Positions 1 to 44,969 of a DNA stretch of 44,969 nucleotides are shown here, piece by piece. The position numbers and the translations under genes were made by a program. The notes beneath the pieces were generated by a model. It was not told the DNA's origin. It was given only the letters and a program-made list of their open reading frames with translations, and did no database searches. The DNA is taken from assembly GCA_902799185.1 (NCBI GenBank), contig CADBZO010000002.1, positions 1-44,969 of the forward strand, given 5' to 3'. The DNA comes from an uncultured Bacteroidales bacterium. GTDB taxonomy: Bacteria > Bacteroidota > Bacteroidia > Bacteroidales > Paludibacteraceae. Each line of letters starts with the position of its first letter. Positions within the stretch are counted from its first letter, which is position 1.

Positions 1-181
1 CAACCGCTTCACGGCAGTCCGTGCCGCAGTGGCGACCCGTGCCACCAGCCTCGCCCACATGACCGCCGACCAGGAGGCCTTCGAGGCGCAGCGTTATGCC
101 GCTAACGGCAAACGCACCATGCGCGCCTATTTATGGAGTGTCTGCGGCGCGGAATATGACGCCGAGCACCCGCAGGGGTAA
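1..181 (+). CDS. C-terminal fragment of an unrecognised protein
   Basis: An open frame enters from the left edge (first full codon at base 2) and runs 59 codons to a TAA at 179-181. The fragment is rich in Ala and Arg, has one Cys near its end and finishes GAEYDAEHPQG. No family could be recognised and no motif is evident, so no function is proposed. It is called coding because the frame is open to the edge, its base composition matches neighbouring genes, and repeats characteristic of intergenic DNA in this genome begin directly after its stop. It converges on gapA. Confidence 0.55.
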   Translation, partial: NRFTAVRAAVATRATSLAHMTADQEAFEAQRYAANGKRTMRAYLWSVCGAEYDAEHPQG

Positions 182-186
182 GAACC

Positions 187-217
187 GACACCCCCCGACC
201 CCCTCTCAGAGGGGGAG
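187..217. repeat. GC-rich palindromic dispersed element, copy 1
   Basis: These 31 bases are identical to 4983-5013 inside prmC, and an inverted relative lies at 18292-18320 inside uvrD. The core CCCCTCTCAGAGGGG is a near-perfect palindrome. Here it sits just after a stop codon. Confidence 0.75.
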
Positions 218-233
218 GGGAGGATGTTAGACA

Positions 234-302
234 AAAGTAGAAAGACCGCTTCGCTCAAAGTAGAAAGCGAATTCTCAAATCTCAAATCTCAAATGTCAAA
301 TA
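234..302. repeat. AAAGTAGAAAGACCG element followed by TCTCAAA heptamers
   Basis: Bases 234-271 match 23086-23123 with two differences, and part of the element recurs at 19617-19636 in the opposite orientation. It carries two AAAGTAGAAAG blocks around a short CGCTTCG stretch. It is followed at about 272-302 by a 7-bp tandem array (TCTCAAA and variants). The 182-353 gap holds only these repeats and the gapA terminator. Confidence 0.7.
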
Positions 303-337
303 AAAAACCAGACGCCCATTGGACGTCTGGTTTGTTT
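301..337 (-). terminator. Rho-independent terminator of gapA
   Basis: A 10-bp stem AAACCAGACG (305-314) pairs with CGTCTGGTTT (324-333) and is followed on the minus strand by a T-rich tail. It lies 20 bases beyond the gapA stop codon. Confidence 0.85.
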
Positions 338-353
338 CGGATTTACACCCGGA

Positions 354-1421
354 TTAGTGGAGCTCAGCGAGGTACTTGATCGTACGTACCATCTGGCTGG
401 TGTAGCTGTTCTCGTTGTCGTACCAGCTAACTACCTGTACCTGATAGGTGTCCTCGTCGATCTTGGCTACCATGGTCTGGGTAGCGTCGAAGAGCGAACC
501 GAACTTCATACCGATTACATCGCTCGAAACGATCTCGTCCTCGGTGTAACCGAAGCTCTCGGTCTGAGCAGCCTTCATAGCGGCGTTGATACCCTCTTTG
601 GTGATGTCTTTGCCCTTAACGACAGCTACGAGGATCGTAGTCGAACCGGTCGGAGTCGGAACGCGCTGTGCGGAACCGATCAGCTTGCCGTTCAGCTCAG
701 GGATAACGAGACCGATAGCCTTGGCAGCACCGGTGCTGTTCGGAACGATGTTCTGTGCACCTGCACGGCTACGACGGAGGTCACCCTTACGCTGCGGGCC
801 GTCGAGGATCATCTGGTCGCCGGTGTATGCGTGGATGGTGCTCATGATACCGCTCTGGATCGGAGCGTATTTGTGCAGAGCTGCTGCCATCGGAGCGAGG
901 CAGTTGGTCGTACAAGAAGCGGCGGAGATAACGGTATCTGCCGGAGTCAGAGTCTTGTGGTTCACATTGTAAACGATGGTCGGGAGGTCGTTGCCTGCCG
1001 GAGCGGAGATAACCACTTTCTTGGCACCAGCCTCGATGTGAGCGGAAGCTTTAGCCTTGCTGGTGTAGAAACCGGTGCACTCCAGTACAACGTCGATACC
1101 CAGCTCGCCCCACGGCAGCTCAGCTGCGTTCGGCTTAGCGTAGATAGTGATCTCCTTGCCGTCAACCGTGATCGAACCCGGAGTAACAACAGTCTTGCCG
1201 TCCTCAGCGAGAACAGCGTCCTTGTAAGCAACCGTGTGCTTACCCTCGCCGAACTTACCTGCGAAACCACCCTGAGCGGTATCGTATTTGAGAAGGTGTG
1301 CCAACATTTTCGGGCTGGTCAAGTCGTTGATTGCAACAACCTCGTAACCCTCTGCCTCGAACATCTGACGGAACGCCAGACGACCAATACGGCCGAAGCC
1401 GTTAATAGCTACTTTTGTCAT
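354..1421 (-). CDS. gapA: Type I glyceraldehyde-3-phosphate dehydrogenase
   Basis: Cytoplasmic glycolytic enzyme that oxidatively phosphorylates glyceraldehyde-3-phosphate to 1,3-bisphosphoglycerate with NAD. The N-terminal Rossmann motif NGFGRIGR is at residues 7-14. The catalytic Cys170 sits in SAASCTTNC and the partner His197 in [10 protein letters not shown]. At 355 residues it is slightly longer than the usual 330-340, with the extra length around residues 55-85 ([15 protein letters not shown] and following). It has its own promoter upstream and a strong terminator downstream, so it is probably a single-gene transcript. The ATG at 1421 gives a leader of about 55 nt from the predicted promoter. 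Identification is secure. Confidence 0.98.
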
Positions 1422-1483
1422 AATTGTGGATTAATTTAAGTTATTTGTGTAATATTGTTAACGCTTGTTTTATTTAGCGGCTG

Positions 1484-1514
1484 CAAATTTACTACTTTTT
1501 TTTCATATATGAAA
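1484..1514 (-). promoter_or_regulatory. Promoter of gapA
   Basis: On the minus strand a -7 element TAAATTTG (1484-1491) lies 20 bases from a weak -33 element TTT (1512-1514). The -33 is the only one in the window that departs from TTG; it is followed by the usual CATATATG. Confidence 0.7.
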
Positions 1515-1575
1515 ATAAATCGTACAAAAAAAATTATTTTGTTACGTTTATTTGCCAAAAATCTCAATTCTCCAA

Positions 1576-1995
1576 TCACTTTCTCCCGAAGTCGGCGGGT
1601 ATCTCCCCCCACGCCCGGGTGTCCCACTTGTAGATGGGTGTGGTCCAGGTGTTGTCATGAAGCCACATCTCCGCCTTGCGCACCATGAAGAACAGGTCCT
1701 GGTTCGAAGCGTTCCACTCGATCTTGGTCTTGCACCGTTTCTGGCGCACCCATGCGAGGGCGGTGACGGAATCGGTATAGATGACCCACGGGAGGTTGTA
1801 TTTCTTGATATATGCCAACCCTAATACCAGTGCCAGAAACTCACCGATATTATTCGTCCCCTGTACGAACGGTCCGCGATGAAAGACCTCCGTTCCGGTA
1901 TCGGCTATCACGCCGCGGAACTCCATGATACCCGGGTTGCCGCTGCATGCGGCGTCCACTGCCAAGGCCGGTAATATGGGAGAGGTGGTTAACAT
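1576..1995 (-). CDS. Ribonuclease H family protein
   Basis: Predicted endonuclease that cleaves the RNA strand of RNA:DNA hybrids. At 139 residues it is a single RNase H fold without the N-terminal hybrid-binding domain found in many RNase HI proteins of this phylum. Carboxylates fit the expected pattern: Asp14 in VDAACSGNPG, Glu52 in NNIGEFLAL, Asp75 in IYTDS and Asp135 in IPADFGRK. Its ATG overlaps the stop of the DUF2461 gene by 7 bases (ATGTTAA on the minus strand), so translation is probably coupled. It is the last gene of the rfbC-rfbD-tRNA-DUF2461 run. The exact substrate (HI-like or other) is not determinable. Confidence 0.88.
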   Translation of the reverse strand: MLTTSPILPALAVDAACSGNPGIMEFRGVIADTGTEVFHRGPFVQGTNNIGEFLALVLGLAYIKKYNLPWVIYTDSVTALAWVRQKRCKTKIEWNASNQDLFFMVRKAEMWLHDNTWTTPIYKWDTRAWGEIPADFGRK

Positions 1996-2699
1996 CTGCT
2001 CGGGAATTCGCCGTACTCCTCGAAGGTGTAGTTGAGAAAATCATTCATCGGTTTGGCGGCACGGGCGATATCCGTGATATGGTCGATGAAATCGGGAGAA
2101 ATGACCTCTTCGTCACTCAGCATGACGCTGACCGTGTAGGTCTTGTGTTTGAGCCATTCAGGGTGCTTGAAATCCGGGTCAAAACCTGCAGGCACTTTCT
2201 TCAGTTGCCCCCAATACGGGTCAAAATCCTGTGCGAAATATTTCTTCCATTGTTTTGTGCCCATGATCTGCTCTACTTCTTCATAGTTCGCTTCTATCTC
2301 CGTGCGGAGCGCCTGGAGCAGTTCTTTTCCCGGGTCCCAGATGCCGGCAGTGAACATACACTGGCCTGGCTGGATGTGTACGTAGTAGCCGCCGCGCATG
2401 GATTTCTTGCCCCAGGTCTTCGGCTGGCCGGGTACGCCGGTGGCGGGGAAACAACCGAACCACTCTTTGTACGGCCTTTTGTCCGCCGAGAAACGGATGT
2501 CGCGGTTGATACGCCAGATACAATCCTTGGGCTGAAGACCCTCCAAGGTCGGGTCAATCTTTGTTAGACGGGAGATATATTCCGTAGAAAAAGCTACAAA
2601 CCTGTCCCGGCATGCCTGATACCGTGCCCTGTTGGCGTCAAACCAGTCTTTGTTGTTGTTGACCGCCAGCTCTGCCAGAAATTCCAAGATCTCTTTCAT
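1989..2699 (-). CDS. DUF2461 family protein
   Basis: A 236-residue protein of the DUF2461 / TIGR02453 family, widespread in bacteria and of unknown biochemical role. Recognisable blocks are an N-terminal FLAELAVNNNKDWFDANR, a central WRINRDIRFSADKRPYKEWF, and MRGGYYVHIQPGQCMFTAG. There is no signal peptide or membrane segment, so it is probably cytosolic. The frame extends 36 bases further upstream, but those codons lie inside the tRNA-Arg gene; the ATG at 2699 (MKEILEFLAEL) is the sensible start and leaves 11 bases after the tRNA. It overlaps the RNase H gene downstream. Confidence 0.9.
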   Translation of the reverse strand: MKEILEFLAELAVNNNKDWFDANRARYQACRDRFVAFSTEYISRLTKIDPTLEGLQPKDCIWRINRDIRFSADKRPYKEWFGCFPATGVPGQPKTWGKKSMRGGYYVHIQPGQCMFTAGIWDPGKELLQALRTEIEANYEEVEQIMGTKQWKKYFAQDFDPYWGQLKKVPAGFDPDFKHPEWLKHKTYTVSVMLSDEEVISPDFIDHITDIARAAKPMNDFLNYTFEEYGEFPSRC

Positions 2700-2710
2700 T
2701 GTCTTGTGTG

Positions 2711-2782
2711 TAGTCCCTTTGGGAATCGAACCCAAATCTGAGCTTTAGGAGAGCCCTGTTCTATCCATTGAACTAAGAGACC
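2711..2782 (-). tRNA. tRNA-Arg (anticodon CCT)
   Basis: A 72-nt cloverleaf on the minus strand. The acceptor arm GGTCTCT pairs with AGGGACT (two G-U pairs), the anticodon loop is CTCCTAA giving CCT, and the T-arm contains GGTTCGATTCC. CCA is not encoded. It is squeezed between rfbD (stop 8 bases upstream) and the DUF2461 start (11 bases downstream), all on one strand, with no separate promoter visible. Confidence 0.93.
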
Positions 2783-2790
2783 GGAATGAT

Positions 2791-3654
2791 TTAACCCTTT
2801 AACACTTTAACGCACCTGCCTAACGCTTCATACCAGTGGGGTATCTCTACGCCGAAGGTCTTTTTGAACTTCGATTTGTCCAGCACGCTGTAGTGCGGAC
2901 GGGGTGTCTTGTACTGATATTCTTCCGATGAAATCGGGAAAACATGGCATCGGGTGATGCCGGCTAAATCATGGATGGCGATGGTGAAATCGTACCACGA
3001 GCAGACCCCTTCGTTGGTGAAATGATAGATACCCGGATGCCAGGAAGGGTTCTCTATCACGGTGAAGATGGCTTTTGCCAGATCCGCCGCATAAGTAGGC
3101 GTACCGATCTGGTCGAAGACAACCCCCAGTCTGTCCCGCTCGTTCCCGAGACGGATCATTGTCTTGACGAAGTTGTTGCCGAACGACGAATAGAGCCATG
3201 CGGTACGCAGGATGACAGCTTCCGGACAAGACGCCAGCAGGATTTTCTCCCCCTCGTATTTGGTGCGTCCATAGACCGTGCGCGGAGCTACCTGGTCACT
3301 CTCGCGGCAAGGCAGGTGCTCGTCGCCGGAGAAGACATAGTCGGTAGAGACATGGATGACGCGTATGCCCTGGTTGCCCAATACGCCCAGCGCCTCGGCG
3401 TTGATCTTCATCGCCGTAGCCTCGTCTTCCTCCGCCTTGTCCACGTTGGTATAGGCAGCGCAGTTGACAATCAGGTCAATCCGGTTCCGCTCCACGAATG
3501 CCGCGACCGCCGTCTTGTCGGTGATGTCCAGCGTCTCTACTCCTTCGCTCTCCACGATATCCGTGAAGAAATAGGTGTGCTTGGGATGACTCCCACTCGC
3601 CACCCGCATCTCATTGCCCAACTGGCCGTTACTGCCTGTTATTAATATATTCAT
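2791..3654 (-). CDS. rfbD: dTDP-4-dehydrorhamnose reductase
   Basis: Last enzyme of dTDP-L-rhamnose synthesis: NAD(P)H-dependent reduction of dTDP-4-dehydro-L-rhamnose, feeding surface polysaccharide. At 287 residues it has the family's normal length. The nucleotide-binding motif is TGSNGQLGNE at residues 6-15, the extended-SDR YxxxK pair is in VYGRTKYEGEK, and HVSTDYVFSG and TAWLYSSFGNNFV are typical blocks. It lies just downstream of rfbC, separated by a 7-bp repeat array. rfbA and rfbB, which make the substrate, are not in this window. Confidence 0.97.
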   Translation of the reverse strand: MNILITGSNGQLGNEMRVASGSHPKHTYFFTDIVESEGVETLDITDKTAVAAFVERNRIDLIVNCAAYTNVDKAEEDEATAMKINAEALGVLGNQGIRVIHVSTDYVFSGDEHLPCRESDQVAPRTVYGRTKYEGEKILLASCPEAVILRTAWLYSSFGNNFVKTMIRLGNERDRLGVVFDQIGTPTYAADLAKAIFTVIENPSWHPGIYHFTNEGVCSWYDFTIAIHDLAGITRCHVFPISSEEYQYKTPRPHYSVLDKSKFKKTFGVEIPHWYEALGRCVKVLKG

Positions 3655-3657
3655 AAA

Positions 3658-3700
3658 ATCTCAAATGTCAATTCTCAATTCTCAATTCTCAATTCTCAAA
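3658..3700. repeat. Heptamer array AATTCTC between rfbC and rfbD
   Basis: Tandem 7-bp units (TCAAATG, then about five AATTCTC units) fill the rfbC-rfbD gap and run into the 3' end of rfbC. The last two sense codons (Glu-Asn) and the TGA stop of rfbC lie within the array. Confidence 0.85.
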
Positions 3701-4243
3701 TGGAGAGACAAAGTCTCTCAACAACGGGTGTTTCTTGTCTTTGTCGCTCAGAATACGCAACTCTTCCGGCACCTGCCAGTCTATCGCCAGGTCGGGATCG
3801 CTCAGCAGAAGCCCTCCGTCCGCCTCGGGGTGGTAGAGGTTGTCGCATTTATAAGTGAAGATAGCCTGATTGCTCAGCACCGAGAAGCCGTGTGCAAACC
3901 CGCGGGGGATGAAGAACTGGCGTTTGTTCTCCTCGCTCAACTCGACGCTGTACCATTGTCCGAAAGTAGGGCTGTCCTTACGCAGATCGACCGCTACGTC
4001 CAGCACTCTGCCTACGGTGCAGCAGACCAGCTTCGCCTGGGTATAGGGCGGGCGCTGGAAATGCAAGCCGCGTACCACGCCGTAGGACGAGCAGGACTGG
4101 TTGTCCTGCACGAAAACGGCATCGATACCCGCCTCGCGGTAGCGTTGCTCATTGTATGTCTCTACGAAATAGCCGCGTGCGTCCTTAAAAACCTGCGGCT
4201 CGATAACCAGAAGTCCCTCAATGGGAGTTTTGATGATATTCAT
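3689..4243 (-). CDS. rfbC: dTDP-4-dehydrorhamnose 3,5-epimerase
   Basis: Epimerises dTDP-4-dehydro-6-deoxy-D-glucose at C3 and C5 to the L-rhamnose precursor used by RfbD. It has 184 residues, a single cupin domain of normal length. Family motifs are VRGLHFQRPPYTQAKL (catalytic His in GLHFQ), GRVLDVAVDLRKDSPTFGQW and IPRGFAHGFSVLS. The reading frame ends in a 7-bp repeat array that supplies the codons for the final Glu-Asn and the TGA, so the original C-terminus may have been replaced or trimmed. A promoter lies about 170 bases upstream, giving a long leader. Confidence 0.97.
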   Translation of the reverse strand: MNIIKTPIEGLLVIEPQVFKDARGYFVETYNEQRYREAGIDAVFVQDNQSCSSYGVVRGLHFQRPPYTQAKLVCCTVGRVLDVAVDLRKDSPTFGQWYSVELSEENKRQFFIPRGFAHGFSVLSNQAIFTYKCDNLYHPEADGGLLLSDPDLAIDWQVPEELRILSDKDKKHPLLRDFVSPFEN

Positions 4244-4263
4244 CGGATTATTTACAATATTAT

Positions 4264-4404
4264 ATAATTTACAATGTACAATTTACAATGTACAAAGGGC
4301 TTTGGAGTTTGGTACAATTTTTTTGAGATACGTACGGACTTCCCGGTTTGTACCAATGTCTTTAGGACGCTTTGTTCATTGTTAATTAATCATTGTTCAT
4401 TGAT
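4264..4404. repeat. Heptamer arrays and an inverted repeat in the rfbC leader
   Basis: Bases 4264-4298 are 7-bp units alternating TTACAAT and GTACAAT. Bases 4374-4404 are another 7-bp series built on TTCATTG and ATCATTG. Between them a perfect 9-bp inverted repeat, TTGGTACAA (4309-4317) with TTGTACCAA (4348-4356), could form a hairpin in the transcript. No gene is seen in 4244-4447. Confidence 0.7.
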
Positions 4405-4413
4405 TTGCGAGTG

Positions 4414-4444
4414 CAAAGGTACTACTTTTTTTTGACATATGCAA
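4414..4444 (-). promoter_or_regulatory. Promoter of the rfbC-rfbD run
   Basis: Minus strand: TTG (4442-4444) extended as TTGCATATG, 20 bases, TACCTTTG (4414-4421). It sits directly after the recX stop codon and faces rfbC. Confidence 0.85.
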
Positions 4445-4447
4445 GGA

Positions 4448-4879
4448 TTATTCGCAATTTTTTATCTCGTCATGCGTAAAACCCCGTTGGAGGAGGAAGC
4501 GGAGTCGTTTGTCCTCGGGGTCGGACATGCGGGAACGGATGAGTGCCCTGAGGTTGCGGAAATAGGCGGTTTCATCGATCATGTCGAGGGCGGAACGGAT
4601 ATCCCGGTCGGGAAGTTGCAGGGCTTGCAGTCCGGCGCGGATCTTGAGCCGTCCCCAGGACTGGTATTCCACCTTGTCATGCACGTAGGATTGACAAAAA
4701 CGGGCATCGTCCAGATAGCCGCCGGCATACAGATTTTCCTCGATGAAACCGGATAAATCAGCGGGTGCGCCCCACTCGTATAACTTCCGCCGGACATCAG
4801 CTGCGCAATGTTCCGCACGGGCACAGTAGCGCTCTGCCTTACTGAGCCATTCGGCCTTCGATAATTCGGTCTTTTCCAT
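4448..4879 (-). CDS. recX: Regulatory protein RecX
   Basis: Probable modulator of RecA filament activity in recombination and SOS induction. It has 143 residues of mainly helical three-helix repeats, as expected. Supporting blocks are KAERYCARAEHCAADVRRKL at the N-terminus, EENLYAGGYLDDARFCQSYV in the middle (the D-D-x-R-F core), and a C-terminal RFLLQRGFTHDEIKN. Its start at 4879 lies 41 bases inside the end of prmC, which argues for translational coupling in a prmC-recX operon. recA is not in the window. Confidence 0.9.
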   Translation of the reverse strand: MEKTELSKAEWLSKAERYCARAEHCAADVRRKLYEWGAPADLSGFIEENLYAGGYLDDARFCQSYVHDKVEYQSWGRLKIRAGLQALQLPDRDIRSALDMIDETAYFRNLRALIRSRMSDPEDKRLRFLLQRGFTHDEIKNCE

Positions 4880-5804
4880 AGATATCTTGGGTGATTCGGA
4901 TGTTCGTATAGCCGGCCTCCGCCATCATGGCAGCCACTTCGGCGGCGTAGGCCTCGTTGATCTCGAAGAAGAGGGAGAGGGGGACACCCCCCGACCCCCT
5001 CTCAGAGGGGGAGAAAGGGATTGGTGATGGGGAGAAGAGTTGCGCAATGCGGCGGTAGAAACGCAGGGGATCGGAGTCCGGGACAAAGAGGGCGGAGGCG
5101 GGCTCATAGTCCAGCACGTTCGGACGCATGTCTTTTTTCTCGCTTTCGCAGATATAGGGCGGGTTGGAGACAATTAAGTTGAAAGTTGAAAGTTGAGAGT
5201 TAATAGTTTCCTCGATTTCATCGGAGAAAATATCCGCTACCCGGAAATCCACATCCACGTGGTTGCGCAGTGCGTTCTCCCGCGCCACGGCGACGGCTTC
5301 CGGAGAGATGTCTATGCCGGTGACCTGCCACTCGGGACGGGCTTTCTTCAACGCAATAGCTATGCAGCCGGTGCCGGTACCGATATCCAGCACCCGGATG
5401 GGGGCATTGGAGAATTGAGAATTGAGAATTGAGAATTGAGAATTCTTATCTCGGCAAGGCCTCGAACGATCGGCTGAAGCCGTATGGAGATTTAAGATTT
5501 GTTCGACCAGTTCGGCGGTTTCGGGACGGGGGATGAGGGTGGCGGGAGTGACTTTGAGGTCCAGGCCATACCACACGGTATGACCGAAAATATACTGAAT
5601 CGGTTCGAAACGCAATAATCTGTCGATGATTTCTTGCGTATGTGCAAAATTTTTTGTATCTTTGCACCCGAATTGCAATTCCGTGCGGCAGAGACCGGTG
5701 ATTTCTTCGGCTATCCACCACGCCAGCGCAAGGGCTTCGTCGGCCGGATAAGCGGAAGCCAATTGGGATTTGATAGTTGATATTTGATAGTTGATATCTG
5801 ACAT
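4839..5804 (-). CDS. prmC: Release factor glutamine methyltransferase PrmC, with repeat-derived insertions
   Basis: Methylates the Gln of the GGQ motif in RF1 and RF2 using S-adenosylmethionine. The SAM-binding motif is VLDIGTGTGCIAIAL, and the catalytic NPPY is in LIVSNPPYI. Upstream, QYIFGHTVWYGLDLKV and LIPRPETAELVEQIL are characteristic. At 321 residues it is about 40 longer than usual. Four stretches coincide with dispersed repeats: DINYQISTIKSQL at the start, KNSQFSILNSQFSN before the SAM motif, INSQLSTFN just before NPPY, and SPSPIPFSPSERGSGGVP near the C-terminus. The frame stays open through all of them, so a functional protein is likely. The ATG at 5804 lies about 15 nt after the predicted transcription start. 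Confidence 0.95.
   Translation of the reverse strand: MSDINYQISTIKSQLASAYPADEALALAWWIAEEITGLCRTELQFGCKDTKNFAHTQEIIDRLLRFEPIQYIFGHTVWYGLDLKVTPATLIPRPETAELVEQILNLHTASADRSRPCRDKNSQFSILNSQFSNAPIRVLDIGTGTGCIAIALKKARPEWQVTGIDISPEAVAVARENALRNHVDVDFRVADIFSDEIEETINSQLSTFNLIVSNPPYICESEKKDMRPNVLDYEPASALFVPDSDPLRFYRRIAQLFSPSPIPFSPSERGSGGVPLSLFFEINEAYAAEVAAMMAEAGYTNIRITQDIYGKDRIIEGRMAQ
4979..5030. repeat. GC-rich palindromic element inside prmC
   Basis: Bases 4983-5013 are identical to 187-217. On the coding strand the element reads SPSERGSGGVP and is in frame. The core CCCCTCTGAGAGGGG is palindromic. Confidence 0.8.
5173..5206. repeat. Heptamer array AGTTGAA inside prmC
   Basis: Tandem 7-bp units AGTTGAA, AGTTGAA, AGTTGAG, AGTTAAT on the plus strand. 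On the coding strand they read INSQLSTFN, directly before the catalytic LIVSNPPY. Confidence 0.8.
5410..5445. repeat. Heptamer array AATTCTC inside prmC
   Basis: About five tandem copies of the 7-bp unit (GAGAATT on the plus strand). The coding strand reads NSQFSILNSQFS: seven codons per three units, stop-free in every frame in this orientation. Confidence 0.9.
5769..5799. repeat. Heptamer array at the 5' end of prmC
   Basis: Tandem 7-bp units GATAGTT/GATATTT on the plus strand, read on the coding strand as DINYQISTIK immediately after the start Met-Ser. Confidence 0.85.
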
Positions 5805-5825
5805 TCGGGATTTTTATTTCCGGTG

Positions 5826-5856
5826 CAAAGGTACAACTTTTTTTTGACATACGCAA
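5826..5856 (-). promoter_or_regulatory. Promoter of prmC-recX
   Basis: Minus strand: TTG (5854-5856) extended as TTGCGTATG, 20 bases, TACCTTTG (5826-5833), about 20 bases before the prmC ATG. No matching promoter for ribD was found in the same gap. Confidence 0.85.
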
Positions 5857-5863
5857 GAAAAAT

Positions 5864-6913
5864 ATGAATTACGAGAAATATATAGCGCGTTGTATCGAGC
5901 TTGCCCGCCGGGGCGAGTACTACGTAGCGCCGAACCCGATGGTAGGGGCGGTGCTGGTTCATGAGCAAAAGGACGGTGTACAAGATACAAGGGAAACCGT
6001 TGTGGCGGAGGGGTGGCACGAACGATACGGAGAGGGACATGCGGAAGTCAATTGTTTCCGTGCTGCCGAAAAGAATGTACGATATACCAAGGATTTTTAC
6101 AAGGATTGTACGCTGTTCGTCTCGCTGGAGCCGTGCAGCCACTACGGCAAGACACCCCCGTGTGCGAAACTGATCATTGAGAAAGGCGTGGGGCGCGTAG
6201 TGGTAGGTATGTCGGATCCGAATCCGTTGGTAGCGGGCAAGGGGGTACAGATGCTCCGTGATGCCGGTATCGAAGTGGTGGTAGGCGTGCTGGAGAAAGA
6301 ATGCCGTGAGCTGAACAAGCGTTTTCTCTGTCTCCATGAGAAAAAACGGCCGTATGTGATCCTGAAATGGGCGCAGACGGCAGACGGATTTGTTGATGTA
6401 CGAAGGGACAATGTACAACGTACAAAGGGAGAGCACCTGCAAGGCGCCCTGGCTATTTCTACACCTGCTACCAAAGCACTGGTACACAAGATGCGGGCGG
6501 AGAACATGGCCATCATGGTAGGTACGAGAACTGTGCTGCTGGACAACCCGCGGTTGCTGAACACCCATTGGGAAGGGCGTAACCCCGTCCGGGTGACGGT
6601 GGACCGGCACGGCGTGATACCGGCCGACGCACGGATTTTCTCCGATGAAACCGAGACAATCGTCTATCGGGAGCGCACCGACTGGCCGTTTATCCTCTCG
6701 GATCTGGCGGAGAGGGGAATCCACTCGATCCTGGTGGAAGGAGGGCCCACCTTGTTAAACCATATCTTAGAGACCGGTATCTGGGACGAGATACACGTGG
6801 AGGTGGCGCCGGAACTGACCATCACAGAAGGCGTAGCGGCACCCTCCGTGGCGTTGCCGGAGGAGTACGAGAGCGTGGACGGACACCGGTTATACACGCT
6901 TTATCACGGGTAG
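5864..6913 (+). CDS. ribD: Bifunctional riboflavin biosynthesis deaminase/reductase RibD
   Basis: Catalyses two riboflavin pathway steps: deamination of the pyrimidine intermediate from GTP, then NADPH reduction of its ribosyl side chain. The N-terminal deaminase domain has the zinc ligands in HAEVNCF and in LEPCSHYGKTPPC. The C-terminal reductase domain begins near RPYVILKWAQTADG and contains GIHSILVEGGPTLLN. At 349 residues it has normal length. A short repeat-like stretch reading RRDNVQRTKGEHL lies in a loop just after the start of the reductase domain. It is divergent from prmC; no FMN riboswitch was seen upstream. Confidence 0.96.
   Translation: MNYEKYIARCIELARRGEYYVAPNPMVGAVLVHEQKDGVQDTRETVVAEGWHERYGEGHAEVNCFRAAEKNVRYTKDFYKDCTLFVSLEPCSHYGKTPPCAKLIIEKGVGRVVVGMSDPNPLVAGKGVQMLRDAGIEVVVGVLEKECRELNKRFLCLHEKKRPYVILKWAQTADGFVDVRRDNVQRTKGEHLQGALAISTPATKALVHKMRAENMAIMVGTRTVLLDNPRLLNTHWEGRNPVRVTVDRHGVIPADARIFSDETETIVYRERTDWPFILSDLAERGIHSILVEGGPTLLNHILETGIWDEIHVEVAPELTITEGVAAPSVALPEEYESVDGHRLYTLYHG
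6398..6430. repeat. Heptamer-type repeat inside ribD
   Basis: A GTACGAA-GGGACAA-TGTACAA-CGTACAA-style series with 7-bp period, related to the GTACAAT arrays at 4264-4298. It codes for a loop between the two RibD domains. Confidence 0.6.
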
Positions 6914-6939
6914 CCAACCGTAATTTCCGGGAAATTTAT

Positions 6940-6970
6940 TTGCGTATGTCAATTTTTTTGAGTAACTTTG
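6940..6970 (+). promoter_or_regulatory. Promoter of the DUF2130-led gene run
   Basis: TTG (6940-6942) extended as TTGCGTATG, 20 bases, TAACTTTG (6963-6970), 25 bases before the ATG of the DUF2130 gene. Confidence 0.85.
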
Positions 6971-6995
6971 CACCCGCAAATGGAAACAAACAGGT

Positions 6996-8162
6996 ATGAG
7001 AGAGTTGAAATGTCCGCATTGCGGCAATGTGTTCACCGTGGATGAAAACGACTATGCGGCGTTGTTAGTCCAGGTGAAGAACGCCGAGTTCGAGCGTGAG
7101 TTAGCCCGTCGTGTGCATGAGTTGGAGCAGAGCCAGCAGGCGCGTGAGCAAGTGCAGCGTCAGGCCGAGGCGGCCCGTCAGCAGGCGGCGCAGGCGCAGA
7201 TGCAGTTGCAGATTCAGACGCTCCAGGCCCAGGTGCAGCAAGCGGAGCAGCAGCGGGAGCTGGCTGTAGCCCAGGTGCGCCAGAAGGCGATGGAGGCCTA
7301 TTCGAAGAAAGAGCAGGAACTGGCTTCCGTCCGCAGCCAGATGGACTCGCAACTCAAGGCGGCACAGGAGCAGATAGCGTATTACAAAGACCTCAAGGCG
7401 CGTATGTCCACCAAGATGGTAGGCGAGACGCTGGAGATCCACTGCTCCACGCTCTTCAACCAGTACCTCAGACCGCTCATGCCGTTCGCCTATTTCGAAA
7501 AAGACAATGAGGTGGTGGAAGGCACGAAAGGCGATTTCGTCTTCCGCGACAAGAGCGAAGACGGGGTGGAGTATATCTCCGTGATGTTCGAGATGAAGAA
7601 TGAGAACGACGAGACGGCGACGAAGCACAAGAACGAGGATTTCTTTGCCAAACTGGACTCCGACCGCCGCAAGAAAGGCTGCGAGTATGCGGTGCTGGTG
7701 TCGATGTTGGAGCCGGACAGCGAGCTCTATAACGGCGGAATAGTCGATGTGAGTTACCGGTACGAGAAGATGTACGTCATCCGTCCGCAGTTCTTCGTGC
7801 CTCTCATCACGATCCTCTGCCAGACGAGCCGCAAGAGCCTGGAGTCCCGCCGCGAGCTGGCGATGGTGAAGGCGCAGCAGGTGGATGTGACGCATTTCGA
7901 GGAGAAACTGGCGGCCTTCAAGGAGGGCTTCTCCCGTAATGTACGGCTTGCCAACGACCGTTTCCGGGATGCTATAGAGGAGATAGACAAGACCATCAAC
8001 CATCTGACCAAAGTGCGGGAGAACCTCGTCAAATCCGGCGATAACCTGGATGCCGCAGACAAGAAACTGCAGGAAGTGACCATCAAAAGGCTGACGTACG
8101 GCAACCCGACGATGAAGGCGAAATTCGACGAGGCGGCGCTTCATCCCCATGACGAAGAATAA
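6996..8162 (+). CDS. DUF2130 domain protein with N-terminal coiled coil
   Basis: 388 residues. A half zinc-ribbon-like CPHCGNVFTV opens the protein. Residues about 28-135 are Gln/Glu/Ala-rich and strongly heptad-like, a long coiled coil. A DUF2130 domain follows, including GDFVFRDKSEDGVEYISVMF, EMKNENDETATKHKNEDFF and FFVPLITILCQTSRKSL. The family is predicted to have a nuclease-like fold related to RmuC, but its activity is not established. No signal peptide, so probably cytosolic. It leads a co-directional run that continues with a thioredoxin and an antiporter; no functional link is obvious. Confidence 0.88.
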   Translation: MRELKCPHCGNVFTVDENDYAALLVQVKNAEFERELARRVHELEQSQQAREQVQRQAEAARQQAAQAQMQLQIQTLQAQVQQAEQQRELAVAQVRQKAMEAYSKKEQELASVRSQMDSQLKAAQEQIAYYKDLKARMSTKMVGETLEIHCSTLFNQYLRPLMPFAYFEKDNEVVEGTKGDFVFRDKSEDGVEYISVMFEMKNENDETATKHKNEDFFAKLDSDRRKKGCEYAVLVSMLEPDSELYNGGIVDVSYRYEKMYVIRPQFFVPLITILCQTSRKSLESRRELAMVKAQQVDVTHFEEKLAAFKEGFSRNVRLANDRFRDAIEEIDKTINHLTKVRENLVKSGDNLDAADKKLQEVTIKRLTYGNPTMKAKFDEAALHPHDEE

Positions 8163-8180
8163 ACAGTAAATCATAGTATT

Positions 8181-8606
8181 ATGCGAAAGATATTTTTTCT
8201 ATTGGTCCTCAGCCTGCTGACGGCGATGCCGGTGACGGCCGAGGATGTACGGTATATCACGACCGAGCAGTTCCGCGAACGGATCTTCGATTATACCAAG
8301 GAGAAAGACTGGTCGTACAAGGGCGAGAAGCCCTGTGTGATTGATTTCTATACCACGTGGTGCGGTCCCTGCAAACGCTTGGCGCCTATCATGGAGGAGA
8401 TGAGCCAGCAATACTGCGACCGGGTGGTGTTCTACAAAGCCGATACGGAGCGCGAGCGCGAGTTGGCGTACGTGTTCGGTATCAGTTCCATCCCCCAGGT
8501 GCTGTATATCCCGGCGGAGGGTAAGCCGATGCTGCTCAAAGGCCTTTATCCCAAGGAAGAAATCGTGAAGATCATTGATGAGTTTTTGCTGAAAAGTGAG
8601 AAATAA
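8181..8606 (+). CDS. Secreted thioredoxin-family protein
   Basis: A 141-residue thioredoxin fold with an N-terminal signal peptide (MRKIFFLLVLSLLTAMPVTA) and thus a periplasmic location. The redox motif is WCGPC (cysteines at residues 61 and 64) in VIDFYTTWCGPCKRLAP, and the cis-proline region is ISSIPQVLYIP. Likely a disulfide reductase or exchange protein; the partner cannot be told. It lies 18 bases after DUF2130 and 9 bases before the antiporter, so it is probably in the same operon. Confidence 0.92.
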   Translation: MRKIFFLLVLSLLTAMPVTAEDVRYITTEQFRERIFDYTKEKDWSYKGEKPCVIDFYTTWCGPCKRLAPIMEEMSQQYCDRVVFYKADTERERELAYVFGISSIPQVLYIPAEGKPMLLKGLYPKEEIVKIIDEFLLKSEK

Positions 8607-8615
8607 AAAATAGGG

Positions 8616-10226
8616 ATGCAAGTAGAGTTAGTTTTATTGGTATTATCGCTGTTGTTTTTTGTCAGCATTTTTGCAGATAAGATAGGGTACAAGTATGGTG
8701 TCCCGGCTCTGCTGCTGTTTCTGATAGTAGGTATGCTGTTCGGTTCGCACGGTCTGGGAGCCGTGTGGGGCGGTTCGGGAATGGAGATAGAGATAGGTTC
8801 CGCCCAGGCTATCAGTACCCTGGCAATGTGTATCATCCTGTTCACCGGCGGTATGGAGACGAAGCTGAGCGACATCAAATCGGTGCTGGCACCGGGTGTG
8901 ACGCTGGCAACGATAGGCGTGCTTGTGACGTGCGTTATCACGGGTGTGATTATCTATTACATCTTTGGTCTGTTGAGTGCCATCACGTCTATCTCCATCT
9001 GGATGGCGCTGCTGATGGCGGCTACGATGAGCAGTACGGACAGCGCGAGTGTGTTCTCTATCCTGCGAACGAACGGCATAGGACTGAAGCACAACCTGAG
9101 GCCTCTACTGGAACTGGAGTCCGGCGCCAACGACCCGATGGCGTATGTGCTGACGACGACCCTGATCAGCGTTGTAGTGGGTTTGAATAAAGCCGCTACG
9201 GGCGGTGCGGAGGTGGCGGCACTGCCGATAGTCCAGACGATTGTCGTGCAGCTGGTGATGGGGGCGGTACTGGGTATGGCATTCGGTAACGGGCTGGTGA
9301 TGCTGATGCGGCGCGTCAAACTGGGCAACGAAGCCCTCTATCCGATCATGGTGCTGACAGCCTGTATCTTTATCTTCTCGGTGACCTATTACCTGCAAGG
9401 CAATACGTATCTGGCAGTATATGTGGGCGGTCTGATTATCGGCAACAGCAAGTTCGCCCGCAAACGTCAGACGAAATCGTTCTTCAACGGTCTGACATGG
9501 CTCAGTCAGCTGGTGATGTTCCTGATGCTGGGGCTGATGGTGCGTCCGGCTGATTTCCTGGACTACCATGTGTGGCTGCCGTGTCTGATCATCAGTATCG
9601 TGATGGTGCTTATCTCACGTCCGGTGGCGGTTTATCTGTGTATGCTGCCTTTCCGCCAGTACCGCCAGCGGGACAAACTGATGCTGAGTTGGGTGGGACT
9701 GAAAGGGGCGGTGCCGATTATCTTCGCCATCATGTGCAAAGCCAGCGGCGTGCCGGCAGCAGATATGATTTTCAATATTGTGTTCCTCTGCACCATCGTG
9801 TCCCTGTTGGTACAAGGCACCACGCTGACTTATGTAGCCACCAAACTGGATCTGGCTACCCAACCTCAGGAGGCGCGTTCGCTGGAGTATTTCGATATAG
9901 ACCTGCCGGACGAGATACAGTCGTCTGCACGCGAGATAGAAGTGTCCGAGCAGATGCTGGAGAAAGGCAACACCCTGCGTAACATCCAGCTTCCGCCCCA
10001 TACACTGGTAGTGATGGTGCGCCGCGACGAAGATTTCTTCGTGCCTACGGGCGTGAGCGAGTTGCAGAAAGGTGACCAGCTTCTCGTCATCAGTGACCAG
10101 GACGCGGAGGCCAGCTACAAGCAGATGACCGATGCCGCGGAGGAGGAGGCGCAGTGGCGCGCCGATATGCGTGCAAGGGCACGCGAGCGGTGGAACAAGG
10201 CTACGGCGTGGATGCACAGGAAGTGA
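8616..10226 (+). CDS. Potassium/proton antiporter of the CPA1 (NhaP2/CvrA) type
   Basis: Integral inner-membrane cation/proton antiporter of 536 residues. Around twelve hydrophobic segments fill residues 1-390, with family blocks STDSASVFSILR and LELESGANDPMAYVL that carry the conserved ion-binding Asp. The cytosolic tail has a TrkA-C-like regulatory domain at about 410-490 (LPPHTLVVMVRRDEDFFVP and GDQLLVIS), which places it with NhaP2-type K+/H+ exchangers. A charged helix ends the protein. Ion choice is inferred from the domain arrangement. Confidence 0.9.
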   Translation: MQVELVLLVLSLLFFVSIFADKIGYKYGVPALLLFLIVGMLFGSHGLGAVWGGSGMEIEIGSAQAISTLAMCIILFTGGMETKLSDIKSVLAPGVTLATIGVLVTCVITGVIIYYIFGLLSAITSISIWMALLMAATMSSTDSASVFSILRTNGIGLKHNLRPLLELESGANDPMAYVLTTTLISVVVGLNKAATGGAEVAALPIVQTIVVQLVMGAVLGMAFGNGLVMLMRRVKLGNEALYPIMVLTACIFIFSVTYYLQGNTYLAVYVGGLIIGNSKFARKRQTKSFFNGLTWLSQLVMFLMLGLMVRPADFLDYHVWLPCLIISIVMVLISRPVAVYLCMLPFRQYRQRDKLMLSWVGLKGAVPIIFAIMCKASGVPAADMIFNIVFLCTIVSLLVQGTTLTYVATKLDLATQPQEARSLEYFDIDLPDEIQSSAREIEVSEQMLEKGNTLRNIQLPPHTLVVMVRRDEDFFVPTGVSELQKGDQLLVISDQDAEASYKQMTDAAEEEAQWRADMRARARERWNKATAWMHRK

Positions 10227-10227
10227 T

Positions 10228-10271
10228 TTGACATTTGATATTTGAGATTTGATATTTGACATTTGATATTT
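10228..10271. repeat. Heptamer array ATTTGAT upstream of the epimerase gene
   Basis: Six to seven tandem 7-bp units (ATTTGAC, ATTTGAT, ATTTGAG) fill almost the whole 49-bp gap between the antiporter stop and the next ATG. Confidence 0.9.
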
Positions 10272-10275
10272 TGGA

Positions 10276-11817
10276 ATGAAAAAGACGATTTTCCTGACCG
10301 GCGCCACGGGTACGATGGGGTATGCCGGTATGACAGAGATATTACGGTACCCCGACCGGTATGAACTGCGAGTCCTGGCGCGGCCGAGTAAGAAAAACAA
10401 AGAGCTGCTGGCTCCGCTGACAGCCCGGTACGCGGCACTGACCGTTCTATGGGGTGACCTGACCTCCTACGAGGACGTGCTGCGGGGCGTGACGGGAGCT
10501 GACATTGTGCTGCACGTAGGCGGGATGGTGTCGCCGCAGGCGGACTACCGGCCTAAAGCCACGCTGCGCACGAACATCACCGCCGCGGAGAATATCACGA
10601 AAGCGGTGCTGGCGCAACCGGAGGAGCAACAGCCGAAAGTGGTGTATATCGGTTCGGTCGCCCAGATGGGCGATCGCCGCGAGCCGCTCCACTGGGGCCG
10701 TGCGGGGGATCCGATATGTGTCTCGGCGTACGACCACTACGGTCTGACCAAGGCGGCCGCGGAACGCATCATCACCGACTCGGGTATCAAGAACTGGGTA
10801 TCGCTCCGCCAGTCGGGTATCCTCTATCCGGCTATCCTGAAGAACTACGACCCGATCATGTTCCATGTGCCTGTCCGCGGTGTGCTGGAATGGGCTACCG
10901 TAGAGGACAGCGGCCGGCTGTTGGAGCGTGTCTGCCGCGACGAGGTGCCCGAGGAGTTCTGGCGGAACTACTATAACATCGGTTCCGGCGAGGAGTACAG
11001 GCTGTCGAACTACGAGTTTGAAGTGCTGCTGCTGGATGCTATCGGCTGCCCGCGACCGGAGAAGATCTTCAACGCCAACTGGTTCACTACCCGTAATTTC
11101 CATGGCATGTGGTATATCGACGGGGACAAGCTGGAGAACTATCTCCATTTCCGCGCCAATGTGCCGGTGAAGGACTATTTCCGCCAGATGGCCCAAGCCA
11201 AGTCGCTGCCTTTGGGGATTAAGTTCGCTGCCAAGACCCATATTGCCAAACTCTTTCCGCACTGCGTGAAGGCCGCCATGTGGTTTATGGCGAATAGCAA
11301 GGAGCACGGCACGCAATGGTGGATCAAGCAATGTACAGAGGGACCAAGTACAAAGGACAAAGAGCGTGCGTTCAAGCGTGTAAACGCTTATTATGGCTCT
11401 CTGGAGGCGTACCGGGCTATCCCCGACTGGGAGCATATGGATCTGAGCCATCCGAGCCGTCAGGCTGTGCTGCTGGACCATGGTTATGATGAGAGTAAAG
11501 ACATAGACAGTCTCACGGATGCGGAGTTACAGCAGGCTGCGGCTTTCCGCGGCGGCAGGTATCTGGGGAACGACATGTGGGAGGACGCCGAAGGACGGAC
11601 GTTCAAAGCCTCGCGCCGCCTCATCCTTCTTGGCGGTCACTGGAGTCCGTACGACATGCCTTATCCGTATGAAGGGCAGCAGGAGGCCATGCGCCCGTGG
11701 CACTGGGACAAAGTAGCCAAACAGAATCCCTTCTTCGCCCAACTATGGGCACCACTGCATGAGGCGGATGAGGATAATATCTATGGAGCAGAAATCTTTA
11801 ACGGTTGGGAGAGATAA
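10276..11817 (+). CDS. NAD-dependent epimerase/dehydratase-type protein with long C-terminal extension
   Basis: 513 residues. Residues 1 to about 320 form an extended short-chain dehydrogenase: GATGTMGYAG near the N-terminus and YGLTK as the catalytic YxxxK, with an upstream Ser in YIGSVAQMG. The substrate is unknown. The last 190 residues are unusual: helical, Trp-rich and ending in GGRYLGNDMWEDAEG and LILLGGHWSPYD, which look like a treble-clef zinc domain that has lost its cysteines (a visual inference). A repeat-like QCTEGPSTKDKERAF sits between the parts. Its stop is directly followed by the helicase ATG. Confidence 0.75.
   Translation: MKKTIFLTGATGTMGYAGMTEILRYPDRYELRVLARPSKKNKELLAPLTARYAALTVLWGDLTSYEDVLRGVTGADIVLHVGGMVSPQADYRPKATLRTNITAAENITKAVLAQPEEQQPKVVYIGSVAQMGDRREPLHWGRAGDPICVSAYDHYGLTKAAAERIITDSGIKNWVSLRQSGILYPAILKNYDPIMFHVPVRGVLEWATVEDSGRLLERVCRDEVPEEFWRNYYNIGSGEEYRLSNYEFEVLLLDAIGCPRPEKIFNANWFTTRNFHGMWYIDGDKLENYLHFRANVPVKDYFRQMAQAKSLPLGIKFAAKTHIAKLFPHCVKAAMWFMANSKEHGTQWWIKQCTEGPSTKDKERAFKRVNAYYGSLEAYRAIPDWEHMDLSHPSRQAVLLDHGYDESKDIDSLTDAELQQAAAFRGGRYLGNDMWEDAEGRTFKASRRLILLGGHWSPYDMPYPYEGQQEAMRPWHWDKVAKQNPFFAQLWAPLHEADEDNIYGAEIFNGWER
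11328..11362. repeat. Heptamer-type repeat inside the epimerase gene
   Basis: A 7-bp-period series (GTACAGA, GGGACCA, AGTACAA, AGGACAA) reading QCTEGPSTKDKERA, similar to the stretches in ribD and in the esterase gene (RDNGQSTKDKDYV). Confidence 0.6.
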
Positions 11818-13059
11818 ATGTATTTTGACGAATTAGCATTATCAGACGAAGTATTAGACGCACTGTGGGACATGCACTTTGACGAGTGTACCCCGGTGCA
11901 GGAGAAGACGATACCTGTGATCCTGGACCGCCGGGACGTGATCTCGTGTGCCCAGACGGGTACGGGCAAGACCGCCGCGTATATATTACCCCTGTTGACC
12001 AATCTGGCATATGACGACCATGACCCCGACAAACTGAACGCTATCATCATGGCGCCTACGCGTGAGCTGGCGCAGCAGATAGACCAGCAGATGGAGGGAT
12101 TCGGGTTCTACGTGCCGTTCTCGTCCGTAGCTATCTACGGCGGCAAGGACAACGGCGCATGGGGCAACCAGGTGAGCGGTTTGCAGAAAGGGGCGGATAT
12201 AGTCATTGCCACCCCCGGACGGCTTTTGAGCCAGATGAATATCTACGATGTGGATTTCTCCGGCGTGAAATATTTTATTTTGGACGAGGCGGACAGGATG
12301 CTTGACATGGGATTCTACGACGATATCATGACCATCGTGCGCAAGCTGCCCAAGGACCGCCAGACCATCATGTTCTCCGCTACCATGCCGCCTAAGATCC
12401 GTCAGATGGCGAAGGCGATCATGCACAACCCGGTGGAGGTGCAGATAGCTGTCTCCCGTCCGCCGGAGACGATCCGCCAGATGAGCGCACGCCTCTTCGA
12501 GGCACAGAAACCCGGGTTCGTGCAACTGGCGCTGCGTGGCAGAAACCTCAAGAAAGTGATAGTCTTCGCCGGCAAGAAACAGAAGGTGAAGGACCTTACG
12601 CGCACGCTGCGTACCTTAAAGATTGATGCGCGCGCGATGCACTCCGACCTGGAACAGAACGAACGGGACCAGGTAATGCTCGATTTCCGGAACGGTAAGG
12701 TGGACGTACTGGTAGCTACCGACGTCGTATCCCGCGGTATCGACGTGACGGATGTGCCGCTGGTAATCAACTACGACGTACCGCACGACCCTGAGGACTA
12801 TGTCCACCGTATAGGCCGTACGGCGCGAGCGGAGAACAGCGGCGAGGCAATCACCCTCGTCTCCCCCGAAGACGCACGCTACTGGCGGCGGATAGAGCAG
12901 TTCCTCAAGAAAACGATAGAACGCCTGCCACTCCCGGAGGCCCTGGGAGAAGGACCGCAAGAGAATGACTATTCCACCCGTCCTGCCCGTCAGAACAACC
13001 ACCGGCGGCCCTTCCGTAGCAGCAAAAAGAAAAAGAATACGAATCAGCAAAAATCATAA
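11818..13059 (+). CDS. DEAD-box ATP-dependent RNA helicase
   Basis: RNA-unwinding ATPase, probably in ribosome assembly or mRNA turnover. It shows all core motifs in order: Q motif near TPVQEKTIP, Walker A AQTGTGKT (residues 45-52), PTRELAQQ, LDEADRMLDMGF, FSATMPP, ATDVVSRGIDVTDV and HRIGRTAR. At 413 residues it has a short C-terminal tail ending in a basic stretch (RPFRSSKKKKN), common in RhlE-like members. The ATG abuts the epimerase stop (TAAATG), so coupled translation is likely. Confidence 0.96.
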   Translation: MYFDELALSDEVLDALWDMHFDECTPVQEKTIPVILDRRDVISCAQTGTGKTAAYILPLLTNLAYDDHDPDKLNAIIMAPTRELAQQIDQQMEGFGFYVPFSSVAIYGGKDNGAWGNQVSGLQKGADIVIATPGRLLSQMNIYDVDFSGVKYFILDEADRMLDMGFYDDIMTIVRKLPKDRQTIMFSATMPPKIRQMAKAIMHNPVEVQIAVSRPPETIRQMSARLFEAQKPGFVQLALRGRNLKKVIVFAGKKQKVKDLTRTLRTLKIDARAMHSDLEQNERDQVMLDFRNGKVDVLVATDVVSRGIDVTDVPLVINYDVPHDPEDYVHRIGRTARAENSGEAITLVSPEDARYWRRIEQFLKKTIERLPLPEALGEGPQENDYSTRPARQNNHRRPFRSSKKKKNTNQQKS

Positions 13060-13072
13060 ATCATCAATCATC

Positions 13073-13876
13073 ATGTCCAATCCATTTTCTCTCGAAGGCA
13101 AGAATGCCTGGGTCACCGGTGCCTGCTATGGCATAGGTTTCGCTATTGCGAAAGCGTTTGCACAAGCCGGTGCAAGTAATATCATCTTTAACGCCCGCAG
13201 TCAGGAGGCGATTGACAAGGCGCAGGAAGCCTACCGCGCGGAGGGTATCACGAACGCCCACGGCTATGTATGCGACGTGACGGACGAGACAGCCGTCAAA
13301 GCGCTGGTGGAGCAGATCCATGCAGAAGTGGGCGCTATCCATATCCTGGTCAACAACGCCGGTATCATCAAGCGTATCCCGATGCACGAGATGAAACGCG
13401 AGGAGTTTCAGCAGGTGATAGACACCGACCTGGTAGCCCCGTATATTGTTTCCGCAGCCGTACTGCCGGAGATGATGGAGCGCCGCGAAGGAAAAATCAT
13501 CAATATTTGCTCGATGATGAGCGAACTGGGGCGCGAAACAGTCTCCGCGTACGCTGCTGCGAAAGGAGGACTGAAGATGCTGACGCGCAATATTTGCTCG
13601 GAGTACGGCGAGTATAACATCCAGTGCAACGGTCTGGGACCGGGGTATATCGCTACGCCGCAGACGGCACCGCTGCGCGAACCGCAGGCGGATGGCAGCC
13701 GTCATCCGTTCGATGCGTTCATATGCGCCAAGACGCCTGCCGGACGATGGCTGGAGCCGGATGAGTTAGGGGCACCCGCCGTCTTCCTGGCCAGCCATGC
13801 GAGCGATGCCGTCAACGGACAGATTCTTTATGTGGACGGAGGTATATTGGCCTATATCGGGAAACAACCAAAATAG
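13073..13876 (+). CDS. Gluconate 5-dehydrogenase (SDR family)
   Basis: Short-chain dehydrogenase of 267 residues that probably interconverts gluconate and 5-ketogluconate, or acts on a related uronate-pathway keto sugar. Features: cofactor motif TGACYGIGFAIA, NNAGIIKR, catalytic YAAAK in SAYAAAKGGLKM, and a family-specific C-terminus (FICAKTPAGRW and YVDGGILAYIGKQP) that closely matches the Bacteroides gluconate 5-dehydrogenases. The frame is open 36 codons further upstream into the helicase gene, but the ATG at 13073 gives the canonical N-terminus MSNPFSLEGKNAWVTG. The DUF4861 gene follows 7 bases later. Confidence 0.9.
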   Translation: MSNPFSLEGKNAWVTGACYGIGFAIAKAFAQAGASNIIFNARSQEAIDKAQEAYRAEGITNAHGYVCDVTDETAVKALVEQIHAEVGAIHILVNNAGIIKRIPMHEMKREEFQQVIDTDLVAPYIVSAAVLPEMMERREGKIINICSMMSELGRETVSAYAAAKGGLKMLTRNICSEYGEYNIQCNGLGPGYIATPQTAPLREPQADGSRHPFDAFICAKTPAGRWLEPDELGAPAVFLASHASDAVNGQILYVDGGILAYIGKQPK

Positions 13877-13883
13877 TGGAGAG

Positions 13884-14783
13884 ATGCGAAAGTATTTATT
13901 GGTCATTATTGCTTTTTTTGCGCTGAATGCTTGTCAGAAAGAAGCGGTGCAGCCGAAGGTCTATGGCCGTTATGTGCCGGAGCGGAAGGATGATTTTGCG
14001 TGGGAGAACGAGTACGCCGCGTTCCGTATGTACGGTCCGGCGCTGAAGGCGGAGAACCCCAGCAACGGTGTCGATCTGTGGCTCAAGAACAGTCCGGCAC
14101 TGGCGGTCGATACGATGTACGGCCGCGAGCTGAAGGACAACCGTCCGTATCATATTAATTATGACGGCAACCTGGATTGCTACAAGGTAGGCCATACGGC
14201 GGGTTGCGGCGGCGTGGTAGCCGTTGCGGACGAGCAGGTATGGGTAGGCGGTCCGTACGACCGCTACGAGATACTGGAGCAGACGGACGAGTGCTTCTCT
14301 TTCCGGCTGGAGTACGACAGTCTGCTTGTCGGGGAAGAACTCTATCGCGAGACGATTGTCATCACCGCCGAGGCGGGACAACTCCTCAACCGGGCGCAGG
14401 TCGTTCTTACCCCTTGCCAACCTCTGGCGCAAGAGCAGACGCTCCTGTTAGGCGGCGGTATCTACCTGCATGACACGATCGACGCCTGCCGCATTGACAC
14501 GGCAACAGGTCTCATCGCATACGCCGAGGATGCGCTGAGCGACCGTACGGCGGCGCAGATGAACTACGATTATAACGGCTCCACTTCGCAGGGCAGAAGT
14601 TATATCGCCGTGATGACCCCCGGAGCTACGCGCCAGGAGGCGATGAACGGTACGCTCGTCTCTGTCCGTCCTTATACGCCCGGCGATACCCTGACCTATT
14701 ATTTCGGGGCCTGCTGGAGCGAGTGGAGAGACGGCGGGAAAGCATTCCCGACCGACGAGGACTGGTTTGAAAACTGGAAATAA
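13884..14783 (+). CDS. DUF4861 family lipoprotein
   Basis: 299 residues. The N-terminus MRKYLLVIIAFFALNAC is a lipoprotein signal with lipobox L-N-A-C, so the mature protein should be lipid-anchored in the periplasm or at the outer membrane. The rest is beta-rich and matches DUF4861 (ENEYAAFRMYGPAL, YHINYDGNLDCYKVGHTAGCGG, YYFGACWSEW). The biochemical role of the family is not established; it is often found beside sugar-acid genes, and here it follows gluconate 5-dehydrogenase by 7 bases. The ATG at 13884 is chosen because it starts the lipoprotein signal; the frame extends further back into the dehydrogenase gene. Confidence 0.85.
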   Translation: MRKYLLVIIAFFALNACQKEAVQPKVYGRYVPERKDDFAWENEYAAFRMYGPALKAENPSNGVDLWLKNSPALAVDTMYGRELKDNRPYHINYDGNLDCYKVGHTAGCGGVVAVADEQVWVGGPYDRYEILEQTDECFSFRLEYDSLLVGEELYRETIVITAEAGQLLNRAQVVLTPCQPLAQEQTLLLGGGIYLHDTIDACRIDTATGLIAYAEDALSDRTAAQMNYDYNGSTSQGRSYIAVMTPGATRQEAMNGTLVSVRPYTPGDTLTYYFGACWSEWRDGGKAFPTDEDWFENWK

Positions 14784-16127
14784 TCAGAGTTTGCGGATAC
14801 GCCACTCGTTGGGGTAGAGGTTGTTGAGGCGGTTGCCTACGTTCTTGGCAAAACCGAGGGGAACGCCTTCGTACGTCAGCAGCACGAGTCCCAGTGGTAT
14901 GCCGGCGAGTACCAGCGCCTCTGTACGCAGATAACTCAGCGCTTGCTCACGGGTAAGCGGGATATTTGGGAAGGCCTCTTTGCGGAGGTCTTTCGCCATA
15001 CTCAGGCTATGCTGCGGCGCGATACCCCGTCCGCGTTCCTCACCCAGACCGAAACCCGTAGAGATACAGGTCAGTTGGGTGGCAAGCCAGTCAACGATCT
15101 CTTTGTATTTGAGCGGATAGGCGGTAGCGAAGCGGTCGGAATATCGGATAGCCCAGTCGTCGGGGTGCTGGAGCCAGCTGCGCATCACCGGCATGTACTC
15201 CGGATGGGGCATGGGCGCCTCTTTCTTCGGCGCCTTGATACGCGTCTGATCCAGAGGCTCGTCATCATGCTTGCGCAGGGCGCAGAGGTAGAAGCCTTCA
15301 CCTTTGGTTTTATGCGGATAGAAATGGTATCCCACCCGTCCTTCTGTGATACCCCAGGAGGGCTCATAGTCAACAGGCAGGATGTCGGCGCCTAATGTCT
15401 CCGCCATCCATTCTACATTCTTCTCGTTCTCCTCCTCGTTGAAGGTGCAGGTGGAGTAGAGCATGATCCCTCCGGGTTTGAGTGCGTCCCATACGTCCAT
15501 GAGTATCGACCGCTGGCGCTCGGCGCAGAGTTTAACGGCCCGGAGACTCCATTCCTCGCGTGCCTGTTCGTCCTTGCGGAACATCCCCTCGCCGGAGCAG
15601 GGGGCGTCCACCAGCATGCAGTCGAACAGATGCTTGCACCGCTCGCCGTATTCGGCAGCGGTGTTATGGGTGACTACGGTGTTGCCGTTGCCCCATTTCT
15701 GGATATTCTCGGAGAGGATAAAGACGCGCTGACGCACCACCTCGTTGCTCAGCAACAGACCGTCGCTGCCGAGGTACTCGCTGATGAGGGTGCTCTTACC
15801 GCCCGGGGCGGCGCAGAGATCGAGCACGATGGAGGAGGGATCGAGATACTGCTCCAGCGCCTGCTGGATGAACATCGAACTGGCCTCCTGGACATAATAG
15901 CAGCCGGCATGGAAGAGCGGATCGAGGGTGAACTGAGGCCGCTCACTCAGATAATAGCCGTCCAGATGCCAAGGTACCTCCTCCGGCTCACCGGGGAATG
16001 TAAGCACATCCAGCTTGCTGTTGAGCCGGATAGAGGTCACGGGCTCCGTCTCCAGCGCCCGTATCAGCAGCTCGGCTTCGTTGCCTATCTGCTGGTGCAT
16101 ACTCTCTATGAATTCCACCGGTAACAT
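14784..16127 (-). CDS. RsmF/NOP2-type rRNA (cytosine-C5) methyltransferase
   Basis: SAM-dependent RNA m5C methyltransferase, 447 residues. The SAM motif is VLDLCAAPGGKSTLI, motif IV with the catalytic-cycle Cys is VDAPCSGEGMFRKD, and motif VI carries the nucleophilic Cys in LYSTCTFNEEENE. A C-terminal region after residue 300 resembles the RsmF RNA-binding tail (ALVLAGIPLGLVL and VPLGFAKNVGNRLNNLYP). The likely target is 16S rRNA, but the exact cytosine is unknown. Its stop codon touches the DUF4861 stop on the opposite strand with no spacer and no terminator. Confidence 0.93.
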   Translation of the reverse strand: MLPVEFIESMHQQIGNEAELLIRALETEPVTSIRLNSKLDVLTFPGEPEEVPWHLDGYYLSERPQFTLDPLFHAGCYYVQEASSMFIQQALEQYLDPSSIVLDLCAAPGGKSTLISEYLGSDGLLLSNEVVRQRVFILSENIQKWGNGNTVVTHNTAAEYGERCKHLFDCMLVDAPCSGEGMFRKDEQAREEWSLRAVKLCAERQRSILMDVWDALKPGGIMLYSTCTFNEEENEKNVEWMAETLGADILPVDYEPSWGITEGRVGYHFYPHKTKGEGFYLCALRKHDDEPLDQTRIKAPKKEAPMPHPEYMPVMRSWLQHPDDWAIRYSDRFATAYPLKYKEIVDWLATQLTCISTGFGLGEERGRGIAPQHSLSMAKDLRKEAFPNIPLTREQALSYLRTEALVLAGIPLGLVLLTYEGVPLGFAKNVGNRLNNLYPNEWRIRKL

Positions 16128-16137
16128 AAATCGGGTG

Positions 16138-16168
16138 CAAAGTTAGTGAAAAATTTCTTATTATACAA
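16138..16168 (-). promoter_or_regulatory. Promoter of the rRNA methyltransferase gene
   Basis: Minus strand: TTG (16166-16168), 20 bases, TAACTTTG (16138-16145), ending 10 bases before the ATG, so the transcript leader is nearly absent. Confidence 0.85.
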
Positions 16169-16195
16169 ATAATTACGATTATTTTTCATAAAATT

Positions 16196-16226
16196 TTGCA
16201 TATGTCCCAAAAAAAACGTACCTTTG
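16196..16226 (+). promoter_or_regulatory. Promoter of uvrD/pcrA
   Basis: TTG (16196-16198) extended as TTGCATATG, 20 bases, TACCTTTG (16219-16226). A TTG codon at 16224 that would lengthen the helicase lies inside the -7 element, so translation must begin at the ATG at 16248. Confidence 0.9.
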
Positions 16227-16247
16227 CAAGCTTTTTTTATCGCATTT

Positions 16248-18491
16248 ATGGATTTCTTGGATCAATTAAATAGTGTCCAGCGTGAGGCGGTGACGTGTAC
16301 GGAAGGTCCGTCGCTTATCGTAGCGGGTGCCGGTTCGGGCAAGACGCGGGTGTTGACCTACCGTATCGCCTATTTGTTGCAGCAGGGTGTTCCGGCGGGG
16401 AATATCCTGGCGCTGACGTTCACCAACAAAGCGGCGCGGGAGATGAAAGAGCGTATAGGGCGGCTGGTAGAGGCATCTGACGCACGCTATCTATGGATGG
16501 GTACGTTCCATAGTATCTGCGCGAAGTTGCTGAGGCGCGACGCGGACAAGTTAGGCTTCACCCGTGATTTCACCATCTACGACACGGCGGACAGCAAGTC
16601 GCTGCTCAAGGCTATCTGCAAGGAGCGCGGGCTGGACGAGAAGGTCTATAAACCCGCAGCGGTGCTGGGGCGTATATCCATGGCGAAGAACAACCTCATC
16701 TCCCCCATGCAGTACGGTCAGAACCGCGACCTGTTGCAAGCTGACCGCGAGGCGCGGATGTATGAGACAGCGGTGGTCTATGAACTCTATCAGGCACGGC
16801 TGAAAGCCGCCAACGCCATGGATTTTGACGACCTGCTGCTGAATATGTTAGTGCTGATAGACCAACATGCGGAGGTGCGGGAGCAGTTGCAACAGATGTT
16901 CCGGTACGTCCTCGTCGATGAGTATCAGGACACCAACTACGTCCAGTACTGTCTGGTGAGCCGTCTGGCGGAACCGCAACAGAATATATGCGTGGTGGGC
17001 GACGACGCCCAGTCCATCTATTCCTTCCGCGGAGCGGATATACGGAATATCCTCAATTTCCAGCGCCAGTACCCCGGCGCCCGGCTCTTCAAACTGGAGC
17101 GCAACTACCGCTCGACGCAGAATATCGTCAATGCCGCCAACTCGCTTATCCATAAAAACACCCATCAGATCGAGAAAACGGTCTATTCGGAGAAAGAGGC
17201 GGGCAAACCGCTCAGTCTGTACGCCTATATGGACGACCGTGCGGAAGCAAGCGGCGTAGCGGAGATGATTGCGCACGCCCATCGCACTGCGGGTTACGAC
17301 GACATCGCCGTGTTGTACCGCACCAACGCCCAGAGCCGCGCTTTCGAGGGAGAGTTGCGCAAACGCAATATTCCGTACCGTATCTATGGCGGCACCTCGT
17401 TCTACCAGCGCAAGGAGATCAAGGATACCCTGGGCTATTTCCGGCTGGCGGTGAACCCCCGCGATAACGAGGCGCTGCTGCGTATCGTCGGTTTTCCCGG
17501 ACGCGGCATAGGAGAGACGACCATGAAGAAAGTGGCGGCGAACGCCATAGAGAACCACCTGGCCTATCTCGAGGTCATGGCTTCGCCGGAAGCTACGGGG
17601 CTGGATGTCTCGGCGGTTACGGGTAAGAGACTGCGTGCTTTCGCCGACCTCATGGCGCAGTTGCATCAGTTGAGCGAGGAGACGGATGCTTACACTTTTG
17701 CCGACCAAACGCTTCGCGTGACAGGCGTGATGACGGCACTGGCGACAGACACTACCGCAGAGGGTATCGACCGCGCGCAGAATGTGCAGGAGTTGCTCAA
17801 TGCTATCCGGGAGTTTGTCGCCCAGCGGCAGGAGGAAGGCATAGATTTCACGCCCGTCACGGATTTCCTGAGTGAAGTCAGTCTGCAAACCGACCAGGAC
17901 GAAAACCTCGCGGACACCACGGAGCGCGTGACGCTCATGACGGTGCACGCCGCCAAGGGTCTGGAGTTTCCCGTGGTCTTCATCGCCGGTATGGAGGAGA
18001 ACCTCTTCCCTTCGCAGTTCTGCGTCAAGCCCGGCGAGATAGAGGAGGAGCGGCGGTTGCTGTATGTAGCCATCACCCGGGCCATGGAGCGGTGCGTGCT
18101 CAGTTATGCCCGCCAGCGCTTCCGTAACGGTCAGATGGCGTTCAACTCCCCCAGCCGTTTCCTCAACGACATAGACCGGCAGTTCATGGAGCTGGCTAAT
18201 CGGAGCACTCCGACTATTCAGAGTTCTCCGAGTATTCCGAGTATTCAAAGGTCTCCGATTACTCCGAGTACTCCGACTCTCACCAAGGTCATCCCCTCTG
18301 AGAGGGGGGCGGGGGGGGGGCCCTCCCCGTACTCTCCCGGCGACCGGGTCTCCCACCGCGTCTTCGGAGAAGGTACGGTGCAGCGTGTCTATCGCGACGA
18401 GGTGACGGAGAACGACAAGATAGAGATCCTCTTTGACAAGCAGGGCACGAAGACACTCCTGCTTACCCATGCCCGCCTGGACAGAATCTGA
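16248..18491 (+). CDS. UvrD/PcrA-type DNA helicase (3'-5', superfamily 1)
   Basis: ATP-dependent DNA helicase for nucleotide excision and mismatch repair and removal of blocked complexes; 747 residues. Motifs: Q-motif LNSVQREAV, Walker A AGAGSGKT (about 26-33), TFTNKAAREMKER, Walker B VDEYQDTN, GDDAQSIYSFRGAD, LERNYRST, and C-terminal VHAAKGLEFPVVF and LLYVAITRA. The core is joined to a C-terminal Tudor-like domain (DRVSHRVFGEGTVQRVY) by a roughly 45-residue Ser/Thr/Pro/Ile-rich linker that is repeat DNA: 9-bp units followed by a GC palindrome. The domains look intact. Confidence 0.95.
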   Translation: MDFLDQLNSVQREAVTCTEGPSLIVAGAGSGKTRVLTYRIAYLLQQGVPAGNILALTFTNKAAREMKERIGRLVEASDARYLWMGTFHSICAKLLRRDADKLGFTRDFTIYDTADSKSLLKAICKERGLDEKVYKPAAVLGRISMAKNNLISPMQYGQNRDLLQADREARMYETAVVYELYQARLKAANAMDFDDLLLNMLVLIDQHAEVREQLQQMFRYVLVDEYQDTNYVQYCLVSRLAEPQQNICVVGDDAQSIYSFRGADIRNILNFQRQYPGARLFKLERNYRSTQNIVNAANSLIHKNTHQIEKTVYSEKEAGKPLSLYAYMDDRAEASGVAEMIAHAHRTAGYDDIAVLYRTNAQSRAFEGELRKRNIPYRIYGGTSFYQRKEIKDTLGYFRLAVNPRDNEALLRIVGFPGRGIGETTMKKVAANAIENHLAYLEVMASPEATGLDVSAVTGKRLRAFADLMAQLHQLSEETDAYTFADQTLRVTGVMTALATDTTAEGIDRAQNVQELLNAIREFVAQRQEEGIDFTPVTDFLSEVSLQTDQDENLADTTERVTLMTVHAAKGLEFPVVFIAGMEENLFPSQFCVKPGEIEEERRLLYVAITRAMERCVLSYARQRFRNGQMAFNSPSRFLNDIDRQFMELANRSTPTIQSSPSIPSIQRSPITPSTPTLTKVIPSERGAGGGPSPYSPGDRVSHRVFGEGTVQRVYRDEVTENDKIEILFDKQGTKTLLLTHARLDRI
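18199..18325. repeat. 9-bp tandem repeats plus GC palindrome in the uvrD linker
   Basis: Imperfect 9-bp units (CGAGTATTC, CGATTACTC, CGAGTACTC) run from about 18205 to 18280 and are followed at 18292-18320 by an inverted copy of the GC-rich palindromic element. All are in frame and read as the interdomain linker (PSIPSIQRSPITPSTP, then IPSERGAGGGPSP). Confidence 0.8.
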
Positions 18492-18521
18492 CAAGCCGGG
18501 CCTCCGGCGGGTATGTCGGGG

Positions 18522-19085
18522 CTAACGGTAAATCAGAAACCCTGCCGCACCGGCAAGGACAATCAGCAGAATAGGGTGGCTGAGAAATTCGGTCACCTTG
18601 TTTTTATGAATCTGCGGCAGTACGGTGAAGAAACACACCGCACCGAAGATAACCCAACTGTAAGCGTCGATGAAGGTCTCGGGCTTCATGAGTAGTAATG
18701 CCGCCGACGCAATAAGACCCAGCACCGTGAAGCGCAGCATCCGGAGCGTCTCTTCAAAATACGGATTACCTCTGAACCGCTTGCCCAGCCAGAAATAGGC
18801 TTTACAGATACTCAACATGATCATCAGGCTCGGCAGGACGATGGCGAAGGTGGCGAGCAGACTTCCCCAGAAACCCCCTACCGTATAGCCGACGTATGTC
18901 GCGCAGTTGATGCCGATGGGACCCGGCGTGACCTGGCTCACCGCCACGATATCTACAAACTCCTGCCGGCTCATCCATCCGTGCTGCTCAACTTCCATCT
19001 GTATGAGCGACAAGATAGCCAAACCTCCGCCGAAGCCGAAAAGCCCTATTTTGAAGAATGATATAAAGAGAGATAGATAGAGCAT
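18522..19085 (-). CDS. chrA: Chromate transporter (CHR family), second half-size subunit
   Basis: Membrane protein of 187 residues with about six hydrophobic segments, a single CHR domain. Motifs: FFKIGLFGFGGGLAILSL, QHGWMSRQEFVDIVAVSQV and TPGPIGINCATYVGY. Half-size CHR proteins act as pairs, here with the gene just upstream. The start at 19085 (MLYLSLFISFF) is preferred to 19118 because it begins at the hydrophobic segment; it overlaps the upstream gene by 40 bases. Chromate export is the family's known role, but the natural substrate in an anaerobe may be another oxyanion. Confidence 0.9.
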   Translation of the reverse strand: MLYLSLFISFFKIGLFGFGGGLAILSLIQMEVEQHGWMSRQEFVDIVAVSQVTPGPIGINCATYVGYTVGGFWGSLLATFAIVLPSLMIMLSICKAYFWLGKRFRGNPYFEETLRMLRFTVLGLIASAALLLMKPETFIDAYSWVIFGAVCFFTVLPQIHKNKVTEFLSHPILLIVLAGAAGFLIYR

Positions 19086-19615
19086 AAGGTGATGACTATT
19101 GTTGCGAGAATGACCCACACGGGGTTAACTCCTCCGAGCCAGATGAGCAGCGCTGCGGCTAATGAGACCAGGAGCGGAAGATAATTTTGAATTTTTAATT
19201 TTGAATTTTTAATTTTAAGTGCGGATTTTGCCATCTTCACCAGCGGTGCGGCAATCAGCGCTACCACCGCCGGACGGATACCTTTGAAGGCGGCCTCTAC
19301 CGCCGGCAGTTCTTTCCATTCGCTGAAGACCATGGCGATAGCCAGAATGATGAGGAACGACGGCAGTACGGCTCCCAGCACCGCCCCGCATACGCCACGC
19401 CAACCGCCTATACGCCAGCCTATGAAGATAGCCGAGTTGACGGCGATGAGACCCGGTGCTGCCTGCGCCAGGGCGATCATGTTGAGAAACTCCTCCTCGT
19501 CAATCCACCCCCGCCGGTCTACCACCTCCCGCTGGATAAGCGGCAGCATGGCATAGCCTCCACCCAAGGTGAAGGTGCCGATCTTCAGATATGTCCAGAA
19601 AAGCTGAAAAAACAT
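19046..19615 (-). CDS. chrA: Chromate transporter (CHR family), first half-size subunit
   Basis: Membrane protein of 189 residues, one CHR domain with about six hydrophobic segments. Motifs: FWTYLKIGTFTLGGGYAMLP, RGWIDEEEFLNMIALAQAAP and GLIAVNSAIFIGWRIGG. A charged loop reading ALKIKNSKLKIQNYL, just before the last hydrophobic segments, is encoded by a 7-bp repeat array. It starts 17 bases after udk, and that spacer contains a small hairpin from another dispersed repeat. It should function with the overlapping downstream CHR protein. Confidence 0.9.
   Translation of the reverse strand: MFFQLFWTYLKIGTFTLGGGYAMLPLIQREVVDRRGWIDEEEFLNMIALAQAAPGLIAVNSAIFIGWRIGGWRGVCGAVLGAVLPSFLIILAIAMVFSEWKELPAVEAAFKGIRPAVVALIAAPLVKMAKSALKIKNSKLKIQNYLPLLVSLAAALLIWLGGVNPVWVILATIVITLCSIYLSLYHSSK
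19182..19217. repeat. Heptamer array TTGAATT/TTTAATT inside chrA
   Basis: Tandem 7-bp units alternating TTGAATT and TTTAATT on the plus strand; read in frame on the coding strand as LKIKNSKLKIQN in a loop between membrane segments. Confidence 0.85.
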
Positions 19616-19616
19616 A

Positions 19617-19636
19617 GACCGCTCCGGTCTTTCTAC
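19617..19636. repeat. Partial copy of the AGTAGAAAGACCG element
   Basis: On the minus strand AGTAGAAAGACCG is followed by GAGCGGTC, making a GACCG-GAG-CGGTC hairpin in the 17-base udk-chrA spacer. The udk stop TAG lies within it. Compare 234-271 and 23086-23123. Confidence 0.6.
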
Positions 19637-20247
19637 TTGTCATTGAGCTGCTGCTTCACGAACTTGGCCAGCATGTTGATAGCGGCGTTGTTATGTCCGC
19701 CCTGCGGCACAATGACATCCGCAAAGCGTTTGCAAGGCTCGATAAACTGCTCGTGCATCGGTTTGAGTACCCGCTGGTAACGCTCGATCACCGCTTCCGC
19801 CGTACGACCGCGCTCGATCACGTCGCGTTTCATCACGCGTATCAGACGGTCGTCCGCGTCTGCGTCCACAAAGATTTTCAGGTCCATCTGCTCGCGCATC
19901 TTGAACTCGCGCAACGCCATGATACCCTCCACTACGATCACCTCTCTCGGCTCGATATGGATTGTTTCCTCCTGACGCGTACACGTGATATACGAATAAA
20001 TAGGTTGCTCGATGGGCAGACCCTCCTTCAGCATCTTGATATGCTTCGCCAGAAGGGGCCAGTCGAACGCATCCGGGTGGTCAAAGTTGATGTTCTGACG
20101 CTCCTCAACAGGCACGTTGCTGCTGTCTTTGTAATACGAATCCTGGGGGATGACTACCACGGCGCCTTTCGGAAGACGCTCTATCAGTTTCTTGACTACC
20201 GTTGTTTTACCCGAGCCGGTACCGCCCGCTATGCCGATAATAAACAT
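19633..20247 (-). CDS. udk: Uridine kinase
   Basis: Phosphorylates uridine (and cytidine) to the monophosphate with ATP or GTP in pyrimidine salvage; cytosolic. It has 204 residues, normal length. Walker A is GGTGSGKT at residues 8-15. Other blocks are VVIPQDSYYKDSSNVPVEER, NFDHPDAFDWPLL and EVIVVEGIMAL, and the C-terminal VIVPQGGHNNAAINMLAKFV is typical. It has its own promoter and leads a run with the two chromate-transporter halves, a pairing with no obvious metabolic reason. Confidence 0.97.
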   Translation of the reverse strand: MFIIGIAGGTGSGKTTVVKKLIERLPKGAVVVIPQDSYYKDSSNVPVEERQNINFDHPDAFDWPLLAKHIKMLKEGLPIEQPIYSYITCTRQEETIHIEPREVIVVEGIMALREFKMREQMDLKIFVDADADDRLIRVMKRDVIERGRTAEAVIERYQRVLKPMHEQFIEPCKRFADVIVPQGGHNNAAINMLAKFVKQQLNDK

Positions 20248-20275
20248 GGAGAAGAATGTTTGTTAAATCGGGGTA

Positions 20276-20306
20276 CAAAGGTACAATATTTTTTTGATAT
20301 ATGCAA
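20276..20306 (-). promoter_or_regulatory. Promoter of udk-chrA-chrA
   Basis: Minus strand: TTG (20304-20306) extended as TTGCATATA, 20 bases, TACCTTTG (20276-20283), about 28 bases before the udk ATG. Confidence 0.85.
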
Positions 20307-20353
20307 ATAATCGGTATAAAATGTTATAAAATAAAAAATAATTGCAAAAAAAC

Positions 20354-20384
20354 TTGCGTATTCCAATAATTTGTAGTAATTTTG
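20354..20384 (+). promoter_or_regulatory. Promoter of tRNA-Ser
   Basis: TTG (20354-20356) extended as TTGCGTATT, 20 bases, TAATTTTG (20377-20384), 37 bases before the tRNA. Confidence 0.8.
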
Positions 20385-20398
20385 TAGCCGATTTTGAA

Positions 20399-20424
20399 AT
20401 TCCCCCTCATGGGGGAGCGAAGGA
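20399..20424. repeat. GC-rich palindromic element upstream of tRNA-Ser
   Basis: CCCCCTCATGGGGGAGCGAAGG. The core is CCCCC-TCAT-GGGGG. The flank GGGGAGCGAAGGA recurs in the radical SAM gene near 33455. Confidence 0.6.
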
Positions 20425-20509
20425 GAGATGCTCGAGTGGTTGAAGAGGCACGCCTGGAAAGCGTGTAAACTCCAAAAGGGTTTCCGGGGTTCGAATCCCC
20501 GTCTCTCCG
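20422..20509 (+). tRNA. tRNA-Ser (anticodon GGA)
   Basis: An 88-nt class II tRNA. The acceptor GGAGAGA pairs with TCTCTCC, the anticodon loop CTGGAAA gives GGA, there is a long variable arm, and the T-arm carries GGTTCGAATCC. Discriminator G at 20509; CCA is not encoded. Confidence 0.95.
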
Positions 20510-20516
20510 CAAGACG

Positions 20517-20566
20517 TTGACAAGGTTTGTTTGTGCAGGCTTGTTTGAGCAAGCAAACATGGTCAA
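20517..20566. other. Long imperfect hairpin directly after tRNA-Ser
   Basis: TTGACAAGGTTTG (20517-20529) pairs with CAAACATGGTCAA (20554-20566) at 11 of 13 positions, and an inner GCTTG-TTTGAG-CAAGC hairpin fills the loop. No T-run follows, so it is not a classical terminator. The rest of the gap to exbB (to 20662) shows no gene. Confidence 0.5.
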
Positions 20567-20662
20567 GGGAATGCACAGGATGCCTCCGGCGGACTGTGGA
20601 TTATCAGAGAATATAACGATGAAAACACAAACTCAAAATAACTCTAATTAATTTTTATTCTC

Positions 20663-21487
20663 ATGAAAAAAGTATTTGCAACCCTTACAGTGCTGGCTAT
20701 GCTGACGTTCGGTAGCGCAGCTGTTTTGGCACAAGAGGCAGCTGCTCCTGCTGAGGAAGCCGCTGTAGAAAACGTAGATGAAGTAGCAGCTCCTGCGGCT
20801 GTGGAAGAAGTAGCTGAGGCTCCCGCTGAGGAGGCCGGCGGTCTGGTAGCGCTTCACAAGACTCTCAAAACCAAGTTTATCGAAGGTGGTGCCGGCTTCA
20901 TGGCGCTGACCCTCGTGACCCTCGTTTTCGGTCTGGCTCTCTGCATCGAGCGTATCATCTATCTCTCGCTCAGCAAAACCAACACCAAAGCCCTGCTCGC
21001 TAACGTAGAGGCTGCTTTGAAAGAAGGTGGCATTGAGAAAGCACTGGAGGTTTGCCGCAATACACGTGGCCCGGTTGCCTCGATCTTCTATCAGGGTCTG
21101 AGCCGTTATGACGAGGGTATTGACGTAGTAGAGAAGACCGTTGCTTCCTATGGCGGCGTTCAACTCGGTCTCCTTGAGAAGAACCTCTCCTGGATCACCC
21201 TCTTCATCGCTATCGCTCCGTCTCTCGGATTCTTGGGTACCATCATCGGTATGATCGAGGCCTTCGATAAGATCCAGCAGGTAGGTGATATCTCCGCTAC
21301 CGTTGTTGCCGGTGGTATCAAGGTCGCTCTGTTGACTACCCTCCTCGGTTTGATTATTGCCGTTGTTCTTCAGTTGTTCTACAACTATATTCTCAGCCTC
21401 GTGGAGGGTCTGGTGAATGAAATGGAGGACAGCTCGATTAGCCTGCTCGATATCGTAGTAGAGTACGACGCTGCCCAGAAAAAATAA
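20663..21487 (+). CDS. exbB: MotA/TolQ/ExbB-type proton channel protein
   Basis: Inner-membrane proton channel that, with ExbD, energises TonB-dependent outer-membrane transport. 274 residues. A signal peptide (MKKVFATLTVLAMLTFGSAAVLAQ) is followed by a periplasmic Ala/Glu/Pro-rich segment at about 25-65, an arrangement common in this phylum. Three membrane segments follow, including WITLFIAIAPSLGFLGTIIGM and VALLTTLLGLIIAVVLQLFY, which carry the conserved Thr and Pro of the family. It heads a four-gene cluster ending in a terminator at 23128-23160. Confidence 0.93.
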   Translation: MKKVFATLTVLAMLTFGSAAVLAQEAAAPAEEAAVENVDEVAAPAAVEEVAEAPAEEAGGLVALHKTLKTKFIEGGAGFMALTLVTLVFGLALCIERIIYLSLSKTNTKALLANVEAALKEGGIEKALEVCRNTRGPVASIFYQGLSRYDEGIDVVEKTVASYGGVQLGLLEKNLSWITLFIAIAPSLGFLGTIIGMIEAFDKIQQVGDISATVVAGGIKVALLTTLLGLIIAVVLQLFYNYILSLVEGLVNEMEDSSISLLDIVVEYDAAQKK

Positions 21488-21537
21488 TAAGGTACGCGTA
21501 CGCACGTGAACCATTAATTTATAAATTCTGAGCAAAT

Positions 21538-22014
21538 ATGAAAGACTATAAATTATTACCGAAAATTACCCTTTGGAGCCTTCTGGCGCTGGGCATCGTG
21601 TTCATCGCGATGTTCTTCCTCGGCGGCTCGAACGGTAGTTTGGAGGTGGCCGGTGATTTCCTGGATATTCCTCGTTTCACCGATGCTTTCCTCGTATGGA
21701 ACTACATCCTGCTGGGGCTCGTAGTTCTGATCACGCTCTGCGTGGTTATCGTAGATTTCATCAATAACTGGAAATATAACCGCCGCAAAGCCTATATGAC
21801 GCTCGGTGTCGTATGCGGATTTGTTGTGCTTGCTTGCGCATGCTGGTTCCTCGGCAGCCCGGAGAAAATCAACATCATCGGCTATGAGGGTACCGATAAC
21901 GAAGGCTTCTGGGCTCAGATGTCCGACGCCGTTATCTACGCTTGCTACATCCTCGTCACCGCTACTATCGGTACGATGATCTGGGGTTATATCCACACTA
22001 AAAGACTGAAATAA
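21538..22014 (+). CDS. Four-helix membrane protein of the exb cluster
   Basis: 158 residues with four hydrophobic segments (about 12-30, 50-70, 85-105 and 132-150) and basic ends (MKDYKLLPK, HTKRLK). I cannot assign it to a named family. It lies between exbB and the exbD pair with short gaps (50 and 12 bases), so it is probably translated with them and may be an accessory subunit or assembly partner of the ExbB/ExbD motor. That is inferred from position only. Confidence 0.8.
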   Translation: MKDYKLLPKITLWSLLALGIVFIAMFFLGGSNGSLEVAGDFLDIPRFTDAFLVWNYILLGLVVLITLCVVIVDFINNWKYNRRKAYMTLGVVCGFVVLACACWFLGSPEKINIIGYEGTDNEGFWAQMSDAVIYACYILVTATIGTMIWGYIHTKRLK

Positions 22015-22026
22015 TTCACATTTATC

Positions 22027-22605
22027 ATGGCAAAGAAAGTCCCACAGATCAACGCCAGCTCCATGGCGGATATTTCGTTCCTGTTGCTGATTTTCTTCCT
22101 GGTGACCACCTCTATGGATGTAAACCAGGGACTGGCTCGCCGTCTGCCTGCTCCTATTCCTCCCGACCAGAAAGCGGAGGATAAGGATATCAACAAACGC
22201 AACCTCTTGGTAGTCAAGATTAACTCGGCTAACCAATTGATGGTACAAGGCCAGTTGATGGATGTGAAGCAACTCCGCGAAAAGGCCAAAGAGTTCATCA
22301 AGAACGAGAACGACAACGCTTTTCTGCCTAAACTCGTAGAGGAAGATTTCGGCGCTCCCTTCGGTGTCATCCGTTACACCAAGGACCACGTTATCTCCGT
22401 CCAAAACGATGTCGATACCCAGTATCAGGCGTATCTCGACGTTCAGAACGAACTCGTAGCCGCTTATAATGAATTGCGTGAAGAATGCGCGCAGAAGTAT
22501 TTCCACAAAGCTTACGCTGAACTTGATGAGGACCAGCAGAAACGGATCCAGAAGATCTATCCTCAGAAGATTTCGGAGGCTGAACCTAAAAATTACGGTA
22601 ACTGA
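22027..22605 (+). CDS. exbD: ExbD/TolR-type biopolymer transport protein, first copy
   Basis: 192 residues. A short basic cytosolic start (MAKKVPQINASSMADISFLL) leads into one membrane helix with the family's proton-carrying Asp in MADISF, then a periplasmic domain. The periplasmic part is long and has a charged stretch (KSVKVNF-like pairs are absent; instead EKAKEFIKNENDN) that differs from the second copy. Works with ExbB. Only 2 bases separate its stop from the next ATG. Confidence 0.92.
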   Translation: MAKKVPQINASSMADISFLLLIFFLVTTSMDVNQGLARRLPAPIPPDQKAEDKDINKRNLLVVKINSANQLMVQGQLMDVKQLREKAKEFIKNENDNAFLPKLVEEDFGAPFGVIRYTKDHVISVQNDVDTQYQAYLDVQNELVAAYNELREECAQKYFHKAYAELDEDQQKRIQKIYPQKISEAEPKNYGN

Positions 22606-22607
22606 TT

Positions 22608-23078
22608 ATGGCAAAGATACGTAGAAATGAGAAACGTGAGATGCCGGCGTTGAACACGTCGTCACTCCCTGATATCATCTTCATGCTGCTGTTCTTCTTC
22701 ATGTCCGTTACGTCCATGAAAGAGGTCAGCTACAAGGTGCAGTTCAAGAACCCGCAGGCAACGGAGCTCACCAAGCTGGAGAATAAATCCCTTGTGCGCT
22801 ATATCTACGTCGGTACCCCGACAGCAGAGTTCCGCAAGCAGTACGGTGCAGAGACACGTATCCAACTCAACGACCAGTTCGCGGAGGTGAAGGAGATAGG
22901 CGAGTATATCGTCAACGAGCGCTCCTCCATGAAAGAGTCCGACCAGGGTTTGATGACTGTCTCCATCAAGGCCGACAAGGAGACCAAGATGGGTGTTATT
23001 GCTGACATCAAACAGGAGCTCCGTCGCGCATATGCACTGAAGATCAGCTACGCTGCTACCCAGCGCACCAGCTACTAA
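22608..23078 (+). CDS. exbD: ExbD/TolR-type biopolymer transport protein, second copy
   Basis: 156 residues. The cytosolic start MAKIRRNEKREMPALNTSSL leads to a membrane helix with the conserved Asp in SLPDIIFMLLFFFMSVT, then a periplasmic domain ending in a conserved VIADIKQELRRA. It is a paralogue of the preceding gene but not close in sequence, so the two likely form a heteromeric ExbD pair. Last gene before the terminator. Confidence 0.92.
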   Translation: MAKIRRNEKREMPALNTSSLPDIIFMLLFFFMSVTSMKEVSYKVQFKNPQATELTKLENKSLVRYIYVGTPTAEFRKQYGAETRIQLNDQFAEVKEIGEYIVNERSSMKESDQGLMTVSIKADKETKMGVIADIKQELRRAYALKISYAATQRTSY

Positions 23079-23085
23079 GGAGCAG

Positions 23086-23123
23086 AAAGTCGAAAGACCG
23101 CTTTGCTCAAAGTAGAAAGCGAA
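23086..23123. repeat. AAAGTAGAAAGACCG element, second full copy
   Basis: 38 bases that match 234-271 with two differences. It lies between the exbD stop and its terminator. Confidence 0.75.
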
Positions 23124-23127
23124 TAAA

Positions 23128-23160
23128 TTAAAGCCACCTTTCCGGGTGGCTTTAATCGTT
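23128..23160 (+). terminator. Rho-independent terminator of the exb cluster
   Basis: A perfect 11-bp stem TTAAAGCCACC (23128-23138) with GGTGGCTTTAA (23145-23155), a 6-base loop and a T-rich tail. On the other strand it could also serve the convergent esterase gene. Confidence 0.9.
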
Positions 23161-23230
23161 TATTAGCGGGTATGTCAGTACTTGTTTGGCGGTCATTTAC
23201 GTTACCATGTCGTTACCGTTACGGACCGTC

Positions 23231-24577
23231 TTAGTTCAGCCGCTTGCCGGTTACTTTCAGGTCTCCCAGTTGGAGGTATTTCTTGCCTTGCGGCTTGCCG
23301 TTGGAGTCATACCACGGCAGGATACGCAGGTGGAGCGTCTGTCCGGCGGGAACGAGGATCGGTTGGTCCAGACGGATGAGGATCTCTTTGTTTTTTCGCA
23401 GCGCCGTATTCTCATAGATAGTAGTCACGCCGCTGAACGCCTCGCCGAAGCCGTAGTTGATATGGATATTCATGCCTTCGCCGCCTACGGCTTTGACAGG
23501 AAGGGTGATTGTCTCGATGACGAGGCCTTTCTTCTTCTCTGCGGCGATGGTATATTCGATATAGCGGTTGGCTACCTCGTCTATCTCTCCTGCCGGCCAT
23601 AGACCGCCTGTGGCAATATAGCCTTTCTTCCCGAGCTCCATATTCTGTAAATTGTGAATTGTAAATTGTGAATCGAACGGCGTTCCCTTGGCGGCGAAGG
23701 CGGCTTTTTTGCCGGCGTCCTCTATTTTCTGCGCATAGGCGGTGTACTGCTCTTTGGTGGGGAAGAGGGTCCATGCTTGCAGTTCGGCGAGCTCCGGAGA
23801 CTGGCTGAGGAGTTCGTAGGCGAGCGAAGCGACAGCCATACCGCCGGCGGCGGAGGTATGCGTCTTGTCGCCGCAGTTGAAATAGTTAGCCATGCAGAAC
23901 TCCCGGCCGGCTTGCTCGAAAGCCTCCCGGCTCCGCGCGGTCATGTCCAGAAACGGCACGCTCATCTCTTCCGCTACTTCGCGCATGCAGCGTACATAGT
24001 CTTTGTCCTTCGTACTTTGTCCATTGTCCCTTTGTAACTTGTGTTGTCCTTCGTCATTGATCTTGCCGTCCTTTCCGAAATATGCGCGGCAGATAGGTGA
24101 CATTAGAACAGGCGTCACCCCCATCTCCCGTGCTTCACGGATATACCGGCGGAGGTAAGCCTTATAGGTGGTGTTGGGCTCCGTACCGCGCATGTCAGTG
24201 AGTGTATCTTTGCCTTCGGCGCGCAACTGCGCGTTCTCTACATACACATCCTCGCCCTTGCATTTCTCGTCGTTATGGGCGAACTGGATGATGAGGTAGT
24301 CGCCGGCGTGCATCTGACTTTTGACGGATGGCCAGAGGTTGTCTGTCTCGTAGAACGTACGCGTGCTGGCACCGCTCTTGCCGCGGTTGTTGACCGTCAC
24401 CGAGTCGGCGTTGAAGAACGCCTGCAGATACATTCCCCAGCCGCGTTTGGGCGTTGCAGCAGGTTTGTACTCGCTCATGGTGCTGTCTCCGATGGTGTGA
24501 ACTTTACGCGGTGCGGCGGTAAGCGGCAAAGCCATCAAGGACAATGTACAAAGGAAGAAAAAATTGTGTTTTGACAT
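23231..24577 (-). CDS. SGNH-hydrolase, rhamnogalacturonan acetylesterase-like
   Basis: Secreted carbohydrate esterase of 448 residues that probably removes acetyl groups from pectic rhamnogalacturonan (CE12-like). Signal peptide MSKHNFFFLCTLSLMALPLTAA. Catalytic blocks: IGDSTMSEY (Ser32), block II NRGKSGAST, block III IIQFAHND, and the Asp/His block GDKTHTSAAGG. A C-terminal beta-rich region of about 150 residues follows the esterase fold. Two loop stretches are repeat-derived: RDNGQSTKDKDYV and SQFTIHNLQNMEL. The start at 24577 is chosen for the signal peptide. It follows the unrecognised small gene by 14 bases. Confidence 0.85.
   Translation of the reverse strand: MSKHNFFFLCTLSLMALPLTAAPRKVHTIGDSTMSEYKPAATPKRGWGMYLQAFFNADSVTVNNRGKSGASTRTFYETDNLWPSVKSQMHAGDYLIIQFAHNDEKCKGEDVYVENAQLRAEGKDTLTDMRGTEPNTTYKAYLRRYIREAREMGVTPVLMSPICRAYFGKDGKINDEGQHKLQRDNGQSTKDKDYVRCMREVAEEMSVPFLDMTARSREAFEQAGREFCMANYFNCGDKTHTSAAGGMAVASLAYELLSQSPELAELQAWTLFPTKEQYTAYAQKIEDAGKKAAFAAKGTPFDSQFTIHNLQNMELGKKGYIATGGLWPAGEIDEVANRYIEYTIAAEKKKGLVIETITLPVKAVGGEGMNIHINYGFGEAFSGVTTIYENTALRKNKEILIRLDQPILVPAGQTLHLRILPWYDSNGKPQGKKYLQLGDLKVTGKRLN
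23646..23673. repeat. Heptamer array inside the esterase gene
   Basis: 7-bp units AATTGTG and AATTGTA on the plus strand, read on the coding strand as SQFTIHNLQN between the esterase core and its C-terminal region. Confidence 0.8.
23997..24048. repeat. Second heptamer-type repeat inside the esterase gene
   Basis: A CTTTGTC/CATTGTC series with 7-bp period (CTTTGTC, CTTCGTA, CTTTGTC, CATTGTC). The coding strand reads a charged loop ending in NGQSTKDKDY. Confidence 0.65.
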
Positions 24578-24591
24578 AAAAGTATCTGTTT

Positions 24592-24999
24592 TTAAGGTTG
24601 TACGAAAGGGTGAGAGAGTTTGTACTCGTGGAGGAGGGAGTTGAATTTCCATGCCCGGAGGGTAGAATAGGCCTTACCGTTGGAGGCGATATGTTTTGCC
24701 GCTTCGTAATCCGCTTCCATTTGTGCTTTGGAATCAGGGTTGTTGAGAATAAGTTTGAGTTGGGTATTCGCCGCTTTGAAAGCCGTGGAGTTCCATTTCT
24801 GGCGTGGCGACTGGTTCTTTTGGTAGTTTTCAACTCGCTCACGGTAGAATGTTTTGCCTGTTTTCTTGGACTGATAGAAATAGCCGTCACTCCGGCCATA
24901 AGGCTTTCCGTGAATCTCATCAATAGAGGCTGCAGGAACAACTTGTGACATAAGATTTTGGTTGTTTTGGGGTCTAATCCCCGGTTTAACATCATTCAT
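24592..24999 (-). CDS. Unrecognised small basic protein
   Basis: About 135 residues if translation starts at the ATG at 24999 (MNDVKPGIRPQNNQ), or 119 from the ATG at 24951 (MSQVVPAAS). The frame stays open to 25086, but that part overlaps the promoter and the repeated leader. The protein is hydrophilic, rich in Lys, Asn and Tyr, with no signal or membrane segment. The most distinctive stretch is GKPYGRSDGYFYQSKKTGKT followed by a helical ANTQLKLILNNPDSKAQME. No family recognised. It has a good promoter and five 11-bp repeats in its leader, and the esterase gene follows 14 bases later. Confidence 0.7.
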   Translation of the reverse strand: MNDVKPGIRPQNNQNLMSQVVPAASIDEIHGKPYGRSDGYFYQSKKTGKTFYRERVENYQKNQSPRQKWNSTAFKAANTQLKLILNNPDSKAQMEADYEAAKHIASNGKAYSTLRAWKFNSLLHEYKLSHPFVQP

Positions 25000-25010
25000 A
25001 CGTAGGCTAC

Positions 25011-25065
25011 GACTGTCGTTCGACCGTCGTTTGACCGTCGTTTGACCGTCGTTCGACTGTCGTAA
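25011..25065. repeat. Five 11-bp tandem repeats in the leader of the small gene
   Basis: Units GACTGTCGTTC, GACCGTCGTTT (twice), GACCGTCGTTC and GACTGTCGTAA run end to end between the predicted transcription start and the ATG at 24999. The spacing is one turn of B-DNA, and the outer units share GACTGTCGT while the inner ones share GACCGTCGTT. Confidence 0.85.
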
Positions 25066-25083
25066 ATGCCACGAAATTTTGTA

Positions 25084-25114
25084 CAAAGATACAACAAAAA
25101 TTGCACATATGCAA
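25084..25114 (-). promoter_or_regulatory. Promoter of the small gene and esterase
   Basis: Minus strand: TTG (25112-25114) extended as TTGCATATG, 20 bases, TATCTTTG (25084-25091). Its -33 element is the first part of the long mosaic repeat. Confidence 0.85.
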
Positions 25115-25408
25115 GAGGGAGAGGGGATTTTTTGGGTTTTTTCTGGAATATCCGGAAGATCAGGAGCGCGAAGGCTATGCCGGAAGATCAGGAGCGCGAA
25201 GGCTATACAGGATGTCGGGATTCAATCCCGACGCAATGGAAAAAGTATTCGCCGCTCTGACGTGCGGCGCACCAGACAAAGAGAAGCCGGCATCCGATGC
25301 CGGAGAAAAGAGGAAAGAGGGCGAAAGAAAGGAATCCCGCTCGCGGAACTCGCGGGCACAGGACACCGGGGCGACTATTCGGCAACAGAGATGCCGGGCA
25401 CAGGACCC
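25107..25408. repeat. Mosaic hairpin-rich repeat, copy 1 (beside hipA)
   Basis: About 300 bp in direct orientation to 27168-27660. In order: ATATGCAAGAGGGAGAGGGG; a 28-bp tandem duplication (25152-25207); hairpin 1 GTCGGGATT-C-AATCCCGAC (25214-25232); hairpin 2 CGCCGC/GCGGCG (25250-25269); hairpin 3 CCGGCAT-CCG-ATGCCGG (25287-25303); a purine-rich stretch; hairpin 4 CCCGC/GCGGG (25336-25356); and one 42-bp unit (25356-25397). From 25409 to 25515 no gene or repeat is seen. Confidence 0.9.
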
Positions 25409-25515
25409 AACACGCCGCCGATCCCGATGTCCTTGCTGCGAACCATTAGACGGTGGAACGCATAGGACATATCTTCGCTAAAACGATAGTCTTCTAACAT
25501 AATCGGGTACAAAAT

Positions 25516-26751
25516 TTATTCTACTCTGAATGCCGGTGCCATTAGTTCTTGTTCTTCGCGGGGGATGCGGTAGTGCATAGCCCATTTGCGCCAATCAGCC
25601 ACATGCCGTTTGATGGAATCAACGATTTGAGCAGATTCAGCAGCATCAATACCGAAGTACGGAGCGACATCAGTAGCCAGCTCAAAATCCAAAGCATTGG
25701 AATGTTCGTCAATATTAAGGCTTAATCCGGTGCCGTAATACATAGGATTTAAATCATAGGCGGGCGCAAGTCTCCAACCATTTCCAGAGAGCAGAAAGCC
25801 ATGATTGCGCAGGTGGTCGTCGCAGTTGCTGATGGCGATATTAAAGACCAGCCGTTTCCATAGTTCCTCTAAGTCTTTTTGCGCCTGGCAACTATTGCGT
25901 GCAATCCACTCGGCGAGCTCCAGATACGAGCACCCATCCGTATGACCGTCATGGTAGCCGAGCATAGTCATCGCAGATGTGAAATGAATACGTTTGTTGT
26001 CTTGCGTGCGATCAAAGCGGCGGGTAAGGAATGACGCGTGTTGATTGAACCGGATGCAATCAAAATCGGCGACAGTAAGGCCGCAAGCACGGGCTAATTG
26101 CATCGCAACCGCTTCCCATGCTCCTATATCTTGCCGATCGCTTCGACTCGTGAATTTGGCTATCCACAAGGAGCCATCCGGTGCTTGCACATTTGCTTTC
26201 GGTCTTGCTCCTCCTAACGAAGAACCGGGGGCTAATAAGATTTGCAGCCATTTGCGCATATTGGGGTCATCATCGTTTTCCAGATGCAAGCTGGCTTGTT
26301 CCAGTTCGCGCAGGGAAGTGAAAGGCGGTGTCGTATATTGCGAATCATCATCAAGAAACGGACCATTCAAATCTGTTTTCAGGCGTAGCGCACCCATACG
26401 CGTGCTATCACAAACTCCTAAGAGGAAGTCACTTTCCATGAGTGTTTTCCGAGGGCGTTGCTCATCTTTTGAGTGAATGGACTCTCTGCGTTCAAGCAAC
26501 ACTCGCCCCCATCTATCCGGAGCGGAGTCTGTGAAAATACCAAAGTTGGCCTTGTCATCCGCCAAGAACTGCCGTCCCCTGAACAACTGCAAATCCGGGT
26601 CTAACAAACGGCAATATGGAGTCTGTAACCACTCGGGCTCAAACTCAAACGAGAATATCTCCTTTCCACGTGAAGGTTGCGCAAACAGACGCCCCATTAG
26701 AACGGGCGTCTCTACGCGGAAATCGTCAAAATAGATGTATATCGTTTGCAT
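25516..26751 (-). CDS. hipA: HipA-family toxin (serine/threonine kinase)
   Basis: Type II toxin of 411 residues. HipA kinases of known function phosphorylate aminoacyl-tRNA synthetases and arrest growth. It has the N-terminal HipA couple domain (residues 1 to about 110) and then the kinase: glycine-rich loop LAPGSSLGGARPKANV, lysine in LWIAKFTSR, catalytic ISNCDDHLRNHGFLL and metal-binding APAYDLNP. It is full length, not split. It starts 3 bases after hipB, so the pair is a single operon with antitoxin first. The whole module sits between two long direct repeats. Confidence 0.95.
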   Translation of the reverse strand: MQTIYIYFDDFRVETPVLMGRLFAQPSRGKEIFSFEFEPEWLQTPYCRLLDPDLQLFRGRQFLADDKANFGIFTDSAPDRWGRVLLERRESIHSKDEQRPRKTLMESDFLLGVCDSTRMGALRLKTDLNGPFLDDDSQYTTPPFTSLRELEQASLHLENDDDPNMRKWLQILLAPGSSLGGARPKANVQAPDGSLWIAKFTSRSDRQDIGAWEAVAMQLARACGLTVADFDCIRFNQHASFLTRRFDRTQDNKRIHFTSAMTMLGYHDGHTDGCSYLELAEWIARNSCQAQKDLEELWKRLVFNIAISNCDDHLRNHGFLLSGNGWRLAPAYDLNPMYYGTGLSLNIDEHSNALDFELATDVAPYFGIDAAESAQIVDSIKRHVADWRKWAMHYRIPREEQELMAPAFRVE

Positions 26752-26754
26752 AGA

Positions 26755-27060
26755 TTATTTGGCTTTGGTCACGCGTTTAGAGATCGTTAGCCCTGCGTCT
26801 TGTAGTTTGCGGCCGAGGATATCATCTTGCGCAACGGAATGCAAATCCTCTTCCAAACCGAGCACTATGAGCACACGCAGGTAATAGCCTATCGCCACTC
26901 CCTCATCGCCGTTCTCTATCTTGATAAGGGTGTTGCGCGCTATACCGGCTCTTTCCGCCACTTGTTCGGAAGGCAAATTACGCCGTAACCGAGCCAAACG
27001 GATGTTTTCTCCTAAATCATGAAGTAGTCTTTCGTGCTTAGGCAATAGTGCTCTTTTCAT
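26755..27060 (-). CDS. hipB: HipB-type antitoxin, XRE-family DNA-binding protein
   Basis: 101 residues with a helix-turn-helix at about 15-70 (NIRLARLRRNLPSEQVAERAG, followed by IARNTLIKIENGDEG), the XRE family pattern. It should neutralise the adjacent HipA kinase and repress its own promoter. A basic C-terminal tail (LTISKRVTKAK) may contact HipA or DNA. Upstream are two TGCGCA boxes 20 bases apart on either side of the -7 element, which could be the operator. Confidence 0.92.
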   Translation of the reverse strand: MKRALLPKHERLLHDLGENIRLARLRRNLPSEQVAERAGIARNTLIKIENGDEGVAIGYYLRVLIVLGLEEDLHSVAQDDILGRKLQDAGLTISKRVTKAK

Positions 27061-27090
27061 ACGTGTATTTGTGCTTAATGTTCAAAATTC

Positions 27091-27125
27091 TGCGCAAAGG
27101 TACAACTTTTTGCGCATATATGCAA
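27091..27125 (-). promoter_or_regulatory. Promoter and possible operator of hipBA
   Basis: Minus strand: TTG (27123-27125) extended as TTGCATATA, 20 bases, TACCTTTG (27095-27102). Two TGCGCA palindromes at 27091-27096 and 27111-27116 overlap the promoter and are spaced 20 bases start to start; candidate HipB sites. Confidence 0.8.
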
Positions 27126-27167
27126 ACATTTAAGCGAAAAAATGTGATTAGAGAGTGTTTTTTTGAG

Positions 27168-27660
27168 ATATGCAAGAGGGAGAGGGGATTTTTTCGGTTT
27201 TTTCTGGAAAATCCGGAAGATCAGGAGCGCGAAGGCTATACAGGAAAATCAGGAGCGCGAAGGCTATACCGGATGTCGGGATTCAATCCCGACGCAATGG
27301 ACAAAGTATTCGCCGCTCTGACGTGCGGCGCACCCGACAAAGAGAGGCCGGCATCCGATGCCGGGGAAAAAAGAAAGGGGCAAAAGAAAGGGGCAAAAGA
27401 AAGGGGCGAAAGAAAGGAATCCCGCTCGCGGAACTCGCGGGCACAGGACACCGGGGGCGACTATTCGGCAACAGAGATGCCGGGCACAGGGCACCGGGGG
27501 CGACTATTCGGCAACAGAGATGCCGGGCACAGGACACCGGGGGTGACTATTCGGCAACAGAGATGCCGAACACAGGACCCTAAGGGCGACTATTCGGCAA
27601 CGGAGATGCCGAACACAGGACACCGGGGCGACTATTCGGCAACGGAGATGCCGGGCACAG
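27168..27660. repeat. Mosaic hairpin-rich repeat, copy 2 (upstream of hipB)
   Basis: Same order as copy 1 at 25107-25408, with hairpins 1-3 identical in sequence. It is longer because three tandem tracts are expanded or altered: a 28-bp unit, a 13-bp purine-rich unit (GAAAGGGGCAAAA, about 3.5 copies near 27370-27418), and the 43-bp array. No convincing gene lies in 27061-27684. Confidence 0.9.
27441..27654. repeat. Five tandem 42-43-bp units
   Basis: Units start at 27441, 27484, 27527, 27570 and 27613. Each reads GCACAGGACACCGGGGGCGA and then CTATTCGGCAACAGAGATGCCGG with few changes. CGGCA/TGCCG forms a small hairpin in each. Units are contiguous with no spacers. Copy 1 of the mosaic repeat has only one full unit. 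Confidence 0.93.
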
Positions 27661-27684
27661 CATGCCAGAAGCAAAAATGCAAAA

Positions 27685-28707
27685 TTATAGCAACACGCGG
27701 TTGAACTCTTTGGGAACAGGGGACTCGAAGCGGACTTTCTTCTCTGTCACGGGGTGGATGAACTCCAGCACCTTGGCATGTAGGCAGAGGCGGTCAATAG
27801 GGGACGACTCATTACCGTGGCCGTACTTGCGGTCGCCGACGACGGGGCAGCCCTTGGAAGCAAGATGCACGCGGATTTGGTTGGTGCGGCCGGTCTCGAG
27901 ATGCAATTCCACGAGGGAATAAGAAACCCCTCCCGCAGGGAGTTCTACGGACGGCCACCGGCTGTCCGATCGAGCAGAGCTCTTCACCCGCACAAGGGAG
28001 GAGAAGTGTTTGCTGCCGGGTTCCCTCCCTTGAGGGGAGGGTTGGGTTGGGGTTGTTGAGGTTTTCAGCACCTTGTAATTGGTGATGGCGATGTCGCCGC
28101 CGTCATCGACGGGGGAGGAATAGACGACGGCATTGCGTTTGTCTTCGGTGAGCCAGGTGGTGATCTTGCCTTCGCGGGGTTCGAGGACTCCTTCGGCAAG
28201 GGCTATATAGGTACGGTCGGTGACGAGTTCGCGCCAGTAGGTCCGCATATAATGCTGTAGCTCCTCGGAACGGGCGAAGACGAGCAGTCCGGAGGTCTCA
28301 CGGTCGAGTCGGTGCACGACGTATATGTTCGCACGCGCGTTCTGTTTTTTTACGTACGCGCGTAGGATGGACATGACGGTTGTCTCGCGGCTGCCGGGGG
28401 TGGTAGCTACGGTAAGGAGTCCGGGCTGTTTGTTGACGACGATGAGGTCATCGTCCTCATAGACGATCTTGAGTTTAGGGTGGGTGAGTTGGGCGTTTCC
28501 GCGTCCGGAAGAGACGGTGACGGTGTCGCCCGGTTTGAGGGCGAAGTCATGCCTTGTCTGAATGGCAGCGCCCACTTTGACGCGGCGCTGGCCGAGCAAC
28601 TGTTTGACGGATGATTTGGCCATGCCACCCATCTTGGCGATGAGGAAATCCATTAACTGCGCGGGTTCAGCGACTTTTAATACGGTGTCTTGTTTTCGTT
28701 TGATCAT
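27685..28707 (-). CDS. RluA-family pseudouridine synthase
   Basis: Converts uridine to pseudouridine in rRNA or tRNA; the exact site is unknown. 340 residues. The N-terminal S4-like RNA-binding region is about 15-75. The catalytic motif HRLDRETSGLLVF carries the Asp nucleophile, and GRTNQIRVHLASKGCPVVGD is the second family block. A roughly 45-residue insertion (from KTSTTPTQPSPQGREPGS onward) breaks the catalytic domain before YSLVELHLETG and includes a GC palindrome. The ATG at 28707 (MIKRKQDTVLK) is preferred to an upstream one at 28749. Confidence 0.93.
   Translation of the reverse strand: MIKRKQDTVLKVAEPAQLMDFLIAKMGGMAKSSVKQLLGQRRVKVGAAIQTRHDFALKPGDTVTVSSGRGNAQLTHPKLKIVYEDDDLIVVNKQPGLLTVATTPGSRETTVMSILRAYVKKQNARANIYVVHRLDRETSGLLVFARSEELQHYMRTYWRELVTDRTYIALAEGVLEPREGKITTWLTEDKRNAVVYSSPVDDGGDIAITNYKVLKTSTTPTQPSPQGREPGSKHFSSLVRVKSSARSDSRWPSVELPAGGVSYSLVELHLETGRTNQIRVHLASKGCPVVGDRKYGHGNESSPIDRLCLHAKVLEFIHPVTEKKVRFESPVPKEFNRVLL
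28010..28060. repeat. GC palindrome inside the RluA-family gene
   Basis: On the coding strand CCCTCCCCTCAAGGGAGGG (28023-28041) reads as PSPQGR in frame; related to the element in pnuC. Confidence 0.7.
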
Positions 28708-28761
28708 AAGGAAACTCTTGTCTCGGCATGTATGCCGAGGGTTAAACAAAATAGTTGCTCG

Positions 28762-29538
28762 TTATTCATTACAAATGCGTTTGAGCCAGCCGTAGTTTTC
28801 GGGTCTGGTGGCTTTGATCCACGCGATGCCAGCCATGGAGTTGATGACCAGGAAGAACGTGAAGAGGACAATAGAGAAGATATTGCCGACAATAATGAAT
28901 AATCCTATACCGGCAATGCTGTATATAAACCAATAGATCCAGGAGTCCGTTTTACGGTAAATGAGCCAGTAGTTAGCCAGGAAAGAGGAAGAGATGAGGA
29001 GACCGTTGAGGAGTAACTGAGAAGCTCCCTCTCCTTGGGAGAGGGTAGGGGTGAGGTGTGTCATTATCAGGAAGTCGCCGGCGGTGATGGCGATGAGTAG
29101 CGCGACAGACAGAATAAGGCGGGGTGTGTCAAGGAACTTGGGTTCAAAGGATGCCCCGCCGTCGTCTTTCGACCGGCTCCATTTGTAAATCGACATCATC
29201 TGGAAGGGGACGAAGACAAAGAAATAGAGGAAGGTGCTGTCAAACTGTCCCTGGAGCAGAAACTGTATGCCCAAAAGGACAGACATGATTATTCCGGCGT
29301 AGAATCCGGTGTAGTTTTTCGGGTCCCGTATAGTCAGTATATACGCCACGCCGATGACGGAGGCGGGAATACCGACAAGCCAGGCGGGGTCGTGCCACTT
29401 CAATAATTGAGAATTGAGAATTGAGAATTGAGAATTAAGAATCCATTCTGCAAGCCAGAGGAGACCCATAAGAGCTCCGAAAAGGATGATAGAGATGAGG
29501 GTGTTGCGGCCGAGGGCGCGCCATAAGATGCTTTGCAT
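28762..29538 (-). CDS. PnuC-like nicotinamide riboside transporter
   Basis: Membrane protein of 258 residues with seven or eight hydrophobic segments. The segment ANYWLIYRKTDSWIYWFIYS, then FFLVINSMAGIAWIKA, fits the PnuC pattern of a Lys/Asp/Trp-rich loop before the last helices. This suggests vitamin B3 ribonucleoside uptake for NAD synthesis. Two loops are repeat-derived: ILNSQFSILNSQLLKW early, and LTPTLSQGEGASQ later. The gene ends 54 bases before the RluA-family start. PnuC assignment rests on overall shape and the last helices. Confidence 0.7.
   Translation of the reverse strand: MQSILWRALGRNTLISIILFGALMGLLWLAEWILNSQFSILNSQLLKWHDPAWLVGIPASVIGVAYILTIRDPKNYTGFYAGIIMSVLLGIQFLLQGQFDSTFLYFFVFVPFQMMSIYKWSRSKDDGGASFEPKFLDTPRLILSVALLIAITAGDFLIMTHLTPTLSQGEGASQLLLNGLLISSSFLANYWLIYRKTDSWIYWFIYSIAGIGLFIIVGNIFSIVLFTFFLVINSMAGIAWIKATRPENYGWLKRICNE
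29020..29055. repeat. GC palindrome inside the pnuC-like gene
   Basis: CCCTCTCC-TT-G-GGAGAGGG at 29027-29045. On the coding strand it reads LTPTLSQGEGAS, in frame, in a loop between membrane segments. Confidence 0.75.
29403..29441. repeat. Heptamer array AATTCTC inside the pnuC-like gene
   Basis: About five 7-bp units, identical in type and coding orientation to those in prmC (5410-5445). It reads ILNSQFSILNSQ just after the first membrane segment. Confidence 0.9.
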
Positions 29539-29560
29539 GGTGATTGAAATTAAAAAATTA

Positions 29561-29585
29561 AAATTACGAATTACGAATTACGAAT
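29561..29585. repeat. Heptamer array AATTACG upstream of the pnuC-like gene
   Basis: Three tandem AATTACG units preceded by AT-rich sequence, in the gap between the L31 terminator and the pnuC-like start. No promoter of the usual form was found here. Confidence 0.8.
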
Positions 29586-29645
29586 GAAAAATGAATATCT
29601 TGATGAATATCTTGTGAGGAGGGTGGATGATAGCGTCATAAAATC

Positions 29646-29684
29646 ATAAAAAGAACACGGGCGGGCAAGCCTGCCCGCCCGTGT
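29646..29684 (-). terminator. Rho-independent terminator of the S6-S18-L9-L31 run
   Basis: A perfect 13-bp GC-rich stem ACACGGGCGGGCA (29655-29667) with TGCCCGCCCGTGT (29672-29684), and a T-rich tail on the minus strand. It lies 14 bases past the L31 stop. Confidence 0.9.
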
Positions 29685-29697
29685 GGAAGCGCAAGAA

Positions 29698-29952
29698 TTA
29701 CTTGCGGTTGCGGTTGCCGTAGCGAGACATGAACTTGTCCACACGACCGGCGGTGTCCACCAGCTTCGATTTGCCGGTATAGAACGGGTGACTCGTGTTC
29801 GAGATTTCCAGCTTGATCAGCGGATACTGAACGCCATCGATTTCGATGGTGTCCTTCGTAGCGGCCGTAGAACGGCTGAAGAACTGAGTACCGTCAGACA
29901 TATCTTTGAAAACTACTACGCGGTAGTTATCAGGATGAATTCCTTTTTTCAT
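29698..29952 (-). CDS. rpmE2: 50S ribosomal protein L31, type B
   Basis: 84 residues, normal for type B L31. [20 protein letters not shown] and [20 protein letters not shown] are characteristic, and the zinc-binding cysteines of type A L31 are absent. It should act in the intersubunit bridge of the ribosome without needing zinc. It lies 98 bases after rplI, with strong hairpins in the spacer that may control it. Confidence 0.96.
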
Positions 29953-30016
29953 AAAAATCTACGATTTTTCTGGAGCTTCGGCTTCGTCGAGCTGTGTAAG
30001 CGAGCTTACGCTCGAC
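29953..30016 (-). promoter_or_regulatory. Hairpins in the L31 leader (candidate autoregulatory element)
   Basis: Minus strand, in order: GTCGAGC/GCTCGAC (29986-29992 with 30010-30016) enclosing GTAAG-CGAG-CTTAC (29996-30009), and then AAAAATC-GTA-GATTTTT (29953-29969) touching the L31 ATG. L31 genes in other phyla have autoregulatory leaders; that this is one is inference. Confidence 0.5.
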
Positions 30017-30050
30017 TTGCACGAACCTTCATAATTAATACTCTAGTTAA

Positions 30051-30494
30051 TTACTCAGCTACTACGTTCAGCTTGATGTCAGCTTTTACCTCACGATGGA
30101 GACGAGCCTGTGCGGTGTACTCACCGAGTTGCTTGATCGGCTCAGCGATGGTGATCACCTTCTTGTCGATCAGGATCTCCTGTGCTTTGAGTGCGTCAGA
30201 GATGTTCTGGGTGGTAACGGTACCGAAGATTTTGCCGTCCTCGTTGGCTTTCACCTTGAGTTCGATAACTGTCTCAGCGAGTTTAGCCTCCAGAGCCTGA
30301 GCGTCAGCCAGAATCTTAGCGGCTTTGTGAGCCTGCTGTTTGAGGTTCTCGGCGAGCTGTTTCTTGTTGCTCTCGTTCGCGATGATAGCTATCTTCTGCG
30401 GGAGAAGGTAGTTACGTCCGTAGCCGTCACGTACTTTTACGATGTCGTTCTTGAAACCGAGGTTTGCAAGGTCTTGAATCAGAATTACTTCCAT
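30051..30494 (-). CDS. rplI: 50S ribosomal protein L9
   Basis: 147 residues, two domains joined by a long helix. MEVILIQDLANLGFKNDIVK and VRDGYGRNYLLPQKIA are the N-terminal rRNA-binding signature; the C-terminal part (VTTQNISDALKAQEILIDKK) is typical. The frame is open five codons further upstream, but MEVILIQDL at 30494 is the canonical start. Third gene of the rpsF-rpsR-rplI operon. Confidence 0.97.
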   Translation of the reverse strand: MEVILIQDLANLGFKNDIVKVRDGYGRNYLLPQKIAIIANESNKKQLAENLKQQAHKAAKILADAQALEAKLAETVIELKVKANEDGKIFGTVTTQNISDALKAQEILIDKKVITIAEPIKQLGEYTAQARLHREVKADIKLNVVAE

Positions 30495-30526
30495 AATTTT
30501 TCCTTTCAATTAAGTCGGTTAAACAA

Positions 30527-30793
30527 TTATTTCATCATGTCGGTTACGTAAGGCAGCAGCGCGAGGTGGCGTGCTTTCTTAACGGCCTGAGCAACTTTGC
30601 GCTGGAACTTCAGAGAGGTACCGGTGATGCGGCGGGGCAGGATCTTGCCTTGCTCGTTGAGGAACTTCTTGAGGAACTCAGGATCTTTGTAATCGATGTA
30701 CTTGATGCCGGATTTCTTGAAACGGCAGTACTTTTTCTTTTTCTGGTCCGTGCCTTGCGGAGTCAGATAGCGGATTTCGTCATTCTGTGCCAT
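30527..30793 (-). CDS. rpsR: 30S ribosomal protein S18
   Basis: 88 residues. [20 protein letters not shown] and [20 protein letters not shown] are the S18 signature. It binds S6 and sits on the 30S platform. It starts 2 bases after the S6 stop. The Cys in YCRF is a leftover of a possible zinc site in some S18 proteins. Confidence 0.98.
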
Positions 30794-30795
30794 GA

Positions 30796-31149
30796 TTAAG
30801 CCTCCTCTTCATTTTGTTTTTTACCTTTGCCACGACGCTTCTCGGCATACTCGAAAGCGTACTTGTCAAGACGCGTTGTCAGGAAGCGGATCACACGCTC
30901 ATCACGACGGAACTCGGTCTCGAGGGTAGCGATAACAGCGGGCTCTGCATCAAACTGCAGGATGAAATAGAAGCCCGAATTTTTACCTTGGATAGGGTAA
31001 GCGAGTTGCTTGAGACCCCACTCCTCACGATTCAGGATGGTACCGCCATTCTGGGTGAGAAGATTCTCGAATTTTTCTACTGCCTCCTTTGTCTGCGGCT
31101 CAGACAAAACGGGTGTCAGAACGAAGGCAGTTTCATAATGATTTACCAT
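30796..31149 (-). CDS. rpsF: 30S ribosomal protein S6
   Basis: 117 residues. Recognised by [40 protein letters not shown] and [16 protein letters not shown]. The C-terminal tail is Lys/Glu-rich ([15 protein letters not shown]). S6 with S18 is known to bind and repress its own leader in several bacteria, and a candidate structure precedes the gene here. Confidence 0.98.
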
Positions 31150-31187
31150 TGTAGTAAATTGTTAATTAAAATAGGTTAATAAATATT

Positions 31188-31225
31188 TACCGGATTTTCC
31201 GGATAAGCCGGATATTCCGGGTATT
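31188..31225 (-). promoter_or_regulatory. Candidate S6:S18 leader hairpin
   Basis: In the rpsF leader the minus strand has four CCGG blocks that fold as an outer stem (TACCCGGA with TCCGGTA, one bulged C) and an inner CCGG-CTTAT-CCGG. The known S6:S18 leader motif uses an exposed CCG; whether this is the same motif needs a covariance search. Confidence 0.5.
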
Positions 31226-31251
31226 TACGCGCACTGCGCGAAAAAAGCGTG

Positions 31252-31282
31252 CAAAGTTACAACTTTTTATTGAAATGACCAA
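31252..31282 (-). promoter_or_regulatory. Promoter of the rpsF operon
   Basis: Minus strand: TTG (31280-31282), 20 bases, TAACTTTG (31252-31259), giving a leader of about 95 nt before the S6 ATG. Confidence 0.85.
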
Positions 31283-31283
31283 A

Positions 31284-31318
31284 AAAAAACGCCAAAAAAT
31301 GCAAATTTTGGCGTTTTT
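31284..31318 (-). terminator. Terminator of efp
   Basis: ACGCCAAAA (31289-31297) pairs with TTTTGGCGT (31306-31314), with T-runs on both strands, so it may also work in the plus direction. It lies just upstream of the rpsF -33 element. Confidence 0.8.
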
Positions 31319-31341
31319 GTCATCTCAACGTGCGTTTTTTA

Positions 31342-31905
31342 TCAACGAACGCGCTCGCAATACGAGCCATCGCGGGTATCTACGCGTACGATCTCACCCT
31401 CGTTGATGAAGAGGGGTACGCGGATCTCTGCGCCGGTCTCCAGCGTAGCGGGTTTGAGTGTGTTGGTAGCGGTATCGCCCTTCAGACCCGGCTCGGTATA
31501 GGTGACAGCGAGCTCCACCTTGGTAGGCAGTTCGGCGAAGAGAATAGTGTCGGTGGAAGCGTCGGAAACTACATCGCAGGTCATACCCTCTTTGAGGAAA
31601 TCGACACCGGTGATGAGGTCATGTGCGATAGGCACTTGCTCGAAGGTCTCGTTGTTCATGAAGATGTAGTCGGCACCCTCTTTGTAGAGGTACTGGTAGG
31701 GACGACGCTCCACGCGAACGTCCTCCAGCTTCTCACCGATATTGAAGCGGCGCTCGAGCACGCGGCCGTCCACTACATCTTTGAATTTAACACGCATAAT
31801 TGTGTTACCCTTACCCGGCTTAACGTGGAGGAACTCAATTACGAAATACAGACGGCCGTCCATGCGGATGCATACGCCATTTTTGATGTCTTGACTGTTG
31901 ATCAT
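31342..31905 (-). CDS. efp: Translation elongation factor P
   Basis: 187 residues, three beta-barrel domains. EF-P rescues ribosomes stalled at polyproline. The tip loop HVKPGKGNTIMRVKFKDV carries a Lys at position 32 where other EF-Ps have a modified Lys or Arg; no modification enzyme gene is in the window. The C-terminal GAEIRVPLFINEGEIVRVDT is the family signature. It has its own divergent promoter shared with marC. Confidence 0.98.
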   Translation of the reverse strand: MINSQDIKNGVCIRMDGRLYFVIEFLHVKPGKGNTIMRVKFKDVVDGRVLERRFNIGEKLEDVRVERRPYQYLYKEGADYIFMNNETFEQVPIAHDLITGVDFLKEGMTCDVVSDASTDTILFAELPTKVELAVTYTEPGLKGDTATNTLKPATLETGAEIRVPLFINEGEIVRVDTRDGSYCERVR

Positions 31906-31952
31906 AAAATCATTTACTATTTAATAATTTACCATTTTTTCATTTTTCGGCG

Positions 31953-31983
31953 CAAAATTACTAAAAAATTTGCACATATGCAA
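31953..31983 (-). promoter_or_regulatory. Promoter of efp
   Basis: Minus strand: TTG (31981-31983) extended as TTGCATATG, 20 bases, TAATTTTG (31953-31960). The -33 region overlaps the marC -33 region. Confidence 0.85.
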
Positions 31984-32000
31984 GAAATTTTGTAATTTTG
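31970..32000 (+). promoter_or_regulatory. Promoter of marC
   Basis: TTG (31970-31972), 20 bases, TAATTTTG (31993-32000), 22 bases before the marC ATG. With the efp promoter it shares the near-palindrome TTGCACATATGCAA (31970-31983). Confidence 0.85.
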
Positions 32001-32022
32001 CACTCTAAATTGACAAAATCCT

Positions 32023-32634
32023 ATGGAATCGTTGCAGAATTTTTTCGGGGCAGTAGATTTTTGGCAGGTAGTTTCGTCGTTTATCTTCCTGATAGCCATC
32101 ATCGACCCGTTTGGTAATATCCCGATTACTATCTCGTTGCAGAAGAAGGGTGTGAAGATCTCTCCGATACGTGTATGTCTGGCGAGTTGGATTATCCTCA
32201 TGGCGTTTCTGTTCATGGGGGAGTGGATTCTGAAGCTGTTCGGCGTGCAGATAGAGTATTTCGCCATAGCCGGAGGATTTGTGATTTTCCTGATGGCGCT
32301 GGAGATGATACTGGATGTGACTATTTTCCAGAACGACAGGCTGGAGGGTGAGATGGCCGGCGGCGGTTCGATCGTCCCGCTGGCCTTTCCGATGTACGCC
32401 GGTCCCGGAGCCTTCACGGCGCTGCTCGCCATCACGGCGGAGTACTCGATAGCGAGTCTGTGCATATCGCTGTTGCTGTGTATCGCCGTGTTGTATCTGG
32501 TGCTGATCGGTACCAACTGGCTCACCAAGTACCTGGGTCCGACGGCGCTGTATATCATTCGTAAGTTCTTCGGTATCATCGTACTGGCTATTGCCTGCAA
32601 GCTGATGTTCGGCAATCTGGCGATGGTGTTCTGA
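32023..32634 (+). CDS. MarC family integral membrane protein
   Basis: 203 residues with six hydrophobic segments, matching the MarC/UPF0056 family. IIDPFGNIPITISLQKKGVK and VPLAFPMYAGPGAFTALLAI are the two repeat blocks of that family. Function is unknown; an early role in multiple antibiotic resistance has not been confirmed for MarC. It has its own promoter, and about 200 bases of structured non-coding DNA follow. Confidence 0.92.
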   Translation: MESLQNFFGAVDFWQVVSSFIFLIAIIDPFGNIPITISLQKKGVKISPIRVCLASWIILMAFLFMGEWILKLFGVQIEYFAIAGGFVIFLMALEMILDVTIFQNDRLEGEMAGGGSIVPLAFPMYAGPGAFTALLAITAEYSIASLCISLLLCIAVLYLVLIGTNWLTKYLGPTALYIIRKFFGIIVLAIACKLMFGNLAMVF

Positions 32635-32662
32635 TAATTTTAAGAAAAAAAACAAAGATAAA

Positions 32663-32786
32663 CCCTTTTGAATGCTTTTGAGCTTCGCTCTCGCGTACTT
32701 TGCTGCTAAAAACTCCCCGCAAGCAAGCTTTCGGATAGTTTTTACCACCAAACTCCGCAACTCTACGAGTAAAAGCCTTCAAAAGC
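32663..32786. ncRNA. Candidate structured RNA with a four-way-junction fold
   Basis: Outer arms TTTTGAATGCTTTT (32666-32679) and AAAAGCCTTCAAAA (32771-32784) pair at 13 of 14 positions. Inside are three hairpins: GAGC-TTC-GCTC (32680-32690), TAAAAACT/AGTTTTTA (32707-32714 with 32737-32744), and ACTC-TAC-GAGT (32760-32770). The first and third touch the outer stem directly. No supported gene covers 32635-32838; no standard promoter for rpiB was found there. Confidence 0.5.
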
Positions 32787-32838
32787 AAAACATAAAAAAC
32801 ATTGCCAATTCAAATCGAGTAATTGACGATTTATAATT

Positions 32839-33288
32839 ATGAAATCATTTTCGGAAATGAGCATCGCGATGGCGAGTGACCACGCGGGCTATGCGCTCAA
32901 ACAGAAAGTGCAGTTGTTCCTGGAGGACAATGGTGCGCATGTAAAGGATTTTGGTTGTTACAGCGAGGAGAGCTGCGACTATCCGGATTTTGCGCATCCG
33001 TTGGCCGAGGCGGTGGAGAAAGGCGAGTACGAGTTCGGTATCGTCATCTGCTCCACGGGTAACGGCATCTGTATGACGGCGAACAAGCATCAGGGAGTAC
33101 GTGCCGCTTTGTGCTGGGATACCAAGTTGGCGGAGTTGGCGCGTGCGCATAACAACGCGAATGTGTTAGGTCTGCCGGCCAATTTCATCTCCGCGCCAAA
33201 GGCGCTGGATATCGTGCGCACCTTCTTCCAGACGGATTTCGAAGGCGGTCGTCATGAGCGTCGTGTTAACAAGATCGCGCTGCATTAA
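32839..33288 (+). CDS. rpiB: Ribose-5-phosphate isomerase B (RpiB/LacAB family)
   Basis: 149 residues. Interconverts ribose 5-phosphate and ribulose 5-phosphate in the pentose phosphate pathway. ASDHAGYALKQKVQLFLED is the phosphate-binding start, and GIVICSTGNGICMTANKHQG carries the active-site Cys. NNANVLGLPANFISAPKALD is also typical. An internal ATG at 32857 (MSIAMASDHAG) is an alternative start. It overlaps the radical SAM gene by 35 bases. Confidence 0.95.
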   Translation: MKSFSEMSIAMASDHAGYALKQKVQLFLEDNGAHVKDFGCYSEESCDYPDFAHPLAEAVEKGEYEFGIVICSTGNGICMTANKHQGVRAALCWDTKLAELARAHNNANVLGLPANFISAPKALDIVRTFFQTDFEGGRHERRVNKIALH

Positions 33289-34234
33289 CGCGCTGCGGTG
33301 CTATGCCGGTTATGCGCTGAGTTTCTTCGGCGCGGTACGGGTACGGCACCGGCCGGTGTTCGTATCGGTCGAACCGGCATCGCTGTGTCAGTTACGGTGT
33401 CCGGAATGCCCTGTGGGTAGCCAATCTCCCCTCCCACCCACCTACTCCGGGGAGCGAAGGACACCGTTTATGACACGCGAGGTGTGGGTGCGCGTACTGG
33501 CGCAGACAGCGCGGTGGGCACACACGATGCAGTTCTATTTTCAGGGCGAGCCGCTGCTGAACAGCGACCTGCCACGGATGATTAGCGAGGCGCATGAGGC
33601 GGGGCTGTTCACCATCGTCAGCACCAATGCGCAGGCGATGACGGAGGCGACGGCGCAAGCGTTGGTGGGAGCCGGGCTGGACCGGATCATCGTCTCCATG
33701 GACGGGATGACCCAGGAGAGCTATTCGGCTTACCGCGTAGGCGGGAGCGTGGAGAAATGCAAGCAGGCGCTGCGATGGCTGCGTGAGGCGAAAGAACGGG
33801 CGGGCAGCCGTATCGTCATCGAGCTGCAATGCCTGCGCCTGCGTACGAACGAAAAAGATTGGGGCGCGCTTACGCGCGCGTACAAGCGCTTAGGCGCAGA
33901 CAGACTGGTGCTCAAGACGGCGCAGCTGTATGACTATGCGGAGGGCCACCCCCTAATGCCCACCGACCGGCGGTACAGCCGGTATATACCAGATGCGGAC
34001 GGACGTTACCACCGCCGCCGGAGAGGGAAAGGGTGCCTGCGCGTGTGGAGCGGGGTGGTAGTGACGACCGAGGGCGAGGTGTTGCCCTGTTGTTATGACA
34101 AAGGACACGCCCATGCCTACGGTAACATCCTGGAGAAGCCGATGGAAGAGCTCTTCGGAAGCGAAAAAGCGAATGCCTTCCGTCGTGCGGCGTTACGCGA
34201 GGAACCCGAGATATGCAAGGAATGCTGGAGATAA
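33254..34234 (+). CDS. Radical SAM protein with SPASM-like C-terminus
   Basis: 326 residues. The 4Fe-4S cluster motif is CQLRCPEC (Cys45, 49 and 52), and QFYFQGEPLLN and IIVSMDGMTQESY match the radical SAM barrel. The C-terminal cysteines in GKGCLRVWSG, LPCCYDKGH and ICKECWR suggest a second cluster (SPASM type). The substrate is unknown. A Ser/Pro-rich stretch after the Cys motif (GSQSPLPPTYSGERRTPF) seems repeat-derived. It overlaps rpiB by 35 and the next gene by 22 bases, so the operon is tightly coupled. Confidence 0.88.
   Translation: MSVVLTRSRCINALRCYAGYALSFFGAVRVRHRPVFVSVEPASLCQLRCPECPVGSQSPLPPTYSGERRTPFMTREVWVRVLAQTARWAHTMQFYFQGEPLLNSDLPRMISEAHEAGLFTIVSTNAQAMTEATAQALVGAGLDRIIVSMDGMTQESYSAYRVGGSVEKCKQALRWLREAKERAGSRIVIELQCLRLRTNEKDWGALTRAYKRLGADRLVLKTAQLYDYAEGHPLMPTDRRYSRYIPDADGRYHRRRRGKGCLRVWSGVVVTTEGEVLPCCYDKGHAHAYGNILEKPMEELFGSEKANAFRRAALREEPEICKECWR
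33430..33470. repeat. GC-rich repeat-like stretch in the radical SAM gene
   Basis: CTCCGGGGAGCGAAGGAC shares GGGGAGCGAAGGA with the element next to tRNA-Ser (20399-20424). In frame it reads TYSGERRTP directly after the cluster motif. Confidence 0.5.
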
Positions 34235-34851
34235 AAGTTTTTGAGTTCGGTTCGTTCGGCACCAACACCTACGTGGTGAGTGACCGGAGCGGGAATGTGC
34301 TGCTGGTGGATCCGGCTTGCTCCAACGGCTATGAACGGCAGGTACTGCACCGGTATATCGACTCCCTGCGCGGTCCGGAAGGACGGCAGACGGTGGTGAT
34401 AGCCGCCACCCACGGCCATCTGGATCATCTGTGGGGAGCACGGTGGGCTTGCGAACAGTGGGGCGGGGCGGTGCTGATGCACGCGAAAGACCACCCGCTC
34501 GCCGAAGCCATGCAGCGGCAGTACGAACTCTTCGGCATCCCGATGCAGGCACAGCCATTCCCCTTAGCGGACTTGCAGCAGGCTGTATTGCCCGAAGGAG
34601 AGGTGTACCGGTTTGAGGTCATAGAGACCCCCGGTCACACGCCGGGAGGCGTCTGCCTCTATTGGAAAGACGAGCAGGTCCTGCTCTCCGGCGACACGCT
34701 GTTCCGCATGGGGTACGGCCGGACCGATCTGCCCGGCGGGAATACAGGGCAGCTGATAGAATCCTTGGAGCGTCTGTTCCTGCTCCCTCCGGAGACCTGC
34801 GTGTATCCCGGTCACGGCGAGCGCACCACGATAGGCGAGGAGAGAAGATAA
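34213..34851 (+). CDS. Metallo-beta-lactamase-fold hydrolase (glyoxalase II-like)
   Basis: 212 residues. Metal-binding motif THGHLDHLWG, then ETPGHTPGGVCLYW, LLSGDTLFRMGYGRTDLPGG and YPGHGERTTIGEE give the full set of His/Asp ligands. The substrate is probably a thioester such as S-lactoylglutathione or a related one. It starts at 34213 or at the ATG 9 bases later. Its stop is followed at once by the tamB ATG. Confidence 0.93.
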   Translation: MQGMLEIKVFEFGSFGTNTYVVSDRSGNVLLVDPACSNGYERQVLHRYIDSLRGPEGRQTVVIAATHGHLDHLWGARWACEQWGGAVLMHAKDHPLAEAMQRQYELFGIPMQAQPFPLADLQQAVLPEGEVYRFEVIETPGHTPGGVCLYWKDEQVLLSGDTLFRMGYGRTDLPGGNTGQLIESLERLFLLPPETCVYPGHGERTTIGEERR

Positions 34852-37800
34852 ATGAAACGGGTACTGTACATAGTAGCGGTTCTGGCAGTCAGCCTGCTGT
34901 TGGTAGGCGGAATGCTTGTGGCGGCTCTTACCAGTGATGCGGTGGAGACGGCGGCGGTGCGGCTGGCGGCGGAAGAATTGTCGCGCGCGTTAGGTACGCA
35001 TGCAACCGTAGAAGCCGTAGAGTACCGTTTCCCGGCACGGATAGCCGTCAAAGGGGTGTATATTGAGGACCGGCAGCAGGACACGCTGCTCTATGCCGGC
35101 GAGCTGTATGCCCATTTCCGTCCGCTGTCGCTGCGGCGTAACGAGATCCGTTTCAGCCATGTACGGCTGAGCGACGTGGTGGCGAATATTTACCGGCTGC
35201 CCGATTCGACCTGGAACTACACGTTCCTCCTGCCTCCCCCCAGCGAGAAGAAGACCAAGAGCGACCCGCTCCGGAGCCTGATAGCCGTGCAGGATGTGCG
35301 GCTGGACCATATCCGGGTGCGATACGAGGATTTGAATGCCGAGTTGAGTCACGCCGTGATGGACCTGAACCATCTGAGCAGCGAGGAGCTGGATGCGCAG
35401 ATAGGCGACTGGTCGATGCGGATGACGAAGAGCAACAGCAGTGAGGTGTTCGAGGTGCAATCCGTCCGTGCCCGTATGATATGGAATGACACGCTGGTGG
35501 CTTTTCCTACCCTGACGGCTTCGCTGCCCCATTCGCGTCTCGACTTAGGCGGAGTGGAGCTGCGGTTTCCGGACAGGGACACGCTCTCTTTGAGCCGGTC
35601 GGCTCATGAGATTCTCTTTGCCCTGACGTTCCATGAGGCTACGTTAGTGCCGTCCGACCTGGCGCTGTTCGTGCCCCGGGTAGCGCGACTGAACAAGCCG
35701 GTCTCGCTCAACGGCGCAGTAGGAGGTACGCTCGACTCCCTTTATTTCGACGATATATCCATCCTGTATGACAAGCAGCCCCTGCTGAGCGGCAGTATCT
35801 CGGCGGTAGGTCTGCCGGATCTCAATAACCCGTATCTCCGCGCCAACCTGACGGATCTGCAGACCAATGCCACGCGGCTGCAGGATTTCCTGTCCCGTCT
35901 GTACGGCAGGCCTGTCAAGCTGCCGAAGGAGGTGCACCGTTTAGGTACCATCCGTTACCGTGGCTTAGCAGAGGGACGGCTGCACGACCTGTCGCTGCAC
36001 GGCGCGTTCCGGACAGCGCTGGGTACGATTACTACCGACGGCTCTTTCCGCTCCGACTCGTTATACGAGCATATGGACTACGACGCCCGTATCGTAGGCC
36101 GCCGTTTCCGGCTGGGACGGATGATAGACCATGCGCCACTCGCCTCCGTGACACTCGATTTCAGCAGCAAAGGCCAGATCTTCAACCCGGAGGACGGCGA
36201 GACGGAGGTACACGGCGATATCAAAGCGCATATCCGCCAGCTGACGTATAACCACTACACTTATAATGACCTGCATCTCAACGGCCGCTACGATCCGAAC
36301 CGGTACGAGGGACGGTTTGATATCCATGACCCGCACCTGACGATGGCTTTCGACGGCGTGGTGAACATGCGGGATGTCAATCCCGAGATGAACTTCAACC
36401 TCCGCTGCTCGCACTTCGACACGGAGCCTTTTTATTCCGATCATTCGAAGCCGCAAGCTCCGGTGCGAACCTCTTTCGCCTTGGCGGTTGACATGAACGG
36501 CTCGGAGACCGACCGCATGAGCGGTTATCTGGTGTTGGACTCGCTGTTCGTAGCCACCCGTCAGGACTCGATTCTGATGAAACAGCTCACGCTGCTGGCG
36601 TCCGGCGAGGTAGGACATAAGAAATCCTTCACCCTGCGCTCCGACTATCTCTCCGCACAGCTGGACGGCGTGTTCCGGTACCGGGATATAGTGCCGGCTT
36701 TCCAGCATATGATTCATCACTATCTGCCTTCCGCCGTACCGGCTCCGAGGAGCGAGTGGCTCCCCGTGTCGTTCAGCCTCCGTGCGGACGGTCAGCGGCT
36801 TAGGGATATACAGCGTCTCTATACGGCGCCTGTCACGTTGAGCGACCACCCTTCTTTCACCGCCGAGACGCGGATAGAGGCGGGCGAGGAGCCGCTGATG
36901 AACATGCGTTTCTTTGCGCCCGGCGTCCGTGCCGGCGGCACTCCTCTGCATGACCTGACTCTGACGCTTAACACGATAGACACGCTCCGCCACGGGGAGG
37001 GCTCCGGTCTGGCGCTCTCTGTCTCGGGCGAGGCGATGCAGATGCACACCGTCTTCTCCGCACTGGCCTATCGGGACACCCTGCTGACACATGTCACCCT
37101 ACGCCAGCAAGCCGTGATGGACGAGATGCTGCCGGAGGGGTGGCGGAATCTCTCGCCGCGCGAGTTGCAGCGGGCCTTGAGTTCGGACCTCACTTTCCGC
37201 GAGCGGCAGCGTGCTCTCTTGGCAGCGCAACGCGCCGGAAACTACGGAGGCGACATCCGTTCTGTCACCCGTTTCATGCGGTATAACCACCGTCCGCTGA
37301 TTGATTTCCATCTCATGCCCAGTACGCTTCTGCTCAAAGACTCGGTCTATACCCTCTCCGAGAGCCGCGTGACCTACTGCGCGGCAGACACGACTGTAGC
37401 GGTAGATCATTTCAATTTCGAGGGCGGCGGTCAGCACCTGCGTATCCACGGTCTGGCTTCCCGTCGGGCGAGTGACACCCTGGAGGTGGATCTGCAGAAG
37501 ATCAATGCCGCGTATGTGGTGCCGTTCATTCTGCCGGTACAGACCATCATGTTCAACGGTCTGCTGACCGGAGCGGCGAAGATTCACAACGTGTTCACCC
37601 ATCCGCAGATAGAGACACAGATACATATTGACTCGATGGGTCTGAATAACACGCTCTTCGGCGACGCCGAGGTGAATCTGTCCATCACCGACTCGCTTGC
37701 TTTCCACGCAGACGTGCAGGGGGAGAAGCACCGTGTCGTGGCGTTGGACGGCAAGGCGCTTTTTGACGGCTCCGGCGTGTGGGAGCTGGACATGCAGGCG

Positions 37801-39444
37801 GATGAGGTGCCGCTCGCTTTTATCAACCACTGGACCTCCTCGGTGCTGACGGATCTGGACGGAAAAGCTACGGGCCATGTGGTAGTAGGCGGCAAGAAAG
37901 GGCTGACATACGTGCTGCTGCGCGCTGCGGCGAAGGAGGCGTCTTTCACGCTGCCATGGACCGGCGCACGCTATACGATACCGAACGACACCATCGTGAT
38001 GGATACAACGGCGATCCTCTTCCCCAACGTCCATCTGACGGATGCCGAGGGGAATGCGCTGGAGATAGACGGCGGGATATACCATAACCAGTTCCGTGAT
38101 TTTGCGCTTGATTTGCATATAGATGCGCACGACGCGCTGGTCTTTGACGACGAGGAGCCGGGTCAGATGCTACGCGGACATGTGTATGCGAACGGGCAGG
38201 TGGATGTTTTCGGATCGGAGAAGGACCTGACGGTGACGGCTGATGCGGTCACCTCCCGTAACTCGCGCTTCCGTCTCAGTATAGACAATGTGTCCACGGC
38301 GAGCGAGTCCAACTTCATCCATTTCGTAGAACACCCCTCCGAGAAAGACAGCGTGGAGGAGACCGATCTGGATAATATCGACCATGACCCTTATCAGGGC
38401 GTCCAGGATAAGAACAAGACTATCGCCCGCAACGGCCGGTGTCTGTTGCAGTTAGGGATAGAGGTCAATCCGCAGTTACAGTTCCAGTTAGTGTTAGGCG
38501 AGCGCAACGGCGACATGATCCAGGCGCGTGGAAGCGGAGCGCTCCGTCTGTCCTACGACACGGAGACAGGTGACGTACGGCTGTTGGGCACTTATGACAT
38601 CGAGCGTGGTACGCTCTCTTATACCGTGGCGAATGTGATCCGCAAGGAGTTTACGGTAGGCGGAGGGTCGTCCATCGTCTTCTCCGGGGACGCTACCAAT
38701 CCGCAGCTCAACGTGACTGCCAAATACCGCGTGACGGCCAATCTCAAGGACCTGTTCGGCGACGATGTGGACCAGCTGGCTACGACGCGCACCAATATTC
38801 CTGTGCTGACCTGTCTGCATCTGAACGGTCTGCTGAACAGTCCCACGCTCTCTTTCAGCCTGGAGCTGCCGATGTCCGACCAGACCATCCAGCAACAGGT
38901 GCGTCAGGTCATCAATACGGACGAGATGCTGATGAGACAGGTGATCTACCTGCTGGTCTTCGGCCGGTTCTTCACGCCCGAGTATATGTCCAACTCACAA
39001 TACGCGACGCTCAACTCCACCTATTCGCTGCTCTCGTCCACCGTGACGAGTCAGATCAACGCCTGGCTCTCGAAGCTGACGAATATGCTGACGCTCGGAG
39101 TAGCCATCCGTACGGAGGGCGAAGGTGCCGATGCCAGCCAGGAATACGAGGCGCAGTTCCAACTCCAGCCGGTGGACCGACTGATCATCAACGGGAACTT
39201 CGGTTACCGGTATAACGATATATCCAACCAGCCTTTCTTCGGTGATCTGGACGTGGAGGTACTGCTGACAGATGACGGCCGGTGGCGGCTCAAGGGCTAC
39301 ACCCACACCGTAGATAAATACTCCCTCCGCCAGGCCTCGACGATACAGGGATTCGGCTTGATGTGGAAGAAAGATTTCAACTGGCCCTCCACCAAACGCA
39401 AGGACAAGAAACGGCAGTCCTCCCATACGGAGGACACCAAATAA
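34852..39444 (+). CDS. tamB: TamB-like translocation and assembly module protein
   Basis: 1530 residues. An N-terminal anchor (KRVLYIVAVLAVSLLLVGGMLVA) is followed by a very long beta-rich periplasmic region, and a C-terminal DUF490 domain (about 1150-1480) including RGTLSYTVANVIRKEFTVGG, NPQLNVTAKYRVTANLKDLF and IYLLVFGRFF. TamB-type proteins span the periplasm and are linked to outer-membrane protein assembly or lipid transport. No TamA/BamA partner is in the window. It begins right after the hydrolase stop and its own stop overlaps the terminator. Confidence 0.93.
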   Translation: MKRVLYIVAVLAVSLLLVGGMLVAALTSDAVETAAVRLAAEELSRALGTHATVEAVEYRFPARIAVKGVYIEDRQQDTLLYAGELYAHFRPLSLRRNEIRFSHVRLSDVVANIYRLPDSTWNYTFLLPPPSEKKTKSDPLRSLIAVQDVRLDHIRVRYEDLNAELSHAVMDLNHLSSEELDAQIGDWSMRMTKSNSSEVFEVQSVRARMIWNDTLVAFPTLTASLPHSRLDLGGVELRFPDRDTLSLSRSAHEILFALTFHEATLVPSDLALFVPRVARLNKPVSLNGAVGGTLDSLYFDDISILYDKQPLLSGSISAVGLPDLNNPYLRANLTDLQTNATRLQDFLSRLYGRPVKLPKEVHRLGTIRYRGLAEGRLHDLSLHGAFRTALGTITTDGSFRSDSLYEHMDYDARIVGRRFRLGRMIDHAPLASVTLDFSSKGQIFNPEDGETEVHGDIKAHIRQLTYNHYTYNDLHLNGRYDPNRYEGRFDIHDPHLTMAFDGVVNMRDVNPEMNFNLRCSHFDTEPFYSDHSKPQAPVRTSFALAVDMNGSETDRMSGYLVLDSLFVATRQDSILMKQLTLLASGEVGHKKSFTLRSDYLSAQLDGVFRYRDIVPAFQHMIHHYLPSAVPAPRSEWLPVSFSLRADGQRLRDIQRLYTAPVTLSDHPSFTAETRIEAGEEPLMNMRFFAPGVRAGGTPLHDLTLTLNTIDTLRHGEGSGLALSVSGEAMQMHTVFSALAYRDTLLTHVTLRQQAVMDEMLPEGWRNLSPRELQRALSSDLTFRERQRALLAAQRAGNYGGDIRSVTRFMRYNHRPLIDFHLMPSTLLLKDSVYTLSESRVTYCAADTTVAVDHFNFEGGGQHLRIHGLASRRASDTLEVDLQKINAAYVVPFILPVQTIMFNGLLTGAAKIHNVFTHPQIETQIHIDSMGLNNTLFGDAEVNLSITDSLAFHADVQGEKHRVVALDGKALFDGSGVWELDMQADEVPLAFINHWTSSVLTDLDGKATGHVVVGGKKGLTYVLLRAAAKEASFTLPWTGARYTIPNDTIVMDTTAILFPNVHLTDAEGNALEIDGGIYHNQFRDFALDLHIDAHDALVFDDEEPGQMLRGHVYANGQVDVFGSEKDLTVTADAVTSRNSRFRLSIDNVSTASESNFIHFVEHPSEKDSVEETDLDNIDHDPYQGVQDKNKTIARNGRCLLQLGIEVNPQLQFQLVLGERNGDMIQARGSGALRLSYDTETGDVRLLGTYDIERGTLSYTVANVIRKEFTVGGGSSIVFSGDATNPQLNVTAKYRVTANLKDLFGDDVDQLATTRTNIPVLTCLHLNGLLNSPTLSFSLELPMSDQTIQQQVRQVINTDEMLMRQVIYLLVFGRFFTPEYMSNSQYATLNSTYSLLSSTVTSQINAWLSKLTNMLTLGVAIRTEGEGADASQEYEAQFQLQPVDRLIINGNFGYRYNDISNQPFFGDLDVEVLLTDDGRWRLKGYTHTVDKYSLRQASTIQGFGLMWKKDFNWPSTKRKDKKRQSSHTEDTK

Positions 39445-39473
39445 AAGCAGCATCCGGAAGGACGCTGCTTTTT
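39443..39473. terminator. Bidirectional terminator between tamB and pnp
   Basis: AAAAGCAGC-A-TCC (39443-39455) pairs with GGA-C-GCTGCTTTT (39460-39472), with a GGAA loop and a T-run on the plus strand and an A-run on the other side. The two genes converge here. Confidence 0.85.
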
Positions 39474-39509
39474 CATATCGGCCATACATGGCCGATGGCC
39501 GATAGTTGT

Positions 39510-41771
39510 TTAGTGGCGCTCGGGCCGCGGTCCGCGACGCTCGGGCCGGGGTCCTCTGTCGAGGCGTGCACCGTCACGGTCTCCACGCGGCGCGCGGGCA
39601 GGACGCTCCGGCTCTACGTAGTCTTCCGGTTTCTCCTTGAGCGCACGTGCGCTAAGGCGGAACTTACCGGTCTTGGGATCGATCTCCAGCAGTTTGATGC
39701 GGATATGATCACCTTCCTTGATACCGGTCTCCTCCATCGTCTCGTACCGTTTCCAGTCGATCTCGCTGATGTGCAGCAGACCTTCCTTGCCCGGCATGAA
39801 CTCTACGAAGCAGCCGTACGGCATCAGCGATTTGACCACAGAGTCATACTCCTCGCCTACTTCCGGCAACGCAACGATAGCCTTGATCTTCGCGATAGCG
39901 GCTGCCATCTGCTCGCCGTTGTTGGAGGCTACTTCTACCTTGCCGCCCTTCTCGTCTTCGTCGATGGAGATGACCGCACCGGTCTCAGCCTGGATACCCT
40001 GGATAATCTTACCGCCCGGGCCAATGACCGCACCGATCATATCTTTCGGAATATAGAAGGAAGTGATACGCGGAGCGTGCGGCTTGAGGTCTGCACGCGG
40101 AGCAGGCATGCACTCGAGGATCTTACCGAGGATATACATACGTGCCTCATGCGCCTGTGCGAGCGCGTTCTCCAGAATCTCGTAGGAGAGGCCGTCCACC
40201 TTGATATCCATCTGGCAGGCGGTCAGACCGTCCTTCGTACCGGTGGTCTTGAAGTCCATGTCGCCCAGGTGGTCCTCGTCACCGAGAATATCAGAAAGGA
40301 TCGCGTAGTTCTTACCTTGGTTCTCGGAGATAAGTCCCATGGCGATGCCGGAAACGGGTTTCTTCATCGGCACACCGGCATCCATGAGGGCGAGTGTACC
40401 TGCGCAGACGGTAGCCATGGAGGACGAACCGTTGGACTCGAGGATATCACTTACTACCCGAATGGTATAAGGAAAATCTTCCGGAATCATGTTCTTCAGC
40501 GCACGGCAAGCGAGGTTACCGTGACCGATCTCACGACGTCCTACACCGCGAGCGGCTTTTGCCTCACCCGTCGAGAACGGCGGGAAGTTATAGTGGAGCA
40601 GGAACTTGTCGGTGCCTTGAATCAGCGCCTCGTCCACGATCTTCTCGTCACGGCTGGTGCCGAGGGTGACGGTCGAGAGCGACTGTGTCTCGCCACGGGT
40701 GAAGATAGAGGAACCGTGAGGTCCGGGCAGCGGACCTACTTCGCACCAGATAGGACGGATCTCGGTCGTCTTACGACCGTCGAGACGCTTGCCCTCGTCG
40801 AGTACGGCGCGACGCATTGCCTCTTTCTCTACATCGTGGTAGTAACGGTCCACGAGCGCGGCGATCTCGTCGATATCTACGCCGAGCGCCTCTGCGCGGG
40901 CTGCCATATAATCGGCTTTGTCGGTCTTGAAGTCCTCACAAATCTGGGAGAACATCGCCTCGCGGTGGTGTTTGTCGGTGTCGGCAGCGGTAGCCTGCGC
41001 ATAAGCGCGGGCGTAGGAGTAGTCGTGTACCGCCTGCTTCAACTCGTCGTCGTTCACCTCGTGGCAGTACTCACGTTTGGTCTCCTTGCCGTACGCCTTC
41101 ATCATCTCGTCGATAGCCAGACACTGCGGCTTGATAGCCTCGTGTGCCGCCTTGATAGCCTCCAGCATCACAGACTCCGGCACCTCCTTCATCTCGCCTT
41201 CCACCATCATGATGTTGTCATACGTGGCAGCTACCATGAGCTCCAGGTCGGCGTGCTCGCACTGCTCGAAGGTCGGGTTGATGACCATCTTGCCGTCCAC
41301 GCGGGCTACGCGTACCTCGCTCACCGGACCCTCGAACGGGATATCGGAGCAAGCGAGAGCGGCACCGGCTGCGAGACCGGCGATGGACTCCGGCATGTCA
41401 ATGCCGTCCGCCGAATACATCGTGACGTTGACAAACGTCTCTGCGTGATAGTTGGATGGGAAGAGGGGACGAAGGGCGCGGTCGATCAGACGCGCAATCA
41501 GGATCTCGTAATCCGATGCTTTGCCTTCGCGGCGGGTAAAACCGCCCGGGAAGCGTCCTGCGGACGCAAATTTCTCTTTGTACTCTACGGTCAGGGGCAT
41601 GAAATCTGTGCCGGGAACCGCATCTTTGGCGGAGCAGACAGTGGCGAGAATCATCGTGTTGCCGAGAGTCGCCATCACAGCGCCATCGGCTTGTTTAGCC
41701 AACTTGCCTGTCTCCAGTTTGATCACTCGTCCGTCAGGAAGAGCAATCTCTTTGGTAACAATATTCATCAA
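39510..41771 (-). CDS. pnp: Polyribonucleotide nucleotidyltransferase
   Basis: 753 residues. 3'-5' exoribonuclease using phosphate, central to mRNA turnover. Two RNase PH domains are separated by a helical linker. Blocks include [61 protein letters not shown] and a KH-domain ([19 protein letters not shown]). The C-terminal S1 domain ([20 protein letters not shown]) is followed by an Arg-rich tail ([18 protein letters not shown]), an extension seen in this phylum. It converges on tamB. Confidence 0.98.
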
Positions 41772-41837
41772 AAAAAATGTTTTAATATGGCCGCCGTTTG
41801 CGACCGGTTAATTTATTCAGACCCATAAAAAGTCGCA

Positions 41838-41868
41838 CAAAGGTACTACATTTTTTTCAATTACACAA
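41838..41868 (-). promoter_or_regulatory. Promoter of pnp
   Basis: Minus strand: TTG (41866-41868), 20 bases, TACCTTTG (41838-41845), giving a leader of about 60 nt. Confidence 0.85.
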
Positions 41869-41909
41869 GAACAAAATGCAAAATTCACCCAAAAACGGCG
41901 AAAACGGCC

Positions 41910-42971
41910 CTATAAGAGTACAATTTCTACTCTTCGGTTCATCTGGCGGTTCTCTTCCGAGGTGTTCGGCACGATCGGATCGCGTTCTCCGCGCCCTTCT
42001 ATTTTGATGCGCTCGGGGTCTATGCCGCGGTTGATCATCGCCCGGCGTACCTCTTTGCACCGTCCCTCCGAGAGGGATTGGTTGGAGCGGTCGGAACCGA
42101 TGTTATCCGTGTGTCCTACGATGCGTATCTGCTGGCGCGGGCGCGAGAGGAGGAATTGGTACAGCTCCGCCAGCGCCGGTTCGGAGCTGTTGAGGATACG
42201 CGTCTTGCCGTTAGCGAAATAGATATTGTGCAGCACAAATGATTTCACCTCCTTAGGAGTCATGACTACGCCTTTGTATGTCGAAGGGTCGGTAATTGTG
42301 TCGCAGTACGGGAAATAACCGATGGCGGTAGCATCGACGGTGTAGTAGGGGATGCGGTCGTCCAGGAGCACCGCCAGCAGCGAGTGGATGCTGTCGGAGG
42401 TCGTCTGGAGGATGGTACGGCGGTTCGCGTCGCGGACGATGATGTTGGCAGACACCGGCCGTTCGGTGAGCGAGTCGGTGACGGTGAAGGTGAGACGGGT
42501 CTCGGGGTAGAGGGTGACGGCGATGCTGTCCTCATCCGCCCGGTGGTTGATCCAGAGGGTGTCAGGCGGTAGATAGCCGATGCGGGAGGCGCATGCCCAG
42601 TATTGTCCGGCGGGCAGCGGTTTGGCTACACGGGCGCGTTTGGAGTCTGTGGGTTTGTTGAGTTTCGGTTTCTTGTTCGGCCGTGCATGGCTGTCCTGCA
42701 GGGTGATATGCGTGCCGGGGAGTCTCTCTCCTGTCTTGAGGTCAAAGGAGTAGATATAGAGCATCGGCTTGCCTTCCTTGATGCGTTTTTTCTTTGCCGC
42801 TTTGGCTTTGGCTGCGCGTTTTTTCTCCGCCTTGCGTTTGGCAGCCGCGCGCTTGCGGAGCTGTATCTCTTTCGTCTTGGCGCGTTTCTGTGCCGGCGTC
42901 ACGGCGTAGCTCTCAGCCCCTCCTATACACAAGGAGAGCAACAGCAGCCATATGATCCATTTCCGTTTCAT
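41910..42971 (-). CDS. OmpA-domain protein with a basic N-terminal segment
   Basis: 353 residues with a signal peptide (MKRKWIIWLLLLSLCIGGAE). Residues about 25-65 are an extremely Lys/Arg/Ala-rich helix (RAAAKRKAEKKRAAKAKAAK). A beta-rich region follows (PAGQYWACASRIGYLPPDTL), then a C-terminal OmpA-like peptidoglycan-binding domain: IRIVGHTDNIGSDRSNQSLS and GRGERDPIVPNTSEENRQMN. Likely a periplasmic or outer-membrane cell-wall linker. It follows the CAU tRNA, from which it is separated by a 14-bp hairpin. Confidence 0.9.
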   Translation of the reverse strand: MKRKWIIWLLLLSLCIGGAESYAVTPAQKRAKTKEIQLRKRAAAKRKAEKKRAAKAKAAKKKRIKEGKPMLYIYSFDLKTGERLPGTHITLQDSHARPNKKPKLNKPTDSKRARVAKPLPAGQYWACASRIGYLPPDTLWINHRADEDSIAVTLYPETRLTFTVTDSLTERPVSANIIVRDANRRTILQTTSDSIHSLLAVLLDDRIPYYTVDATAIGYFPYCDTITDPSTYKGVVMTPKEVKSFVLHNIYFANGKTRILNSSEPALAELYQFLLSRPRQQIRIVGHTDNIGSDRSNQSLSEGRCKEVRRAMINRGIDPERIKIEGRGERDPIVPNTSEENRQMNRRVEIVLL

Positions 42972-42980
42972 GATTATATG

Positions 42981-43013
42981 ACAGGAGGATAGTCGTCGGG
43001 ACTATCCTCCTGT
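42981..43013. other. Perfect 14-bp hairpin directly after the CAU tRNA
   Basis: ACAGGAGGATAGTC (42981-42994) pairs with GACTATCCTCCTGT (43000-43013) with a 5-base loop. It touches the tRNA 3' end and lies 9 bases before the OmpA-domain ATG. No T-run, so not a typical terminator. Confidence 0.75.
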
Positions 43014-43014
43014 G

Positions 43015-43089
43015 TGGTCCCACTTGGGCTTGAACCAAGGACCCCCTGATTATGAGTCAGGTGCTACTAACCAACTGAGCTATAGGACC
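43015..43089 (-). tRNA. tRNA with anticodon CAT (Met, or Ile after lysidine modification)
   Basis: A 75-nt cloverleaf: acceptor GGTCCTA with TGGGACC, D-arm AGCTCAGTTGGTTAGTAGC, anticodon loop CTCATAA, T-arm GGTTCAAGCCC. CCA is not encoded. Elongator Met and Ile2 (CAU) look alike at this level, so the amino acid is uncertain. It lies 25 bases after the OmpA-LysM stop, co-directional with both neighbouring genes. Confidence 0.88.
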
Positions 43090-43114
43090 TCCTCGCGTGT
43101 TACCCGCGATGATA

Positions 43115-44902
43115 TTAGTATGTCTTGTTACGGTTCTTGCGTGCGGTAAGACCGTACAGACGCAAGCACTCGTCCATCGTAATCTTCAATTCCTCCTGGG
43201 TCAACTCCGGGATGATGAGCTGCGTACCTTCCTGCAAGTTGTTCGGAGTGGCCAGTTTGTCGTTGTTGGCCATGTAGATATATATCCAGCACTGGGTGTT
43301 GTTGTAATATTTACGGGCTAACTTGGACAGCGTGATTCCTTTTTCCACCGTTACGGTATCGCTTGTGCGGTTTTTATACTGCGCCGTGAGATCTTCTATC
43401 TTACGAGCCGACTCGGCCAGCGAAACGGTCTCTACGTCCTCACCTATCAAAGCCTCCAGACGCGGAGTGCGGATGGTATTCTCCTTGTTGAAGACAACCG
43501 GTTTGCTGTCGTCGGTGTTACGGTCCGAGTTCTTGTCATCCAGCTCCAGTTTCATTAACTCGAAGGTCTCTTTGTCCACCAGGTGGATGGATACACGGCG
43601 GTTCGGACCGAAGGACTTGTCTGACCTACGTGCTGCAATCTTGCCTACTCCGGCGTTGTAGATATGATCCGCCGGGATGCCGTATTCCTCTGCCAGTTGA
43701 TCATTGACATTCTTCGAACGGCGGTCGCAGAGCTCGAAATTATGTGCTTTGGAACCGGTGTTGTCGCTATAACCGAGCACCACTGCGTATAATGTCGGAT
43801 CCTCCTCCATCGCCATTGCGGCCTCGTTGATGGTAGATTGTGCGTCCTGACTGAGATCCGCTTTGTCGTTTTCGAAGTAAACATTGAAGATACGCGGTTG
43901 TTTCTCCTCGCGGATGATCTCGCGGATGATGACCGAGTCATGACGGATGATTACGGTGTCTGGCGCCATTGCTATCGCGTTGGTAGCGGGTTGTGGTGCT
44001 TCCTTGCCTGCGGCTACAAGTTTGTCAAACTCATCGTACGAAGTCATGTTACGCACGTGCGATTTCTTTACCGCCTGCAGCTTAATACGCAGGTTCAGCG
44101 TTACGTCAACGATACCGTCGTTACTTTTGGAAGCATAAGACGAACTGCTCTGTTTATGATAGCCACGACCGTCCATATAATCGCGCGTGAAATAACTATA
44201 GTTCGCGCGTACGCCTAACGCGAGCGTATGGTTGAGGTTGAAATCCACACTGACGCCGGCCTGTAAGTACCCTAACATTTGGTATTTTTTATCCCGGTCG
44301 GGACCTAACTCTCCGTCTGCATTGATGTATCCGGCGGTGTTTCCTCGTCCGTGGGTCGGGTTGATTATCTCTCCTTTCTGAGCATCATAGTACATGTCAT
44401 CCATGTAATATTTCGCGCGTTTGTAGAACGCCATACCTCCACCTACATACGGGAAAACAGAAACGATTTTCTTATGCGCACGGGGGAACATCAGGTTAAT
44501 AAGATCCATGGACAAGTAAGCACCGGCTTTGTGCATGTGTCCGGTCAGCAGCGTGTCGGCAGCATCCTTGGCACCGGTAACGTTATACATGTCGTACATA
44601 TACTCGATACCGATATTCCAAACCGGGGTGAAGTTATATTCCACTCCCAAACCTACTGACGGGATAGCTACCGAATGTTTTATTTCGGAGGAGAAGTCTC
44701 CGTCGAATACACTGAAGCCGAAATGCGGGATGATGGACCAGTGGGCCATCTCCGGCTCAACGCCTTCCTCGTTCTGTTTCAGATTGTAGGGGTGAACGCC
44801 TTCGATGGAGTCTGCCGTCTGCGGTTGTACGGCCTCTTCGCTCTGCGCCATCATAGCCGCAGAGAAACAAAAGAGCAATCCTATCAATAAACCTTTTTTC
44901 AT
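43115..44902 (-). CDS. Outer-membrane beta-barrel/OmpA/LysM protein
   Basis: 595 residues. Signal peptide MKKGLLIGLLFCFSAAMMAQ, an N-terminal beta-barrel of about 230 residues (IIPHFGFSVFDGDFSSE, VGLGVEYNFTPVWNIGIEYM), then an OmpA-like domain at about 350-445 (VVLGYSDNTGSKAHNFELCD and GPNRRVSIHLV). A C-terminal LysM domain (VEKGITLSKLARKYYNNTQC, LQEGTQLIIPEL) should bind peptidoglycan. It probably anchors the outer membrane to the cell wall. The two peptidoglycan-binding domains in one chain are unusual. Promoter partly visible at the right edge. Confidence 0.93.
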   Translation of the reverse strand: MKKGLLIGLLFCFSAAMMAQSEEAVQPQTADSIEGVHPYNLKQNEEGVEPEMAHWSIIPHFGFSVFDGDFSSEIKHSVAIPSVGLGVEYNFTPVWNIGIEYMYDMYNVTGAKDAADTLLTGHMHKAGAYLSMDLINLMFPRAHKKIVSVFPYVGGGMAFYKRAKYYMDDMYYDAQKGEIINPTHGRGNTAGYINADGELGPDRDKKYQMLGYLQAGVSVDFNLNHTLALGVRANYSYFTRDYMDGRGYHKQSSSSYASKSNDGIVDVTLNLRIKLQAVKKSHVRNMTSYDEFDKLVAAGKEAPQPATNAIAMAPDTVIIRHDSVIIREIIREEKQPRIFNVYFENDKADLSQDAQSTINEAAMAMEEDPTLYAVVLGYSDNTGSKAHNFELCDRRSKNVNDQLAEEYGIPADHIYNAGVGKIAARRSDKSFGPNRRVSIHLVDKETFELMKLELDDKNSDRNTDDSKPVVFNKENTIRTPRLEALIGEDVETVSLAESARKIEDLTAQYKNRTSDTVTVEKGITLSKLARKYYNNTQCWIYIYMANNDKLATPNNLQEGTQLIIPELTQEELKITMDECLRLYGLTARKNRNKTY

Positions 44903-44943
44903 AAGAAAAAGAGTTGTTTGTTAACAAATTCACAATTCGGGTG

Positions 44944-44951
44944 CAAAGGTA
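44944..44951 (-). promoter_or_regulatory. -7 element of the OmpA-LysM promoter
   Basis: Minus strand TACCTTTG. The expected TTG would lie about 20 bases further right, at 44972-44974, beyond the window. Confidence 0.8.
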
Positions 44952-44969
44952 CAACTTTTTTTTGAATTA

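Follow-up and report, generated by a model that had tools for sequence, protein, structure and literature searches.

The window, i.e. the whole 44,969-nt stretch of DNA analysed, comes from a 2.43-Mb genome. The host is a member of a large rumen/gut genus close to Paludibacteraceae (Bacteroidales) and not a cyanobacterium. The window includes genes for PrmC, RibD, RmlC, RmlD, GAPDH, two ChrA proteins, a GDSL esterase, PnuC and an NAD-epimerase. The twelve arrays of 7-bp units listed in the preliminary description are all real: seven was the best period among 3-12 in 12/12, with a match of 71-97% at lag 7. Outside or at the edges of genes (coordinates without a sign carry no strand) there are an intergenic (A)ATCTCAA array (270..302), an AATTCTC/AAATCTC array lying between rmlC and rmlD, both on the minus strand, and overlapping the end of rmlC (3656..3701), an AATTTAC/AATGTAC array immediately upstream of rmlC (4264..4298), an intergenic TTGTTCA-type array with the lowest lag-7 match of the twelve, 71% (4374..4404), an ATTTGA[CTG] array occupying the gap from a Na+/H+ antiporter gene to an epimerase gene (10226..10271) and an AATTACG array immediately upstream of pnuC (29561..29585). 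At the edge of a gene lies a short AAATCAT array (13051..13073) that was absent from the earlier list, and an intergenic copy of a GC palindrome is located at 199..220. Within genes, all on the minus strand, are an AATTTTG/AATTTTT array in chrA (KIKNSKLKIQNY; 19182..19217), a TGTAAAT/TGTGAAT array in the GDSL esterase gene (23646..23673) and an AATTCTC array in pnuC (ILNSQFSILNSQL; 29403..29442).

The prmC gene (4839..5804, minus strand) keeps its reading frame through three heptamer arrays and a GC-rich palindromic element. A TTGATAG/TTGATAT array lies at the N-terminus (DINYQISTI; 5768..5801, minus strand), five copies of AATTCTC (NSQFSILNSQFS; 5410..5444, minus strand) correspond to residues ~121-132, an AAGTTGA array (NSQLSTFN; 5176..5208, minus strand) corresponds to residues ~199-210, and the GC palindrome CCCCCTCT CAGAGGGGG (4995..5011) falls, flanks included, at residues ~261-275. 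In the predicted PrmC model, the repeats at the N-terminus and at 199-210 (2/4) sit in blocks with a pLDDT of 76-95, not in disordered loops. Six conserved genes had been proposed to hold arrays in frame; this stands for prmC (three arrays), pnuC, one chrA and the esterase gene, but not for ribD and the epimerase gene. Likewise, three positions described as weaker relatives of the arrays (6398, 11328 and 23997) do have 7 as their best period, at 57-58%, but are copies of another sequence, hereafter the GTAC element. The ribD copy (6395..6426, minus strand, the gene being on the plus strand) reads DVRRDNVQRTKG and matches at 30/32 positions, that in the GDSL esterase gene (24009..24040, plus strand, the gene being on the minus strand) reads KLQRDNGQSTKD and matches at 28/32, and that in the epimerase gene (11330..11361, minus strand) is the weakest of the three, with 27/32.

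A strict scan of the window gave 10 arrays of period 7, none at periods 4-6 and 8-10, and 1, 2 and 8 at periods 11, 12 and 14, respectively, while the same scan of 40 first-order Markov sequences gave none at periods 5-11. At 28 bp and 80% match, 12 arrays were obtained at period 7, none at periods 4-6, 8 and 10, and 1, 1 and 2 at periods 9, 11 and 12; 30 Markov sequences, simulated for periods 6-8 alone, gave 0. The TRF result was consistent with period-7 arrays, and 14-bp superperiods were present. At genome scale, 92 period-7 arrays were counted in 542 kb (length peak, 27-35 bp), the corresponding numbers for periods 4, 5, 6, 8, 9, 10 and 11 being 0, 0, 2, 5, 18, 3 and 18. That different units share one period, as the preliminary description stated, is confirmed by the 38 unit types found among the 92 arrays. 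In the whole assembly, a single 18-mer gave 66 overlapping matches, equal by hand count to 33 separate AATTCTC arrays, and its reversed control gave 0. No period-7 array was detected in samples from three other families of Bacteroidales. TCARYTN arrays were present in 90/247 genomes of the order, and TCARYTN was rejected as the order's single unit, given that the reversed control pattern also matched many genomes, often more than TCARYTN itself did; what is general is therefore the period and not the unit.

In the 542 kb, 26 of the 92 arrays lay entirely within genes. The density of period-7 arrays was 5.8 per 100 kb of called coding DNA versus 47.0 outside, the calls being those of a custom ORF and hexamer script rather than of a standard annotator. 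The 20 array-bearing genes scanned encoded core enzymes for the most part, not surface or modification functions, and carriers of in-frame arrays include PrmC, PnuC, chorismate synthase, IleRS and GlmS. Phase variation, i.e. contingency loci at which 7-bp frameshifts switch genes, would be in keeping with in-gene units whose length is no multiple of three, but the occurrence of arrays in single-copy housekeeping enzymes and the preservation of reading frames across species make it very improbable.

In ten genus samples, arrays strongly resembling TCAA were mostly in the sense orientation within genes (11 sense to 1 antisense), whereas intergenic arrays between co-directional genes were not (5:6); at gene edges, the ratio was 2:8, with a tendency to provide the stop codon. 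Weakly matching arrays showed little bias (14:11 in genes, 12:10 in co-directional intergenic regions). The earlier suggestion of selection after insertion is thus supported in the form of survivorship. Since the period is coprime with 3, a stop-free 7-bp unit encodes the identical heptapeptide in all three frames, so that what counts for an array within a gene is just its orientation, its net length and where it lies. A regulatory role like that put forward for TAACTGA in Beggiatoaceae, with the arrays acting in translation initiation or in RNA-protein binding, would suit the many arrays lying at most ~20 nt from starts or stops, as well as a fixed core with one free base; it is nevertheless quite unlikely in view of the unbiased intergenic orientation (5:6 strong, 12:10 weak), the 26/92 arrays wholly within genes and the different units found at orthologous places.

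The unit consensus is TCAAYTN-like, with a score of 812 against a mean of 644 and a maximum of 676 for letter-shuffles (n = 30; excluded from the test: L080, L115, L001-L009, L032, L036-L038, nine prmC loci on otherwise-sampled contigs). In TCAA-anchored arrays, the base preceding TCAA varies among units (0.234, versus 0.096 and 0.074 for the other two unanchored positions), a variation expected neither from copying alone nor from slippage alone. A rule by which six bases of the unit are fixed and one is free is valid for TCAA-anchored arrays only; it was rejected as a general rule, the variation over all arrays not being concentrated in one column (280 observed versus 301 simulated). Each array could instead be made anew by local replication slippage, with selection culling those that break proteins and with shared units reflecting composition or context. 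We regard this as possible though rather improbable: the perfection of many arrays, the 14-bp superperiods, the mutation-like variability at one position of the TCAA arrays and the single-base differences that may separate orthologous arrays, e.g. those of L059 and L065, speak for it, whereas the excess of the unit consensus over shuffled controls argues against it, as do two observations described below, namely inserts common to species whose flanks have diverged and an irregular element repeated with 0-2 mismatches at unrelated loci. Because many arrays are perfect, copying and local slippage are indistinguishable for them.

The main new fact is that the orthologous loops of related species hold other heptamers, GC-rich palindromic elements (palindromic by eye) or nothing. 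More than 170 species genomes of the genus were sampled, 178 being searched. With classes that rest on a low period threshold, 67/81 PnuC loops could be resolved into 50 short, 9 heptamer and 8 GC-rich ones, and 61/81 loops of an RluD-like synthase into 21 heptamer (11 unit types), 10 GC-rich, 24 short, 1 octamer and 5 other ones. The linker of PrmC contained heptamer arrays in 7 and an octamer array in 1 of 25 genus sequences, and among 30 RibD homologs the loop likewise held various repeats, GC-rich palindromic elements or no insert, as classed by eye, the automatic classifier having settled just 7/30. Between species pairs >90% identical, 8/10 comparisons with a repeat on at least one side differed, these comparisons being non-independent, with four recurring species. 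Whether relatives keep the same loops with unrelated DNA has a mixed answer: several do, with unrelated repeats, and others have a short loop without insert. Such loops, some refilled and others short, thus resemble landing sites used again and again more than places of one insertion.

The opposite view, in which one ancient insertion per loop diverged into seemingly different repeats, has been weighed against insertion hotspots for the Rickettsia elements RPE-4/6/7, in the part of that report available to us (PMC3767692). Here, use of one loop in many species would agree with it, and the uniform length of the PnuC inserts (16 aa in 15/17) fits the divergence of one old insert equally well, but a single site can hold AT-rich heptamers, GC-rich palindromes or just a short loop, even in pairs >90% identical (8/10 differ), which renders this view unlikely. 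An insert of 75-105 bp is 0.97-1.00 identical across five species, whereas its coding flanks are 0.68-0.82 and 0.70-0.78 identical in 9/10 pairs; the tenth pair, L046-L064, has flank identities of 0.85 and 0.95. The pair L059-L065 showed no excess identity (0.95 against 0.97). At the DNA level, no empty site was sharp enough to show where the inserts end or whether target sites are duplicated.

The GTAC element is a discrete sequence of ~34 bp (core, 32 bp) that is nearly unchanged at unrelated loci. Allowing at most two mismatches, it was found at a summed 127 places in 31/121 genus genomes, the reversed control giving 0 everywhere, and the 20 loci that were read represented about 11 distinct contexts. 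All six frames are open, i.e. stop-free, yet after 70 in-gene copies had been merged into 51 contexts by flank similarity, a single frame was used in 40/51 (p ~5e-22 versus 1/6). Ten of the 51, of which a hand count places 8 in the favoured frame and 2 in another, resemble related C-terminal sorting tails, and without them the bias persists (32/41, p ~9e-18). It also exceeds the expectation from hydropathy, given that two further antisense frames are hydrophilic too. With densities of 6.2 in coding DNA versus 9.6 per 100 kb, the element is less depleted from coding DNA than the period-7 arrays are (Fisher p 2e-4). We tentatively propose, as a rather doubtful joint claim, that the GTAC element may be a true coding mini-element, entering or retained in genes in a single phase and orientation as the peptide [ND]VQRDDVQCTK[DEV], and that the heptads may persist as a frame-blind stock of protein linkers under constant exchange, turning over faster than species diverge. 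If true, this stock would be genus-wide and based on a stop-free 7-bp unit giving one peptide in every frame. The discreteness and dispersal of the GTAC element, and the presence of GC palindromes in the same loops, could also suggest a MITE- or REP-like element moved by a transposase in trans. However, the REP-type Y1 transposase PF01797 was clear in only 1/37 genus genomes (G027, E 2.9e-25) and absent or weak in the other 36 (E no better than 2.9e-8), the genome of the window giving only E 5.7e-5, within a 375-aa frame, and such mobilization is therefore unlikely.

The explanation that we consider somewhat the more probable is that the arrays form a population of tiny dispersed heptad repeats found throughout the genus, which spread by copying from site to site and from species to species and persist where proteins tolerate them. 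Such repeats, mostly ~25-45 bp long and built internally of 7-bp units, would arrive at new sites when another copy serves as the template, through gene conversion or template switching guided by homology or microhomology, would need no transposase of their own, and may pass from one species to another through recombination over short tracts. Selection would then purge copies that break proteins, leaving in-gene survivors that are in frame, stop-free in the coding orientation and mainly in linkers, and the period, coprime with 3, would help arrays persist by giving the same heptapeptide from every frame. The status of dispersed sequence is demonstrated for the GTAC family only, and may extend by analogy to the TCAAYTN arrays. 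We see no reason to invoke a function for the host, and favour neutral or selfish persistence.

Like heptameric simple sequence repeats, the arrays consist of tandem 7-bp units in excess of chance. Short tandemly repeated heptamers, termed STRR, occur in cyanobacteria, and a 2008 paper reportedly speaks of 'very small mobile repeated elements'. To our knowledge, most known cases of intragenic selfish repeats within conserved genes are those of Rickettsia, and the present case concerns a free-living lineage in a gut genus, with essential-enzyme loops refilled with unrelated repeats between species >90% identical. It becomes testable by what means very small repeats spread when no transposase is obvious, how random linkers come to be tolerated in proteins and what favours a period of seven. 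The case also cautions that alignments, trees and structure predictions can be led astray by the linkers of such genomes. The closest known kinds are the Rickettsia palindromic elements and the heptamer repeats of Beggiatoaceae and cyanobacteria. According to the available parts of two reports, the former are small dispersed repeats lying in frame in unrelated conserved genes, each coding for a peptide, and different groups may occur near one site in orthologs (PMC10969869, PMC3767692). Heptad arrays and the GTAC element share in-frame insertion in unrelated protein-coding genes with them; but the Rickettsia elements, as described there, are ~100-150 bp and palindromic, whereas the repeats here are mostly 25-45 bp, have a 7-bp period and occur in Bacteroidales. 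TAACTGA repeats, in the accessible portion of their description, are 7-bp direct repeats by gene starts or stops and sometimes in ORFs, as here, reported from Beggiatoaceae, cyanobacteria and five Bacteroidetes, Paludibacter having two sets (MacGregor 2015). Reversed, TAACTGA (TCAGTTA) matches the TCARYTN pattern, and the TAACTGA unit itself was absent among the 92 arrays and 38 unit types of the 542 kb. As far as that portion goes, it is a single, mainly intergenic unit preferring one orientation upstream of starts, with in-gene copies mostly at protein ends, in contrast to the many units within core-enzyme domains and the unbiased intergenic orientation seen here. The GGGAATC repeats of Xanthomonas and Nostoc, judging from the part of the source at hand, also have period 7 and are genome-wide, with copy numbers preferentially near four, but are G-rich and depleted from coding DNA, unlike the AT-rich arrays here (PMC4692102). 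Literature searches, with poor coverage of subscription papers, listed none that describes arrays of this type in the present bacterial group.

Loss of mismatch repair was rejected as a cause, MutS1 being above the curated cut-off in 57/61 genomes. Loss of SbcC, which bore no visible relation to array density, was not used; strong matches (E < 1e-30) occurred in 5/37 genus and 8/24 other genomes, none above the cut-off. A phage carrier was also rejected, the GTAC core having 0 exact matches in IMG/VR. Separately, an array of TCAATTCTC was found in 19 stretches of viral contigs.

All twelve 7-bp arrays of the preliminary description are present in the sequence, with 7 as the best period for each, and the excess over shuffled controls is clear in that such controls gave no arrays. 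The source genome comprises 2.43 Mb in 55 contigs (86.7% complete), the window being the opening 44,969 bases of its contig 2, and 542 kb of the genome contained 92 period-7 arrays, against 0, 0, 2, 5, 18, 3 and 18 at periods 4, 5, 6, 8, 9, 10 and 11, respectively. Forty-four of the 92 are intergenic, 22 lie at gene edges and 26 are wholly within called genes, and the density per 100 kb is 47.0 in non-coding versus 5.8 in coding DNA. The units have the common consensus TCAAYTN. Among 106 TCAA-anchored arrays the base preceding TCAA is variable in 23% of units, compared to 7-11% elsewhere, a pattern that was not general when all arrays were examined. Arrays of octamers whose core is constant while two bases vary (e.g. 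CGATATNN, AAATGNGA) also exist, in the 485-525 region of PrmC in locus L017 and near 2930-3110 in L044 and L046, and at 25010-27660 the window carries further tandem repeats whose units are 11, 28, 13 and 43 bp long.

The genus comparison set was 36 further genomes at first and up to 178 later. Nine other species of the genus yielded 3-13 period-7 arrays per sample of 60-100 kb; samples of 100, 100 and 80 kb from three other families of the order contained none. Three consecutive TCARYTN units occur in 90 of 247 genomes of the order, with a very patchy distribution, and the reversed control matched many of the same genomes too, indicating that other heptamers abound in the order. A search with PnuC returned 80 loci from rumen and gut assemblies, mostly labelled Bacteroidales or Paludibacteraceae, with single loci labelled Bacteroidia and Synergistales (L115); L115 is 99.6% identical to another locus, L054, across 751 bases.

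The arrays are real, and they belong to a wider set of very small repeats undergoing turnover at shared loops. Between 'E' and 'LLKW' of PnuC the window has an AATTCTC array; near relatives have AATTGTC or CAACTTT in this loop, and in others it is either short or filled with GC-rich elements. For an RluD-like synthase, 61 of 81 loci could be resolved in the loop: 21 heptamer arrays (11 unit types), 1 octamer array, 10 GC-rich elements, 5 other and 24 short. Among 30 RibD homologs, classed by eye, the loop contains the GTAC element, a discrete repeat of about 34 bp, in the window and L261, L255 having a decayed copy of it; three homologs carry AATGGAC, two carry GC-rich elements, and three more heptamer types and one other insert also occur, the loops of the remaining 18 being mostly short. 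The PrmC linker has 7 heptamer arrays and 1 octamer array in 25 genus sequences. Between species about 90-97% identical, 10 loop comparisons had a repeat in one or both members, and in 8 of these the content differed, the pairs overlapping and hence not being independent. For the proposed insertion of the in-frame arrays into conserved genes the picture is mixed: several relatives hold unrelated repeats at the same site, and others have a short loop without repeat.

GC-rich palindromes of the CCCCCTCT CAGAGGGGG type are dispersed in the window (199-220, 4995-5011, 18293-18309), one copy lying in frame within prmC, and related elements fill heptamer loops in relatives. A second pnuC insert (about 29019-29058, minus strand), read as LTPTLSQGEG, substitutes for the relatives' aligned residues and looks like a GC-rich element. 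Of 37 genus genomes, only 5 gave a strong match to SbcC (TIGR00618), which is of interest in a genus rich in palindromes.

Dispersal is demonstrated for the GTAC family. One RluD-loop insert has a 3' part that recurs at other places, and the 105-base query matched 97 of 178 genus genomes, with at most five candidates scored per genome. Twenty GTAC loci showed about 11 different surroundings around the common ~34 bp. Allowing at most 2 mismatches, a search of 121 genomes located the 32-base core 127 times, spread over 31 of them, and the reversed control matched nowhere. Five sequences of the GTAC-bearing RluD insert share 0.97-1.00 identity, whereas in nine of the ten pairs the 385-base flanks share 0.68-0.82 upstream and 0.70-0.78 downstream (0.85 and 0.95 for the two flanks of the tenth). 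The identity extends about 20 bases upstream past the insert, which would resemble a short conversion tract; in other allele groups the excess of insert over flank identity was smaller or absent. For the AT-rich arrays we infer dispersal as well, local slippage being the main rival explanation. The nearest known kinds are Rickettsia palindromic elements and the heptamer repeats of Beggiatoaceae and cyanobacteria, from which size, unit and host differ here. Nineteen stretches from viral contigs in IMG/VR (L283-L301) carry a TCAATTCTC array.

Among loci collected in part by the search for the element itself, 70 of 89 GTAC copies are in genes; restricting the count to the window genome, and to matches of at least 27 of 32 positions, gives 28 in genes, 9 between genes and 1 at an edge. 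All six frames of the element are open. Nevertheless, 40 of 51 in-gene contexts (after collapsing) read [ND]VQRDDVQCTK-like in one frame, the others using further frames 6, 3, 1 and 1 times. Although the frame used most often has the highest hydrophilicity, two others that are also hydrophilic see little use, which points either to protein-level selection finer than hydropathy or to phase-specific entry. A called gene of 255 aa in the window genome also contains a tandem run of about 15 GTAC/GGAC-type heptamers (L120, 16537-16651).

Any stop-free 7-bp unit encodes an identical heptapeptide in all three frames, and the antisense TCAA-like unit contains TGA. Strongly TCAA-like arrays are oriented 11:1 (sense:antisense) inside genes, as against 5:6 in intergenic DNA and 2:8 at gene edges. 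This fits loss of damaging copies rather than directed insertion, in agreement with the selection after insertion that had been proposed from the coding orientation.

Twenty array-bearing genes of the window genome were scanned, one lacking a Pfam match. They include chorismate synthase, IleRS, a class V aminotransferase (SufS-like), a GlmS-like SIS protein, a radical-SAM/TRAM protein (MiaB-like), a phage-integrase-type recombinase, TrmO, dihydrouridine synthase, pseudouridine synthase and PfkB. Residues 59-138 of the chorismate synthase occupy the place of 17 residues in a solved relative. At L213 13149-14402 (minus strand), PcrB-like and deaminase domains share one reading frame, with an array near residues 77-88. 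The AlphaFold2 model of PrmC (mean pLDDT 83.6; TM 0.84 to E. coli PrmC 2b3t by target length) has pLDDT below 50 only at residues 110-113, 115-130 and 261-272, predicted segments that overlap the AATTCTC array and the GC-palindrome, and its two other arrays are modelled at pLDDT 76-95.

What the first reader, a model, noticed from the sequence alone, without database searches (positions are those of the whole stretch)
182..29585. 7-bp tandem arrays between genes and in frame inside conserved genes
At least twelve arrays with a strict 7-bp period occur (272-302, 3658-3700, 4264-4298, 4374-4404, 5173-5206, 5410-5445, 5769-5799, 10228-10271, 19182-19217, 23646-23673, 29403-29441, 29561-29585), plus weaker relatives at 6398, 11328 and 23997. 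Different unit sequences share the period. Six conserved genes (prmC, pnuC-like, chrA, ribD, esterase, epimerase) carry arrays without losing frame. The AATTCTC type is stop-free in all frames only in one orientation, and that is the coding orientation in both prmC and the pnuC-like gene, which suggests selection after insertion. Heptameric short tandem repeats are known in cyanobacteria; their spread into coding loops here is striking.
Basis: partly seen in the sequence, partly recalled or inferred. Interest (0 to 1): 0.75.

Follow-up and report, generated by a model that had tools for sequence, protein, structure and literature searches.

The report
Seven-letter repeats rewriting protein loops
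A group of uncultured rumen bacteria carries hundreds of short 7-letter DNA repeats whose length and wording change between close species, between genes and also inside flexible loops of basic proteins, where nearly all changes seen keep the gene readable.

Summary
The window is part of a 2.43-Mb MAG whose nearest named relatives are rumen Bacteroidales/Paludibacteraceae. All twelve listed arrays exist; the ribD and epimerase "relatives" are weak. Period 7 is specific: 120 arrays per 837 kb sampled here against at most 22 for any other period from 4 to 16 except its harmonic 14, and 0.8 per 100 kb in other families of the order. The units share one loose grammar, TRANADT (5.36 bits; controls 3.18 ± 0.07).

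Against a sister species, 9 of 63 testable arrays kept length and unit and 10 differ by multiples of 7. Differences at arrays inside genes keep frame in 19 of 22 and 13 of 13 comparisons. One-way arrays inside genes run in the open orientation 29:2, those between codirectional genes 10:12. The PrmC linker carries heptads in 31 of 65 species, in 19 unit classes. Unit types bloom species by species. An 84-bp MITE-like core has heptads as inverted arms.

Best reading: unusually active 7-bp repeat turnover (slippage, plus inferred spread between loci) overwriting tolerant DNA. New variant of known bacterial heptanucleotide repeats.

The parts
273..301 (.). heptad array (TCTCAAA), convergent intergenic space beyond the GAPDH gene
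3656..3701 (.). heptad array filling the stop-to-start gap of rfbC/rfbD; it includes the rfbC stop codon. The sister has exactly 21 bp less and AAATCTC units where this genome has AATTCTC
4264..4298 (.). left heptad arm (AATTTAC/AATGTAC) of the MITE-like element
4292..4381 (.). core of the MITE-like element (about 84 bp, imperfect palindrome, ACAAAG...CTTTGT ends) with the first arm bases; absent at this site in the sister
4372..4404 (.). right heptad arm (degenerate, inverted relative to the left arm)
5173..5206 (-). in-frame heptad array inside prmC (INSQLSTFN); same length in the sister
5410..5444 (-). in-frame heptad array in the PrmC interdomain linker (NSQFSILNSQFS); the sister has 21 bp less and ATTTGAG units; the linker carries heptads in 31 of 65 species
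5768..5801 (-). heptad array forming the N-terminal codons of the called prmC frame; same length in the sister
10226..10271 (.). heptad array filling the gap between the stop of a K+/H+ antiporter gene and the ATG of the epimerase gene; the sister has 21 bp plus one base less
19182..19217 (-). in-frame heptad array in a ChrA loop whose aligned segment is 18 residues in 18 of 29 relatives and 27 here
23646..23673 (-). in-frame heptad array in a GDSL esterase
29403..29442 (-). in-frame heptad array in a PnuC loop whose aligned segment is 22 residues in 19 of 29 relatives and 28 here
29561..29585 (.). AATTACG array upstream of pnuC
4983..5021 (-). second kind of repeat in the same gene: 39-bp in-frame palindromic (REP-like) insert in prmC, absent in the sister

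Best explanation
The arrays are a fast-moving class of 7-bp tandem repeats special to this group of Paludibacteraceae-like bacteria. Copies are gained and lost in whole 7-bp steps, most simply by strand slippage (the steps are shown; slippage is inferred). A unit type that arises in a species spreads to many dispersed arrays in that genome (species-specific blooms are shown; copying between loci is inferred). The process lands on, and rewrites, DNA that can tolerate it: spacers between genes, gene ends, and loops or linkers of conserved proteins. Inside genes, selection keeps mostly the strand without stop codons and length changes that preserve frame (shown). A small hairpin element with heptad arms moves some arrays as a unit (one insertion shown; the transposase is unknown). 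No positive function of the arrays is shown; I read them as tolerated or selfish DNA.
For: Period 7 dominates: 120 arrays per 837 kb here and 61 per 794 kb in the sister; no other period from 4 to 16 exceeds 22 and 17, except the harmonic 14 (74 and 29). Two-copy 7-bp duplications outside arrays exceed expectation between genes (42 against 7.7; sister 20 against 5.2). Of 31 intergenic indels of 5-42 bp between the species, 14 are multiples of 7. Only 9 of 63 testable arrays kept length and dominant unit; differences at arrays inside genes are multiples of 3 in 19 of 22 (own to sister) and 13 of 13 (sister to own; some sites counted both ways). One-way arrays inside genes are sense-open 29 of 31, between codirectional genes 10 of 22. 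Blooms, as exact hits in 61 genomes: (AATTCTC)3 51 here, 50 in G069, 32 in G087, 0 in 49 genomes; (AAAGGTG)3 28 here, 21 in G030, 0 in 47; the sister has 4 (AATTCTC)3 hits at up to 1 mismatch. Arrays sharing a locus share the unit more often than shuffled labels (11 of 174 pairs against 3.8, p 0.002). Grammar TRANADT in all arrays, and a like signal in intergenic arrays alone (5.24 bits against 3.44 ± 0.15).
Against: Slippage was not observed directly, only inferred from two MAGs about 10% apart. At 12 of 35 sites with an array in both species the difference is not a multiple of 7 (own to sister), so wholesale replacement also occurs. Copying between loci left no direct trace that I found, such as copied flanks; repeated local mutation plus slippage could mimic blooms. 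Two of four unit searches are weak as blooms: (AATTACC)3 has 14 hits against 10 for its reversed control, (AAATTTC)3 43 against 17; the controls are heptads themselves. Slippage as such does not explain the common grammar. Three of 22 differences at called internal positions are not multiples of 3, and called genes, ends included, also show indels of 7, 7, 14, 14 and 35 bp. Of the 48 arrays inside genes, 11 have stops on both strands in some frame and 6 on neither, so they do not speak to orientation.
Confidence: 0.6

Rival explanations
1. Pure local replication slippage: every array grows and changes on its own, and blooms only reflect shared mutation bias or descent.
For: 7n indels, excess of two-copy 7-bp duplications, and the published idea that 7 nt suits polymerase slippage (introduction of PMC4679880, passages seen). 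The AATTCTC change at shared sites is one base away from the sister's unit.
Against: The same new unit (AATTCTC) appears at several dispersed sites where the sister has AAATCTC or AATTATC, and AATTCTC and AAAGGTG blooms are concentrated in a few species. Different families at one site with non-7n differences.
Confidence: 0.22
2. Mobile-element origin: heptad arrays are the arms (hairpin stems) of MITE-like elements, and solo arrays are their remains.
For: 12 copies of one core in the sampled DNA (11 here, 1 in the sister); of 11 readable on both sides, 8 score for heptads on both sides, against 0.9% of 4,000 random intergenic points. The arms are inverted and two elements folded as DNA give one long stem (z -4.98 and -4.07). 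One whole arm-core-arm insertion is missing in the sister, leaving a clean site, with CATTC repeated at the junctions.
Against: By BLAST the core is in only 2 of 61 genomes (the sister was not in that set, and the search missed some copies known, the window's own among them), while arrays are common across the group. Most arrays have no core beside them. Three of 11 copies do not reach the score on both sides. No autonomous copy was seen.
Confidence: 0.1
3. Selected function: the arrays act as sequence signals, for example stops in all frames between genes, or binding sites with 7-bp spacing.
For: The conserved core of the grammar, TRA, reads as the stop codons TGA or TAA on one strand; arrays at 3656-3701 and 10226-10271 run from the stop of one gene to the start of the next; the PrmC linker site recurs across species.
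Against: Intergenic arrays between codirectional genes show no strand preference (19 against 17 here, 9 against 7 in the sister; open strand 10 against 12). Presence at a site turns over fast (28 of 63 have no array in the sister).
Confidence: 0.06
4. Templated writing by a reverse transcriptase or by a REP-associated tyrosine transposase.
For: A loose but shared grammar and species-wide blooms.
Against: No RVT_1 match in 5 of 9 genomes that are rich in these repeats, including this one, the sister and a 97% complete one (G034). Y1_Tnp only at borderline scores inside long frames in 4 of 9, and none over the cut-off in the other 5. Several genomes are incomplete.
Confidence: 0.02

Closest known systems
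Heptanucleotide simple sequence repeats of bacteria (GGGAATC in Xanthomonas, GGGGA(T/C)T in Nostoc; PMC4692102, passages seen)
   Same: 7-bp unit, many dispersed arrays, length and sequence variation between related genomes
   Different: The passages describe G-rich repeats of one motif type studied mainly in intergenic regions; here many AT-rich unit families follow one grammar, with species-specific blooms and a third of arrays inside genes. Their units do not fit the grammar
TAACTGA direct repeats of Beggiatoaceae, cyanobacteria and five Bacteroidetes (PMC4679880, passages seen)
   Same: Heptamer arrays, patchy taxonomic distribution, often near start codons, some in Bacteroidetes
   Different: There one fixed unit, and related heptamers rarely repeat; here dozens of related units repeat. 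19% of all 7-mer classes fit the grammar at least as well as TAACTGA
Heptad repeat stems (Class I TDNGATT, Class II NNTGAGT) in the Nostoc trnL intron P6b loop (PMC4476775, passages seen)
   Same: Degenerate 7-nt motifs, 7- and 14-nt indels, repeated switching of motif class at one site, hairpin stems built of heptads as in the MITE-like arms here
   Different: One intron site there; genome-wide and in protein-coding loops here
BrickBuilt MITE with a 23-bp minisatellite in Porphyromonas gingivalis (PMC4596501, outline and abstract seen)
   Same: Bacteroidales MITE combined with tandem repeats
   Different: 23-bp repeats inside the element, always intergenic; here 7-bp repeats form the outer arms

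Membership tests
Bacterial heptanucleotide SSR / STRR | strict 7-bp tandem period, above chance | tested here: met
Bacterial heptanucleotide SSR / STRR | copy-number change in whole units | tested here: met
   10 of 63 testable sites have arrays in both species and differ by 7n; 14 of 31 intergenic indels of 5-42 bp are 7n; 12 of 35 shared sites differ otherwise
Bacterial heptanucleotide SSR / STRR | mainly intergenic | tested here: inconclusive
   of 146 arrays 48 lie inside predicted genes, 50 overlap gene ends, 47 are intergenic and 1 lies at an edge
TAACTGA repeat family | unit TAACTGA | tested here: not met
   not among the dominant units in either species; no special fit to the grammar
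Contingency (phase-variable) loci | repeat change switches a surface or modification gene by frameshift | tested here: not met
   in the window the arrays sit in housekeeping and transport genes, and internal length changes keep frame in 19 of 22 and 13 of 13 comparisons
MITE | short non-coding element with terminal inverted repeats and several similar copies | tested here: met
   core only: about 84 bp, ACAAAG...CTTTGT ends, at least 14 copies here and 7 in G034, 86-96% identical to the query where matched
MITE | target-site duplication and a transposase acting in trans | tested here: inconclusive
   one clean empty site with CATTC repeated; no transposase identified
REP/RAYT system | RAYT transposase in the genome | tested here: inconclusive
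   one borderline Y1_Tnp match (24.1 bits, cut-off 23) within a 375-residue frame here; none in G034, G069, G087 or G062

The most novel reading that the evidence does not exclude
Dispersed heptad arrays in one genome are homogenised by direct sequence transfer between non-homologous loci (ectopic templated copying between arrays that share a 7-bp register). Unit types then sweep through a species like alleles of a dispersed satellite and rewrite protein linkers at constant length and frame.
Probability: 0.25. Interest if true: 0.8.

Novelty: new variant of a known kind. Interest (0 to 1): 0.6.

Why it matters
It offers a natural case in which a repeat-generating process visibly writes amino-acid sequence in a conserved protein: the PrmC linker reads NSQFSIL, NYQLPI, NFKFQI or RLKVKG according to the heptad present in the species. 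Because 7 and 3 are coprime, a DNA heptad becomes a 7-residue protein repeat, often open in one orientation only, so mutation pressure and selection can be separated in the same repeats. With a sister species and dozens of relatives in hand, the old question of why 7-bp repeats prevail in bacteria becomes testable.

Tried and rejected
Stop-codon insulator idea: suggested by the TRA core of the grammar, rejected as the main driver because intergenic arrays have no strand preference. Reverse transcriptase and RAYT as writers: not supported. Core element as a known RNA: Rfam at gathering thresholds finds only two tRNAs in the window. All arrays as MITE arms: judged unlikely, since the core is found in 2 of 61 genomes (not a sensitive search). 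A first regular-expression extraction of the PnuC and ChrA loops failed for most rows and was replaced by an alignment. Shared sequence with other published heptads: not found, except that the best variant of Nostoc class I fits, which is weak because many variants were tried. The co-substitution statistic (48% at distance 7, at most 9% at others) largely follows from periodicity itself, so I use only the shared length and register of those linkers. Literature: six searches listed no paper that describes this in Paludibacteraceae; the library lacks most subscription papers. Of PMC4060949 I saw passages only and built nothing on them. The cyanobacterial STRR work and the 2007 SSR survey are known to me only through other papers' passages.

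Selection and limits: genome stretches were mostly from long contigs and are about a third of each of the two genomes. In the other-family sample several contigs were short (20 genomes, 256,980 bases). The 65 PrmC rows are those of 73 sequences (window and 72 loci) that matched my motif. One of the six seed peptides that fetched the loci came from the array itself, which may favour array-bearing loci. The linker count is 31 of 65 at score 8, 23 at 12 and 17 at 14; equal stretches just downstream give 0 of 65, and period 8 gives 5 at score 8. The tree is a quick single-gene tree with many weak forks. Genes were called by my own simple script. In PnuC, one of the four relatives counted as having heptads (L283) is probably chance. 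Pattern counts are hits, so one long array counts several times. Reversed-pattern controls were not always empty: 5 hits against 179, 17 against 43, 14 against 100, 10 against 14. Check made for this report.
Full report
What is in the window. A stricter run-length test gives eight period-7 arrays in the window and none in 50 shuffles; the only comparable period is the harmonic 14. The window is 45 kb of contig 2 of a 2.43-Mb, 55-contig MAG. Its closest named relatives are rumen MAGs labelled Bacteroidales or Paludibacteraceae; the nearest, RUG12032 (L039, G061), is collinear at about 85-89% nucleotide identity over 349-11899.

How general it is. I read 837 kb of this genome and 794 kb of the sister. 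At one threshold there are 120 and 61 period-7 arrays; after the harmonic 14 (74 and 29) the next periods are 11 (22 and 17) and 9 (19 and 11). Per 100 kb this is 14.3 here and 7.7 in the sister; it is 7.0 in 17 stretches of 16 same-genus genomes, 11.4 in the PrmC loci L040-L110 and 0.8 in stretches of twenty other families of the order. So the accumulation belongs to this group, not to the order.

One grammar, many units. The 146 arrays (score 12 or more) of this genome have 36 dominant units out of 1,172 possible classes. Aligning all arrays over strand and phase gives one loose consensus, T-R-A-N-A-D-T, worth 5.36 bits; permuting columns within arrays gives 3.18 ± 0.07 (40 controls). The sister, treated independently, gives the same consensus (4.71 against 3.15 ± 0.10). 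Taken alone, the 47 intergenic arrays give 5.24 bits (control 3.44 ± 0.15), with a consensus close to the complement of TRANADT though looser at some positions, and the 48 internal arrays 5.93 (3.59 ± 0.13). Other published heptads do not share it, apart from some Nostoc class I variants.

Turnover. Direct alignment with the sister shows 21 bp (three units) more in the PrmC linker array and in the rfbC/rfbD spacer array, and 21 bp plus one base more before the epimerase gene, while two other prmC arrays have equal length. Of 63 testable arrays here (of 146), 28 have no array in the sister, 9 are unchanged in length and dominant unit, 4 have the same length but another unit, 10 differ by a multiple of 7, and 12 differ otherwise. 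Of 36 testable sister arrays (of 74), 6 have none here, 13 have equal length, 6 differ by 7n and 11 otherwise. In 286 kb of alignment, 14 of 31 intergenic indels of 5-42 bp are multiples of 7. Two-copy 7-bp duplications outside arrays exceed a third-order Markov expectation between genes (42 against 7.7), with smaller absolute excesses at 6 and 8-12; inside genes the excess at 7 is slight (60 against 39.8). At several sites the two species carry different heptad families, including in what look like coding loops.

Inside genes. Of 146 arrays, 48 lie inside predicted genes, 34 overlap 3' ends, 16 overlap 5' ends, 47 are intergenic and one lies at an edge. Among arrays that are stop-free in all frames on one strand only, those inside genes have the open strand as sense 29 of 31 times here and 18 of 19 in the sister; between codirectional genes the figures are 10 of 22 and 4 of 9. 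The remaining internal arrays (17 here, 10 in the sister) are open on both or neither strand. Length differences at internal arrays are multiples of 3 in 19 of 22 and 13 of 13 comparisons, some sites being counted in both directions.

The loops. PrmC passes the release-factor methyltransferase equivalog model. Its interdomain linker holds heptads in 31 of 65 rows (23 at the stricter score), against 0 of 65 in equal stretches just downstream. They fall in 19 unit classes; on a quick PrmC tree built without the linker the class changes at least 30 times and presence or absence at least 15 times. Of 28 loci with an 18-residue linker, 16 have heptads, and by eye 12 of these share register and end in the same AAT-TGY codons, with different units. 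Other relatives have REP-like peptides at the same place. In PnuC the aligned loop has 22 residues in 19 of 29 relatives and heptads in 4 of 29 (one doubtful). In ChrA it has 18 residues in 18 of 29 (one further row is cut short) and heptads in 2 of 29; other insertions occur. So the PnuC and ChrA loops were lengthened in a few species, whereas the PrmC site is old and repeatedly reworded.

Blooms. Exact hits to three-copy arrays in 61 genomes of the genus are concentrated in few species: AATTCTC in 12 genomes (51 here, 50 in G069, 32 in G087, 16 each in G018 and G083; reversed control 5 hits in all) and AAAGGTG in 14 (28 here, 21 in G030; control 14 in all). AAATTTC (15 genomes, 43 hits, none here, 10 in G034; control 17) and AATTACC (6 genomes, 14 hits, none here; control 10) are weaker. 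The sister has 4 AATTCTC hits at one mismatch. Within 12-kb loci of 56 genomes, arrays share units more often than with shuffled labels (11 of 174 pairs identical against 3.8; mean distance 2.38 against 2.63, below all 1,000 shuffles). This fits spread within genomes; it does not prove copying.

A mobile carrier. The window's 4264-4404 is an element with an 84-bp core and heptad arms in inverted orientation. The sampled DNA has 12 copies; 8 of 11 with both sides readable score for heptads on both sides, the window's own copy just missing on one side (0.9% of random intergenic points do). BLAST finds at least 14 copies here, 7 in G034 and none in 59 other genomes, but it missed known divergent copies. 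Arms and core fold as one long hairpin in the two elements tried. One complete insertion between two genes is absent from the sister, with CATTC repeated at the junctions.

Mechanism. Shown: 7-bp steps, fast turnover, frame and strand filtering in genes, species-specific blooms of two units, and one element insertion. Inferred: slippage as the source of steps, spread of units between loci, and absence of a positive function. Not supported: reverse transcriptase or RAYT writing and a stop-signal role.

Novelty. Heptanucleotide repeats are a known kind: passages of PMC4679880, PMC4692102 and PMC4476775 were seen. What appears new is the combination of many units under one grammar, species-level change of unit, and repeated rewriting of protein loops in a bacterial genus. 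Six literature searches listed no report of it.

Noticed in passing
window 4983-5021 and, by eye in translations, the UvrD gene (16224-18491), pnuC (28762-29538) and 27685-28749: A second repeat kind, CCCCCTCT..AGAGGGGG-type palindromes, sits in frame in prmC and is suggested by SERGAGGG / TPTLSQGEG-like peptides in the other genes; relatives carry such peptides in the same PrmC and ChrA loops.
   Followed up: partly
window 27438-27660: 43-bp minisatellite, 5.2 copies, 90% matches, next to a 13-bp array (27369-27417) and a 28-bp repeat (27215-27273) that resembles one at 25152-25206.
   Followed up: no
window 25516-27060: HipA-type kinase gene (HipA_C) with a small gene beside it that looks like a helix-turn-helix partner (recalled, not tested), lying between the two related repeat regions.
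   Followed up: partly
window 18203-18276: 27-bp (9-bp) repeat in the C-terminal linker of a UvrD/PcrA helicase gene, another repeat-made linker.
   Followed up: no
window 5822-5862, 4400-4445, 44936-44969: Conserved GTGCAAAGGTAC..TTTTTTTGACATA motif, the largest dispersed cluster once heptads are masked (111 segments in 837 kb), probably the promoter type of this group (recalled Bacteroidales -7/-33 elements).
   Followed up: no
L132:2693-2971, L123:741-839 and others: Long 9-bp arrays (TTTGCGTAG) in this genome; 9 and 11 are the next favoured periods after 7 and 14.
   Followed up: no
L175:16358-16519 and about 35 other places: Composite of hairpin modules (GACGGCGGAGCCGT, GTCCGGAT..ATCCGGAC) often within 200 bp of heptad arrays (16 of 36 segments).
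   Followed up: no
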